This document shows, piece by piece, positions 1 through 64,000 of a stretch of 64,000 nucleotides of DNA. The number at the start of each line of letters is the position of its first letter. Position 1 is the first letter of the stretch. Made by a program: the position numbers and the translations under genes. The notes beneath the pieces were generated by a model. That model was given only the letters and a program-made list of their open reading frames with translations, was not told where the DNA came from and searched no databases. This DNA comes from Cladopsammia gracilis. Its lineage: Eukaryota; Cnidaria; Anthozoa; Scleractinia; Dendrophylliidae. The stretch spans positions 1,137,501 through 1,201,500 of the forward strand of contig JAJGOT010000003.1 in the NCBI GenBank assembly GCA_022457155.1, read 5' to 3'.

Positions 1-258
1 TATTTAAAAATCTCTCCTAAATTTATTTCAATTTCACATAATGTCCTATTAACGGCTGGATTTAAGGGGGTAAATTTAGGGTTAATTTGTTGGGGAGGAG
101 AGAATCGAGGGGGAGGCGTGGGTAGAGGGAAGAGTGGAGGGGGAGGGGTGGGTGGGGGGATGATTGGAAGGTACATACATTTTCCTTTATATTTCACTTC
201 CTCGACATTTAATTCCATAATAACTATAAGTATCAGGTACCAGTAAAAAATCACTCAC

Positions 259-529
259 TGAGTTCTGGAGGATTATCGGCAGTCGTTGAACTTGAAAATC
301 TGTACGTGTTTTCTCTTGTGCCCACCAATGCTGATCTGTCTTTTCTTAGAGAAATTGGCAACACAGGCAAACCACATCTTTTTGTGCCTAAAAACCTTGA
401 GTTGTAGCTCGTATAATGTATTACACATCGTTTTCTAAGAAAATACCGGGTCCCATCTGGAACGATTAGACGACAGAGCTGAGAAACCGGACGCAAACAA
501 CGAAAGCAAGCCACCATGTTAGTCGCCAT
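259..529 (-). CDS. First coding exon of an unidentified, probably mitochondrial protein (partial gene)
   Basis: On the minus strand an ATG at 529 lies in a strong context (purine at -3, G at +4) and opens about 90 codons. The frame runs to a GTGAGT splice donor read from 258 downward; an in-frame stop follows just inside the presumed intron. The encoded N-terminus (MATNMVACFRCLRPV...) is rich in Arg, Ser and Thr, poor in acidic residues for its first 60 residues, and contains spaced arginines. This is the composition of a mitochondrial presequence. The following part (SSSTTADNPPELSE) turns polar and acidic, as after a cleavage site. The rest of the gene would lie left of the window. I do not recognise the protein. 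The 522-bp head-to-head spacing with the next gene supports a real transcription start here. Confidence 0.45.
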
Positions 530-1051
530 CTTGGAATTAGAAGTCTTCTGAGCCCGCGATACTGTGACGATGACAATATTTTGACCTTGTCGGGGTCTAG
601 GTGGGGACAAAACCAAGAGTAGTCCATTGATCGATTTTACTATTTAAGTCAGACCTGTTTTTGTGAAATTTAGATTATTCGTCTAAGATTATTAAATCTG
701 CTAGTTTTCTTTCAGTTCTGAATGTAATTTTAGCACTCTTTCCATATTTTAGAAACTTTCACCTGACCCATCCCTCCCTAAAATATTTGAATTCCTTTGC
801 GTGCGACTATTTGAAATTTTCACTTGCTGGTCATATAAAGGATTTGCTATGGCTGTTATTATTGGATGATTTTTACCCCAGATATGGACAAATCGGGTTA
901 ATTATGGTACCTTTTCTCTACAGTATTGGTTATTTTCGCACGATAAGCAAATCACATGCATTTCGTAGCCTTTACGTATGAGAATTTCAACCATTCTTCG
1001 GAAACATCGTGTCTACATGTAAATCGGGGAGATATTTGACAGAACTCCGCA
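530..1051. promoter_or_regulatory. Putative bidirectional promoter
   Basis: This 522-bp stretch separates two divergently oriented start codons (529 on minus, 1052 on plus). It carries no convincing TATA box and no recognised repeat. A shared promoter is inferred only from the head-to-head layout. Confidence 0.35.
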
Positions 1052-4000
1052 ATGGACAACAATAACAGCATCCCCTATGGAACTATTTCCTGGGACAACG
1101 AAGATTCATTTTCCCCTACGAATCAGCAAAGAGGAACACAAAGGATTCCTTCGGCAAGAAATCTCAATACATTAGGAAGCAATCAAAATGGCCTGAGATA
1201 CTCTCTTCGAGGACCGCAATTTCCACCACCACAACAAAGAAACGAAGGTGTCGGACTGTCCAGAAATTTCGATCTGGCAAATCAGCGACAGAGACAATTA
1301 CAAACTCTGCATTCAAACTTACAACAGCCAAGCACTTCAAGTTCAGCACCGTCGAGTAACATTCAATATGAAAGGTTCTTCTCTTTACGGCCTGTGTTGA
1401 ATACACCATCACACGATGTGCAAATGCAATCAAACAGTAACCCAAGCAATGAGGGAGAAACATTTCTCCCTTCATATGCTAACTCTTTGCCAGGGTCGAG
1501 TTCAAATAATCCTGGAACAACATCAGGCTTACAGTTTCCCAATTTTTCAGCCCCTGGAACTTCAATTGACAATGTTTGCAATAAAAATATAGAAATGCCA
1601 CTAGGAGAAACAGATGTAAGGTAAGTTATAAAAAATAATTATTCACTGGAATGAATGGCCATTTTTATCTCGTGAATACTGGAAGCGTTAAACGAGATAC
1701 ATGTAGTATACGGAGACAGATATGCAAATTTTCAATCACCATCATCTGTAAACCTTTTTTAATTCCCAAGTGTATAATTACATGTTTAAAGATGATTGCT
1801 GTAATTGAATAAGTAAACTTTTTTAATTGACCCCAGTGTAATTACATCATCCAATTGTCTAGACAGTCTTGTTTCACACAATGCATATTTATGTCACGAT
1901 AACATGTTTTTGTCATTTTAAATCTGTTTTACTCTTCAATTCTTTGACTTCAAACTCAGTATAAAAAATTAAAACCAATCTGTGGACTAAACCTTAGGTT
2001 GTTTCGTATTGAGGAGATGGTTCTTAGAACCGTTTGATTATACCTGCAGAGATGCATTATTTACCTGAGACAAACTTGGGGAAACACTGTTAGTTTGTTT
2101 CATAATTTATTCATCTTGAACAGTTTAACCTCCATTTGCTACCACCACCTCTTGCAAGCAACCACCTCTCCTTAGTGACCACTTTTCCAAAAATTATACC
2201 AAAACTTTTCAAGTCAGATCATTACAATGGAAGCCTTTAGTAAGTGGCCCCTCTGGTTAGTGACCATATTGACCACTTTCAATGCCAGTTGTCTGAATTT
2301 TTTTTTATTGTGTTTATCCTTTGGTTAAACACAATAAAAAAGCGACATCAAATTGCAAATTGGATGATGTACAACTCTGATAAAATGTATGATGCAGTAT
2401 CATCATATATACATGTGCAATGTAAAGATATATTTCCACACTGAAATTACAACATGTTTATATGCTACAAAGTTAAGACCCCCTGCGGTCTGACTCTAGC
2501 TAGTAAGTTTTCACGTCTTGTAAGCACCACCTTGGGTTAATCATTAAAGGGGCTTGCTAACAGTAGGTTTATTGCAATAACTCAGTCGAGTCTTTTTGAT
2601 ATTAATATTGATAAAATTGCAGACCTGTTTTCTGGGATCTCCATAAACAACAACAACAGAAAAAACATTAGGTATCAGTCTTCCTTCTCACCTAAACACT
2701 GCATTATTTTTCCAAAGGGAATAGGGTAAAAGCAAGATCTCAGTATACTAGCTATGTCAGCCCCATTTTACTGTCTGTGTATGAACAGACCCTTGCTCAG
2801 ATAGAAGAAAGTCATTATCCCAAGGCCCTTCTGTGAAGGTCGTTTTTCTGTTTGTGGGTTCTAAACGACCACATGCTATTGATCTGAAACTAGTTCACTA
2901 AATGGAACCCACAATCTGAAACCAGATTCAGATACCAATCTAAACAATCGACCCCTGGACCCAGGGGGGGGGGGGGGGTACTCTGCACATTTTTGGGTGG
3001 GGGTGTGCTGCTAGGACTCTGAGACCCTCAACCTATACTAGACCATTTTAGCTGCATTTTGTTAACCCTATTCTAGACTAAACATCAAAAAACCCTACCC
3101 TATCCTAGACCTATTCCAGACTCGCTATTTTCCATAAACGCATTCACTATCACAGTTGTTAGTTAACAGGGGTCAGTAAAAATGCTGTACTGCCCGCCGT
3201 ACCGATTTTTAAACTCCATTTGCCAGTAAACCTTGTCTAGACTAAATTCTTCACACAACTGATCAGTTTCGAGGAAAATGATACCCGATTCTAGACCAAA
3301 AATCTGAGATTACTATACCCTATCCCAGATTAAACTGCCTGAAAATCATACCCTTCACAGCGGCACATACCTATATAGCTTATATATGGGAATACCCCCC
3401 CCCCCCCCCCCCCCCCAGCGGGCTCTGGACGTGGATTGTTCAGATTGCAATCTAAGATTGATTTCTCCTTAAATTGAACGGAAAATCAAATTTGTGATTG
3501 CAGAATCTGGATTTACATACCTTAGACAGACACTTTTGTTAATTGTGAGGCAGATAGTTGTATTTGGTCCATAGGAGTTCACTTCCTGTCTTACGATGTA
3601 TCATGTTGAGGTACGTCATTAGGCCAAGTTGATTTCAGTCATCCAGAAGAAGGGTGGGGATGGGGTGGGGGGTGGGGGGAGTTTGGGCAGAGCATGAATA
3701 GGTGACAGGATAGTGAGAATGTGGGTGTTGTTTTTTGTTTTAGATTTGTTTTTGGTCTGATTTAATCTTGCATACAGATCCCACTCTAGTTTGTGCTGAA
3801 CTGTTGTAGACCTGGGTATAAATCCAAGCATTTTATTCCATTTTAATGATTACCTCATGTAAATTTGTTGTTGTTGTTGTTGGTATATGTTCTGCAATGA
3901 AAAACAAGACCATAAAATGGCCCTGTTGTGACATCTGTAAAAAACTCACTGATTGGTCTATCAGATTATATAATCATTACATCACTGATATTTTATTTTG

Positions 4001-7000
4001 CCTTTGTCATTATTTTATTCATAAAGGAGCCATGACAGATTTTGTTCCAGCAGAGCAAAACGGAAAAGTAGTGTTACTGATAACGAGGAAGGGTAAGTTA
4101 AACAATAATAAAGTTTCTTTTGCTGGGAATCCATATCCCTTGGCAACCAACAGGAGTAAAAATAGATAACTCAAATCACAACTTTGGGGTCCTATTATTT
4201 ATGGCTTTTGGGGAGCAAGGGTGGCGCAGTGGTGAGAGCACTCACCTCCCACCAATGAGGCCTGGTTTCGATTCCCGGCCCAGCGTCATATGTGGGTTGA
4301 GTTTGTTGTTGGTTCTCTCCTTGCTCCGAGAGGTTTTTCTCCGGGTACTCCAGTTTTCCCCTCTCCTCAAAAACCAACATTTCCAAATTCCAGTTAGATC
4401 TGGAAAGTGTCCACAATTAGCACTCACGTGCTAGAACTCTGACACTTAAATAAATTGATTTGATTATGACACCCAGTTCTGCCATTTTTTTTTGCTTGCA
4501 TATTATTTAGCACAGTGGCTTTGTTGGACCAGACACACCAGGGGCAGATCCAGGAAATCTATCAAGAGGGGGCCGGAGCAATTTTTATAGTGACAATATG
4601 GGCGCGCCAGCGCCCATCAGGAGCGCCGAAGGCGTGACAATCTAGGGGCAAAAGGCAAAAACGGGGGCCGCGGCCCCCTCGGCCCACCCCTAAATCCGCC
4701 CCTGCACACTCCTTTGTTTAAGCAGGTGATACAAGCATGCAAAGGGGAAGTTGTAATTAGGCATGCATTCAGTGCCTATTGTTTAGCATGTCATTTTGGT
4801 GTTCCTTCCTGTTTTTCCATGGAGCACCCATCACAAATAGAATGGAAATACCAGAAGGTTAACTGCCAACAGTGCCAAAAATCAGAATTCAAGAAAATTC
4901 CCAAATTTCATTTTATAAAATGTTGAAAAACAAATGGTACCATGCAAAAGTACTGTTGAAGAGATTTCATTTGAATGGTCACACCACAGAATTTTATCAT
5001 CAGTCTCAAACGTTAGAACCACACTACATAGGGTGGATTTAACATGCTCTGGAGTTTAAGATGGTGGGTTTGTGGGAGTTTACTAATTTGTATGGTCATC
5101 CAACCAATTTCCATTGTCAGTGAGTAACGTCTGAACTGAGATACATTTTTGCCTTTTTTGTTTTAGCCAAAGTGGTCCTTCCACTAAACAATTTTTGTCG
5201 GAGGAAAGAATGGCTGCAAGGATGCACAAATTAAGAATAAGCAACGACCACAATTACCCTGTTAATATTATGCAAAGTTTTCTGGACCAGTTTAATGCTG
5301 CAAGTCAGGCAGCTGGCAGTTCTGAAAGTCAAATTGATAATGATGATGAGGAATTTGAAAATAGCCCTGAGAGCACACAAGAAAGGTGAGCAAAACTTTG
5401 AGATTACCAAGTTTTAGTTAAGAGGAAATTACAAATTAAGTAAAACAAGAGGCTCCAAGCAGCCTATACTCATGCGCATGCGTACGGAAGTGTCATGATA
5501 TATTTTAAACATGATAAGAAGATGTCTGACATGGAGAAGAGTTATTCCTTCCATTCAGTCATCTTCCTGCAAACCATGTTGTTTACCATTGAATGTTTTG
5601 GAAATGAAGGCTGTACCACAATGAAGCCAGTGATTCTTCTAACTAACTCTTATATATACCAAACGTGAACAGTGGTAATGTAAGGAGGGTTGAAGGAGAC
5701 GCTATCGTGACACTTCAGTAATGCTATTTTACCAGAAGTGAGAGTAGCCGGAAGTCACTAAACAGGAAGTTTAAATAGCAAACTATGAACCAGAAGTGCA
5801 CAATTTAAAATATGTGTGCATAAATTTGCATGCAAAATCGTGACACAAAAAATAAAAACAAGAAAAATGGAGCCAGAACCTTCCCTCATGCTGCTTCGCG
5901 CATGAGTAATAAAATAACAGAGGAGAATCAAAATACACACAGTGTCATGCTCATAGATAATCACACAGAGTTAGAGAGTAAGACTTTCTGTATTGCAGTA
6001 CTGCTGAACCCTAAAATGTTGTTTTTTATTTGCATTTTTAGCCATTTTTGGAAGAACCTTTTTCCTTTCCCTCAAAAAATAACTTAAGGATATATGATGA
6101 GAACTATTTGTTAGAAAGAGTTATTACCTCACAGGGGTGAAAAATAAATCCATCAATCAGGAATTTCCCATAATAAAAAAAATATTATTAGTTTGTCACT
6201 TTTATATGGTTGCACCCATCCCCCAGGGCAGCTCCTTATATGCAACAGGTCTATGGTCTTTCAATTGTTGGTATGGGTGCACAGGCCGGCACACACCACT
6301 GATACGTATATACCTGGTCTTACCCCGGTGTCTGACATTTGCAGACCGCAGACTGCAGATTGCAGACCGCAGACTGCAGACTGCAGACCGCAGACTGCAG
6401 ACTGCAGACTGCAGACTGCAGACTGCAGACTAAACATTCTAACGACAGTGACGTCATCAACAATATTTCCCGCGTAAAATCAAGTCAGCCTCGTTCCCAA
6501 GATTATTTACTCTTCCTCGTGTGGAACCATAATGGCGTCCGATTCCAGGTATGATTTGTTGGATCTTGGATTTTTTGGGTATTATTGCAGCATACACACA
6601 CCTCGCGAAAAGAACACAATTACGCAGGTACAATTTATTACTTATTACATTATGATTATTTGAGTATTATAAGTAGCCGCATTGATGTTCGGTGTTCCTG
6701 ACTTTATCTACACCTACAACGAAAATAACGGGGCGTTCGATTGGGAAATCTGGATTTTGATTTTGAAATCCGGATTTCAAAATCGAAATCCGGATTTCGG
6801 ATTTCCATTGTTCATGGAAATCCGTCGCGGAGAAGGATTTCGGTAATTGGAAATCCGTTTTTGGATTTTTCGTTTTTTTTTGGGGGGGGGGGGGGGAAAT
6901 CGAACGCACCCTAAATATTTACGCTTGGCTAAGCACGTCAGAAATCGAGGGATAGATCAAATTTCAGTGATGATAACAATCACGGTTCATTTTACATTAT

Positions 7001-10000
7001 TTATATTTGGCCGGGAGCGATTATCATTGATCCGTCTGCAATTTTCCCAAAACTCTTGTCTCTGGCGATAAATGAACTTCATTTAAACCTCTTTGAACCG
7101 GAAGGAAAATTTATTTACAAATCAAATAAACGTGTTCAACATGGGCCAGACTTTGCGACGCGAACATGGTTGCTATTTTTGGCGAGAAGTTATTTAGCGA
7201 ATTTAGCGATCTCACGGAAAATTGTTCGTTAACTTAAAATTAGCCAAGAATGTTTGACGCTAACTAACTGCTAAGTTCTGTTTTCGTAAACAGGTAAATT
7301 AGGTTCTAGCTAAAAATAGAATCCCAAATTCTCAAAACGGGCAAATAAACATAAGCTTAATTTTAGAACAAAACACTAACAATCTTGCACAGCGAGCCAT
7401 AAAATGATCCAGAATTCAAAACAATCCTTACAATACTTTAACGATAACACTGACCAGTTGAGCTGTGCATCACTTTCCCAGGGTCATATTTATAGCAAAG
7501 TTTTTGACAAGAAACAACTGAGAAGGATATCTTCAAGATCACGTTTCTAAAGTCATTCACCCGTAAAAACTACCATCAAAAACAAGAATTCCTCTATCTC
7601 ACGGAAACTGTTAATAACAAATGCTGCTACCTGTATTGCATGCTAGAGTCGTTACCTACTAGGGCATATTTTCCTTTATAAATGAAATACCACTGTTTGT
7701 CATCGGCCCAAGCGATGAATTGCAGCTGAAAATGGGTTTCTCAGGCGCCCTGGGTCAAGTGTATCATCGTGTATCGACGTGTAGTTAGATTCGGTGGACT
7801 GTTTCCACATAGTAAGTACGGTGAAGAATTTCTGGTCATTCCTAAAATTCCATCGACAAATTGCAATACAAGTATGTCCATTTCCAGACCGTATTTTAAT
7901 AGATGTACCAACATTCGCTTCTATTAATTCCCGCGCCGCTCAAAGATAAACACCGCCGGGACAACACCTTTACACGTGTTCAATAACACACGGAACTTTT
8001 CTCATTAAAGGACTACTTAGACACGTACTAGTTAGCTTCACCATCCTCTCTTGTTAGCTTACATTAACTTGAAGAAGAACAACAAATCTTACCTGGAGTC
8101 GGACGCCATAACGGTTCCACACGAGGAAGAGAAAATAATCTTGGGAACGAGGCTGACTTGATTTTACGCGGGAAATATTGTTGATGACGTAACTGTCGTT
8201 AGAGTCTGCAGTCTGCGGTCTGCAGTCTGCAGTCTGCAGTCTGCAGTCTGCAGTCTGCAGTCTGCAGTCTGCAAATGTCAGACACCGGTCTTACCCTGAT
8301 TTCTCCTTTGAATATTGCTACATGTTCAAACATAACTTGGTCATGAGAATAAAGGAAATGATCACCAAAGACAATTTAATGTTTAAACAACTTCTCCCAA
8401 CAAGTACTATGAGAGATAAATGGGGAGCAGTGAGGAGAATTTGAATGTTGATATACATGTATACAAACTTATAGTCATATAATATCAGCAAAACCTTGTC
8501 ATGAAACTTCCATGGCGTCATGATCATATACATTTACTCTACTGATAATCATAGTATATATCAACCCAGTCATAATCATAGTAGATATCAACTCCACATC
8601 GGCCTGTGGCTGCCTTTTTACTTTTAGACCTTTCAGTAAAGTATGTATTATGTATGTATGTATTTATGTATGTACCCAGATGATTGCAGTGTTTGTTTTT
8701 CTTATTCCTTGACTGTTTCTGTTTTCTACAGGCAAGACAACCTGCCAGTTTTTGTTGTACACCCTGAAGTAAAAGATGCTATGAATGAAAGTCGGGCTAA
8801 CTCAATCATTCCTGAAGCTATCGTTAAGCAGTTGTAAGTTCACTTTCTTTACACTTTTCTTATCTATTCAGACAAACACTTTTATGTCCAAGGCTCAAAA
8901 GGTCAATTTTTAAATTAATTCTAACTTGGACCTGGTCCGAGAGTACTTGATTTGATAGAGCTCTAAATCTTCTTATGAGCAGGTAGGAAAATGATTTTTT
9001 AGTTTATGCTACATGTATATGCCAAAGTCTGTTGAAATAGTTAACAGTGTTGAAATAAAGTGATTTAAAGTGAAATAAAGTGCTACATGTATATGCCAAA
9101 GTCTGTTGAAATAGTTAACAGTGTTGAAAAGTGATTTGGTTGGCCATATTGAAATTGGTTTAGACTGCAGGCATCTAAACTTATGATTTCTAAACTAATG
9201 ATTTACCATAGAAGCAAGCCATGTCTAGCAGTTATTCCCTGGAAAAGTCCTGAAGACAGGTTGAGCCTTTCAACAGAGAGCAAACCAAATCACCAGGTAT
9301 ATTCCACAGTGTAATAATAATATTTTCAGAAATTAAGCTAAATTTATAATTTTTTTACTTTGTTTTTGTGACAATAATTAAGGAGACATGTTGTGTTGTT
9401 CTTACTTTTGAGTCTGTTGATGAAATCCTACAGCCTGACTATTCAAATAAAACCTCTTTGGTAGTACTTTTGCGTGGTACCATTTGTTTTTCAATATTTT
9501 ACAAAATAAAATTGAGGATTTTTCTTAAATTTTGTTATTTGGCACTCTTGGTCATTAAATTAAATATGTGGTTCCATAAAAGAGGTGTGGGGCTTAAAAG
9601 TTACAGTTTTAAGAGAAAGTGAAGCTTTATTGGAATTTCCAGTGGATGCAGGGTCCACACTGAAAAACCTTTTGTGTGAGGGTTATGGATATTTTCTGGA
9701 ACAACACTGCACAACCTCTTGCTGTTTATATGTGACATTGTAAGTGGATAATGCTAAACATTATCCATTCAATGTTTTTAGGACAAGAATGAAAATGACC
9801 GTAGTGGCAGCAGCAGTACAAGCAGCAGTAGCAGTAGCTCGTGCATCAGTCTTATCATGGAAAGCTGTCCTGAAGGAGACCAGTTTCAAGACAAAGGGTA
9901 AAATAACACAAACTTTTAAAGAAGCAGTGCCTAAGAAATACAGTGGAATCCTGCCTAACGACCAGCTCGTTAATACAGCCACCTCTTCATTATGGCCACT

Positions 10001-10642
10001 TTTTTAACCTGAAGAAAACTAACATGAGACCAACCTCGTAAATACAGCCACCCCGATAATACAGCTAAATTTTGGTGGCCCAGTGATGGCGGAGTTAACA
10101 AGGTTCCACTAGTTGTTAAGCAACTTGATCAATGCTACAAATCACTAGTCTATAGCTACAGTCGTATGACAAATGTGAAGAATAAGTATTTCTTGGTTCA
10201 TTTAGTGCCAGTTCACATTTCCAGTGAAAAATAGACCTCAGCTTGGACAAAATAGAGAACTATTCAACCTTAAGTTAATAATTTAATAAACTAAACTGTT
10301 CTTTAAAATAATTCATTTCAAGACCATTCACCTTATCTGTGCCCTCCATTTGAATTCAGCTTATAGTTTAGGATTCATCACCTTCCTTGATTCCATGCAT
10401 TTGCTATACTTATCTCTTACGTTAATTAATCCTCACTTAATTTGATGTTTTTCTTCAATTTTGATTCCGACTACCTGCTTATAATAATGCAAGGGGGTAA
10501 TAATAAATTATTTTTCTGTGTTAGATACTGTTAAATATACTGTTAATGAATAAGAGAATGTTTTGTTGACAGGGTTCACCATGTTGAAATTGTTGGTGAA
10601 TGCAGCATGTTTAGTTTGGACAATGACGAGATGGAGCAATGA
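1052..10642 (+). CDS. HCFC1R1: HCFC1R1 (HPIP)-like host cell factor C1 regulator, seven coding exons
   Basis: Exons read from splice sites and phase: 1052-1620, 4051-4092, 5167-5385, 8732-8833, 9212-9296, 9782-9897 and 10573-10642. They sum to 1203 nt, or 400 residues plus TGA. Exon 2 has alternative in-frame acceptors: AG at 4038, and a NAGNAG pair giving starts at 4051 or 4054. Residues 1-189 are a low-complexity Ser/Asn/Gln/Pro tail absent from the short vertebrate protein. The recognisable core is K-Q-F-L-S-E-E-R-M-A at about 211-220, then D-H-N-Y at 231-234, the [DE]HxY motif by which proteins bind the HCF-1 kelch domain. A conserved I-I-P-E-A-I-V-K-Q-L follows at 302-311, and the tail is acidic (D-N-D-E-M-E-Q). 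Vertebrate HCFC1R1 has the same order: RKQFLSEE, NDHPY, LIPEAL, DIMEL. Family role: modulating HCF-1 localisation. Orthology is inferred from these motifs. Confidence 0.8.
2120..2540. repeat. Degenerate repeat-like stretch in intron 1
   Basis: The stretch repeats short ACCACC/AGTGACCAC phrases (taccaccacctc, gcaaccacctct, tagtgaccac) and ends with a related inverted phrase near 2520. It resembles the internal part of the pogo-like MITE at 9939-10111. No clean termini were found. Confidence 0.25.
2961..3420. repeat. MITE-like element bounded by poly(G) and poly(C)
   Basis: It starts with CCA plus a run of 15 G (2964-2978) and ends with a run of 22 C (3395-3416) plus AG, so its ends are inverted complements. 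The interior carries repeated short phrases such as CTAGAC and ACCCTA. A fragment like its right end (cacatacctata) recurs around 26850-26950. It lies in intron 1 of the HCFC1R1-like gene. Confidence 0.6.
4219..4466 (+). mobile_element. tRNA-derived SINE
   Basis: The head is tRNA-like, with an A-box (TGGCGCAGTGG, 4222-4232) and a B-box (GGTTTCGATTC, 4264-4274) at normal pol III spacing. An unrelated body of about 170 bp follows, then an A/T-rich tail with short ATTGATTTGATT repeats. It lies in intron 2 of the HCFC1R1-like gene. Confidence 0.75.
4539..4704. mobile_element. Short MITE with CAGGGGC termini
   Basis: The left end CAGGGGCAGATCCAGG mirrors the right end CCTAAATCCGCCCCTG. The same terminal family recurs at 13901-14069. 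The CAGGGGC ends suggest the hAT superfamily, but no clear 8-bp target duplication was found. Confidence 0.65.
6326..8287. mobile_element. 1.96 kb Mutator-like non-autonomous element with heptamer arrays in its inverted ends
   Basis: It is flanked on both sides by GTCTTACCC (6317-6325 and 8288-8296), a 9-bp target duplication typical of the Mutator/MULE group. Both ends begin CGGTGTCTGAC, then hold an array of CTGCAGA-type heptamers (left about 6340-6430, right about 8207-8273). About 130 bp more of inverted repeat follows, including the phrase ATGGCGTCCGA...CCAGGTA. No transposase gene is visible inside. It sits in intron 3 of the HCFC1R1-like gene and carries a second MITE at 6730-6911. Confidence 0.8.
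6730..6911. mobile_element. Small palindromic MITE nested in the larger element
   Basis: The ends GGGGCGTTCGATT and AATCGAACGCACCC are inverted. The interior is repeated GGATTT/AAATCC phrases and a run of about 12 G near 6886-6897. It lies wholly within the element at 6326-8287. Confidence 0.6.
9007..9130. repeat. Tandem duplication of about 74 bp in intron 4
   Basis: The segment starting TGCTACATGTATATGCC at 9007 recurs at 9081 with near identity through AGTTAACAGTGTTGAAA. Confidence 0.8.
9939..10111. mobile_element. Pogo/Tc1-mariner-like MITE in intron 6
   Basis: It opens TACAGTGGAATCCTG and closes CAAGGTTCCACTAG. This is the CAGTGGAACCT-type inverted terminus of pogo/Tigger-like elements, with TA at the left edge. 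Internal ACAGCCACC phrases are repeated. It begins about 40 bp after the exon 6 donor. Confidence 0.5.
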
Positions 10643-10829
10643 CAAGATTTTTATAACTTATATTTTGTTGAGTTTCTGCAAACAGTGCTAGTGAAAAAAG
10701 GATGAAAATTATACTTGTTTTTCAACAATCTGATAAAGACAGTTTAATATATTTGTTGTCAATTCAGGAACTCGTATTAAGTTTCTGTTTGAACTTATTT
10801 GTTTATACGTTTCTCTCACTCAAAAAACA

Positions 10830-10835
10830 AATAAA
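10830..10835 (+). terminator. Poly(A) signal of the HCFC1R1-like gene
   Basis: AATAAA lies 188 nt after the TGA stop, in an A-rich stretch followed by T/GT-rich sequence. It is the first canonical hexamer downstream that I noticed. Confidence 0.5.
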
Positions 10836-10859
10836 AAATCTGAATATCACAGAGAATGT

Positions 10860-11660
10860 CTTCAGTTTTCTTTGTTGAAATAATATTTATGTACATCCCT
10901 ATTCCCAGCTGTCTGGTTGCATACCCATTTTGTTGGATTGATATGAATGAAGAAAATGTCTACATTGTCCATATTATAACCTGATGCAGAAATCTGAGAG
11001 ATATTTTCTTCCCAAAAATAATCCCTCTTGTATTTGCATTAGGATGTTTAAGCACAAAACTCTGTATGCTATTCCCTATTTCAACATTTTAAAACCTTAA
11101 AGGTTTGGAAAAACATACGCTTTATTACAGCCGCAAACTGTGTTCTTCCAGCAAAAGAAACTCTCGGGTATAAGGCAAAACATTTGGATTGTTAATCTAA
11201 CATACTGTTCTACATCTACATTTATTGAGTTGATAAAATCTTGTAAGATTTTGATCCTGGACATCCTTTGAAAATTGGCCAGCTTCACACACTGTTGGTT
11301 TAACTCCGCAATTTGAAAAATGTTCATCACTTGATCAAATTTTTGTTGTCCTCAAGTCGGCTACAAGATCGGTAACATTGAAAATGCTAAGAATGAATTT
11401 GAAGTCTCACTTGCTTATTTATGATGCCTTCAAATAATATATTTCTTGAACTAAACGGTGTTACTTTAACAGGAAAAACTGCTTTTGTAGAAAATGTATT
11501 ATCTGAGCACATTTGAGGCAACTGCAAGTTGAAATTCAATCATTGCAAGTTCGACGTTACATCACATAACCGGATCAGTCAACAAAATTCAAACTGCAGG
11601 GTGAAACCAGTGTTGCGTGAAGGAGGCTGATTTTGAGGCCATTCTAAAGGATGTTTGGGA
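10860..11660. other. Intergenic stretch with no supported gene
   Basis: AT-rich DNA between the convergent HCFC1R1-like and MZT2-like genes. A short minus-strand open frame at 11097-11330 shows no family I recognise. No repeat with clear ends was found. Confidence 0.5.
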
Positions 11661-11985
11661 TCAATAGTCCCGCGGGGGTACTATCATATAAAAATGATAG
11701 GGGTGCTCGTCGTACCTTTTAGGGGTCAAAATTTGCAGATTGGTACTGCTTTGGATACTTAAATCTAAAATGACCACCGTTAGAATTATCGCGGTACCTT
11801 TTAGGGTATGAGGCGAAAAAATATGACAGAATATGTGTTGTTTTAGAATTGGTACCTCTTAGGGGTAAAAATTATTTTGAGCCACGCCCATCAAACGAGA
11901 TTCTGGTACCTTTTAGGGTGTTTTTCGAAAATTTCCGACAAGCACCCCCATCATACTATTGACCCCGGGGGTCAATAGTATGACA
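11661..11985. repeat. MITE with four spaced GGTACCTTTTAGGG-type motifs
   Basis: The ends TCAATAGTCCCGCGGGGG and CCCCGGGGGTCAATAGT are inverted, as are the subterminal parts (GGGGTGCTCGTCG versus CGACAAGCACCCCC). The interior holds four near copies of GGTACCTTTTAGGG. A related, opposite-oriented copy lies at 30040-30324. Confidence 0.65.
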
Positions 11986-12554
11986 CTTCGTGCTACCAAG
12001 TGGGGTTGGACAGATGCATTTGAACTTCTCACTCCCTGTACCATTCACCCCCACCCTTTCCTTTCCAGCTCCCATCTCTCTCCACTTCCCATCATATTAC
12101 AATGCATTTTCTCCTTGTTTTGGCATCCATATTTCCTTGTTCCTGTCCCTTTATTCTGGGGTTTCTGCTCTGTCCCCTGCTACCTTAATACCTGCTTATT
12201 ATAAACCCCTGCTTATTACAAACAAAAAATTAAATCAATCTAACAACCCAACTTATCTGTGGTCTTGATTTTTTAATAAAAAATGTGAATAATACAGCCC
12301 TAACAACTTGAATGGAGAAAGCTAGTCAGCAAGTAAATAATACAAACGTCACAAATCACCAAAGCTTCAATTAAATAATAATAAATGTTATGGTTCAAAT
12401 TTTTCTTTCGTTTTAAAATTCTCAAACCAGTTTAATTTTTATTTTCCTTTGCCTGAGTTTCATTATCATATTCTGAGACAAAGGAAGACAAAAATCAACT
12501 GGTTTGAAAATGTTTAAACCAAAGAAAAAAATTTGAGCCACAACATATACATCA

Positions 12555-12832
12555 GGCCGCGGTTGTTCAAAAGGTGGATAGCGCTATTCACCGGATAAAT
12601 CACTATCCAGTGGATCTCACACGGACTTAGTGACCCCCTTCATATACGTTAGTCCTAAAAATGAGGGGTGACCACTGACATTTTTACGACTAACGTATAT
12701 GAAGGGGGTCACTGAATCCGTGTGGGAATTCGTTTCCCCAGTGGATAGGTGTTAACAAAATCCTTTGTGTTATCCGCTGGATAGTGATTTATCCGGTGGA
12801 TAGCGCTATCCACGTTTTGAACAACCAGGGCC
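12555..12832. mobile_element. Palindromic GGTTGTTCAAA MITE carrying an inner palindrome
   Basis: The left end GGTTGTTCAAAAGGTGGATA and right end CCACGTTTTGAACAACC are inverted. Subterminal TCACTATCC/GGATAGTGA phrases also pair. An inner palindrome of about 100 bp (about 12618-12726, ACACGGACTTAGTGACCCCC and its complement) is inserted in it. The same outer family recurs at 49206-49459 and as a decayed copy near 37910-38050. Confidence 0.75.
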
Positions 12833-12980
12833 AGTTCTACCAGAAAATAAGTCCTATAAATAGCAACGCCTCTTCACTTCACTGTTCATAATTCTTGTGT
12901 TAACAATATGCTGGAATTGAATATGAAATGCATTGCAGCACAAATGCTAGAACCACTCGAGTGCTTTCACAGTACTATCA

Positions 12981-12986
12981 TTTATT
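12981..12986 (-). terminator. Poly(A) signal very close to the MZT2 stop
   Basis: TTTATT on the plus strand is AATAAA on the minus strand. It begins only 7 nt after the TAA codon (12996-12994), so the 3' UTR would be very short if this signal is used. Confidence 0.45.
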
Positions 12987-12993
12987 TTGCATT

Positions 12994-13407
12994 TTACTGT
13001 TGCATGGCTGCGTGTGCTCTCAACTCCTTCAAACGGCTAGAGATCGGGATTCTTTCGCGACTCGTTTGAGTTGTTCCTAAACTAGTGCTTGAGCCCAACT
13101 GAGAAGATTGTAATGTGTCGTAGCTACTTGTAGCCATTGTAGTACTCGAGGAACTCAACTTTGTCGTGGAATGCGATGGCGTTTCACTTGGATACCCTTT
13201 CGTAGTAGCTATCTTCTTCAAAATACTAACCAGGGAAGTCGGAGAAACGTTTAGCTTTATCAAATCCAACAGTATCTTGAAGACATCGGGATCGAGGGTT
13301 ACCCCGCTCAAATTACAAAGTTCGAGAAGTTCTTCATCCAAGCTCTTGGAAGTTGTTCGTGTCACAGTCACTTTGTAAATGTCCGGCGTAGATTTGGATC
13401 TTGACAT
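12994..13407 (-). CDS. MZT2: Mitotic-spindle organizing protein 2 (MOZART2) homologue
   Basis: A single open exon of 137 residues. Residues 37-66 (TLDPDVFKILLDLIKLNVSP...ILKKI) closely match the hallmark MOZART2 segment (IDPDVFKILVDLLKLNVAP...MLK in human MZT2), preceded by the short helix DEELLELCNLSG. The C-terminal half is a Ser/Thr-rich, poorly conserved tail, as in the family; human MZT2 is about 158 residues. MOZART2 is a small subunit of the gamma-tubulin ring complex that binds the N-terminal part of a GCP subunit and helps recruit the complex to centrosomes. The lack of introns could mean a retrocopy or lineage intron loss; the frame is clean. The gene converges on the HCFC1R1-like gene and diverges from the RasGAP gene. 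Confidence 0.88.
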   Translation of the reverse strand: MSRSKSTPDIYKVTVTRTTSKSLDEELLELCNLSGVTLDPDVFKILLDLIKLNVSPTSLVSILKKIATTKGYPSETPSHSTTKLSSSSTTMATSSYDTLQSSQLGSSTSLGTTQTSRERIPISSRLKELRAHAAMQQ

Positions 13408-13868
13408 GTTTAAAAGGACGGATGAATTGGTTTAAATAACACAATACCCCTGTCGACTCCTTTCTGGTGAAATATTGGCCTTGAATCAGCGGATCAAGAT
13501 GGAACGAGCCATTTTGAAAACGACATTCGTTTTCAGTCTTCCTCTAATTACTTTTCAAAATGATACTTGATGTATGCTTACACAGATTGTCGCGAGTAAC
13601 GAGCGAGAGACCGTTTTCACGAAGAAACCAGAAATTCCAGTTGAAAAATTAAATGATTCAAGTCATTCCATTTGGAAAGCCTAAAAAAGATTAGGTTGCC
13701 GACTGGGGTAACGCATTTTAATACTCTAGTTTAGACAGCTGTTTAGTGGCAGAGATCCAGTCTTTTCAGCTACGGACTTCCCCCTCGGAAAAGCCAAGGG
13801 AATGTGACAATCAGATTCTCGTTCTAGTTTTTTATATTCTTATATAGGAATAACTAATCAGCTGACTG

Positions 13869-14178
13869 TAGCCTGTACAACAGGCGGCCTCAAGGGGGTG
13901 CAGGGGCGGATCCAGGATTTTTCTTAGGAGGGAGTGCACCTCTAAGGAATGACGTAACGACGTTTTTTCTTTTCTTTGCAGAATACCAGTTATATCAGAA
14001 AGATGCAGGTCATCTCAGGGGGGAGGGAGTGCGCACCCCCTGCCTCCCCCACCCCCAGATCTGCCCCTGGGGTGGTCAAGCGAGTTTTGGGACGCGAAGC
14101 GTGAGCAACGAGAGTTGCTCGCGTTTCCCGCTCGCGCTCCAAAGCTCTCGCCCCAATACCCGCTTGTTGTGCAGGCTA
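13869..14178. mobile_element. TAGCCTG-type MITE interrupted by a second MITE
   Basis: The ends TAGCCTGTACAACAGGCGG and CCCGCTTGTTGTGCAGGCTA are inverted. The left arm is split by the CAGGGGC element at 13901-14069. Related TAGCCTG...CAGGCTA elements occur at 30944-31066 and 53931-54073. Confidence 0.65.
13901..14069. mobile_element. CAGGGGC-terminal MITE, second copy
   Basis: It starts CAGGGGCGGATCCAGG and ends CCCAGATCTGCCCCTG, the same terminal family as 4539-4704. It is nested inside the element at 13869-14178. Confidence 0.65.
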
Positions 14179-14179
14179 G

Positions 14180-16697
14180 CTGACTGAAGCCAAAGGGTCT
14201 AGGTTTGTTCCTGAATCAAACAGTTTAGAGGGCCATCAGGTTGAAAGTCTTTCTCTTATCCATCCTTTTCTTTACTGATCTTTAGGACAATTTGCAACTG
14301 ATCTGTTACTTAAATCACTTCAGCGTGCCCAGTAGGTGGTGTCGAATAGCAAAAATTTAAAATCCTGTGTTTTACATTTTGAACCGTCAACATAACACAC
14401 TGAAAACAAACATCATTTAAAGTATTAACTGCAGAACTTGAGACCGAGAATCTCAGTGACGGGCCAAATGCAAACTAAGAAAGCCAACAAACTATCTTCT
14501 CTGTTATGACATTAGACCATCGCGTAGGCTGGCAAACTACGTCTGTAGGAAACTTGGCGACGTAGAAGATTACACTGCAAAAAATGTTTTACCACCATAA
14601 GTTCATACGCATAACTTATGGTAACTCACGCATACAATAACACGAACTGTCAATGAAAGGATAATATATTGACGCTAAATTTGTTATCAGAACTATATTT
14701 AACTACAGTCAATACCACTTCCGTCGTTCTGTTACTATATCAATGGTGCTAATAATAGCGCAGACACCTGTCATAAAACTTTGCAAACTCGTATTGTCCA
14801 TTAATTAGGCAGATGTGTATAAAATAGGTTTGAAACACTCTCCCGTGGTATAGGAACTTAATCAACTTGATCAGTTTAGGTTTCAAAGCCTTCTCTTTGA
14901 ATTGGCCGTCAGTTTCTTATTTTGAAAAGAGTACAGTTTATTCGCGCTGTAAATGTTTGAAAATAGACTGAGTTGTTTAACTCTCAAACTCTTTCCACTC
15001 TAGATCTTTACGTTGCAAAACGACGTCACAACCGTTCCTGAGTTATGGGGCCCACCCCGTCTCTCGTACCTTCTTAGCAGATAAGATAAATGTAATCTAA
15101 AAACAGCAACAGGAAATTCGAAACTTGAAAGCTTTGATGGACTCGCGTATATCTTAGCTAAAAATACGCACTAGAATATGTCATAGTTTCGAACAAAACG
15201 TTACTGGATATTGGATGTCATCTTCCCTTCTTCCGGCTCTGTCTGCCTCTGTTCCTTTTTTTTTTGCCAGATGAGGCCGCACCGAAGTGAGGAGTATAGT
15301 ATTCTCTCGTGGAGGCCAAATAAAATTTGTTGTTTCAGAAAGAATTAAAGCTTTACCTGTTTTGTAGATACGAAATACGTTTGATAAATTATGGTATTGA
15401 AAACGCAAAACTGACATACTGCCATTTTCAGGATCCAGTTTAGTGATACACCCCTTTTAGTAGCGATACTTCGATGTGTACTCCCTCTTTCACACAAAAA
15501 AGCTTGACTATATATATTTTAAAAAGTTTTCGATTTAATGTCGAAAGTAATTTTTTTAACCTAGTTTTTATTTGTCGCCATGTTTAAAACTGAGTTTTTG
15601 ATTTCATGTCTTATTAGGACATTAGTATTTTTTTAAACTACTTTTTGTTTATCGAAGGGATGTATATTTTTTTCAACCAATCAGAATCACAACTCTACTA
15701 AAGCCAATCGTGTTTTGGTTTGCCCACGTTTTACCGCGGTCGGCATCCGGTTGCATGCCCTTTTATTCGATTTCTGATTGCTTTTGTTTTCGGCTGCTTG
15801 CTGCGGTTGGACAAATGTGATCCAGATTTTTGGCTGTACCATACACTGTACCATACATAATCAAAAACTAGCAAATTAAAAAAACTTAAAAAGTTCTTTA
15901 TAATAATGGTACAAAAAGGTAGCCTAGTACATTCACGTAAGTCAGAGTAAGAGAGTGTGAAGTCACTGACTTTGTCGTAAATAGCCATTTTGTCCTTTCA
16001 CTATATTTTCCAAATTTTGAAATCGGTTTGAGTGGTGTGAACTGAGTATTAAAAACGTTAATATGAATGGATTATCAGTAAAATGATTTGTAATTGAGCA
16101 CTGATTAGTTAAATGAATATTATATCGCATTTATGAAAAAAAATATACCTATTTATAAAGTTCCTTTTGTTATCTCGGTTTATTCAAACCTTCGAGAGAG
16201 AAAAAACACTTTTTCAACGAGAAAATTTACCGCGCAGTAGCTGATTCAGCAAGTACGCAAAGGATCAAAAACGACGTACATTTACGGTCAATTAAAATCA
16301 ACAGCAATATTTGATTTGCGCCAAAAGAAAATTATAATTAGCACAGTTTCACACTTACAAAGGTGTCACCGCTAATTGTCCGATACAGGCTCACTGTTTA
16401 TCTTGCTCGTTAATTAGATGCAGTATTTTACGTAAGACTATCCAAGACTCATTGAAAGGGCAAAAATATTTAAGTGTCCAATCCGAGATATAAGGCAACA
16501 TGGTATTGGGATCGCGCTCTTAACTTGCAAAATACAGACAAAAAGCTGTGTTTGTCGACTCGCTAAACTGAGGGAAACGTCCTAGAGTTGTTTGGTGGAA
16601 CGTTTTTACGGATCAGGCCCTCAACCGCGAATTTTGATATTTTCAGTACTGTATTGCTGTATCATCTCCCCAACGTAAAAACACTGCGCTAACTGAA
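14180..16697. other. Intergenic and 5' flanking region of the RasGAP gene
   Basis: About 2.5 kb of AT-rich DNA between the divergent MZT2-like and RasGAP genes. Short open frames (15181-15417, 15731-15988) look like chance. No clear TATA box or repeat with defined ends was recognised, although the start codon at 16698 implies a promoter here. Confidence 0.4.
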
Positions 16698-19600
16698 ATG
16701 GCCGCCAAGAGCACCATTTTATATCTTCGAATCGGAGAAGGAAAGAATTTGCCCAGAAAAGATATGTAAGTCCACGAGTACTTTAAACTGAAATTATTAC
16801 AATACACCTTCTGTTGCGTGTACATTTACGTTCGTGAAGTGTTTATCGCATCATGGCGATAAACCAAGAACCGAAACTCTCGCAAAATTAGTCTAGTTGT
16901 TTGGTTAACGAGTTAACTAAGAAATTATTTTGTTTTGTGTTTTCATATATAGCTCAGGAAAGAGCGATCCTTACTGTATTGTGAAGGTGGATAACAACGT
17001 TGTTGCGAGGTAAGTGAATCTTGTTGCCATCTAGGGGTCTGTAATAGACTTTTTAATGAACCATTCCTGGCAATTTACGTTGAATGGAAAACACGGAGCC
17101 GAACCACATCATAAATGAACTCATACGCTTATTGAATTTGTTATGTAATTAACTTGGCAGAAATTTATCAATCTCAGATTTACAATGTATTGCATGTAAA
17201 AGCAGTCTTGTGGAATGCGAGACGCGAATAAACAAGAAACGATAAAAAGTCAATAAAGCAAACGTGAGTCGCCAAATCGCTCTGTCGACAGTAGCCGTAA
17301 TCTCAAATCATATATGTAAATTAAAATCTTTAAGTAACAGTTTTGGATGGGGAAAACGCTGAAAGTTTTCGACCAACCGATAACATCTTCCGCTCTACTT
17401 CATTTCAAGTACACCCCATACTGTTTTTGCCTTTGTAAACGCTTCCTGCAAATCTGCATAACAGAATAAACTTGACATGAAATAAAAAAGCTCAGACAAT
17501 TTTCCCGAGAACGGAAATGTCGATCGGTGCCTTTTTTATCTGAATTGGAGACAGGCCCATAAGAGGGCAATTGCGGTCTCTGTAATTTTTTTCTTTTTTT
17601 TTTTTTTAGTTAATAGAATAACTGTCTAAAATGTTTCGAGAACTTAACCACGCGACCTAGGCAATTGAACAGTGTTAACCTCAGTTAACTTTACTAATTA
17701 GAATATCCACTGCGTTACGTATTTTTTTTTTCTTCGCCTTGATTATTAATTATTTTGGTCTGGATATAGGCCTGAAAACATTTGGTAATAAATAGATTTT
17801 ATCTATAGCAAACTAGGACAACTAAAGGCTATTAACTATTCCATAATTAATTTTAAAAGTACTGAAACATTCATTTAGTCAAGCATAACTGAGTAAAGAA
17901 AAGAACAAAAGATTTTTAAAATAATTTTAATTGCAACATTTTTTTAGCGTTTTCAAAACATCGCTCATTATTCTCATGGAAGCTAAGAGCCGTCAGAAAG
18001 TTCTGGCGAGAAATATAGACGCGAACCAAGGTAGAAACAATCTAATAAGTTAATATTTCGTTGATTAACAATGGAATATTACTGTGGGAGACTTAAGTGT
18101 AATATCAGGGAAACCAACGAATTGTTTCGCCAAATAGCTGTTCGAGATGTCCACTGCACCACCCTCAAATTTAGGGATTACAATTAGATAAAAAGTTTAG
18201 GTTCTTAAACCGAAAATGTAAGCTGACGCTTTTGGATCCAATAAAAACTATGCCTGATGTTTTCGACAGGATAAAAAGAAATGTTTTCTTTCCCAGGACT
18301 GCCACAGTATGGAGGGACTTGGAACCGTTTTGGGGTGAAGAATATACCATGTTTCTTCCAGTTGGTTTCACAAACTTGTCTGTCTACGTTTACGATGAGG
18401 ATACCATCGGGTAAGGAAAAGGAAAAGGAATCAGACGCCCACTTGGTTTACAACCGGGCCGTTTGTCCCCAGCCAACTTGGTTTACAACCAGGCCGTTTG
18501 TCCCCAGCCCACTTGGGTTTACAACCGGGCCGTTTGTCCCCAGCCCACCCAACTCCTAATTTAAAACGCATCATACTTGACATACCGACCTGCTTGACTA
18601 TACATCTTATTCCAAGATGGTGGCCAATTTATTATTCTTTTATATGTATGTTAAGGTTACAGTGTACCTTCAGATCGAAAATTTATTGAATTTTTTTTTT
18701 TTTGGCGTTAAAATAAAGTTTACAGAATGAACTTTCATCCAAAAAAAAAGTATCGAAAATAGTGAAAATTGACGGAGAAATGACGGTGTAACTTTTGAGG
18801 GCGGAGTTTGTTTATTAAGCGATATGTTTTTTTAAGCGCCGTTTTCTCAAAGTTATTTTTTCGCTTGTTGGGGACACTTTAAAGAGCTACAACTCAAAGG
18901 GAATTTGTTCGATTTTCCTTAAATTTGGACAGAAGCTAGGCTATCATATAATCAACAAACACGTGTCGGCGAATTTCTAATTCCGAAAACGTTTTTTTCG
19001 TCAAGACTGAGGCATTTCCGTGCGATCATTCCAATTTTTTTTCTCTCCTTTTCGAAAATATTCTGTAACTTTTCACTGCAATTGAATATGGAAAATCGCC
19101 GACACGTTTTTTTAGCGCTTCGTGTCCGGAAACCCGAGAACAAATCAAATTAGCAAAATATAATAATCGCTTTAAGTTATAGCGTTTTAAAGCTGATTCG
19201 GACGTTCTAATTTAGACGTCGTAAAAAATTCGACAATTCATTTTATTACCAAATGATTTCCATATTTAGATAGCCAGCTCTATAAGCTTTAATTTGATAT
19301 CTGGGTTTAGGTATATTAAATGTAATCTTAAGACGCTAGAGCTGTTATGCTGGAGACACCCCCGAAGGTACACTGTAACCTTAATTAGCCCTTGTTGCCT
19401 CGTCAGCATGTGCAAAATACAACAGAATTTTCACGCGAAAATCTGTTTATTTGTTTTGTTTCTACTGAATTTCAGGGGTCTGCAGGTTCTCATCGCAATA
19501 GCGTTCCGCCCAGGTGACGTCATATTTGGCAGCATTGCATTGTGGGATCGAAATGCGGACAAATATTTCAAAATGGCTGCCTCGGAAACACCCGTTTTTG

Positions 19601-22600
19601 TGATTCCTGTACATGTTGTGGATAATTGTCGAGTTGTACCCAGAACAGTGCTTCGTAGCTACCTGCATAGTTCTTGAATGTTTGTACGCATATCAATCCC
19701 ATGATGTTGCGCGCCAATTCTATGTTTAGAATCTGGGCGGAACGCTATTCATTAATGGCAGTCTAAACCGCAATCCCTAGTTGCATGGGTTTTCAACTTC
19801 AGATTGGAAATCACAGTAAGATTAGAAAGGCGCAATAAAACAAAGACTGTTAGTTTTTTCCTTACAGAGTTGATGATCTCATTGGAAGGGTCACGTTTGA
19901 CCGAGAGATGCTGACACACTGTCCTAGCGCCAAAGGTCTGGATAAATGGTTTCCAATTTCTTCTGTATACCATTCGCACGCGGATTACACAGATATTCAA
20001 GGAGATATCAAGATTGAGACAACACTTTATGAGAAGGTGATAATACGTCGGTATCTCTTTTGTTAGTATATACTAAAACAGTGGATAGCATTATTGACGC
20101 TCTGATTGGCTACTAAAAACTCGGAATAGCAAGTGCTATTCACCTCTAAACAAATTTCGGTCATTTGCGCGCGAAAATTGTAATCGATGACAGGAATAAA
20201 TGAGTTAAAAATCATAATTTTCGTGCTATGTTATCTCACTGTTTTAGTATACAGCTATTTCAATTAACGTCGTCGGATGAAAAAGGCGAAAAGCTAAGAC
20301 CGCAAGGTAGTATGGGAATTTTATTCAATGGATTTCACCCTAACCCATACTGCCTTGCGGTCTTGGCTTAAAGCTTTCATCCGACAACGTCTATTGAAAT
20401 AGCTGTATACTAAAACAATCCGATTCACCACAGTGTCAGTGGCCAGTGGTGGATATCTACCGAACCTCGAAGCGGCGAGGTAAATATATCCACCACTAGC
20501 CACCTCCACTTCGGTGAATAGTTGTTAATTGTGTATTAACCTTTTTCCGAGAGTGATAAAGTGGTTTTGCATTACTGTGTTTTGTGATTAAAGTGCCTAT
20601 CACCCCCAGAAAGTTATTTTCAGAATCAACTCTATGCACACTGAATAGTTGAATGGTAAAATACTTCTTATTTTGAACGTCGCGTTTGTGAGTTACAGAG
20701 ACTGGAATTAACAAAATGCTAATTAGATGACGTCAACCCGGGAATTTGCCATTATTTCTACGCAAATTTACAATGCGCAGTTTACAGCTTGAGGATAATT
20801 AATTTGAAAAATACTAAAAATAAACTGTGGATAGTCAATTGATTCGTAAAAAATATTACTTGGAGGTGAAAACAAGTAGTTGTATAATAAATGATAATTC
20901 GAGTCTCTATAACTCACTAACACGACGTTCAAAACAAGAAATATTTTACCATTCAACTATTCAATGTACATAGAGTTGATTCTGAAAATAACTTTCTAGG
21001 AGTGATAGGCACTTTAACAAAAAACTGAACTCGCGTCACTTTCTCAACCAATCAGAAGTAAATTAAACCAAAGCCAGTGTGGTGACTTGTTTGCAAACTT
21101 TTTCCTGCTTCTTACTTACTGTTCCAGAACAAATTTAACTTTAAAAAAATCCTTGATAAGCCACTGTTACTGATTTATTAAATCAAGTTAGAATTGATTG
21201 GCTTTGCTATGTTGTTGTTTGTTGCTACAGGGAGATGTGAAGAAAATAAGAGTTAGAGTCCTGGAAGTCAGGTATTATGAGTTCTGTTAAGGTTACAGTG
21301 TACCTTCAGATCGAAAATTTATCGAAATTTTTTTTTGGCGTCAAAATAAAGTTTACAGAATGAACTTTCATCGAAAAAAAAAATTATCGAAAAATAGTGA
21401 AAATTGACGGAGAAATGACAGTATAACTTTTGTGGGCGGAGTTTGTTTATTAAGCGATATGTTTTTTTAAGCGCTGTTTTCTCAAAGTTAATTTTTCGCT
21501 TGTCGGGACACTTTAAAGAGCTACAACTCAAAGGGAATTTGTTCGATTTTCCTCAAATTTGGACAGAAGCTAGGCTAACATATAATCAACAAAAACGTGT
21601 CGGCGAATTTCTTATTGCCGAAAGCTTTTTCGTCAAGAGCCATTTCCGTGCGATCATTCCAATTTTTTTCCTCCCTTTTTCGAAAATATTCTGTAACTTT
21701 TCACTGCAATTGAATATGGGAAATCGCCAACACGTTTTTTTAGCGCTTCGTGTCCGGAAACCCGAGAACAAATCAAATTAGCAAAATACAATAATCGCTT
21801 TGAGTTAAAGCGTTTTAAAGCTGATTCGGACGTTCGAATTTAGACGTCATAAAAAATTAGACAATTCCCTCTATTACCAAATGGTTTCCATATTTAGATA
21901 GCCAGCTCTATAAGCTTTAATTTGATATCTGGGTTTAGGTATGTTAAGTGTAATCTTAAGACACTTGAGCTGTTATACTGGAGACACCCCCGAAGGTACA
22001 CTGTAACCTTAAGTGAAATCTAACTTCAGGGGAACAACGCCTTTTCAGACATTTAGTCATTATGGTAGACGTAGTCACCTTAAAAGCCATTTTAAGCAAA
22101 ATTCTTTTTGTTAGGAAACATTGAGACAGTAGCTGAATACAGCTTGAAATGTAGACCTTCATTAAGGGATCCGTCTATGCGGCTATCTTGCCTGTTGTGG
22201 AACGGAGGCAGTGAACATGTTCTCATTCACGTTTTTCACTCTCTAAGCGTGTTTTAATATCTGTGTTCCAGGGACCTTCCCGACAATGTCCGAAGCGGTG
22301 TGGAGCCGACGGTAAAACTCTCCCACGGAGAAAGTGGTGCCTGTCATTTGCGGCAAACACTAAGAGAGACAGTCATTAAACTCCCTGAGGTAATGGTATT
22401 AATTTGAGAGATACATAAAGTGTGACACTATTTATATTATTTATCTCTTTGGTTTGTCTAACAAAGTGTAGCGTGGTGATATAGTTTTTAATATAAAAAA
22501 ACTTGCTTGTGAACTGCGTCCACTGGCTTTTACGGCCATTCCTCGTGAAGAACCAATATCAGAACTCACAACAAAAACGTGTAACCGGTGTCAAACGCGG

Positions 22601-25600
22601 GAAAATGTGCGTATAAAGATAGGTTGCGAGTGGTTTTGTTTTTTTGTTGCGTTCAAACAGAAAAACAGTGCGTTTTCTTTAATCAGTCAGAGTTTTTGAA
22701 CCATTTTAATATTGAGCTCGACAGTTTAAGGCGGGGGTACACGTGAATTTCAATGAAATTTTATAAGAGTTTAAAGAAAGGATAGGAGAAAGTAAATGAT
22801 TTTTGGATTACCAACAGACAGTTGATACCCACTCAAGAACACCCCAGGTTGATAGTGGACTATTTTAGTGTCCGTCTATTAATTATTAACTACAAATTCT
22901 AATTTGTAAAACTTCATTAAATCTTCACTGAATATTTTACAAATTTTACAAATCCTTTGATCCTCCCAAACATACCGAACGAGATATTTCTATTGAAGCC
23001 ATGTTAAGTGGCGGAAAAATGGCATTCAGGAGGACCCACACCTTAAACCGGTACCTTAATCCAATGCAAAGTAACTAATTAAGTACAACCACTTTCGATA
23101 GTGAATCGAAAAACTGTTCTATCGCCCGGCGGCGTGAATCTATACCTTGCGTTGAAATACTTTGACACTCTTCTTTGATTAGGGCTACAAAAAGTTTTGG
23201 ATTCCCAGCAAACAAAAGTACTTGGAGTTTGATATGAAGGAGCCATTACAGGACGTCACGTTGACGGCCGAAGTGAAGATTGAATCAGAAACACTGTGGT
23301 GTTCAGGACAGGTAATTAACAACAGACTAAATCAAAGTGCCCTTCGGGCTATCTCCTGTAAGTTTTTCCCATCATGCAATGCTGTCATATTATGTCCTAA
23401 TATTGATTTTGATGTTGCACTTGGGCATTTAGGCAAGAGTGTGTGGTTTCTTGAGTTCAATTTCTCTCTTTTGACAATTTTGTTTGCATGTAATTGGTAA
23501 TGGTTTTGCAGTCCTCTTGGCTTGTGTCTGTAGCAAGTTTCAGTAGTTTCAACTGGTCTGGATTTTCACTTGGTTTATTATCAATAGCCTCATACAAACA
23601 TTGTGTTACTGTTGTCGTCCCTAAACCTGCGCCAGTACTTAAAAATAGTGTCAATGGCTTCTCGTCGTTTTTAACAGAGAGTAACATAGACTTAACTGAA
23701 CTATAGAATTAACGATCATGAACTATTTTGCTTTTTATTTGTTTTTGTAGATTTTGCATGTTTACAATAACACTTAATTACATTAATTACACCACATAAA
23801 GCTTACAATACACTCCAAACAAAAACAAGCAAACTTAAAAAGAAATACTGAAATACTGAAATAAAATAAAGTTAATCATGAAATGATTATAAAGATAGCA
23901 AACAGTTTTTTGCAATGAAATATTCGATTTCATATGTTTCTTTTTTTGTTTTTCAAGCAAAAGCCTTATAGAAAGAGGTGACTTGTTTAGTTTGCATCGG
24001 TAAAAATATTAACTTTCTGGAATAATGTAATTGAGTAAAATTCTGTTTTTTCTCTAAATCAAAAATACCACATGACAAAACATCCATAATATCCAGCTGT
24101 GAACCGTAACATGGTATTTGTTTAAATACTTGAATTTGTGTGAAATGGCTATTCAATTCTCTGTGAAACGTAATTCAGTTACCCCCTCCCCCCCTCCCCC
24201 CCTCCCCCCCTCCCCCCGTTAATACCATCCTCTTACATGATTACGGCCTATTGCTCTGACTCATGCGCAGCAATGCCGGTGTAAAATTTAATTATAGTCT
24301 GAACTCCTGTTTACTACTGATTGCAGGCCACATTCTTCCTACCGATGCTCAAACCCGGCCAAAGCAGGGACGGCTGGTACAAACTGTTACCGCTCCCTCA
24401 CATAAAACAAGAGAAAACGACGTGAGTCCAGTTACCAAATTTCACTGACAAAGTCAATCAGATCTCTAACGCTTTCGTTCGTAGGAACTGAGTCGGCAGC
24501 ATTTGAGTAAGGAATGTCTTTTCAAGAAGGAATCCGGGCTCGGTATCATGATACTCCTTAAACAAGTTAGCAAATGTGTGTCCTGGCAGGTCTGCAGAGG
24601 GATAGTCCGCACCAACTGAGGCTTATTTGACGAGTACCGTCACTCCCAATGGGTCACACGACACATCTCCGCGGTATGGCCAATACCTTACGCATGCGCA
24701 CAGCCATATCACCCCGGCAGGACAGCTGTTTCGTCCTTGATAGGACTCATCAGCATGACATAGCCGTCGGCTGTGCGTATGAGTAAGGTATTGGCCATAC
24801 CGTGGACATGTGTCATGTGACCCATTGCATTCAGATGGTTTGTTTTTACAGTCACTCATCTAGAGGTAATATGTGTCCCATGTCGTCTATTAGAACCTTT
24901 GATTAATGATGAATTAAAAGGGTTTTAACCTTTTAAGAAAATTCTATACAGCGGATTTCGATTCCTCTGCGAATATAACCGCCTTTCATTGTTTGTGATT
25001 GAATAGATGTGCTACTTGATTTGATTTTGGTTTGACGACAGATATTATTATTCTTGGCTAGTTACTTTTAAAAAAATACTGGAAAATCGTCGATTCTATT
25101 TGAATATCAAAATTGTTGTAAAAATATTTCCCCCTGTGGATTATCTTTTATTTCTCTCGTCAGTGAAAACCTTGGCAGTATTAGAATGAAGGTTCGCCTG
25201 ACGCAGGAGCGCATTTTGCCTCAGAAATGTTACCAGCCTCTGGTAGAGATTCTTGTCAACGCAGCCAGTGACCCAGAGAGCCTGAATCCAACGGCACTAA
25301 GCTTAATAGAAAAGCTAACAGCCGCTGACCAGGCAACACTGGCTCACCAGATGGTTCGACTGTTTATTGGTCAAGACTTGGTAATACCGTTTCTGGATTA
25401 CGTAACACTTCGGGAAATAAGAAAAACAAGTAAGAAACCTTATTGCAGCACCCTCTCAGTTAGTAACGCATACCACTTTAAAATTTACTCACAAGAGCAT
25501 GTTCATGTTCGGGCCGCCAACTAACTTTCGGAAAGTGGTCACACCTTAGGATTCATCCAGAGAGAACACAGACTTGTACAACATATTAATATATTATATA

Positions 25601-28600
25601 TTATATATTACCATGCGAAAGTGCCGTTCGATAGGTTTCGTCTGAATGGCCATCAAACGTTGGAATTTCATCCACACTAGACACAAGGTAGAACCACCTT
25701 GTACAGTATGACTGGACCAATACTACGGGAAAGTTATGCACTGCTCAGCAACTTTCATTTCACTTTAGGGTTTCATCCACATACTCAAATAAAGCTACAA
25801 CTACCTTAAACAGCACGGTAAACAGCATTGAACAGAGTACCGTCAGTGTTACACTGAACAGAGTACTGCTCAATAACATATGCATTTGAACGATCACACT
25901 GTAGGATTTCTCATCCACTGACTCTTCAGTAGTTCTGATGCAAGTATCCTGTTTTCAATCAACGAAACTGCAGATACCGTGAACGATCTATTGCGTCACA
26001 TTGGATCAATACAAACAGTGATAAGCAAAACAGACCACTGCAAGGACCGATCAGACAATGTGAAAAGCATTCTCTCGAAATGGCACTACCGGTCGTCCTT
26101 GCAGTGGTCTGTTTGCTTATAACTGTTTGTATAAGCCTTATCGCCGGAGTTTCGAAAACACATGTGTGCATCGGGATAAAATCCAATATTCATGTCAAAG
26201 TGAACAAAGGAAAGGTAATGAATTCTTATCCCGCCTTATCGCCTTCCTTTGTCAACTTTCAAGTTTTATCCCGACGCGCGCATATATTATCGGAACTCCC
26301 ATAACGCTTAATATTGATCCAATGTGACGCAATAGATCGTTCGCGATATCTGCAGTTTCGTTGATCCTGATTTAACCTGTTTTACCTGTTTACAGGTAAT
26401 CCAAGGACGTTGTTTAGAGGTAACAGTTTAGCAGCAAAATGCATGGAACAGTTCATGAAGGTAACATAACATAATAAACAATACATTTTTTTTCCTTTTC
26501 GAATAGCTTGAGTATCTGGCTCCTGTAATTTTCGCCTCCATTTCGCACTATACCATCAGATGGATCTCAATAGTTATCATTACATTTCGTCCCATGGTGT
26601 TCCTTCGCATTTTGTTGTTCGGGAAGGAAGAACAAGCGACTCTTTATTCTCAAAAATACGTTCATGTTAACTTAAATCGTTAATAGTGACATTCTTTATA
26701 CGCTAAACAGTGAGTGACCGCGCGTCTGTAGACCCTCAAACCCGAGGAATGTTTAGAACCAAATAGGTGATGTCCCCTACTCCGATTTAACCCATCTCGA
26801 GCCAAAAATGAAACTTGTCAAATTCTTCTATACGGCTCACATGTGGCAGCACATACCTATAGAGATGATAAAGGGGAGTGCCCAAACCACTCCCCACCCG
26901 AAAGAGGCAGAATCCCCATTGAGGTCGCACATACCTATACAGCTCGTAAAAGCTGAGGTTCCCCACAGCCCCACCCCAAAAGACGCAGATACAATTCCCT
27001 TTGGGGCCGCAGATAGCTTGCATGGGGGAGTCTCCTGGGATTTTAATACTGTTTCTTTTTCTCCTCAGATTGTGGGTATACCATACCTTTCTGACACGCT
27101 CAAGCCAGTTATCGACAAGATTTTTGAAGAGCATAAATACTGTGAGTTGGACCCAAGTAAAACTGAGCGAAAATCGAGCGCACTTAGGTAAGCCATGTGC
27201 TATAATTGTCTTTTTTGGACGACAACACAAAACAGTCGTAGTAAAGCGGCCTTTACACGACAAACTAAAGTTGGCAAACTCGTGTTGGCAAACACTGAAC
27301 TCCAATTTCGTGTGAAGGCCGCTTAACCAACACAAACAAGTTGGTGAAAACGTTGGCGAGAATAGAGACAAGTTCCATTTGTCGCCAACAGGTTGCCAAC
27401 ACGAGTTTGCCAACTTTAATAGTTTGTCGAAGGCCGCTTGCTTTGAGGTTACTTTCATTTCAAGTTGAAATATGTGTCTTCCCCATCCGGTTCTTAAAAC
27501 CTATTTTTGCCTTTTTCTGTCTACGTTGTTCTTCTTGCGAACTGCATTAATCTTGTGCAAAGATAGGTAAGCCGATCAATGAAAATTAAATAGCCACAAA
27601 GACTTTTCCGGCTAATGCAATGATCTTTATAACCACAACTAAACTCATCGGGCTGGTACGGTGTGACAACCAAAACTGAATAAAACCCTGCTCCGAGGTC
27701 AGCAGGTTAGGCTGAAATCAATCTACCTGGTTGGCTGCTAAAAATATTTAGGTTTCTCGGAAACACAAACCATACGTGGGTGTATATAAAACTAATGATT
27801 TCACAATCTACGGTTCACATTTACGATGGAATCTCTCTTGAAAGACCTCAAAGAACACGTTACATGTGCGATATGTCTGGATACGTTCACCGAGCCCAAG
27901 ACAATCGCTTGCCTCCACACATTCTGCTGTGAATGTTTGAAGAGACACGCTTTAACAACCCAGCAAGAAGGGCAATTTCGCTGCCCCGAGTGCCAGGCAC
28001 AAGTTGGCGTCCCTGAACGCTTCGATCAAATTCCCACTGGTTTTCTCCAGAATAGTTTGCTGGGAGTTCTCGCTGTACAACAAAGTGGTGATGGAAGTGA
28101 GATCAATTGCGGCAACTGCAGAAAAAAGAGCGCTGAGACATGTTTCTGTTTCAACTGCGGAAATTTTATGTGCCCTGACTGTGTAAACGCACATGAACTA
28201 CTGAAAAATGTCGCTTTTGACGGCCATAAAGTCAGATCAACAAAGGACTTTCAAGTCGAAGACTATGAGGCTTTGTTAAAACGAAAATCTTTTTGTTCTC
28301 AACAGTATCATGAGCGAGAGGTGACGCGATTTTTTTGCCTCGAGTGTCAAATTTGTGTTTGTCAGAGCTGTGTAGTCACAGATCACAGGAATCACGCTGT
28401 TGATCCACTTGACAAGGCAGCTGATCGCGAGAAAACCCAAATCATGATGGGAACTGAGCTGATGAAAGAAAAAAACACAATTTGCAGTGATGTGATACGC
28501 GAATTGGAGCAAATAGTTTTTAATCTGGAGACAAACATCGCCACCGCTAAACGTGAAGTTTCCCAAGTAGCCGAGCAAATGATCACGAAGATTCGAGAAC

Positions 28601-31600
28601 ACGAGAGGGAGGCCATTACCGCTCTCGAGATCACGCGCGTGTCGAGAACTGAGAAATTAAACTCTGTAAAGACACAACTGCAGTCCTTGGTCAAGCAAAT
28701 CAATCAAGCAATCGAGTTTGCCGACAATCTGGTTCAAAGAAGCTCCAGCTCAGATATTTTGCAAAGCAAGAAGTCGTTGGAGCAACGAACTGAACATCTT
28801 AACAAGACTCCAGTCCCACCACTTCCGGTTTCTTCCTTTGTGAAGTTTATTTCCACTTCAGAACCAGAGAATGTGACCCTCGGTTTGCTTGCAACCAGTG
28901 AACCAGTTGTGGAAGGACTGACGCAAGATTTTCAAGCCGGCGTAGAAGCGGAGTTTCTCATCTGTTCAAAACTCACAAGAGAAGCTGAAGGCAAAATTCA
29001 CATTGACGTTATCGTGCAACCCGCTGAAGAAGTAGGAAATTTGATGGTTTGCGAGAAAGACGATGGAAATTTCTTGGTGAAGTTTACACCTAAAGTGCCA
29101 GACACTTATAATATTAAAGTAACTATAAACAGGGGTGATCTTCATAAGAGGACTTATACCGTCCAAGTAAAGGAACGACTCCTTGAAGTTGTGGGCGAGC
29201 TAGATTTAAAAGGAATAACACTTCGAACTCCATCTGGGATTGCTGTGAATAGTAAAGGTTTGATCGCTGTTGGTGACTACGATAGCAACCGTATTGTGAT
29301 CTTCGATAAGGACGGAAAGTATCTTCGAAAATTTGGCTGCAAAGGAAAGAACGTTGGACAGCTTAACGGTCCATCGGACGTAACATTTGTCAATGACGGC
29401 AAGATTCTAGTGGCAGATGAGTTGAATCAACGCATTCAGCAGTTCAACATCCACACGGGAAAAGTTGTGAGAGCGTTTGGAAAGAAAGGGACGGGAGAGG
29501 GAGAGCTTCAGGACCCAGGAAGTGTTTGTATGGATGCCGAACGACACGTTGTTGTAGCCGACTGTTCAAACAACAGAATGCAGGTTTTCACAAAGGATGG
29601 TGAACCTGTGTTTAGTTTTGGAGCAAGTGGATCAGAAAAACTCAACCGTCCAACTGGATGTGTTTTTCTCGAAAACACCTTCATTGTTTCTGACGCTAAG
29701 AACCACTGCTTAAAAATCTTCGACAATTCAGGGAAGTTTCTGCGTAAAATTGGAGAACAAGGCAAGGATAACGGACAGTTGTTGCAGCAGCACCCTCTGG
29801 GATTGTGCGTTGAAACATTTGGCAATCATCACAACATTCTCGTTTGTGACCGTAACAATAAACGGATTGTACAGTATACAGTGGACGGTTTACTTACTGG
29901 GAAAACGGTTACTAACTTACTGAATCCCGTTAGAATAGCTTCAACGCCAGATCACAGGATTTTAGTGTCCGATTTTCGAGCGAAAAGAATATATATCCTG
30001 CAATAAGTCGTAAAAAGTTAAATGGATTTAACCCTTTAATTGAGCCCCCCGGGGGGGATTCCGACGGGGGTGCTCGTCGAAACATTTGGGTTTGATGTAC
30101 GCGGCTCAAATGAATTTTTACCCCCAAGATGTACCAAATCTAAAACAACACATCATTTTCTGACATATTTTTTTCGGCGCAATATCCTAACCGCGATATA
30201 ATTCTAACGGTGGTCATGTTATATTTTCGTACCCTAAGCGGTACCAATCTACAAATTTCGACTCCTAAAAGGTACGACGAGCATCCCCGTCATTTTTATA
30301 TGGAAGTCCCTCCGATAATTGAGCTCTCAACTGAGTTAAAAGACGCGCATGATTTACAAAAGCATCACTGAATAGAGACAACCACTCTATGTCACGTGAC
30401 TATAATAATCAAAGACGTTAGTGAAAAAACGATTGTTAGAAACAAAAAGAGCGATCCAAATGATTAGTTAAAGTGTGAAAAGTTAGGCTATATAATTGAA
30501 AGCCTTTTTAAAGTATCAGTAATAACACGATATATAGACCCTTTTCTAGTAGAGGCGTGAGTGTGGAGGGCGGGGACTCTGCCATATCCTATAATCAATA
30601 GCGAAATGTAAAAGAAAAGACTTTTATTATCTTATAGAGCTTTCAAAGTTAGAAGGCAACTTTTTTGCACTATACAGAATTACACACTCCATGTCACGTG
30701 ACTATGATAATTTTAAATAAAAACATAAAGATAGGAATCATTTTGGGAAATAAAAACGATACAGATGATCACTAAACTGGATGATCTTTATATCCAGCCA
30801 TCTTCTTTGAACCTAAATATCCAGTATCCAGTAAACAACACATTCTTGTTTCCAAATGTGTTCCTCGATATCCAAAAAAAAATATTTTCGTAATATGGCG
30901 TATCCCTGTTTTTTTTTTTTTTTTTTTTTTGCCCACATATACCTAGCCTGTTTCAGGCGTTAAGATTGTGGGGCCAGGGAGCAGCGCGAACGAGCGGGGA
31001 AAACGGGGAGAGACTATCCCCTCCAATCTTTCGCTCCCCACTATCTGAACGCCTGGAACAGGCTTATTCCCTTTCCCAATACCTAACCGAAAATGACTTA
31101 CTTCCCAATAAAGCACTAACAAACTTAATCAACTGAACCAACCGAGAATGGTCAATGCCAAAATAGTGAGACTTAAGGGACTGTTTGTGGGCGGCACGGT
31201 GGTCTAGTGGTTAGCGCGTCGAACTTTCAACCTGAAGGTCGGTGGTTCGAAGCCTGGTCTCTGCCGTCGTGTTGTTTCCTTAGACAAGAAACTTTACTCC
31301 ACACTGTCTCTCTCCACCCAGGTGTATAAATGGGTACCGGCGACAAAATGCTGGGGGTAACCCTGCGATGGACTAGCATCCCATCCAGGGGGGAGTAGCA
31401 ATATTCCTAGTCGCTTCATGCTATAGAAACCGGGTTTAAGCTCCGGCCGTTGTGAGCCTACTGGCTCGGGTGCGCGACTTTTAAGGGACTGTTTAAAATA
31501 AAGATGGATGATCCTAGCATTGGGTCTATCCGAGCACGACGTGTTTCCTGCTTTCAGATCCTCATACCACATTTTGTGGTTCCAGCGCTAGGAACAATCT

Positions 31601-34600
31601 AGGTCTACAACCCTTCACATGCAAACTGTAACTGAGCGGAAAACATGACGCGCCCTGCTGATCTGTCTTCGAGGATGAAAAGGCCCATATAATATTTTTT
31701 AGTATTACAATAGCTCCTGCTGAAGGCAGCGCAGCAATAACGCACTTTCCCGCCAAAAATATGAGGAACACCACCTTGTGACGTTCTTTAGAGAATTGTT
31801 CCTTTATCGTTCTCAAAATTATGCATTCACAAAAGAATATGATAAAATTTGTCAGAACCACTGAATTCTCTGGAGTAGAATCACACGATTTGATATTGGT
31901 AAGCAAAATAGCTTAGGTAAAAAAAGGTCTACATTGCAACATCGCCCATTACATATCGCATGGTGTGTCCCAGCTTGAAATCCTTCTCGGTTTAGAATAA
32001 GTCAGTGTAAACAATCAGTGTTGACGTTGAAACGTGAACGTGTCGATGACAATGATTAAAAGCTCAAACGGCTTTATATTATTTCCAGGCGGCTGAGCCT
32101 CAAGCCAGTTGATGAACAAGACAGAAGCTTATCAGTACTAACTGGATACTTAGAAGGTGTCATGACATCCATCTTGAGTTCTTTCAAGGAATGCCCGAGC
32201 TACATGCGCGCAGCCTTCAGAAATCTCGCGAGGCGTGTCTCCGATCATTTTGGGGACGAACCTGGATATGAGGTGAGCTAACCTATGCGGAGAGGACACA
32301 CATTCGCATTTTCATTATATGCAGGGATATTCAAAAAGCAAAATGTCTCTGAAGGGCTAATTTTGGTGGATTTTGACCCGAACTTTGCATTTATCTAACT
32401 GATTCTAAAGCAACACTATAAAACAAACCAAAGAGGAATGTGTATGAACATGCAAGACACAAATAGAAAGGTCCAGACAACTTCAATGTCAACGCGACAA
32501 CCACGAAAATGGGCTCATACGAGTGGTAAAAATTTAGGATTTCATCCTCAAAAGATAAAACTGCATCGTATTTTTAAGGTCAAGGTGAATAACGTCAAAC
32601 GTAAGAACTGAAAGAGTTATGTTGTATTAGCTAAACGTTACAGTGCCTAAATACCCAGAGAAACGAAAACGATATGGTCATGATGGCGTATCAATGAAAC
32701 TAGGCTCAGTCTTGTATTTCATAGTAAAACAGCCCACTCCTTTATCAGATCATAGTCCTATCATAACTTGGCTAAATATCAATACAGAGAATTCTGGTAT
32801 TCTTAAAGGATCACAAAATAATTGTTCAAGGCGTGTACCAAAACAGTTTGTTTGGGAAAATGATTCTACACGGAAATTCAAAGATGTTTTGCGTATCTCC
32901 AGTTCTCCAAACACTAATTCAAGAGTATATAGACGAGGGAACACAAATTCCCGATGTTAACACTTCTCTTCAAAAAGTAGAAAATATTCTTACTACAACT
33001 GCTAGACAATGTTTAAAGATTAAAACCACAAAAAAGCATAAGCGTATCAAGTCATCATCAAACAAAAAATGGTTTGACCGGGAATGTCGATTAAAAAGAC
33101 ATGAATTGAGGAAAATGGCGAACCAAAAACATAGAGATCCGTTGAACTCCGTTTTGCGTGAGAAATACATGTCATTTTAATGCAATGAAAAAGATTATTG
33201 AACTCTAAAAAGAACGAATACTACAATAGCAAGCTTCATAGATTGGAGGAAACTATTGAAAACTCAGATGCGACAAATTTTTGGAAATGTCTAAAATCAA
33301 TGGATGACACCATTAAAGCGGAAGATAATCCTTTAGTGTCAGAAGAAAATTGGCTGCTACACTTTCAATCTCTTCACTCTAATGAACCGCTTAATCCCAC
33401 CCAGCAGATAATCCATGATGAACTAAAAGTAGAAGAAGATCGTAAACAACAATTTCGTCCATTAGATTACTTGATTACCGAAAATGAAATACCAAAGCTG
33501 CCAAAAAGTTAAAGAACAACAAATCTTCTTATTCAGATAAAATTAGAAATGAAATGATCAAAGCTAGTCTTAATGACCTAATGCCTGTTTACTACAAACT
33601 GTTTAATGCAGTTCTAAGTTCAGGTACCATGCCCCAGACATGGTGTGGTGGTCTCATTACACCAATTTATAAATCAGGCGGAAGAAGCGATCCGTCAAAC
33701 TACCGTGGTATCTGTGTTTCAAGCTGTCTGGGAAAACTATTTTGTTCCATTTTAAACCAAAGGCTTCTCGAATATATTGCCTCAAATAATATACTTAACA
33801 AATCACAGATTGGCTTCTTGCCAAATAATCGTACAGCAGACCATGTCTTTACACTTCGAACCTTGATAGACAAATACGTTCATAATCACAATGAAAAAAT
33901 TTATGCTTGTTTTGTAGATTTTAGAAAAGCTTTTGACTCAGTTTGGCACAATGATCTCTTGAATAAGTTATTGCAAAATAATGTAGGAGGCTGCTTTTAC
34001 AATTTAATTAAAAGCCTTTATTCCAAGTCTTCTTGTTCAATAAAAATTGGCCAAAGCCAAACACGACCCTTTCAATACGCGAGAGGTGTACGACAAGGTT
34101 TTATTTTAAGTCCACTACTTTTCAACCTTTACATTAACGATTTACCTTTTTCATTTGAAAATATCCGGTCTGATCCTTTTGTTCTACCAAACGGCACAAA
34201 ATTAAACTCTCTTTTATATGCGGACGATTTAATCATTTTATCACATTCTAAAACAGGTCTACAAAATTGTCTTAATGCATTATCATCATACTGCAACACG
34301 TGGATGTTAAGCATAAATCCAAAAAAAAACCAAGATTATGGTTTTCCAAAAACGCCCAATAAAATGCTCTGAATATAGATTTTATATGAATAATCAAATT
34401 ATTGATGTTGTACAAGATTATACTTATTTAGGAACTAAAATTTCCAAGTCTCACTTGATCATCTAAAAGAGAAAGCACTTCACGCTCTTTTCAGTCTGAG
34501 GCGACGCACAGATTTTAGTAAGCTAAATCCGTCCCTTGCCTGTAAAATTTTTGATACAATGATATCCCCAATTTTGCTCTATAATAGTGAAATTTGGGGT

Positions 34601-37600
34601 GGATATACCAAATCTGATTTTAAGGCTTGGGATAGCTCACAAATTGAAACAACGCATCTTCAGTTTTGTAAACGCTACCTTCAAGTGAGTAATAAGGCTT
34701 CTAATATTGCGTGCAGAGCTGAACTTGGTCGATTTTCTCTAAATATTTCCATTAATCTAAGAATCCTCAACCGACTTGTTATACCTTCAAAATAAACCCC
34801 AAGACTCTTTTGTTAAACAATCTTTCTTAATATCATTAGATCTTCACTCAAATGGTAAAATTAGCTTTCACTCTAATCTTATGAAGATATCCGAATACTT
34901 TAATTTCAGAAATTTTAACCTCGATTTATTAAACACCGCTGAAGTCAAACACTGTACAAATTTAATGAAACAGAAATATATTTCTTATTGGCAACATATA
35001 CTTCAGTACTCTCAAAAACTAGAATTTTATAAGACTTTCAAGAATGAATACACCCCCTCAAATTATCTAGGCCTGACTAGACGAGCATCTGATAGGAGGA
35101 CATTAACTAAATTAAGTATACACCTTATTCCAAAATGGCGGCAGTTTATTATTCTTTTGTATGTATTTCAATTAGCCCTTTTTGCCTCATTTTCGCGTAA
35201 AATTTCTGTTGTATTTTGCACATGCTGTCGAGGCAACAAGGGCTAATTAACATACATATAAAAGAATAATAAATTGACCACCATTTTGGAATAAGGTGTA
35301 TAAGTAATCATAAACTTATGATCGAACTGGGCAGATACAACAAAATTCCAAGAGACAAAAGGCTTTGCCCAGTTTGTGGTTCAAATGAAATCGAAGACGA
35401 AATCCATTTTCTTTTCTATTGCTCAAAATACGCAACAATAAGAGATAATTTTTACAATAAAATACAGACTTTTATACCAAATATTAGCCATTTACCTGTA
35501 ACTGAATTGATCATAGAATTAATGAATTCTTCCATTTACTTTCTAAACATGCAATTAATTAAATTTATTTCATCTTGTTTTGATTCTCGAGATAAAATTG
35601 TCACCAATGTAGTTTAATTATTCATTTTTGTTTTCTTTTCTTTTGTTTGTTAGTTGTAAGCTTTTGCAATATTGTAAAATCTACAGTCATGCAAATAAAG
35701 CTAGATGTTGTTGTTGTTGTTGTTGTATTCTATTCCTGATGCTAAACTTTCCATGTACAAAAAATAAATAAAAACGACCTATTCACACAATTCTGAGCTA
35801 TTGTTTTGTTTTTAAATGAGGTGCCAATTTTCGATTTTCTGCCCTTAAATATGAACAGGGTATAACGGAACACACCTATCCTAAATTGAAGGGAGTACTC
35901 CCTCCCCCCTTCCCCTATCCCAGGAGTCTCCTACACAGTCGTTTTTCGGGACGTCAAACAACGCTTCTTCCCAATGGAGGATCGTTCTGTGACAACCAAA
36001 ATAACGGCTATGTAGGAAACTACGGAACACGAAGCGATAAATCGTTATCGTTATCATCGTTATCGTCCATTTTCAGGATGCAAAGTACACTGCTGTGAGT
36101 GGTTTCCTGTTTCTTCGGTTTTACGCGCCAGCAATTCTCGGGCCCAAACTATTCGGCTTGAGGGAAAACCACGCCGACAAGAATGTATCACGCACACTAA
36201 CTATCCTGGCAAAGGTAAGTATTTCCAGGGTCTAGGCGTACCATAAAGCTCTGTAGATATTGCACTGTCAGAAAATAACGCCGAGGGCATGATAACATAC
36301 TACAAACTTACTCAATAAATTTCAACTTTAGGTTACATCTCATGTCTTGAGATAGAAACGGCAACTTCAGGAAAGATATTATAATGAAAGGCGAGGCAAG
36401 TTTGAATTGAAATTCATTCATCGCAAGGTCAACAAAATAATGATCACGTGGTCATTTTTAACTGAAAAAGAAACCAAGGTCGTGTGCAACGGACTGCATT
36501 AAAAGGAACTTTCATTCTAGAGAATGTCTGGCATCAATGCAGTCCTTTAGTGTCGCTATATTATGATCATGTATTTTTTCTACTGTTTGCAGACAGTCCA
36601 GAAGATTGGAAACATTGAGTTCCCTCAGCATTGCGGAAAGGAAGAATGGATGGGACCACTGTACAAGTGGATCGCATTTTACACAGACGAAGTCAAAGAC
36701 TTTTTGGATAGGCTCGCTGATGTGGAAGACGAAGAAGGTAACCATGACAACTGTCTGTCAAACAATGTCTGTTCACTATGAACTATCAACACATCCAACG
36801 TAAACAGTAGTCAAGATAAAATTATGAAGTAGTTCAGCTGGATACCTTAAGATGTAATGAATATGCAAGATGACGTATGCCACACGTCATCTTGAATACA
36901 TAGTATAGTAAGACGCTACGGTAACCTTCTTAAACTTCTTGGAACTCGATTTCACCTAATTAAACGATTTCTTTACGTAGCCTTGTATATTTAGTTCCAG
37001 GCTGTGACCACAGGCGAACTGTGTTCAGTCAGTCACTGATCATCAAGGAAGGTTCCGTTAAGAAGTGTCGCTACAGGGATTCCAGGCTGCCAAAACCATA
37101 CAAGTTCAAAAAGCGCTACTGTTGGCTGAGCACGGAAAACTTCCTTTACGCGAAAACAAATGATTCACAGGTAAGCAGAAGGGTTCGTACGGGACTGCGA
37201 TATGTTACGAAAACTGCGCACCACTCTGAGGATGAAATGAGTTATACAACTGAATTGTGTTATCATTTGTGGGATGAACCATCATAACCTGAAGCCGCTC
37301 ATGAGCAGTTGTGTTTTCTTTCCCAGACAAGGCAATTTCTACCGACAAGAAAAATTCTTGCAATTGAGCGAGTTGACGAGTCAGCGTTTCAGAAGCCAAA
37401 CGTATTCCAAGTGGTCAGTAAAGATTACGAAGACACCGTTCAAATCCTCTATCTTGCCGCGCAGGTAAGCACATCCCTGGTCCAATTAATTGTGCAAATG
37501 AACATACACATATATTTTGAATAATTTTGAATTGTTTACTTTTATTCAGGATGTAAATGAAATGAATCAGTGGCTATCAGCGATAAGGAAAACGACAATT

Positions 37601-38624
37601 TCCAATCCCAAAATGCTGAGCTATTTTCACCCGGGAGTGTTTCACAAAAATAAGTGGACATGCTGCAAACGTGCGCTCAGACAAGGTTAGTACAACTGAT
37701 CACGTGCTGCAAACGTGCACTCAGACAAGGTTGGTACAACTGATCACATGCTTGACCATTTCCCTCATTGCAGGAAATCAGAGATTTAACTCTGTGGTAA
37801 AATTTCCTACTGAGTGTTAACCCCAGTAAGCAAAGGCGGAAAACACGAGGAAAAGAAAAAGATATTTGACCTCGTTGGGATTCGAACCCTCATTTCCCTC
37901 CCTGGCCCGAATGTTCAAAAGGATGGACAAGGCTATCTACCAGATAAATCACTACCCAGTGCATAAGACTTAACAAATTAAACCAATTAATGTTGTTATT
38001 TATGCATGGGATAAGGATTTATTCAGTGGATGACCAGTGGGTGGATCTCGCTTGCAGCTTTTGTAAAACCGGATCCTGGAGTCTAACATTTGAATCTGAG
38101 GACGAAATCCCGCGAGAAATGATTTGAAAAGAAAAGAGCAATGGAGAGGTACTTTCCTAAATACTTTCAACTGTATGCTGATTCGTCTGCAAAAGTGACG
38201 TGTGGGCTATTAATAAATAGGCGCCGTGTAGGTTTTAAAAGATAAGCCTATTTTGCTTTAATGCAGAAGCATTTGTTCTTTTTCAGCTGGTGGCTGCCAA
38301 CTGACACACACTCACGTGACTCTGAGTGACTGGCGAGATCCACTCGACCCAGACTCCGAAGCACAGATGATTTTCACTCAGCTCCTGCAGAGCCGGAAGG
38401 AGCTCAGAGAAAAATTCCTGGAAAGTAAAGAATTCCAGAAAGATTCTCTAGACCACAACCAAAATTCTCTTGAAACAGTGAAAGATCAACAGTTTCCTGC
38501 TAAGCTGGATCAAACGTCTTCATCAGAAAGTGAGAGCGCTGTAGCAGCTAAACTGGTAGAAGTCATTGATGAGCTCGAAAAAGCTCATAAAACGCATGAG
38601 GAAAACGCAATTAAGAAATCGTAG
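16698..38624 (+). CDS. RASA4: RASA4/CAPRI-like Ras GTPase-activating protein (C2-C2-RasGAP-PH-Btk), 18 exons
   Basis: Exons: 16698-16765, 16953-17009, 18297-18410, 19868-20036, 21231-21271, 22272-22389, 23183-23311, 24327-24421, 25164-25429, 26396-26460, 27069-27187, 32089-32272, 36077-36214, 36593-36737, 37001-37170, 37327-37464, 37550-37685, 38287-38624. All have AG/GT borders and matching phases; 2490 nt give 829 residues (human RASA4 is about 803). C2A (about 1-120) keeps its calcium-loop aspartates D22, D28, D75, D77 and D83. C2B lacks the usual SDP and DxD signature. The RasGAP domain has the arginine-finger motif [11 protein letters not shown] (R360) and the FLRFYAPA motif (R489). A PH domain and a Btk zinc motif (H...CC...C, exons 17-18) follow. 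Family role: calcium-triggered membrane recruitment and inactivation of Ras. Intron 11 contains a TRIM-NHL gene, intron 12 a LINE. It could equally be called RASAL1-like. Confidence 0.93.
18438..18543. repeat. Minisatellite just after the exon 3 donor
   Basis: About three copies of a 35-37-bp unit (CCCACTTGGTTTACAACCGG, then GCCGTTTGTCCCCAG), starting 28 nt after the exon 3/intron 3 border of the RasGAP gene. Confidence 0.8.
18599..19442. mobile_element. Palindromic TATACACC MITE, 3'-truncated and split by a TTAA element
   Basis: It begins TATACATCTTATTCCAAGAT and runs to 18650. It resumes after the TTAA element at 19385 and stops matching near GCGAAAAT at 19442. An intact copy in the opposite orientation is at 35117-35302. 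Confidence 0.7.
18651..19384. mobile_element. TTAA-flanked non-autonomous DNA transposon, copy A
   Basis: TTAA at both edges (18651-18654, 19381-19384), with inverted ends GGTTACAGTGTACCTTC and GAAGGTACACTGTAACC. The TTAA target suggests the piggyBac or Kolobok groups. A close copy lies at 21287-22012. No transposase gene is visible. Confidence 0.85.
19497..19749. mobile_element. MITE with AATAGCGTTCCGCCCAG termini
   Basis: The first 17 bp, AATAGCGTTCCGCCCAG, are perfectly complementary to the last 17 bp (19733-19749). It is about 253 bp long and lies in intron 3 of the RasGAP gene. Confidence 0.7.
20246..20410. mobile_element. Near-perfect palindromic MITE in intron 4
   Basis: The arms GTATACAGCTATTTCAAT and ATTGAAATAGCTGTATAC pair, and the complementarity continues inward through AAGACCGCAAGG/CCTTGCGGTCTT. 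Confidence 0.75.
20588..21017. mobile_element. TTAA-flanked MITE with inverted arms over 100 bp
   Basis: TTAA edges at 20588-20591 and 21014-21017. The arms start AAGTGCCTATCAC and end GTGATAGGCACTT, and pair for over 100 bp with scattered mismatches. The terminal sequence differs from the elements at 18651 and 21287. Confidence 0.75.
21287..22012. mobile_element. TTAA-flanked non-autonomous DNA transposon, copy B
   Basis: Same ends and high identity to 18651-19384. It begins only 16 nt after the exon 5 donor of the RasGAP gene. Confidence 0.85.
24181..24217. repeat. (CCCCCCT)n microsatellite
   Basis: About five iterations of a C-rich heptamer in intron 7 of the RasGAP gene. Confidence 0.85.
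25958..26365. mobile_element. MITE with about 55-bp inverted ends, close upstream of exon 10
   Basis: The left end ATCAACGAAACTGCAGATA mirrors the right end TATCTGCAGTTTCGTTGAT, and pairing continues through GATCTATTGCGTCACATTGG. An inner inverted pair (CAGACCACTGCAAGGAC) lies at about 26031-26111. The right edge is 30 nt from exon 10. Confidence 0.8.
26840..27010. repeat. Decayed fragments of the poly(G)/poly(C) repeat family
   Basis: Two CACATACCTATA phrases followed by GGGGAGTGCCC and GAGGTTCCCC resemble the right end of the element at 2961-3420. Its boundaries are unclear. Confidence 0.4.
27244..27439. mobile_element. AAGCGGCCTT MITE in intron 11
   Basis: The ends AAGCGGCCTTTACACGACAA and TTGTCGAAGGCCGCTT are inverted. 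The subterminal GTTGGCAAACTCGTGTTGGC pairs with its complement near 27392-27413. Confidence 0.75.
27783..27790 (+). promoter_or_regulatory. TATA box of TRIM-NHL gene 1
   Basis: TATATAAA lies 36 nt upstream of the ATG at 27826, which implies a very short 5' UTR. The aligned positions in units 2 and 3 read GTGTTTCATAAA and GTGTTTGATAAA, so this box is not kept there. Confidence 0.5.
27826..30006 (+). CDS. TRIM-NHL E3 ubiquitin ligase (TRIM2/3/71-like), copy 1, nested in RasGAP intron 11
   Basis: An intronless frame of 726 residues. RING zinc ligands C14, C17, C29, H31, C34, C37, C53 and C56 give a full C3HC4 finger. B-box 1 spans about 95-134 and B-box 2 about 157-190 (C157...H190). A coiled coil follows at about 200-310, then a filamin/ABP280-type Ig fold at about 345-455, ending near the [12 protein letters not shown] linker. 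About six NHL repeats (about 465-726) form a beta-propeller, visible as repeated G-I-A-V-N...D...N-R-I...F units. This is the TRIM2/TRIM3/TRIM71 architecture: E3 ubiquitin ligases whose NHL propeller binds protein or RNA. It lies on the same strand as its host gene with its own TATA box. Lack of introns suggests retroposition, though no poly(A) tail or target duplication is seen. The exact orthologue within the subfamily is uncertain. Confidence 0.92.
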   Translation: MESLLKDLKEHVTCAICLDTFTEPKTIACLHTFCCECLKRHALTTQQEGQFRCPECQAQVGVPERFDQIPTGFLQNSLLGVLAVQQSGDGSEINCGNCRKKSAETCFCFNCGNFMCPDCVNAHELLKNVAFDGHKVRSTKDFQVEDYEALLKRKSFCSQQYHEREVTRFFCLECQICVCQSCVVTDHRNHAVDPLDKAADREKTQIMMGTELMKEKNTICSDVIRELEQIVFNLETNIATAKREVSQVAEQMITKIREHEREAITALEITRVSRTEKLNSVKTQLQSLVKQINQAIEFADNLVQRSSSSDILQSKKSLEQRTEHLNKTPVPPLPVSSFVKFISTSEPENVTLGLLATSEPVVEGLTQDFQAGVEAEFLICSKLTREAEGKIHIDVIVQPAEEVGNLMVCEKDDGNFLVKFTPKVPDTYNIKVTINRGDLHKRTYTVQVKERLLEVVGELDLKGITLRTPSGIAVNSKGLIAVGDYDSNRIVIFDKDGKYLRKFGCKGKNVGQLNGPSDVTFVNDGKILVADELNQRIQQFNIHTGKVVRAFGKKGTGEGELQDPGSVCMDAERHVVVADCSNNRMQVFTKDGEPVFSFGASGSEKLNRPTGCVFLENTFIVSDAKNHCLKIFDNSGKFLRKIGEQGKDNGQLLQQHPLGLCVETFGNHHNILVCDRNNKRIVQYTVDGLLTGKTVTNLLNPVRIASTPDHRILVSDFRAKRIYILQ
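30040..30324. repeat. Second copy of the GGTACCTTTTAGGG MITE family
   Basis: Begins TTGAGCCCCCCGGGGGGG and ends near CCGATAATTGAGC. The interior has CCTAAAAGGTACGACGAG, the reverse complement of the 11661-11985 element. It lies just after the TRIM stop. Confidence 0.6.
30909..30930. repeat. Poly(T) run of 22
   Basis: Homopolymer in intron 11. It may be the poly(A) tail of an antisense retro-insertion, but no body was identified. Confidence 0.7.
30944..31066. mobile_element. Short TAGCCTGTTTCAGGCGTT MITE
   Basis: The left end TAGCCTGTTTCAGGCGTT pairs with the right end AACGCCTGGAACAGGCTTA. The inner CCCC/GGGG stretches also pair. Confidence 0.7.
31187..31480 (+). mobile_element. tRNA-derived SINE with a perfect 14-bp target duplication
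   Basis: It is flanked by TTAAGGGACTGTTT at 31173-31186 and 31481-31494. The tRNA-like head carries an A-box (TGGTCTAGTGG, 31200-31210) and B-box (GGTTCGAAGCC, 31244-31254). A GC-rich body of about 220 bp follows. The family differs from the SINE at 4219. Absent at the matching place in unit 2. Confidence 0.88.
32640..35730 (+). mobile_element. 5'-truncated, frameshifted non-LTR retrotransposon (LINE) in intron 12
   Basis: Broken reading frames in order encode: the end of an apurinic endonuclease (TPLSDHSPI near 32735), a linker, and a reverse transcriptase (33554-34372) with [31 protein letters not shown] and catalytic YADD (about 34217). A thumb/connection region and a C-terminal Cys/His cluster ([20 protein letters not shown], from about 35365) follow. 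An A-run near 34320 and other indels break the frame, so it is dead. The 3' end is a (TTG)n tail at about 35707-35727. A MITE at 35117-35302 interrupts it. Same strand as the host gene. The GVRQGC cysteine is Phe here. The clade (CR1/L2/Rex-like) is uncertain. Confidence 0.85.
35117..35302. mobile_element. Intact palindromic TATACACC MITE inside the LINE
   Basis: The ends TATACACCTTATTCCAAAAT and ATTTTGGAATAAGGTGTATA are perfect complements, and pairing extends inward. The TA edges suggest a TA target. It splits the LINE C-terminal frame between the [13 protein letters not shown] part and the Cys cluster. Confidence 0.85.
37661..37748. repeat. Duplicated 44-bp unit holding the exon 17 end and its splice donor (unit 1)
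   Basis: Two copies of the unit TGCTGCAAACGTGC...AAGGTTAGTACAACTGATCAC. The first contains the true exon 17 border (AAG/GTTAGT at 37685/37686); the second repeats it as a potential donor 44 nt downstream (GTTGGT here). Reading into the second copy meets TAG at once. Confidence 0.9.
37910..38050. repeat. Decayed copy of the GGTTGTTCAAA MITE family
   Basis: Phrases GAATGTTCAAAAGGATGG and AGATAAATCACTACCCAGTG match the left arm of the family at 12555 and 49312. The right arm is degenerate. Confidence 0.5.
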
Positions 38625-38747
38625 AATTATCAACAGAAGTTACAATTTGTGTAGAACGGTAGCAAAATTTTTTCATATAAATCTTTTCAAAACAATGTCA
38701 GGGATCTTAAATGACATTTTGAGAAGTCAAAGTTACATTTGGACTGA

Positions 38748-38796
38748 GTTAATAAATCTCAGTTTTTTTAACTTGAGTCATTTAGAAAGTTAATAA
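38748..38796 (+). terminator. Candidate poly(A) signals of the RasGAP gene
   Basis: Two AATAAA hexamers lie in this interval (within GTTAATAAATCTC and GTTAATAAAGTGAC), about 125-170 nt after the TAG stop. Confidence 0.5.
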
Positions 38797-38859
38797 AGTG
38801 ACAAGCCGGTCGAGTAGGCAGTTGAGGTGGAATAAAATTAAACATTTATGTACTGGAGG

Positions 38860-41440
38860 CATAAAATATCATGAATTTCAGCAAAGCTAGTTCAGCAGTA
38901 TCTTTTATAAAGTTAATATATATTTACTTGACAAAATAAAAGAGGATTATATTAGAGAATATGCATATCATTTATTTGTTGTCTTTTTGTTTCTTTTCTT
39001 TTAAGATATCAAAACAATCTTTCTCAATCTTAAGGTGGTTCACCTAGATTTTGTGGCTTAACTACATCCCAACTGTAAAGGGCAGATCGCTCACTGTGTG
39101 AGCTCGGTCGGGCAAGTTGCTTCATTGGTTTGATGGACATCGATGTAACCATAGCAACGAACCGATGACTTCATGGTTTTTGCATATCAGCAATTTTCTC
39201 GACATCTAGACCTTAACTTTTAAAACGACATATTAGGCTAGATGTATGTCTCAAGTCTGCAAAGTTTGAAAAAAATACTATTGAGCGTTTTCGAAAAAAT
39301 TTTGAATATTATCCAGCAATTTTTTTAAGCCGATTCGCCTTACTCTTTGTTAATTCGTCGATGCAAGAGAGGATGAACTAAGAGAACAAATCCCCCATAC
39401 ATGAGCCTCTTTCAATGATAATTTTTTCAATCTATTTTTAGCGCGTAGTCATACTGCACGGCTATTTTAAGGAAGACACCTGATTGGTCAGTTGTAATGA
39501 CGTAATAAAATTTAAGAGTTGGCGACATTTCTGTTCTGGGACCCGTTTCTCAAAGGTCCCGATAACTTTTCAAGCCCGGAGCTAGAACAAAAAAATCTCA
39601 CCTTCGCTTAATTTCACGTTCTTGTCTTTGTTCCTTTATACTCGCAGATTCCCCGCTGCTTACAGTTCCGTTTTTTTCAGAAACTGACGAAGCTTTTCTC
39701 AGTCGAATGCTCATCGCGCTCGGAATGACAAAACACACGGAGAAACGCGATCACATCTTTCGCAGTTCGATTTACGATTTTAGTGAATGTTGGACGTCAA
39801 CACGACGGCGACCACGACGGCGGGAAAAATCTTCGCAATGACATATCATCCTCTGATCATTGGCCGCGCGACCATGGGGACGAGAACTAAAATAACTTTC
39901 ACCGCGTGGCGCGAAGCTTAAAATAGATTGAAAAAACTATCATGGGGCATGGGGATGTGTTCTTTTAGTTTATCCTCTCTTGGTAGAAGCTAGTGTTTTC
40001 TTGACAAATTTAAACAATATTTTCATATTATACCTGTGGGCAGGAGGCCATCTTAATGGGTTCCTGCTGTGGCATAAAACTACTTTTCTTGAAGGTTTAA
40101 TCCAGTTTGCTTTTATTAGTGTGATCAAAAGCAATGTCATAACCTCATTATACTCAGAGAAGTAATGTCTTTGTTACACAAGCTTTTATAAAAAAACTAA
40201 TGGATGGAATTTCTTTAAACACACGCATGATGCGTCAATGAAACCTTTGAAGACGAATGAATAGTCCCCTATACTTTTATGTTTATTTCGCGCCCTAAAA
40301 ATGCTTCATTGGATTTGCGTGCGAAATTTGCAGAGACAGTCCTGGAGACAGTGCATCACACCGGTTAGATTTCAGATCAAAAGATTTCATTTTTTCTTCC
40401 TCAAAGGAGCGTTCTAGTGCTGGGGCCGCGCGTTTCGCGACATCGATAGGAATTCAAAATCAGAAGCATCGACAAAAATTCCAATAATTCCGAAATCGTA
40501 CAAAGTGTAGAATGAACATAAACGGACACGAGAACAACAAAGAACTGTGGAATCAATGCGGCATGCACCGAGGAAACCCGTGATGAATTTTCATTCAAGT
40601 GAAGTGGCTCCAGCGTGGTGAATTTTTGCAACAAAAACAATCACAGCGTAAATTTCATTGGCAATGTGAGTAAAACAATTGGCTCAATAACAATAACAAT
40701 AACAATAACAATAACAATACTTTATTTAATGTGGTGCATACTCTTAGATATACTCTTAGCTTTAAGATGTGTGTTTATCAAGTTATGATACACTTGAGAA
40801 GTTTGGAGAACACTCAAGAAGCTATGTACAAGCTAAGCTCAAACCTCTTTTCAAATTTTCATCTTGGACTACGACTAGTCTCGCTTGCCCCGACACACGC
40901 GCGAGAAGGAGAAACCAGATTTCTTCTTCACGCCCGCGCGCTACGTGTCCTCGCGACTGTCTATTTTCGTGCGCAATCACGAGATTCGCACGAGTCGTAA
41001 TCCGGTTCTAATAATGTGCCAAATCTCAAATACTAAATCAGGCAGAGGTCAGCAAATACAATAGTATTGTAAAGCTGCCAAGGTCTTGATAAACCATATT
41101 TTCTGTTGGGTGTCGTGTTGCAAGAAGGCAGGGGAGGGATGAGTCCGCTAAAGTCACAAACGGATTTGTCTTCCCGCCCCCTCCAATATTTACCCTCTTC
41201 CTTCAGCTCCTCTATCAAAACTCAGTGCAGTCATACATGCAATTATTGCCCTGACTATGACTGACTATCCAGCCCCGCTAAACCAAATTATGTTCCAATT
41301 TTTTTTTTTTAAATTGAACATAAAACATGCTCGGTATCGTCTTCACGATATACAATTTGTTAAATTGTAGCGCGTCTCCTTATCCACCTCATCTTGACCT
41401 GGTTCCCCAGTTTCAGACAATCCCCTGTTTTCCTTATAAT
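38860..41440. other. 3' flank of unit 1, no gene seen
   Basis: This intergenic stretch is duplicated at about 51390-54520. It begins with a TTAAGGTGGTTCACC phrase (39030s) that could be a decayed TTAA-element end. It includes the (AATAAC)n microsatellite and CpG-rich patches near 39830 and 40430. No coding sequence is supported. Confidence 0.5.
40686..40719. repeat. (AATAAC)n microsatellite
   Basis: About five to six hexamer repeats; the unit 2 counterpart near 53100-53119 has about three. Confidence 0.85.
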
Positions 41441-41662
41441 CCAGGTCGTTAACAAGGTGTAGAAACCAGCGCACTGATGTGACAATCCGGCAAACCTCCT
41501 CCTCCGAGGTCAGAGGCCAGTCAGTAATAACATCCAGTTGGTTGGCTGCTTAAATTAGCACAAAAGCTATCATATTCAGATTTCTCGGAATCACAAACAA
41601 TGCATGGGTGTGTTTCATAAACTCGTCAGTGATTTCACAATCTAAGGAGCGTATTTTAAACC

Positions 41663-43843
41663 ATGGAATCTCTCTTGAAAAACCTAAAAGAACACGTAAC
41701 ATGTTCGATTTGTTTGGATACGTTCACCGAGCCCAAGACAATCTCTTGCCTCCACACATTCTGCTGTGAATGTTTGAAGAGACACGCTTCAACAACCCAG
41801 CGACAAGGACAATTTCGCTGCCCAGAGTGCCAAGCACAAGTTGGCGTCCCTGAAAGCTTTGATCGATTGCCCACTGGTTTTCTCCAGAATAGTTTGCTGG
41901 GACTTCTCGCTGTACAACAAAGTGGTGATGGAAGTGAGATCAGTTGCGGCAACTGCAGAAAAAAGAGCGCTGAGACGAGCTTCTGTTTCAACTGCGCAAA
42001 ATTTATGTGCCCTGACTGTGTAAATGCACATGAACTACTAAGAAATATCGCTTTTGACGGCCACAAAGTCAGACCAATTAAACACTTTCAAGCAGAAGAC
42101 TACGAAGCTTTGCTAAAACGGCAGTCGTTTTGTTCTCAACAGTACCACGAGCGAGAGGTAACCAGATTTTTTTGCCTCGAGTGTCAAACTTGTGTTTGTC
42201 AGGTTTGCGTGGTCACGGATCACAGAAATCATGCTGTTGATCCACTTGACAAGGCAGCCGATCGCGAGAAAACCCAAATCATGACGGGAACCGAGTTGAT
42301 GAAAGAAAAAAACAAAATTTGCAATGATGTGGTACGCGAATTTGAGAAAACAATTCTTAATCTGGAAACTGGCATCGCCACCGCTAAACGCGAAGTTTCC
42401 CAAGTGGCCGAGCAAATGATCACGAAGATTCGAGAACGCGAGCGCGAGGCCATTACCGCACTCGAGATGACGTGGGTGTCGAGAACTGAGAAATTAAACT
42501 CCCTGAAGACACAAGTGCAGTCCTTGATCAAGCAAATCAATCTAGCAATCGAGTTTGCCGACAATCTGGTTCAAAGAAGCTCCAGCTCAGATATTTTGCA
42601 AAGCAAGAAGTCGTTGGAGCAACGATTTGAAGATCTTAACAAGACTCCAGTCCCACCACTTCCGGTTACTTCCTTTGTGAAGTTTGTCTCGACTTCTGAA
42701 CCAGAGAATTTGACCCTCGGTTTCATAGCAACTAGTGAACCAGTTGTAGAAGGACTGACGCAAGATGTCCAAGCCGGTGTAGAAACAGAAATGATAATAT
42801 ATCCAAAACTGACGAGTGAAGTTCAACAGAAAATTCTCGTTGACGTTCTCGTGGAACCTGCTGAAGAAGTAGGAAGTTTGATGATTTCTAGAAAAGAAGA
42901 TGGAAATGTCCTGGTGAAGTTTACACCTAAAGTGCCAGACACTTACAACATTCAAGTGACTTTAAACGGGGGCGATATTCATAAAAGTATTTTTACTGGA
43001 CATGTCCAGGTGAAGGAAAGGCGGCTTGAAGTTGTGGGAGAGTTGGATTTGAAAGGAGAAACTCTTCAAAATCCAAAAGGTATTGCTGTGAACAGTGAAG
43101 GGCTGATCGCTGTTGCTGACTGCAGTGGTCACTGTATCCTGTTATTCGATAAAGAAGGAAAGTACCTGCGAAAATTTGGCTGCAAAGGAAGTACTGTTGG
43201 GCAGCTTAACTCTCCAACGGACGTTACATTTGTCAATGACGACGAGATTCTAGTTTCAGATCAGTTAAATCACCGCATTCAGCAGTTTAATGTCAACACT
43301 CGGGAAGTTGTGAAAGCTTTTGGAAGGAAAGGGACGGGAGAAGGCAAGCTTCGGAATCCAGCAGGCGTTTGTGTGGATGGTGAAGGACGCGTTGTTGTTG
43401 CTGATTGCTTTAACAACAGAATGCAGGTTTTTACAAAGGATGGCGAACCTGTGTATTGTTTTGGAACAAGTGGATCAGAAAAACTTAACTGTCCCAATGT
43501 ATGTACTTTTCACGAAAACACCTTCATTGTTTCTGATACTAAGAACAACTGCTTAAAAATCTTCGACAATTCAGGGAAGTTTCTGCGTAAGATTGGAGAA
43601 CAAGGCAAAGATGATGGACAGTTTGATTTTCCTAGAGGTTTGTGTGTTGAAAAAAGTGGCAACCATCACAACATTCTTGTTTGTGACCGTAACAATTAAA
43701 GGATCGTACAGTTTACACTGGAAGGTTCATTCACTGGAAAAACTGTTACTAATCTTCCACGACCTGTTCGAATAGCTACAACACCAGATGGAAGGATTTT
43801 ATTGTCTGATTATAGCGCGAAAAAAATATATATCCTAAAATAA
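41663..43843 (+). pseudogene. TRIM-NHL copy 2, truncated by a premature stop in the last NHL repeats
   Basis: Collinear with copies 1 and 3 from ATG (good context, ACCATGG) through RING, two B-boxes, coiled coil, filamin fold and most of the NHL propeller. The codon at 43697-43699 is TAA where copy 1 has AAA and copy 3 has CAA. The frame therefore stops after 678 residues, although 48 further codons stay open to the original stop at 43841-43843. The lost segment is the closing blade of the propeller, usually needed for a stable NHL fold. The RING and B-boxes are intact, so a shortened protein with ligase activity is possible. The TATA box of copy 1 is not conserved. I call it a probable recent pseudogene, or a truncated gene, depending on expression. 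Confidence 0.85.
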
Positions 43844-43859
43844 ATAGCAAAAAGTAAGA

Positions 43860-45730
43860 GATTGATACTTTTCAGTAGAATCATGTTAACACAATTTTGT
43901 AGTAAGTGGCGACTGTACATGTATTTAATGAGGGTAAAACACAATGATGATGAGCTAGTGGCCTTTTAGAACGAATTTAAAAGTGCATTAAACTATTTGT
44001 TATTTGCAGAAGTAGTAAAAATTTAAGTTAACTAAATAGCAATGGTAAAAAAAAAAATAGAATAATCTAAGTTACAGTATTCAAAATTCGTTAACGGCAA
44101 AATTACAATTTCATAGCGGAAGAGAGAAGGTAGAAATATTTCTCTATTCAACATTGACTTGAAAAGCTTCCGCTTTAAAAAAATTTTAACCCTTTAAGCC
44201 CCAACAGTGATTGGCACTCACATTGTGAGTTATCAATGCAAGATCAATAATGCAAGTCATGAGAATTAAGGAAATGATCACCAGATATGAACTGCCCTGA
44301 TATTCAAACAATTTCTCCCAACTAGAACTAGAACAAAAGTATAGAGAACAGTAAGGAGAATTTGTCTATTGACAGAGGCGCTTATAAGCTCTGGTTCGTT
44401 TTAAAAGTTGAAGTCAGCTTGTTCCAGTGGTAAGTGGTTTTAACACTCAAAGTACGGCCAAAGTACGGCCTTCTTCATTCGTCATGAGAATTAAGGAAAT
44501 GATCACCAGATATGAACTGCTTTGACATTCAAACAACTCCCAACTAGAACTACAACAAAAGTATAGCTTGTTTTAGTGTTAAGTGGTTCTAACACTCAAA
44601 GTACGGCCTCCTTCAGAGGTCGTATTATATCGGGGACATAGAAAATTCAAATTTAAAAATCTAGAAGTCCTTTAGTGCGCGTACAAATTATACTTAATAT
44701 GACAGGGGTTAGACACGCCATGTTGCGTGACTTAGAAACAAAAAGAGCGCGTGATTCAAATTATAAGTTAAACAGTGAAAAATTAGGCTATATTTGATAG
44801 CGTTAATAAGTAGTAAGCGTTTTCAAATGTATTAGGAATAACAAGATAAACTTTTTTCGTCGGTCGCTCTGCGATTTTTATATCCTACCAATCAATAGCA
44901 AAAAGTAAAAGAAAATACTTTATTCTTTAGTGGACTTTTTAAAGTTAGAAGGCAACTTTTTTTGTCCTAAGCAGGGTTAGATACTCTGTGTCACTTGACT
45001 ATGATCCAAATGATTTGATAAATCGTGGAAAGCTAAGTGATATTACTTAAAAGTAGAACGCTTTCCTTAACATATAAGTTAATTGTCAGTGAGACCCATT
45101 TTGTTTTGGTTTAGAGGGGCGAGGGGGTAAGGGATGGACATATTACTATATCCTACAATAAATAGCAAAAGGGTATTAGTGGTATTAAATAAAGACAACA
45201 TGTTTTTAGACTTAGCAGGGATTAGACATTTCATGTCATGTGATTATGATAACTAAAAAGTAAAGACGTTCGTGAAAAATCAATTGTCAGTAATTAGATT
45301 AATTAAATTAGTATACTGGGCGTCTTTATTATCGGTATCCAATTTATTTTAGATCTAAATACGCCGTATCCAATAAACTGCATATTCTTCTTACAAATGT
45401 GTTGCTCAATAACCCAAACGACAATGGTTCCATTTCCAATAAAACACCAACAAACCAAACCAACAAATCCGACCGCGAAAATGGTCGCTGCAAACATAGT
45501 GCGACCTTCTCCGATCGCGACGTGTTTTCTTCTGTGAGTTTACACAATGTTGTGACACTAGCGCTAGGATCATCCTACCACTCAGCTAGGATCATCCTTA
45601 TTTTGCTAGAACCATCAGAACCATTCTCGCACTACAACCTTTCACGTGTAAACTGAAAGAACAAAACACATCCCGCTCGGATGATCCGTCTTTTAAAATA
45701 AACAGGCTTATCGAGTCTCGACTGGATTAA
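43860..45730. other. Non-coding stretch between TRIM copy 2 and the exon 13 copy
   Basis: AT-rich DNA homologous to the post-TRIM parts of unit 1 (30330-30720, 31530-31680) and unit 3. A local duplication of an ATTAAGGAAATGATCACCAG segment is visible at about 44268 and 44490. No gene is seen. Confidence 0.5.
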
Positions 45731-45736
45731 ATTCAA

Positions 45737-46538
45737 TATAGTGGAGCTTCTACTTTGGAACAACTCTATTAATAACAGTTTAAAGTGACACAAACTTCTT
45801 TTGTGCCAGCGAATGACATTTATATAATCTTTGTATCTATTAACTCAATAGAAGGGACACTTCTATTAACGGGACAGAGACAGTTTTTGAGCGTCCCGAA
45901 TGCTGTTTCAACCTCAATAAGGGGACAAATAACGTGCTAATGGGTACTTAAAATCACACCGAAGCAGTTTTTTTTGCGGAGTATGCGATGCATACAGGCG
46001 ACAAACAGGTATCCTACCTCATGCAAAGGGCACACGACAATTTAAGGGATAAGTCACCATTTCATGAAAAACAAGAAAAGCAGAAAAGCGCAAGTGAGAA
46101 TTTAAAGACTTACCAGGGGACTTGTCTCCGTGAATTTCACGTCCTAGTTATACAGTAATGTGACATAACCAGTTGTTCATGTTTCTGCCTGTATTTCAAA
46201 ATAACAACAAATATAAATTGTATTTTGAACTGTAATGGGCTATTACAGTAATCTACAAGTGGCAAGAAAACACAGAATTTGTACAGTGTAATGTTGATAT
46301 TTCAAGTTTAAATAATGCATTTTATGTTTGCTTAAAAGCTACAGTTCCAAGTCAAGAAAACAGGCATTTTTGTTTAGGTGGTTAAAAGTGTTAACGACGC
46401 AAGCAAACCCTCCATTGAGTACCATTAAGGGGACTATATACCTTGTCCCTCTATTTGCGGACACTTTTCCTTGTCCATCCGTTAAGAGGACACTTTTCCT
46501 TGTCCTCAGGGTGTCCCCTTCAAAGAGATTCCACTGTA
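45737..46538. mobile_element. Pogo/Tigger-like MITE, about 800 bp
   Basis: Left edge TATAGTGGAGCTTCTA, right edge AGAGATTCCACTGTA, inverted and TA-flanked. The interior has repeated GGACACTT/CTTGTCC phrases. The unit 3 copy (about 58998-59709) lost its left end, so the insertion predates the unit 2/3 split. Confidence 0.6.
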
Positions 46539-47159
46539 GCCCCTATTGAGTCGCTTGAAGCTAGCGCAGCAATCACGATCTAAGCCAAGGCAATGCCTTT
46601 TATTTTCGCTTCGTTTAGAATTCGCATGTATCTTAGCCACTGCTTGTTGACATTGAACATTTGCGTAATGAAAGATACCACACCACTTATCATGGTTATT
46701 ACCCCCTTGACTTCTATTTGCCGCCAAGTTTTAACTTATAAAAAGAGTTCAAAATTCAAGTTATGACAAGTCAGGTCTAACTCAAGAAACGAAAGAGTTC
46801 ACCAAGTGCGTTGTGGATGATGCAGAGTTCAGATGACTTTAACAAAAGAGATCCACCTTTCCAATCACCCTGTTCGATGTGGCATAACATATTACTTACA
46901 CGATACCCGCACCAGCAGCCATTACTAGCTAAGAAATGCCAAAAATTGTTGTGATACGATAAATAAGTCCTTTTGTTAAGGATTCAAAGTATACAGCCGT
47001 GAGTGATTTCCTGTTTTTTCAGTTGTGTGCGCCGGCAATTCTCAGACCCAAGCTCTTCGATTTAAGGGAAAACCATATCGACGTCCTGGTCTCACTGACA
47101 CTATAGTCGCTTCTCATGTCCTCAGACATGCCTTGTATCCCTGGTAAGAAGCCCTCTGT

Positions 47160-47442
47160 CAAGATCGTCGTGTATGTCTCCACGCGACTCGTCACGCGTC
47201 ACGAAGTTGTATTATATAATCATTTTGGACAGTTGAAACGAGATACCTATCGGTTTTGTTTGTTCAGTGACATTTAGTTGATTGACAATTGAACCTTTCA
47301 ATCTTGGGCGTATATACACGCAAGTAATTAGTGCAGCTTCAGTACGAATCGATCGCTTCAAAGGTAAAGGTGTAAATAGTGCACAAACCGAATAAACGAA
47401 ATTCAATTTACGAATTTCGGTATTAATACGACTTTTATGACA
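47160..47442 (+). mobile_element. LTR retrotransposon fragment (LTR) in the exon 13' region
   Basis: About 280 bp ending in TGACA directly before a primer-binding site. It holds a TATATA-type box (GGGCGTATATACACG) and AATAAA at 47391. The unit 3 counterpart is about 60320-60556; neither is in unit 1. The left border is uncertain. No gag or pol sequence follows. Confidence 0.6.
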
Positions 47443-47460
47443 TGGCGCCCAACGTGGGGC
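47443..47460 (+). other. Primer-binding site, tRNA-Lys type
   Basis: TGGCGCCCAACGTGGGGC matches, from memory, the complement of a tRNA-Lys(1,2) 3' end including its CCA. It follows the LTR end immediately, as in Ty3/gypsy-type elements. Confidence 0.75.
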
Positions 47461-48946
47461 AGTAAATCACGACCTTGGGGTCTAGGAGTACCATAAACCT
47501 TTGCAAATATTGCAATATTAGAAAATAACGCCGAGGGCATGACGTCCATGACAACTCACTTACTCAATAAATTTCAACTTTAAGTTACATTTCATGTCCA
47601 GATAGAAACGTTAACTTCACGAAAGGTATTATTATGAAAGGGGAGACAAGTTTGAATTGAAATTCATTCATCGCAAGGTCAGCATAAGAGTGATCACGTG
47701 GCTAGTTTTTAACTGGGAAAGAAACAAACGTGTGCAACGGACTGCATTTCAAGGAACTTTAATTCTAGAGAATGTCTGGCATCAACGTATCCTTTGATGT
47801 CGCTATATTATGATCATGGATTTCTTCCACTCTTCGCAGACAGTCCAGAAGATTATTGGAAACATTGAGTTCCCTCAGCATTGCGGAAAGGAGAAATGGA
47901 TGGGACCACTGTACAAGTGGATCGCATTTTACACAGACGAAGTCAAAGACTTTTTGGACTTTCTGGACAGGCTTGCTGATGTGGAAGATGTAGAAGGTAA
48001 CCATGACAACTGTCTGTCAAACAATGTCTGTTCACTGTGAACTATCAACACATCCAACGTAAACAGTAGTCAAGATAAAATTATGAAGTAGTACGGCTGG
48101 ATACCTTAAGATGTAATCAATATGCAAGATGACGTGTGCCACACGTCATCTTGAATACCAAGTAAGACGCTGCTGTACTGTAAACTTCTTGGAACTCGAT
48201 TTCACCTAATTAAACGATTTCTTTACGTACCCTTGTATATTTAGTTCCAGGATGTGACCACAGGCGAACTGTGTTTAGTCAGTCACTGATCATCAAGGAA
48301 GGTTCCGTCAAGAAGTGTCGCTACAGGGATTCCAGGCTAGCGCTGCCAAAACCATACAAGTTAAAAAACGCCACTGTTGGCTGAGCACGGAAAACTTCCT
48401 TTACGCGAAAACAAATGATTCACAGGTAAGCAGAAGGGTTCGTACGGGACTGCGATATGTTCCGAAAACTGCGCACCACCACTGAAAGCAACATCTCGAA
48501 GGATGAAATGAGTTATACAACTGAATTGTGTTATTATTTGTAAGATGAAGCATCATAACCTGAAGCCGCTCATAATCAGTTGTGTTTTCTTTCCCAGACA
48601 AGGCAATTTCTACCGACAAGAAAAATTCTTGCAATTGAGCGAGTTGACGAGTCAGCGTTTCAGAAGCCAAACGTGTTCCAAGTGGTCAGTAAAGATTACG
48701 AAGACACTGTTCAAATCCTCCATCTCTGTTCAAATCCTCTATCTCGCCGCGCAGGTAAGCACATCTGGTCCTTAATTGTGCAAATGAACATACACATATA
48801 TTTTGAATAATTTTGAATTGTTTACTTTTATTCAGGATGTAAATGAAATGAATCAGTGGCTATCAGCGATAACGAAGACGACAATTTCCAATCCCAAAAT
48901 GCTGAGCTATTTTCACTCGGGAGTGTTTCACAAAAATAAGTGGACA

Positions 48947-49034
48947 TGCTGCAAACGTGCACTCAGACAAGGTTAGTACAACTGATCACATGCTGCAAAC
49001 GTGCACTCAGACAAGGTTAGTACAACTGATCACA
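48947..49034. repeat. Duplicated exon-17-donor unit (unit 2)
   Basis: Two 44-bp copies of TGCTGCAAACGTGC...GTTAGTACAACTGATCACA, each with an AAG/GTTAGT donor. Equivalent to 37661-37748. Confidence 0.9.
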
Positions 49035-49205
49035 TGCTCGACCATTTACCTCATTGCAGAAACTCTGTGGTAAAATTTCCTACTGAGTGTTAACCCCAGT
49101 AAGCAATGGCGGAAAACACGAGGAAAAGAAAAATATAATTGACCTTGAACCCACATTTCCCTCCCTGACCCGATTGTTCAAAAGGGTGAACAAGGCTATC
49201 TACCA

Positions 49206-49459
49206 GGCCCAGGTTGTTCAAAAACTGGATAGGGCTATTCACCGGATAAATCACTATCCAGTGCATAACACGATGGATTTTGTAAATACCACTGCGGATA
49301 GTGATTTATCTGGCCCCGGTTGTTCAAACGGTGAATAGCGCTATCCACCGGATAAATCACTACCCAGCGGATAACACAAAGGATTTCAGTTAATAGTTAT
49401 CCACTGGGTAGTGATTTATCCAGTGGATAGCGCTATCCACCTTTTGAACAACCGGGGCC
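49206..49459. mobile_element. GGTTGTTCAAA MITEs, an inner intact copy (49312-49459) beside an outer partial copy
   Basis: The inner element runs from GGCCCCGGTTGTTCAAAC to GAACAACCGGGGCC with nearly perfect arms, 148 bp. A related left arm precedes it at 49206. It lies inside the older decayed family copy shared with unit 1. Confidence 0.8.
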
Positions 49460-49779
49460 TGATAAATTGCTATCCAGTGCAAGACTTAACAATACTTAAC
49501 AAAACCAATTCATGGTGTTATTTATGCATGGGATAAGGATTTATTCAGTGGATGACCAGTGAGTGGATCGCGCTTGCAGCTTTAGTAAAACCGGATCCTG
49601 GAGTCTAACATTTGAATCTGAGGACGAAATCCCGCGAGAAATTATTTGAAAAGAAAAGAGCAATGGAGAAGTACTTTCCTAAATACTTTCAACTGTATGC
49701 TGATTCGTCTGCAAACGTGGTGTGTGGGCTATTAATAAATAGGCGCCTTGTAGGTTTTAAAAGATAAGCCTATTTTGCT

Positions 49780-50788
49780 TTAACCCTTTAACTGGCAATC
49801 GTACATATTTGTACGAAAATCACTAGTAGTGATTTAAAATTCTGCAGCTTTCATATATCTACAGAAATGGTAGTAATAATCCCTTGTTAGGGCAAAGCAA
49901 TAAGTTTCATAGCATGAACAACCAACTATGGATTTCCGCTGCATATGGTTGTTCATTCGGCAGCAAATTCAGAAATGCCCGTTTTCAACTTCCCAAGAAA
50001 ACAACAAAAAACGCACATCTTTGCATCAATTTATTTTAATGAAAAAGTAACTCTAAATCCAAAAGTGTACATTTGCATCTAACTTCGAACCTATTCCTAT
50101 GCATCCACTTAGAAAAATTCCCATCAATATTTCAACAGACCGAGTAATTTCCATTCAATCAGAGCTATTCTTGCAAACTTATAATATCCTTATGCACGAC
50201 CGAAAGGAATTCTGGGTAATGCAACCATACCGGCGGCATGCAAGTCTACCTACCTCTGTTTGATATATTTTTTAGAAGTGTCGAGCCACCCAGACCAACT
50301 GGCAAAATATTGCACCGATTGCATTCTTTAGAAGTCAAAAGTCGTCCAAATTGCCTTGGTAGGTCTCGAAATCCAACCACAGAAGGGCCAGAGAGACAAC
50401 TTCACTCATGGACCGCCATGTTTTGCTACAAATACTTTTGGCGTTCCAGTCATAGTCAAATCATCTCTCACCTCTGGTTTCTTTTAGACGTTTGCCTCTG
50501 CCCACCATTCCAGCTTAATGATGCCAGTCTGGGGGTTTCTGCAGTGAAAAATGACTCGAAAAAGCACTTATAAACCAAATTCTTATCCGATTCGAGTCCG
50601 TGTGATCGCTAATCGAGCGAGCAACGGCTGAATACTGACGTCACAATGAAAATTCGAGCCCACGTTGATTTGAAACAGCGTATATTTTTATGTGAGCTAT
50701 TTATATGCAGTCACGAAATTCTACAGATTGCCTAGCCCCCACAAAACTGCTTTGGGAACCCAGAGAAATTTGCCAGTTAAAGGGTTAA
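49780..50788. mobile_element. TTAA-flanked piggyBac-like element specific to unit 2
   Basis: TTAA at 49780-49783 and 50785-50788, with inverted ends CCCTTTAACTGGCAA and TTGCCAGTTAAAGGG. Unit 1 shows the empty site (GCTTTAATGCAGAAGC near 38260). The CCCTTT start fits piggyBac. The interior (about 980 bp) shows no recognisable transposase. Confidence 0.85.
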
Positions 50789-53214
50789 CAGAAGCATTTG
50801 TTCTTTTTCAGCTGGTGGCTGCCAACTGACGCACACTCACGTGACTCTGAATGACTGGCGAGATCCACTCGACCCAGACTCCGAAGCACAGATGATTTTC
50901 ACTCAGCTCCTGCAGAGCCGGAAGGAGCTCAGAGAAAAATTCCTGGAAAGTAAAGAATTCCAGAAAGATTCTCTAGACCACAACCAAAATTCTCTTGAAA
51001 CAGTGAAAGATCAACAGTTTCCTGCTAAGCCGGATCAAACGTCTTCGTCAGAAAGTGAGAGAGCTGTAGCAGCAAAACTGGTAGAAGTCATTGATGAGCT
51101 TGAAAAAGCTCATAAAACGCACGAGGAAAACGCGATTAAGAAATCGTAGAATTATCAACAGAAGTTACAATTTGTGTAGAACGGCAGCAAAATTTTTTCA
51201 TATAAATCTTTTTAAAACAATGTCAGGGATCTTAAATGACATTTTGAGAAGTCAAAGTTACATTTGGACTGAGTTAATAAATCTCAGTTTTTTAACTTGA
51301 GTCATTTAGAAAGTTAATAAAGTGACAAGCCGGTCGAGTAGGCAGTTGAGGTGGAATAAAATTAGACATTCATGTCCTGGAGGCATAAAATATCATGAAT
51401 TTCGGCAAAGCTAGTTCAGCAGTATCTTTTATAAAGTTAATATATATTTACTTGACAAAATAAAAGAGGATTATATTAGAGAATATGCATGTCATTTGTT
51501 TGTTGTCTTTTCGTTTCTTTTATTTTAAGATATCAAAACAATCTTTCTCAATCTTAAGGTGGTTCACCTAGATTTTTTGGCTTAACTACATCCCAACTTT
51601 AAAGGGCAGATCGCTCACTGTGTGAGCTCGGTTCATTGGTTTGATGTACATCGATGTAACCATAGCAACGAACCGATGACTTCATGGTTTTTGCATATCA
51701 GCAATTTTCTCGACATCTAGACCTTAACTTTTAAAACGACATATTAGGCTAGATGTATGTCTCAAGACTGCAAAGTTTGAAAAAAATACTATTGAGCGTT
51801 TTCGAAATATTTTTTTAATATTATCCAGCAAAATTTTTAAGCCGATTCGCCTTACTCTTTGTTAATTCGTCGATGCAAGAGAGGACGAACTAAGAGAACA
51901 AATTCCCCATACATGGGCCTCTTTCAATGATAATTTTTTAATGACGTAATGAAATTTAAGAGTTGGCGACTTTTCTGTTCTGGGGCCCGTTTCTCAAAGG
52001 TCCCGATAACTTTTCAAGCCTGGAGCTAGAACAAAAAAATCTCACCTTCGCTTTCACGTTCTTGTTTCTGTTCCTTTATACTCGCAGATATCCCGCTGCT
52101 TACACTTCGGTTTTTTTTTCTGGAACTGACGAAGCTTTTCTCAGTCGAATGCTCATTGCGCTCGGAATGACAATACACACGGAGAAACGCGATCACATCT
52201 TTTGATTTCGATTTACAATTTGAGTGAATATTGGACGTCAGCACGACGGCGACCACGACGGCGGGAAAAATCTTTGCAATGACATATGATCCTCTGATCA
52301 TTGGCCGCGCGACCATGGGGACGAGAACTAAAATAACTTTCACCGCGTGGCGCGAAGCTTAAAATAGATTGAAAAAACTATCATGAGGCATAGGGATGTG
52401 TTCTTTTAGTTCATCCTCTCTTGGTAGATGCTAGTGTTTTCTTGACAAATTTAAACAATATTTTCATATTATACCTGTGGCCAGAAGCCCATCTTATGGG
52501 TTCCTGCTGTGGCATCAAACTACTTTTCTTGAAGGTTTCATCCAGTTTGCTTTAGTGTGATCAAAAGCAATGTCATAACCTCTTTGTTCACAAGCGTTTA
52601 CCAAAAAAATAGTGGATGGCATTTCTTTAAACACATGCATGATGCGACAATGAAACGTTTGAAGACGAATGAATAAGTCCCCTATACTTTTATGTTTATT
52701 TCGCGTCCTAAAAATGCTTCATTGGATTTGCGCGCGAAATTTGCAGAGACATTCCTGGAGACAGTGCATCACACCGAATACATTTCAGATCAAAAGATTA
52801 CAATTTTTTTCCTCAAAGGAGCGTTCTAGTGCTGGGGCCGCGCGTTTCGCGACATTGACAGGAATTCAAAATCAGAAGCATCGACAAAAATTCCAATAAT
52901 TACGAAATCATAGAAAGTGTGTAGAATGAGCATAAACGGACACGAGAACAACAAAGAAAACAAAGAACTGTGGAATCAATGCGGAATCCCGTGATGAAGT
53001 ATCATTCAGGTGAAGTGGCTCCAGCGTGGCAAGTGAATTTTTGCAACAAAAACAATCACAGCGTAAATTTCATTGGCAATGTGAGTAAAGCAATTGGCTC
53101 AATAACAATAACAATAACAATACTTTATTTAATGTGGTGCATACTTTTAGCTATACTCTCAGCTTTAAGATGTGTGTATATCAAGTTATGATACACTTGA
53201 GAAGTTTGGAGAGC

Positions 53215-53622
53215 ACGCAATTTTTACATTTGCATTCGATGTTTACATATCGAAGTGAAATCACTAATTATACTCTTAGGAACTCCGAGGGCAAGTTAGC
53301 TACTCCACTGCCCCGAACCAACTTTGTCAAAAACAGTTTTACTTATAGAGGTTCGGTGCTGTGGAATAGTCTACCTGTTGAGCTGCGGCAAGCGCAAAGT
53401 CTCTCCTCTTTTAAATCCAGCTGCAGTGATTTCTTTCAAATGAAGGATAATCCTTGTATTGCACGGCATTCATGGAAAGCAGGCATTATTTTATGAATTA
53501 ACTGAATTACGTAGAGTTTTATTTGTATTGTTTTTAACTAGATTTTATATTGTTTGATATTAGCATTAGTTAGTAGTTTATTAATTATACCTGATGATTC
53601 TTTTTACCGTGCTTAAATAAAG
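53215..53622 (+). mobile_element. 3' end of a non-LTR retrotransposon, unit 2 only
   Basis: An open frame near 53230-53496 encodes the typical C-terminal tail of CR1/L2-like reverse transcriptases: NFVKNSFTYRGSVLWNSLP, then ELRQAQSLSSFK. A short 3' UTR with AATAAA leads directly into (GTATT)n. Unit 1 has uninterrupted sequence here (near 40806-40825). Confidence 0.8.
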
Positions 53623-53848
53623 GTATTGTATTGTATTGTATTGTATTGTATTGTATTGTATTGTATTGTATCGAACTGAACTGAACTGAACTGAACTGAA
53701 CTGAACTGAACTGAACTGTACTGTACTGTACTGTACTGTACTGTACTGTACTGTACTGTACTGTACTGTACTGTACTGTACTGTACTGTACTGTACTGTA
53801 CTGTACTGTACTGTACTGTATTGTATTGTACTGTATTGTATTGTATGT
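53623..53848. repeat. Compound pentanucleotide microsatellite
   Basis: Successive blocks: (GTATT)n to about 53670, (GAACT)n to about 53716, a long (GTACT)n to about 53820, then (GTATT)n again. It grows from the 3' tail of the LINE fragment. Confidence 0.92.
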
Positions 53849-53930
53849 ACAAGCTCAGCTCGAACCTATTTTCAAATTTTCATCTTGGACTACGACTAGT
53901 CTCGCTTGCCCCGACACACGCGCGAGAAGG

Positions 53931-54073
53931 TAGCCTGCGTGGCAGGCGTTCTAAGGGGAATGGGAAGGGGAGAATTCAGGCGCGAAGATGAGAGACCCTG
54001 GGAACGAGGTTGCTAGGGGCGTTCGCGCGAACAGTGGCCGGGAGCGATGAGAGGCGGCTGTATTCGCAGGCTA
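53931..54073. mobile_element. TAGCCTGCG MITE, unit 2 only
   Basis: Ends TAGCCTGCGTGGCAGGCG and CGCAGGCTA. In unit 1 the matching place (after CGCGAGAAGG) holds other sequence. Confidence 0.6.
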
Positions 54074-54739
54074 GTTCTGATAATGTGCCGTAAGCCTCAA
54101 ATGCTAAATCAGGCAGAGGTCAGCAAATACAATGGTGTTTTGTAAAGCTGCCAAGGTCTTAATAAACCATATTTTCTGTTGGGTGTCGTGTTGCAAGAAG
54201 GCAGGGGAGGGGTGAGTCCGCTAAAGTCACGAACGGATTTGTCTTCCCGCCCCCTCCAATTTTTACCCTCTTCCTTCAGCTCCTCTATCAAAACTCAGTG
54301 CAGTCATACATGCAATTATTGTCCTGACTATTTCTTAACGTGTCTATCCGGCCCGGCTAAACCAAATTATGTTCCAATTTTTTTTTTTAAATTGAACATA
54401 AACATGTTCGGTATCGTCTTCACAATATACAATTTGTTTAATTGTAGTGCGTCTCCTTATCCACCTCGTCATGACCTGGTTCCCCAGTTTCAGACAATCC
54501 CCTGTTTTTCTAATAATCCAGGTCGTTAACATGGTGTAGAAACCAGCGCACTGATGTGACAATCCGGCAAACCTCCTCCTCCGAGGTCAGAGGCCAGCCA
54601 GTAATAACATCCAGTTGGTTGGCTGCTTAAATTAGGACAAAAGCTATCATATTAAGATTTCTCGGAATCACAAACAATGCATGGGTGTGTTTGATAAACT
54701 CGTCAGCGATTTCACAATCTACGGAGTACATTTTAAACC

Positions 54740-56920
54740 ATGGAATCTCTCTTGAAAAACCTAAAAGAACACGTAACATGTTCGATTTGTTTGGATACGT
54801 TCACCGAGCCCAAGACAATCGCCTGTCTCCACACATTCTGCCGTGAATGTTTGAAGAAACACGCTTTAACAACCCAGCGACAAGGAGATTTTCGCTGCCC
54901 CGAGTGCCAGGCACAAGTCGGCGTCCCTGAAAGCTTTGATCGATTGCCCACTGGTTTTCTCCAGAATAGTTTGCTGGGACTTCTCGCTATACAACAAAGT
55001 GGCGATGGAAGTGAGATCAGTTGCGGCAACTGCAGAAAAAAGAGCGCTGAGACGAGCTTCTGTTTCAACTGCGCAAAATTTATGTGCCCGGACTGTGTAA
55101 ATGCACACGAACTACTAAGAAATATCGCATTTGACGGCCACAAAATCAGACCAATTAAACACTTTCAAGCAGAAGACTACGAAGCCTTGCTAAAACGGCA
55201 GTCTTTTTGCACTCAGCAGTACCACGAGCGAGAGGTAACAAGATTTTTTTGCCTCGAGTGTCAAACTTGTGTTTGTCAGGTTTGCGTAGTCACGGATCAC
55301 AGAAGTCATGCTGTTGATCCACTTGACAAGGCAGCTGATCGCGAGAAAACCCAAATCATGACGGGAACTGAGTTGATGAAAGAAAAAAGCAAAATTTGCA
55401 GTGATGTGGTACGCGAATTTGAGCAAACAGTTCTTAATCTGGAAACTTGCATCGCCACTGCTAAACGCGAAGTTTCCCAAGTAGCCGAGCAAATCATTAC
55501 GACGATTCGAGAACGCGAGCGGGAGGCCATTACCGCACTCGAGATAACGCGCGTGTCGAGAACTGAGAAATTAAACTCCGTGAAGATACAAGTGCAGTCC
55601 TTGGTCAAGCAAATCAACCAAGCAATCGAGTTTGCCGACAATCTGGTTCAAAGAAGCTCCAGCTCAGATATTTTGCAAAGCAAGAAGTCGTTGGAGCAAC
55701 GATTTGAAGATCTTAACAAAACTCCAGTCCCACCACTTCCGGTTACTTCCTTTGTGAAGTTCATCTCTACTTCTGAACCAGAGAATTTGAACCTCGGTCT
55801 CATCGCAACCAATGAACCAGTTGTAGAAGGGCTGACACAAGATGTCCAAGCCGGTGTAGAAGCAGAATTGATAATTTATCCAAAACTGACGAGTGAAATT
55901 CAAAAGAAAATTCGCGTTGACGTTCTCGTGGAACCTGCTGAAGAAGTAGGAAGTTTGATGATTACTGAAAAAGAAGATGGAAATGTCCTGGTGAAGTTTA
56001 CACCTAAAGTGCCAGGCACTTATAACATTCAAGTGACTTTTAACGCGGGCAATATTCAGAAGAGTATTTTCACTGGACATGTCAAGGTAAAGGAACGACG
56101 GCTTGAAGTTGTGGGAGAGTTGGATTTGAAAGGAGAAACTCTTCATAATCCATATGGTATTGCTGTGAACAGTGAAGGGCTCACCGCTGTTACTGACTAC
56201 AATGGTCACTGTATCCTGTTATTCGATAAAGAAGGAAAATATATACGAAAATTTGGCTGCAAAGGAAGTAATGTTGGGCAGCTTAACACTCCAGGTGACA
56301 TAACATTTGTTAATGACAACGAGATTCTAGTTTCGGATGAGTTTAATAACCGCATTCAGCAGTTTAATGTCAACACTTGGAAAGTTGTGAATGCTTTTGG
56401 AAGGAAAGGGACGGGAGAAGGCGAGCTTTGGAATCCAGCAGGCGTTTGTGTGGATGATGAAGGACGCGTTGTTGTTTCCGATTACTTAAACAACAGAATG
56501 CAGGTTTTCACAAAGGATGGTGAACCTGTGTATTGTTTTGGAGCAAGTGGCTCAGGAAAACTTAACAGCCCCAATGGATGTACTTTTCACGAAAACACCT
56601 ACATTGTTTCTGACACTAAGAACCACTGCTTAAAAATCTTCGACTATTCAGGGAAGTTTCTGCGTAAGATTGGAGAACGAGGCCAAGGTAACGGACTGTT
56701 GGATAGACCTAATGATTTGTGCGTTGAAAAAAGTGGCAACCATCACAACATTCTTGTTTGTGACCATGACAATCAAAGAATCGTACAGTTTACAATGGAA
56801 GGTTCATTCACAGGAAAAACTGTTACTAAGCTTCAAACACCTGTTCGAATAGCTACAACGCCAAATGGAAGGATTTTAGTGTCCGGTTATCGCGCGAAAA
56901 AAATATATATCCTACAATAA
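54740..56920 (+). CDS. TRIM-NHL E3 ubiquitin ligase, copy 3, intact
   Basis: An intronless 726-residue frame with the same domain order as copy 1: C3HC4 RING (C14 to C56 all present), B-box 1, B-box 2, coiled coil, filamin-type fold and a full NHL propeller. It resembles truncated copy 2 much more than copy 1 (shared ASLKA-like shadows, shared VFTGHVKVKERRLE linker, shared 41461/54541 upstream DNA). The start lies in a strong context (ACCATGG). The TATA box of copy 1 is missing at the aligned place, so if expressed it uses another promoter. Role as for copy 1, an E3 ligase with a substrate- or RNA-binding propeller. Substitutions cluster in the NHL part, which could mean changed ligand choice; this is inference. 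Confidence 0.9.
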   Translation: MESLLKNLKEHVTCSICLDTFTEPKTIACLHTFCRECLKKHALTTQRQGDFRCPECQAQVGVPESFDRLPTGFLQNSLLGLLAIQQSGDGSEISCGNCRKKSAETSFCFNCAKFMCPDCVNAHELLRNIAFDGHKIRPIKHFQAEDYEALLKRQSFCTQQYHEREVTRFFCLECQTCVCQVCVVTDHRSHAVDPLDKAADREKTQIMTGTELMKEKSKICSDVVREFEQTVLNLETCIATAKREVSQVAEQIITTIREREREAITALEITRVSRTEKLNSVKIQVQSLVKQINQAIEFADNLVQRSSSSDILQSKKSLEQRFEDLNKTPVPPLPVTSFVKFISTSEPENLNLGLIATNEPVVEGLTQDVQAGVEAELIIYPKLTSEIQKKIRVDVLVEPAEEVGSLMITEKEDGNVLVKFTPKVPGTYNIQVTFNAGNIQKSIFTGHVKVKERRLEVVGELDLKGETLHNPYGIAVNSEGLTAVTDYNGHCILLFDKEGKYIRKFGCKGSNVGQLNTPGDITFVNDNEILVSDEFNNRIQQFNVNTWKVVNAFGRKGTGEGELWNPAGVCVDDEGRVVVSDYLNNRMQVFTKDGEPVYCFGASGSGKLNSPNGCTFHENTYIVSDTKNHCLKIFDYSGKFLRKIGERGQGNGLLDRPNDLCVEKSGNHHNILVCDHDNQRIVQFTMEGSFTGKTVTKLQTPVRIATTPNGRILVSGYRAKKIYILQ

Positions 56921-56929
56921 AAAGCAAAA

Positions 56930-58230
56930 AGTAAGAGATTAATACTTTTCAGTAGAATCAAGTTATCACAATTTTGTAGTAAGTGGTGACTGTACATGTA
57001 TTTCATGTGGGTAAAACACAATGATGATGAGCTAGTGGCCTTTTAAAACAAATTTCAAAATGCATTAAACTATTTGTTATTTGCAGAAGTAGTAAAAATT
57101 TAAGTTAACTAAATAGCAATAATAAAAAATAGAATAATCTAAGTTACAGTATTCAAAATTCGTTAACGGCAAAATTACAATTTCATAGCGGAAGAGAGAA
57201 GGTTGAAATATTTCTGTATTCAACATTGACTTGAAAAGCTTCCGCTTTAAACAATTTTTAACCCTTTAAGCCCCAATAGTGATTGGCACTCACATTCTAC
57301 TTGTATTATCAATGCAAGATCAATAATGCAAGTCATGAGAATTAAGGAAATGATCAACAAATATGAACTGCCTCGATATTCAAACAACTTCTCCCAACTA
57401 GAACTACAACAAAATTATACAGAACAGTAAGGAGAATTTGTCTGTTGACAGAGGGACTTAAAGGAATAAGCTCTGGTTTGTTTTAAAAGTTGAAGTCAGA
57501 TTGTTCCAGTGTTAAGTGGTTCTTACACTCAAAGTACGGCCTCCTTCAGAGGTCTTATTATATCGGAGACATACAAAATTCAAATTTAAAAATCAAGTAG
57601 TCCTTTAGTGGGCGTACAAATTATACTTAACATGACAGGGGTTAGACACGCCATGTTGCGTGACTTAGAAACAAAAAGAGCGCGTGATTCAAATTATAAG
57701 TTAAACAGTGAAAAATTAGGCTATATTTGATAGCGTTAAAAAGTAGTAAGCGTTTTCAAATGTATTGGGAATAACAAGATAAACTTTTTTCGTCGGTCGC
57801 TCTGTGATTTATATATCCTACCAATCAATAGCAAAAAGTAAAAGAAAATACTTTATTCTTTAGTGGACTTTTTAAAGTTAGAAGGCAACTTTTTTTGTCC
57901 TAAGCAGGGTTAGATACTCTGTGTCACGTGACTATGATCCAAATGATCAGATAAATCGTAGAAAGCTAAGCGATGTTACTTAAAAGTAGAACGCTTTCCT
58001 TAATATATAAGTTAATTGTCAGTGAGGCCCATTTTGTTTTGGTTTAGAGGGGGGAGGGGGTAAGGGATGGGCATATTACTATATCCTACAATAAATAGCA
58101 AAAGGGTATTGGTGGTATTAAATAAAGACAACATGTTTTTAGACTTAGCAGGGGTTAGACATTTCATGTCATGTGACTATGATAACTAAAAAGTAAAGAC
58201 GTTCGTGAAAAATCGATTGTCAGTAATTAG
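56930..58230. other. Non-coding stretch after TRIM copy 3
   Basis: Closely matches 43850-45300 of unit 2. No gene or new insertion seen. Confidence 0.5.
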
Positions 58231-58234
58231 ATTT

Positions 58235-58471
58235 ATCATATGACCCGTACGGCCCTGCGAACCTTTTCTTTGCAAAACCATTGATGAAAGTCCCGTATGA
58301 GGGCCGTACGCATTTGCGCGAGCGGGGCCGGAAAAAGGCGTACGGCCCTACTACAAAAGCGGACGGCCGCGCGCATTAAAATTTCAAGTAATTTTGTCCC
58401 CAAATTGGTCATATGATAAAATGCTTATTGACTAAGTTAGGTCGGGCCGGATGGGAAAATATTTGGCTCTC

Positions 58472-58521
<50 letters not shown>

Positions 58522-58571
58522 AGCCAAATATTTTCCCATCCGGCCCTCCCACTTAGTCAATAAGTACATAT
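58235..58571. mobile_element. Unit 3-specific insertion with a GC-rich hairpin
   Basis: Unit 2 reads straight through here (TTAGATTAATTAAATTAG near 45296). The insert holds repeated CGTACGGCCCT phrases and a long palindrome at about 58424-58563 (TTATTGACTAAGT, GGGCCGGATGGGAAAATATT and their complements). Confidence 0.75.
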
Positions 58572-58997
58572 AATTAAATTAGTATACCGGGCGTCTTTAT
58601 TATCGGTATCCAATTTATTTTAGATCTAACTACCCCGTATCCAATAAACTGCATATTCTTCTTGAAAATGTGTTGCTCAATATCCCAGAATTTCCTTTTC
58701 CCGATATCTCGTTTAACAGTTAAATATCGGAATATCCCCTTTGACCCAGCATCCCAAACACCAACAAACCAAACCAACAAATCCGACCACGAAAATGGTC
58801 GCTGCAAACATAGTGCGACCTTCTCAGCTCCGATCGTGACGCGTTTCCTGATTTCAATTTACACAATGTTGTGACACTAGCGCTAGGATCATGTTACCAC
58901 TCAGCTCGGATCATCCTTATGCTAGAACCATCAGAACCATTCTTACACTACAACCTTTCACATGTAAACTGAAAGCAAAAAACACATCCCGCTCGGA

Positions 58998-59709
58998 TGA
59001 GTGACACAAACTTCTTTTGTGCCGGCGAATGACATTTATATAATCTTTGTATCCATTTACTCAATAGAAGGGACACTTCTGTTAACGGGACAGAGACAGT
59101 TTTTGAGCGTCCCGAATGCTGTTTCAGCCTCCATAAGGGGACAAACAACTTGCTAATGGGTTCTTAAAATCACACCAAAGCACTTTTTTCGGCGGAATAT
59201 GCGATGCATACAGGCAAATGGAACACAACAATTTAAGGGATAAGTCATCATTTCATCAAAAACAAGAAAAGCGCAAGTGAGAATTTAAAGACTTACCAGG
59301 GGACTTGTCTCAGGGAATTTCACGTCCTAGTTATACAGTAATGTGATATAACCAGTTGTTCATGTTTCAGCCTGTATTTCAAAATAAAAACAAATATAAA
59401 TTGTATTTTGAACTGTAATGGGCTATTACAGTAATCAACAAGTGGCAAGAAAACACAGAATTTGTACAGCGTAATGTTGATATTGCAGCAGGCAGTTTTG
59501 TTTAGGTGGTTTAAAAAGTGTTAACGACGCCAGCAAACCCTCCATTGAGTACCATTAAGGGGACTATATACCTTGTCCCTCTATTAAGAGGACACTTTAC
59601 CTTGTCCCCTGCCTTGTCCCTCTATTTGCGGACACTTTTTCTTGTCCATCCGTTAAGAGGACACTTTTCCTTGTCCTCAGGGTGTCCCATTCAAAGAGAT
59701 TCCACTGTA
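58998..59709. mobile_element. Pogo/Tigger-like MITE, left end deleted (unit 3)
   Basis: Same element as 45737-46538 with the right edge GATTCCACTGTA kept. A deletion joins CGCTCGGATGA to GTGACACAAAC, removing the left terminus. An extra CTTGTCCC...GGACACTTT repeat is present near 59577-59640. Confidence 0.55.
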
Positions 59710-60319
59710 GCCCCTATATTGAGTCGCTTGAAGCCAGCGCAGCAATCACGATCTAATCCAAGGAAATGCGTGTTAATTTCGCTTGGTTTAGAATTCGCAT
59801 GTATCTTAGCCACTGCTTGTTGACATTGAACATTTGCGTAATGAAGGATACCACACCACTTATCATGGTTATACCCCTTGACTCCTGATTGCCGCCAAGT
59901 TCTAAGATATAAAAAGAGTTCAAAATTCAAGTTATTACAAGTCAGGTCTAACTCAAGAAACGAAAGAGTTCACCAAGTGCGTTGTGGGTGATGCATAGTT
60001 CAGATGACTTTAACGAGAGAGATCCACCTTTCCAATCACCATGTTCGATGTGGCATAACATATTAATTACACGATACCCGCACCAGCAGCCATTACTAGC
60101 TAAGAAATGCCAAAAATTGTTGTGATACGATAAATAAATCCTTTTTAAAAGGATTCAAAGTATACAGCCGTCAGTGATTTCCTGTTTTTTCATTTGTATG
60201 CGCCGGCAATTCTCAGACCCAAGCCCTTCGATTTAAGTGAAAACCATGTCGACGTCCTGGTCTCACTGACACTATAGTCGCTTCTCATGTCCTCAGACAT
60301 GTCTTGTATCTCTGGTAAG

Positions 60320-60574
60320 AAGTCCGCGTCACGAAGTTGTATTATATATTAATCATTTTGGACAGTTGAAACGAGATACCTATCGGTTTTGTTTGTACAG
60401 TGACATTTAGTTGATTGGCATTTGAACCTTTCAATCTAGGGCGTATATACACGCAAGTAATTAGTGCAGTTTAAGTACGAATCGATCGCTTCAAAGGTAA
60501 AGGTGTAAATAGTGCACAAATCGAATAAACGAATTTCAATTTACGAACTTCGGTAATGGCGCCCAACGTGGGGC
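60320..60574 (+). mobile_element. LTR fragment with primer-binding site (unit 3)
   Basis: Counterpart of 47160-47460. The primer-binding site TGGCGCCCAACGTGGGGC is at 60557-60574. The left part and the last bases of the LTR differ by small deletions. Confidence 0.6.
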
Positions 60575-61172
60575 AGTAAATCACGACCTTGGGGTCTAGG
60601 GGTACCATAAAGCTTTGCAAATATTGCAATGTTAGAAAATAATGCCGAGGGCATGACAGAACTCACTTACTCAATAAATTTCAACTTTAAGTTACATCTC
60701 ATGTCCAAATAGAAACGGCAACTTCACGAAAGGTATTATAATGATAAGGGAGGCAAGTTTGAATTGAAATTCATTCACCGCAAGGTCAGCATAAGAGTGA
60801 TCACGTGGCTATTTTTTAACTGGAAAAGAAACTAACGTCGTGTGCAACGGACCTTTAATTCTAGAGAATGTCTGGCATCATGAACGTATCCTTTAGTGTC
60901 GCTATATTATGATCATGGATTTCTTCCACTCTTCGCAGACAGTCCAGAAGATTGGAAACATTGAGTTCCCTCAGCATTGCGGAAAGGAGGAATGGATGGG
61001 ACCACTGTACAAGTGGATCGCATTTTACACAGACGAAGTCAAAGACTTTCTGGAAAGGCTCGCTGATGTGGAAGATGAAGGTAACCATGACAACTGTCTG
61101 TCAAACAATGTCTGTTTACTACGAACTATCAACACATCCAACGTAAACACTAGTCAAAATAAAATTATGCAG

Positions 61173-61455
61173 TAGTCCAAGGAATGACCACGATCTTCGT
61201 TGCGAATATGACGTCCCGAGACAACTCACACGTGAGACCGCTTTCTAGAATAATCACGGGCTTGACATTTTAAACTGAGTAATGGCGGCCGGATTTTCGG
61301 TGGTTTTCGGCGGTTTTCGGCCAGTAATTTCTAGATTCAGTCAGCTTATATCGTTCTAAATTATAGCGATTTATGTTATTATGAACTCATTGGATAAACT
61401 GAAGTAAAAAAAAAGTCGAAAAGAAAGACAAAAAATTTCGTCGTAGTACCACTTT
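61173..61455. mobile_element. Unclassified insertion in intron 14''
   Basis: About 280 bp not present at the matching site of unit 2 (near 48092-48105). It holds a GGTTTTCGGCGGTTTTCGG short repeat and an A-rich stretch near 61407. No clear termini. Confidence 0.5.
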
Positions 61456-61594
61456 AAGATGTAATGAATATGCAAGATGACGTGTGCCACACGTCATCTC
61501 GAATACCAAGTAAGACGCCACGGTAACACAGTGTCCTTCTTAAAATTCCTGGAAGTCGACTTCACCTAATTAAACGATTTCTTTACCTACGTCA

Positions 61595-61907
61595 CAGGAC
61601 GAAATAATGAATTTACTAATCTTTAAGACAATATTAAATTTTACTTAAAGGTATCGAAAATCTTTAAGTTGAGACGTAAATACTCTTAAATGTATTAAAG
61701 TAAGTAGGTATCTTTAAAATGTGTTTAAGAACATTTAAGTTATCTTTAATTCAATTTTTCAACAACTTAAAGGCAACTTAAATTGTTCATAACTTGCTTT
61801 AAGTGTTGTCAAGTATAGGCTTATTTAAGTAATAACGGTGCATAGTCGAAATTGTTCGTTAAATTTTCTTTACCTTTACTTGCACTTAAAATCGTTATTT
61901 CGTCCTG
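61595..61907. mobile_element. CAGGACGAAAT MITE full of CTTTAA motifs, unit 3 only
   Basis: The ends CAGGACGAAATAA and TTATTTCGTCCTG are inverted. The interior has more than ten CTTTAA/TTAAAG-like motifs in both orientations. Unit 2 has the uninterrupted site (TTTACGTACCC near 48230). Confidence 0.8.
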
Positions 61908-62192
61908 CGTACCCTTGTATATTTAGTTCCAGGCTGTGACCACAGGCGAACTGTGTTTAGTCTGTCACTAATCATCAAGGAAGGTTACGTCAAGAAGTGT
62001 CGCTACAGGGATTCCAGGCTGCCAAAACCATACAAGTTCAAAAAGCGCTACTGTTGGCTGAGCACGGAAAACTTCCTTTACGCTAAAACAAATGATTCAC
62101 AGGTAAGCAGAAGGGTCCGTTCGGGACTGCGATATGTTACGAAAACTGCGCACCACCACTGAAAGCAACATCTCGAAGGATGAAATGAGTTA

Positions 62193-62591
62193 GGGGCCGA
62201 TTACATGGCGAATTTCAGCCCGGGCTGAGATTTCAGCCCGGTCAACCGGGCTGAAATTTCGTTGTGATTACATGACAAATTTCAGCCCGGGCGCCAAGTT
62301 TGAAATTGAGCGGGAAAATTGATAACGAGAATCAAAATGGCGTCACTGCGCATGCCGAAATTCACTTTTCAGCCCGGGCTGAAATTCTGATGCGATTACA
62401 TGGCGAATTTCAGCCCGTTTGGCCGGGCTGAAAATTCCAGCCCGGTTTCTGAAACCGGGCTGGAATTTTCAGCCCGGGCTGAAACTTTGTTCATGTAATC
62501 GCTAACTTCATTTTAAGAGGATTTATTTCGGAAGCCGGGCTGAAATCTCAGCCCGGTCAACCGGGCTGAAATTCGCCATGTAATCGGCCCC
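62193..62591. mobile_element. PIF/Harbinger-like MITE with TTA target duplication, unit 3 only
   Basis: It is flanked by TTA (62190-62192, 62592-62594), with inverted ends GGGGCCGATTACATGGCG and CGCCATGTAATCGGCCCC. The interior is many CAGCCCGGGCTGA phrases. Units 1 and 2 show the empty site GAGTTATACAAC. Confidence 0.88.
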
Positions 62592-62654
62592 TTATACAAC
62601 TGAATTGTTTTATCATTTGTGGGATGAAGCATCATAACCTGAAGCCGCTCATAA

Positions 62655-62972
62655 CCATTATTTGTTTATTTAATTGACGTGTGCATTTAGTTCGTTAAAT
62701 AACGTCTTAATTTCACTTTGCATTATTTTCCTTACTTATTTGTGTTGTCCGTGACTGTGCTCACATTGTGGGTGGCTCCTCCTAAAATGTTTTGCAATTG
62801 GTATAGGATTTAATGGAGCCGTAACCAATTGTAGAATTGCACACATTTACGACACAGAGTAGAATTGTGAACAGTTACCTTGTGAGTAGAATTGTGAACA
62901 GTTACGACACAGAGATATATATTTTTTTAGCAACTACTGTGATTTGCAGTCTGTCCATTTGAATTGAATAAT
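62655..62972. mobile_element. Unclassified insertion with an internal minisatellite, unit 3 only
   Basis: It splits CGCTCATAA/TCAGTTGTG of unit 2 and is bordered by ATAA on both sides. It contains about three copies of a GTAGAATTGTGAACAGTTAC-like unit near 62831-62915. Confidence 0.6.
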
Positions 62973-63327
62973 CAGTTGTGTTTTCTTTCGCAGACAAGGC
63001 AATTTCTACCGACAAGAAAAATTCTTGCAATTGAGCGAGTTGACGAGTCAGCTTTTCAGAAGCCAAACGTGTTCCAAGTGGTCAGTAAAGATTACGAAGA
63101 CACTGTTCAAATCCTCTATCTCGCCGCGCAGGTAAGCACATCTCTTGTCCAATTAATTGTGCAAATGAACATACACATATATTTTGAATAATTTTGAATT
63201 GTTTACTTTTATTCAGGATGTAAATGAAATGAATCAGTGGCTATCAGCGATAAGGAAGACGACAATTTCCAATCCCAAAATACTGAGCTATTTCCACCCG
63301 GAAGTGTTTCACAAAAATAAGTGGACA

Positions 63328-63459
63328 TGCTGCAAACGTGCACTCAGACAAGGTTAGTACAACTGATCACATGCTGCAAACGTGCACTCAGACAAGGTTA
63401 GTACAACTGATCACGTGCTGCAAACGTGCACTCAGACAAGGTTAGTACAACTGATCACA
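63328..63459. repeat. Exon-17-donor unit in three copies (unit 3)
   Basis: Three 44-bp copies of TGCTGCAAACGTGC...GTTAGTACAACTGATCAC, each with an AAG/GTTAGT donor; units 1 and 2 have two. Confidence 0.9.
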
Positions 63460-63584
63460 TGCTCGACCATTTACCTCATTGCAGGAAATCAGAGATTTAA
63501 CTCTGTGGTAAAATGTCCTACTGAGTGTTAACCCCAATAAGCAAAGGCGGAAAACACGAGGAAAAGAAAAATATAATTGACCTC

Positions 63585-63585
<1 letters not shown>

Positions 63586-63620
<35 letters not shown>

Positions 63621-64000
63621 TTACATACATGTTTTTATTAAACTTTACATAACTTACTTACATTGATTCACGAATTACATCATTATACTAACAGTATTTA
63701 CATCACTTGCTATACTAAGTACATTATTTACAAGCGATACTTACACATCTGACTACTCACATTACTTATTTACACAGTTAATAACAATGGTGAAAAAAGG
63801 GGTTTAAAAACATTGTGCCAGTCATTACAGGGCATTTTCGCCAACTTCTACTGAAGGATATTGCTACAGGAGGAGGGGAAGGAGGGGAACGGAGGGGGGG
63901 GGGGGGGATCTCTTACCAAAGAGTGTCTAGGAGTTTCCATTTTTTTGGGGAGAGTGTCACCCGCTTTGACTTCGATTTCATAAATTGTTTTAAGGTATCG
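63586..64000 (-). mobile_element. Antisense retro-insertion starting with poly(T)
   Basis: A run of 30 T (63586-63615) breaks sequence that continues in unit 2 (TTGACCTTGAACCC near 49139). Read on the minus strand this is a poly(A) tail, with AATAAA-like TTTATT on the plus strand near 63635. The body runs past the window and is not recognised; a 15-G run lies near 63893-63907. Confidence 0.55.

What the first reader, a model, noticed from the sequence alone, without database searches (positions are those of the whole stretch)
27650..64000. Tandem triplication of a TRIM-NHL gene together with the 3' half of a RasGAP gene
The unit boundaries cut through a host gene. The nested TRIM gene and RasGAP exons 12-18 were copied downstream twice, giving three intronless TRIM genes interleaved with three RasGAP 3' ends on one strand. 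Seen: TRIM starts at 27826, 41663 and 54740; exon 14 copies at 36593, 47840 and 60939. Inference: unit 1 gave rise to a second unit, which then duplicated again, since units 2 and 3 share features absent from unit 1.
Basis: seen in the sequence. Interest (0 to 1): 0.85.

Follow-up and report, generated by a model that had tools for sequence, protein, structure and literature searches.

The report
Coral TRIM array carrying RASAL1 fragments
In what appears to be a stony-coral genome, a ubiquitin-ligase gene that sits inside an intron of a signalling gene has been copied head to tail many times, dragging broken pieces of its host gene along, while the residues on its presumed target-binding face seem to have been changed by natural selection from copy to copy.

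Summary
The repeats are real, but the "triplication" is the start of a larger array cut off by the window edge. Fetched downstream sequence shows 13 same-strand intronless TRIM-NHL copies (10 of 13 open) and 10 RASAL1 3' ends over 261 kb. The RasGAP gene is RASAL1-like with 18 exons; copy T1 lies in intron 11. They look like passengers.

The TRIMs look like the selected cargo. RING and B-boxes are constrained (pN/pS 0.19, 0.13). Blade positions equivalent to zebrafish LIN41's RNA contacts are hypervariable: 14 codons give 2.29 against 0.64 for the rest of the NHL domain, a 24-codon class 1.95 (bootstrap 1.31-3.39) against 0.56. Two of three other TRIM clades and a second array in this genome agree. 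LIN41's basic residues are not kept, so the ligand is open.

Best reading: tandem E3 ligases diversifying a recognition face, with RASAL1 exons as hitch-hikers. Ligand, expression and immune role are inferred.

The parts
16698..27188 (+). RASAL1-like gene, exons 1-11 (approximate, from protein alignment: 16698-16766, 16954-17010, 18295-18411, 19869-20036, 21228-21272, 22270-22389, 23183-23311, 24324-24422, 25162-25431, 26392-26463, 27066-27188; exon 11 by splice sites 27069-27187)
   Evidence: tblastn with P0121 (832 aa); splice borders of exon 11; named homologs are rasGAP-activating-like protein 1
27826..30006 (+). TRIM copy T1, 726 aa, in RASAL1 intron 11 (RING, two B-boxes, coiled coil, filamin, NHL propeller)
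   Evidence: ORF; Pfam
32089..32272 (+). RASAL1 exon 12, present once only
36077..38624 (+). RASAL1 exons 13-18 of the intact gene R1 (36077-36214, 36593-36737, 37001-37170, 37327-37464, 37550-37685, 38287-38624)
   Evidence: AG/GT borders and continuous frame; RasGAP, PH and BTK in Pfam
33189..35614 (+). reverse-transcriptase element remains in RASAL1 intron 12 of unit 1
   Evidence: PF00078 8.6e-37 on the 33554-34372 ORF; neighbouring open frames
41005..41497 (+). segment upstream of T2, shared with the stretch upstream of T3 (54074 on) and in part with later copies, not seen upstream of T1
41663..43843 (+). TRIM copy T2; a stop at codon 679 (43697-43699) removes the last 48 residues
46976..51149 (+). 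RASAL1 fragment R2: exon 13 remnant 46976-47075, exon 14 47840-47996, exon 15 48251-48425 (frameshifted), exon 16 48598-48754 (+19), exon 17 48836-48971, exon 18 50812-51149
54740..56920 (+). TRIM copy T3, 726 aa, intact
56105..56917 (+). NHL beta-propeller of T3 (codons 456-726) holding the 24 hypervariable face positions
   Evidence: model pLDDT about 74-98 per 10-residue block; pN/pS
60150..63352 (+). RASAL1 fragment R3: exon 13 remnant 60150-60253; exons 14-17 open at 60939-61080, 61933-62102, 62994-63131, 63217-63352; exon 18 lies outside the window

Best explanation
A tandem array of TRIM-NHL E3 ligase genes at a RASAL1 locus. SHOWN: 13 TRIM copies and 10 RASAL1 3' ends on one strand over 261 kb; the first TRIM lies in intron 11 of the only complete RASAL1; 10 of 13 TRIM ORFs are open. 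INFERRED history: an old segmental duplication copied the TRIM plus RASAL1 3' exons (exon 12 lost in the ancestor of the downstream units), and unequal crossing-over and gene conversion then multiplied and shuffled the units. INFERRED function: the RASAL1 fragments are passengers without exons 1-12, hence without roughly the first two thirds of the GAP domain; the TRIMs are the selected cargo. Their RING and B-boxes are conserved, while positions at the start of strand A and in the BC loop of each of the six NHL blades, equivalent to LIN41's RNA contacts, evolve under diversifying selection. Different copies would therefore ubiquitinate or regulate different ligands, as expected of a recognition or defence repertoire. 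Ligand (protein or RNA) and immune role are not shown.
For: Array. RASAL1 model. Fragment damage: (R2-R9: exon 12 absent in 8 of 8; exon 13 absent or disrupted in 6 of 8); R10 keeps exons 16-17 only. TRIM constraint by domain among T2-T11 without T8: (RING 0.19, B-box 0.13, coiled coil 0.35, filamin 0.55, NHL 0.73). Face: of 14 LIN41 RNA contacts (PMC5908797, passage) 13 fall on P-1, P+1, D+1 or D+2 and one on P-2; those 14 codons pN/pS 2.29 versus 0.64, 24-codon class 1.95 versus 0.56; 0 of 10,000 random sets of equal size reach either pN. Four disjoint pairs of copies: 24-class 2.38, Fisher p 0.006; 14-class 2.63, p 0.045; bootstrap of the 24-class over codons 1.31-3.39. Intact copies plus T12: 1.88 versus 0.55. 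Fold: best PDB match is LIN41 filamin-NHL. Linkage elsewhere: TRIM P0006 and RASAL1 exon 18 P0241 both list a contig of 864,969 bases.
Against: No expression data. LIN41's basic contacts are not kept (net -2 to +1 at the 14 sites, LIN41 +7), so LIN41-like RNA binding is not predicted. In RASAL1 copies exons 17+18 show pN/pS 0.22, and exon 14 length is unchanged or changed by a multiple of three in 7 of 8 copies, which is odd for dead passengers. Clade C (4 proteins, a recent group) shows a weaker excess that random sets reach in 559 of 10,000 (0.146 versus 0.071). The 24-codon class was defined after I had seen which columns vary; the 14-codon class comes from a published structure but falls to 1.52 with intact copies plus T12. 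Other codons vary too: 9 of the 18 most variable codons of the protein belong to the 18-codon core class, the rest do not. No codon-model likelihood test was possible; pN/pS is a counting method and the copies exchange sequence. Species names of the compared records are unknown.
Confidence: 0.68

Rival explanations
1. The RASAL1 fragments are functional: alternative 3' terminal exon sets spliced onto RASAL1 exons 1-12, or short PH-BTK proteins.
For: Exons 17+18 pN/pS 0.22 among R2, R3, R4, R5, R7; exon 14 length unchanged or changed by a multiple of three in 7 of 8 copies; R3 exons 14-18 all open with AG/GT borders; R7 and R8 keep a good exon 13.
Against: Exons 1-12 found in none of the copies; frame, stop, insertion or splice damage in exon 15 or 16 of R2, R4, R5, R7, R8, R9; the first 400 bases after the stop codon are about as conserved as exon 18 (mean divergence among R2, R3, R4, R5, R7 0.029 against 0.025), so recent exchange can explain the similarity.
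Confidence: 0.12
2. The variable NHL face reflects relaxed constraint, not positive selection.
For: Whole-NHL pN/pS is below 1 (0.73); 3 of 13 copies are broken; copies may be redundant; clade C shows no significant excess.
Against: The face exceeds 1 with a bootstrap lower bound of 1.31; the same positions vary in clades A and B and in a second array while other NHL positions stay constrained.
Confidence: 0.17
3. Assembly artefact: haplotypes or repeats wrongly joined into tandem units.
For: Tandem arrays are hard to assemble; two 5,000-base N runs lie in the downstream part; no reads were available.
Against: Pairs among T2-T11 (T8 left out) differ by dS 0.064-0.194, and units carry different insertions; no near-identical second copy of the T2 segment on another contig among 40 scored candidates (best 89%); no N inside the window; in another genome record one contig length is listed for both genes.
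Confidence: 0.05
4. Simple serial triplication, unit 1 to 2 to 3.
For: T2-T3 are closer to each other (92.8%) than to T1, share upstream sequence and pair in the protein tree (94/71).
Against: 13 copies, not three; T3 is nearer T7/T10 in the DNA tree (95/95); mosaic fragments.
Confidence: 0.03

Closest known systems
TRIM71/LIN41, TRIM2/3, Brat, Mei-P26 (TRIM-NHL proteins)
   Same: RING, B-boxes, filamin and NHL, long helix and six-bladed propeller in the model; best structural match LIN41 filamin-NHL 6fpt/6fq3
   Different: Those are single developmental RNA regulators (general knowledge and PMC5908797, PMC9070667 passages); here there are at least 13 intronless tandem copies whose LIN41-contact-equivalent positions are hypervariable and not basic
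Expanded B30.2/SPRY TRIMs (finTRIM, TRIM5-type 'group 2')
   Same: Lineage-specific expansion of TRIM ligases with selection on the C-terminal recognition domain: group 2 dynamics in PMC2533329 (passages); finTRIM seen only as a reference title inside PMC3503706
   Different: The recognition domain here is an NHL propeller; by PMC2533329's definition (group 2 = SPRY) NHL TRIMs fall in the slowly evolving group 1
Tandemly duplicated genes of stony corals (PMC10236652)
   Same: Tandem amplification, 29.9% and 32.6% of genes in two species (passages)
   Different: Its main text has no occurrence of TRIM, NHL, tripartite or B-box as whole words; host-gene hitch-hiking was not in the passages shown
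TRIM56 (antiviral, NHL-like RNA-binding C-terminus; PMC6623546)
   Same: E3 ligase whose NHL-like region binds viral RNA and is needed for restriction (passages); a precedent for an NHL-type defence sensor
   Different: One human gene in that paper; ligand of the coral proteins unknown
RASAL1 (GAP1-type RasGAP)
   Same: R1 encodes a RasGAP, PH and BTK C-terminus and aligns over 18 exons to an 832-aa homolog with a C2 domain
   Different: Nine downstream 3' fragments, none complete

Membership tests
TRIM (RBCC) E3 ligase | N-terminal RING | tested here: met
   PF13445 and PF00097 above cut-off in T1, T2, T3
TRIM (RBCC) E3 ligase | B-box zinc finger(s) | tested here: met
   PF00643, two stretches in each of T1, T2, T3
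TRIM (RBCC) E3 ligase | coiled coil | tested here: met
   one long helix 199-305 in the T3 model, pLDDT about 58-73 over most of it; no coiled-coil program was run
TRIM (RBCC) E3 ligase | ubiquitin ligase activity | not testable with these tools
   needs an assay
TRIM-NHL | filamin and six NHL blades | tested here: met
   PF01436 in T1, T2, T3; filamin PF00630 above cut-off in T2 and T3, just below it in T1 (26.6 of 26.9 bits); six four-stranded blades in the T3 model
LIN41-type RNA stem-loop binder | basic RNA-contact residues kept | tested here: not met
   14 equivalent sites net -2 to +1 in ten copies (T1-T11 without T8) against +7 in LIN41
RASAL1 (R1) | RasGAP, PH, BTK in order | tested here: met
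   Pfam on the exon 11-18 peptide
RASAL1 (R1) | N-terminal C2 domain(s) | tested here: inconclusive
   exons 1-8 align to P0121, whose C2 scores 81 bits; the window's own spliced N-terminus was not scanned
RASAL1 (R2-R10) | complete coding region | tested here: not met
   exons 1-12 not found, lesions in the rest
Innate immune recognition repertoire | induction by, or binding to, pathogen ligands | not testable with these tools
   no expression or binding data

The most novel reading that the evidence does not exclude
Stony corals run a germline-encoded recognition system built on the NHL propeller: large tandem families of intronless TRIM-NHL ligases share a constant ubiquitin-ligase end and carry a variable six-blade face, four positions per blade, at the spots where LIN41 touches RNA. 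Different copies bind different viral, microbial or self ligands, in the way that B30.2 TRIMs do in vertebrates. The RASAL1 locus is one nursery of such genes, and conversion among copies keeps reshuffling the face.
Probability: 0.4. Interest if true: 0.85.

Novelty: new variant of a known kind. Interest (0 to 1): 0.62.

Why it matters
Tandem gene amplification in corals is known in outline (PMC10236652, passages), but what the copies are selected for is mostly inferred from domain names. Here the variation falls on a named molecular surface, at positions fixed by a crystal structure, so the hypothesis is testable: express NHL domains of several copies and ask what each binds. If true it would add an NHL-based counterpart to the B30.2 TRIM recognition families in a non-bilaterian animal. 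The RASAL1 hitch-hikers are also a clear case of partial host-gene fragments multiplied together with a nested gene, useful for dating the array and a warning for gene annotation.

Tried and rejected
Rejected: exactly three copies. Rejected: exon 12 in the copied unit. Not supported: a second haplotype of the T2 segment on another contig. Considered and not adopted: RASAL1 fragments as working genes (rival 1). Considered: young serial duplication; the DNA tree and the mosaics do not fit.

Led nowhere: exon-14 peptide against PDB (no hit); RASAL1 DNA in phage records (no match, as expected). The own-genome search for RASAL1 exon 18 did not complete, so whether such fragments lie on other contigs is unknown; the PF00616 search gave 12 matches, 3 on C802 and 9 on six other contigs, the nine not followed up. 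In one search the loci L001-L008 were read on the wrong strand and that part was discarded; one search is the corrected one, in which the main count uses L001, L004, L005, L006; L002 (covering only blades 1-2 in part) enters the second count, and L003, L007, L008 were left out. Clade A was counted with 14 of its 15 tree members (P0072, partial, left out). T8 and T13 were left out of all codon counts, T12 enters only; T2 was used with its stop codon masked and left out. Literature: 7 searches answered; their listings showed no report of selection on the NHL face or of a TRIM-RASAL1 array, but only open-licence papers are held and I opened six of the papers, by passages only (seven papers in all with PMC2533329).


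Full report
WHERE. The window is G000:C802:1137501-1201500 of an 878-Mb, 1,469-contig genome. The closest TRIM relatives are unnamed; those with names come from stony corals (Porites, Montipora, Oculina), as do the closest named RASAL1 relatives (Oculina, Porites, Montipora, Orbicella). That this is a stony coral is therefore an inference. Coordinates above 64000 below are window coordinates carried on (C802 position minus 1137500).

THE OBSERVATION. TRIM starts and exon-14 starts are exactly as stated. The host gene is RASAL1-like: a protein of 832 aa (P0121) lays out 18 exons from 16698 to 38624; exons 11-18 join into one open frame of 455 aa with AG/GT borders and score RasGAP, PH and BTK. 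T1 lies in intron 11, same strand. Exon 12 (32089-32272) occurs only once in the 294 kb looked at.

THE ARRAY IS LARGER THAN THE WINDOW. 230 kb of downstream sequence give TRIM copies at 27826, 41663, 54740, 73530, 106417, 122368, 138341, 162823, 169019, 212293, 216795, 265543 and 286939. Order with RASAL1 3' ends: T1 R1 T2 R2 T3 R3 T4 R4 T5 R5 T6 R6 T7 T8 T9 R7 R8 T10 T11 R9 T12 R10 T13, all +. Two 5,000-base N runs (255001-260000, 280001-285000) may hide more. Open TRIM frames: 10 of 13; T2 stops at codon 679, T8 breaks after 372, T13 after 189 residues. The upstream side beyond the window was not read.

RASAL1 FRAGMENTS. Of R2-R9, 8 of 8 lack exon 12; exon 13 is absent (R5) or carries disrupting changes (R2, R3, R4, R6, R9), and is good in R7 and R8; exon 15 or 16 has frame, stop, insertion or splice damage in R2, R4, R5, R7, R8, R9 (R7's exon 15 is split by about 5 kb); R6 has a broken exon 18; only R3 is open from exon 14 to 18. 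R10 keeps exons 16-17 only. The first part of the GAP domain is missing from the copies (exon 13 starts at about two thirds of the Pfam profile); that exon 10 carries the arginine-finger loop is recalled knowledge of RasGAPs, not a test here. Copies are mosaics: R2 and R7 differ by 0.3% in the intron-17/exon-18 stretch but by 8-11% around exon 14, the mark of unequal exchange. Results against the passenger reading: exons 17+18 pN/pS 0.22 among R2, R3, R4, R5, R7, and exon 14 length unchanged or changed by a multiple of three in 7 of 8 copies. Since the first 400 bases after the stop codon diverge as little as exon 18 (0.029 and 0.025), recent exchange is my preferred account, but it is not proven.

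HISTORY. In the protein tree (T8 left out) T1 pairs with P0007 (100/100), and T2-T11 sit with P0001-P0006, P0073 and P0083. So the T1/T2-type split looks older than the split between these genomes, with local expansion in at least two. P0001, P0003 and P0004 list one contig length (1,069,771), so that record also has several copies together. This rests on a length coincidence.

SELECTION. Pairwise counting among T2-T11 without T8: RING 0.19, B-boxes 0.13, coiled coil 0.35, filamin 0.55, NHL 0.73. The NHL of T3 is modelled as six four-stranded blades at high confidence; the N-terminal half of the model is poor. The closest solved structures are zebrafish LIN41 filamin-NHL, free and with RNA. 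The LIN41 paper (PMC5908797; passages only) names 14 RNA-contacting residues. Aligned to T3 they fall on P-1/P+1 (start of strand A) or D+1/D+2 (BC loop) in 13 of 14 cases, the other on P-2: by topology, one face. These 14 codons give pN/pS 2.29 against 0.64 for the rest of the domain; all 24 such positions 1.95 against 0.56; 0 of 10,000 random sets of equal size reach either pN. Sliding an 18-codon version of the pattern by 1-12 residues lowers pN from 0.353 to 0.186 or less. With four disjoint pairs the 24-class has 62 non-synonymous and 7 synonymous differences, pN/pS 2.38, Fisher p 0.006; the 14-class 2.63, p 0.045; bootstrap of the 24-class 1.31-3.39. With the intact copies and T12 the 24-class is 1.88 and the 14-class 1.52, against 0.55 for NHL outside the 24. 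I first noticed the columns in alignment A1, so only the 14-class is fixed from outside. Other codons vary as well: 9 of the 18 most variable codons are in the 18-codon class.

REPLICATION. Clade A (14 of 15 tree members): mean pairwise difference 0.773 in the 24-class, 0.159 elsewhere in NHL, RING 0.038. Clade B (6): 0.740 and 0.148. Clade C (4, a recent group): 0.146 and 0.071, reached by 559 of 10,000 random sets. Four copies of a second array in this genome (C1192): 1.26 against 0.23, mainly in blades 4-6.

WHAT IT MAY DO. RING and B-boxes suggest working ligases. The top face of NHL domains binds RNA in Brat and LIN41 (PMC9070667, passages; PMC5908797, passages), but the LIN41 basic residues are lost here (net -2 to +1 against +7), though the 24 face positions are mildly basic (+1 to +5). 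Protein ligands are as likely as RNA. A recognition role, perhaps in defence, is inferred from selection, copy number and the TRIM56 precedent (PMC6623546, passages).

NOVELTY. PMC11639872 (passages) notes NHL-repeat and B-box orthogroups expanded in merulinid corals; PMC10236652 (passages) describes pervasive tandem duplication. The listings of the seven searches answered show no report of selection on the NHL face. Hence a new variant of a known kind.

Noticed in passing
Genome-wide: NHL repeats are very abundant: 150 repeat matches scored of 1,548 first-look candidates, with dense groups on C1192, C232, C751, C965; relatives of T2 at 72-75% identity sit in groups on C99, C322, C378, C1411, C1267.
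   Followed up: partly
after exon 17 in R3, R5, R6, R8, R9 and R10 (e.g. 130880-131135); one imperfect repeat also visible in R1 at about 37700-37740: The last 36 matched bases spanning the end of exon 17 and its splice donor recur at 44-base steps, six further times in R6; each repeat carries a possible donor site.
   Followed up: no
R2, R3, R4, R5, R7, exons 17-18: pN/pS 0.22 in copies that look dead; recent exchange with the working gene R1 is my guess, not proven.
   Followed up: partly
exon 14 of R2, R4, R5, R9: The same in-frame 9-base repeat (Asp-Phe-Leu) is in all four, and R2 and R9 share a further 3-base insertion although they are far apart, a sign of exchange or shared descent.
   Followed up: no
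18649-19384 and 21285-22012: Direct repeat of about 735 bases at 93% in RASAL1 introns, another copy inverted at 124874-125599; probably a mobile element.
   Followed up: no
255001-260000 and 280001-285000 (window-extended): Two runs of exactly 5,000 N in the downstream array: assembly gaps or withheld stretches.
   Followed up: no
G000:C869:7280-18292 and C1352:286743-289008: Further TRIM copies at 88-89% to T2 on other contigs, either more of this array or a moved piece; whether RASAL1 exons lie beside them was not read.
   Followed up: no
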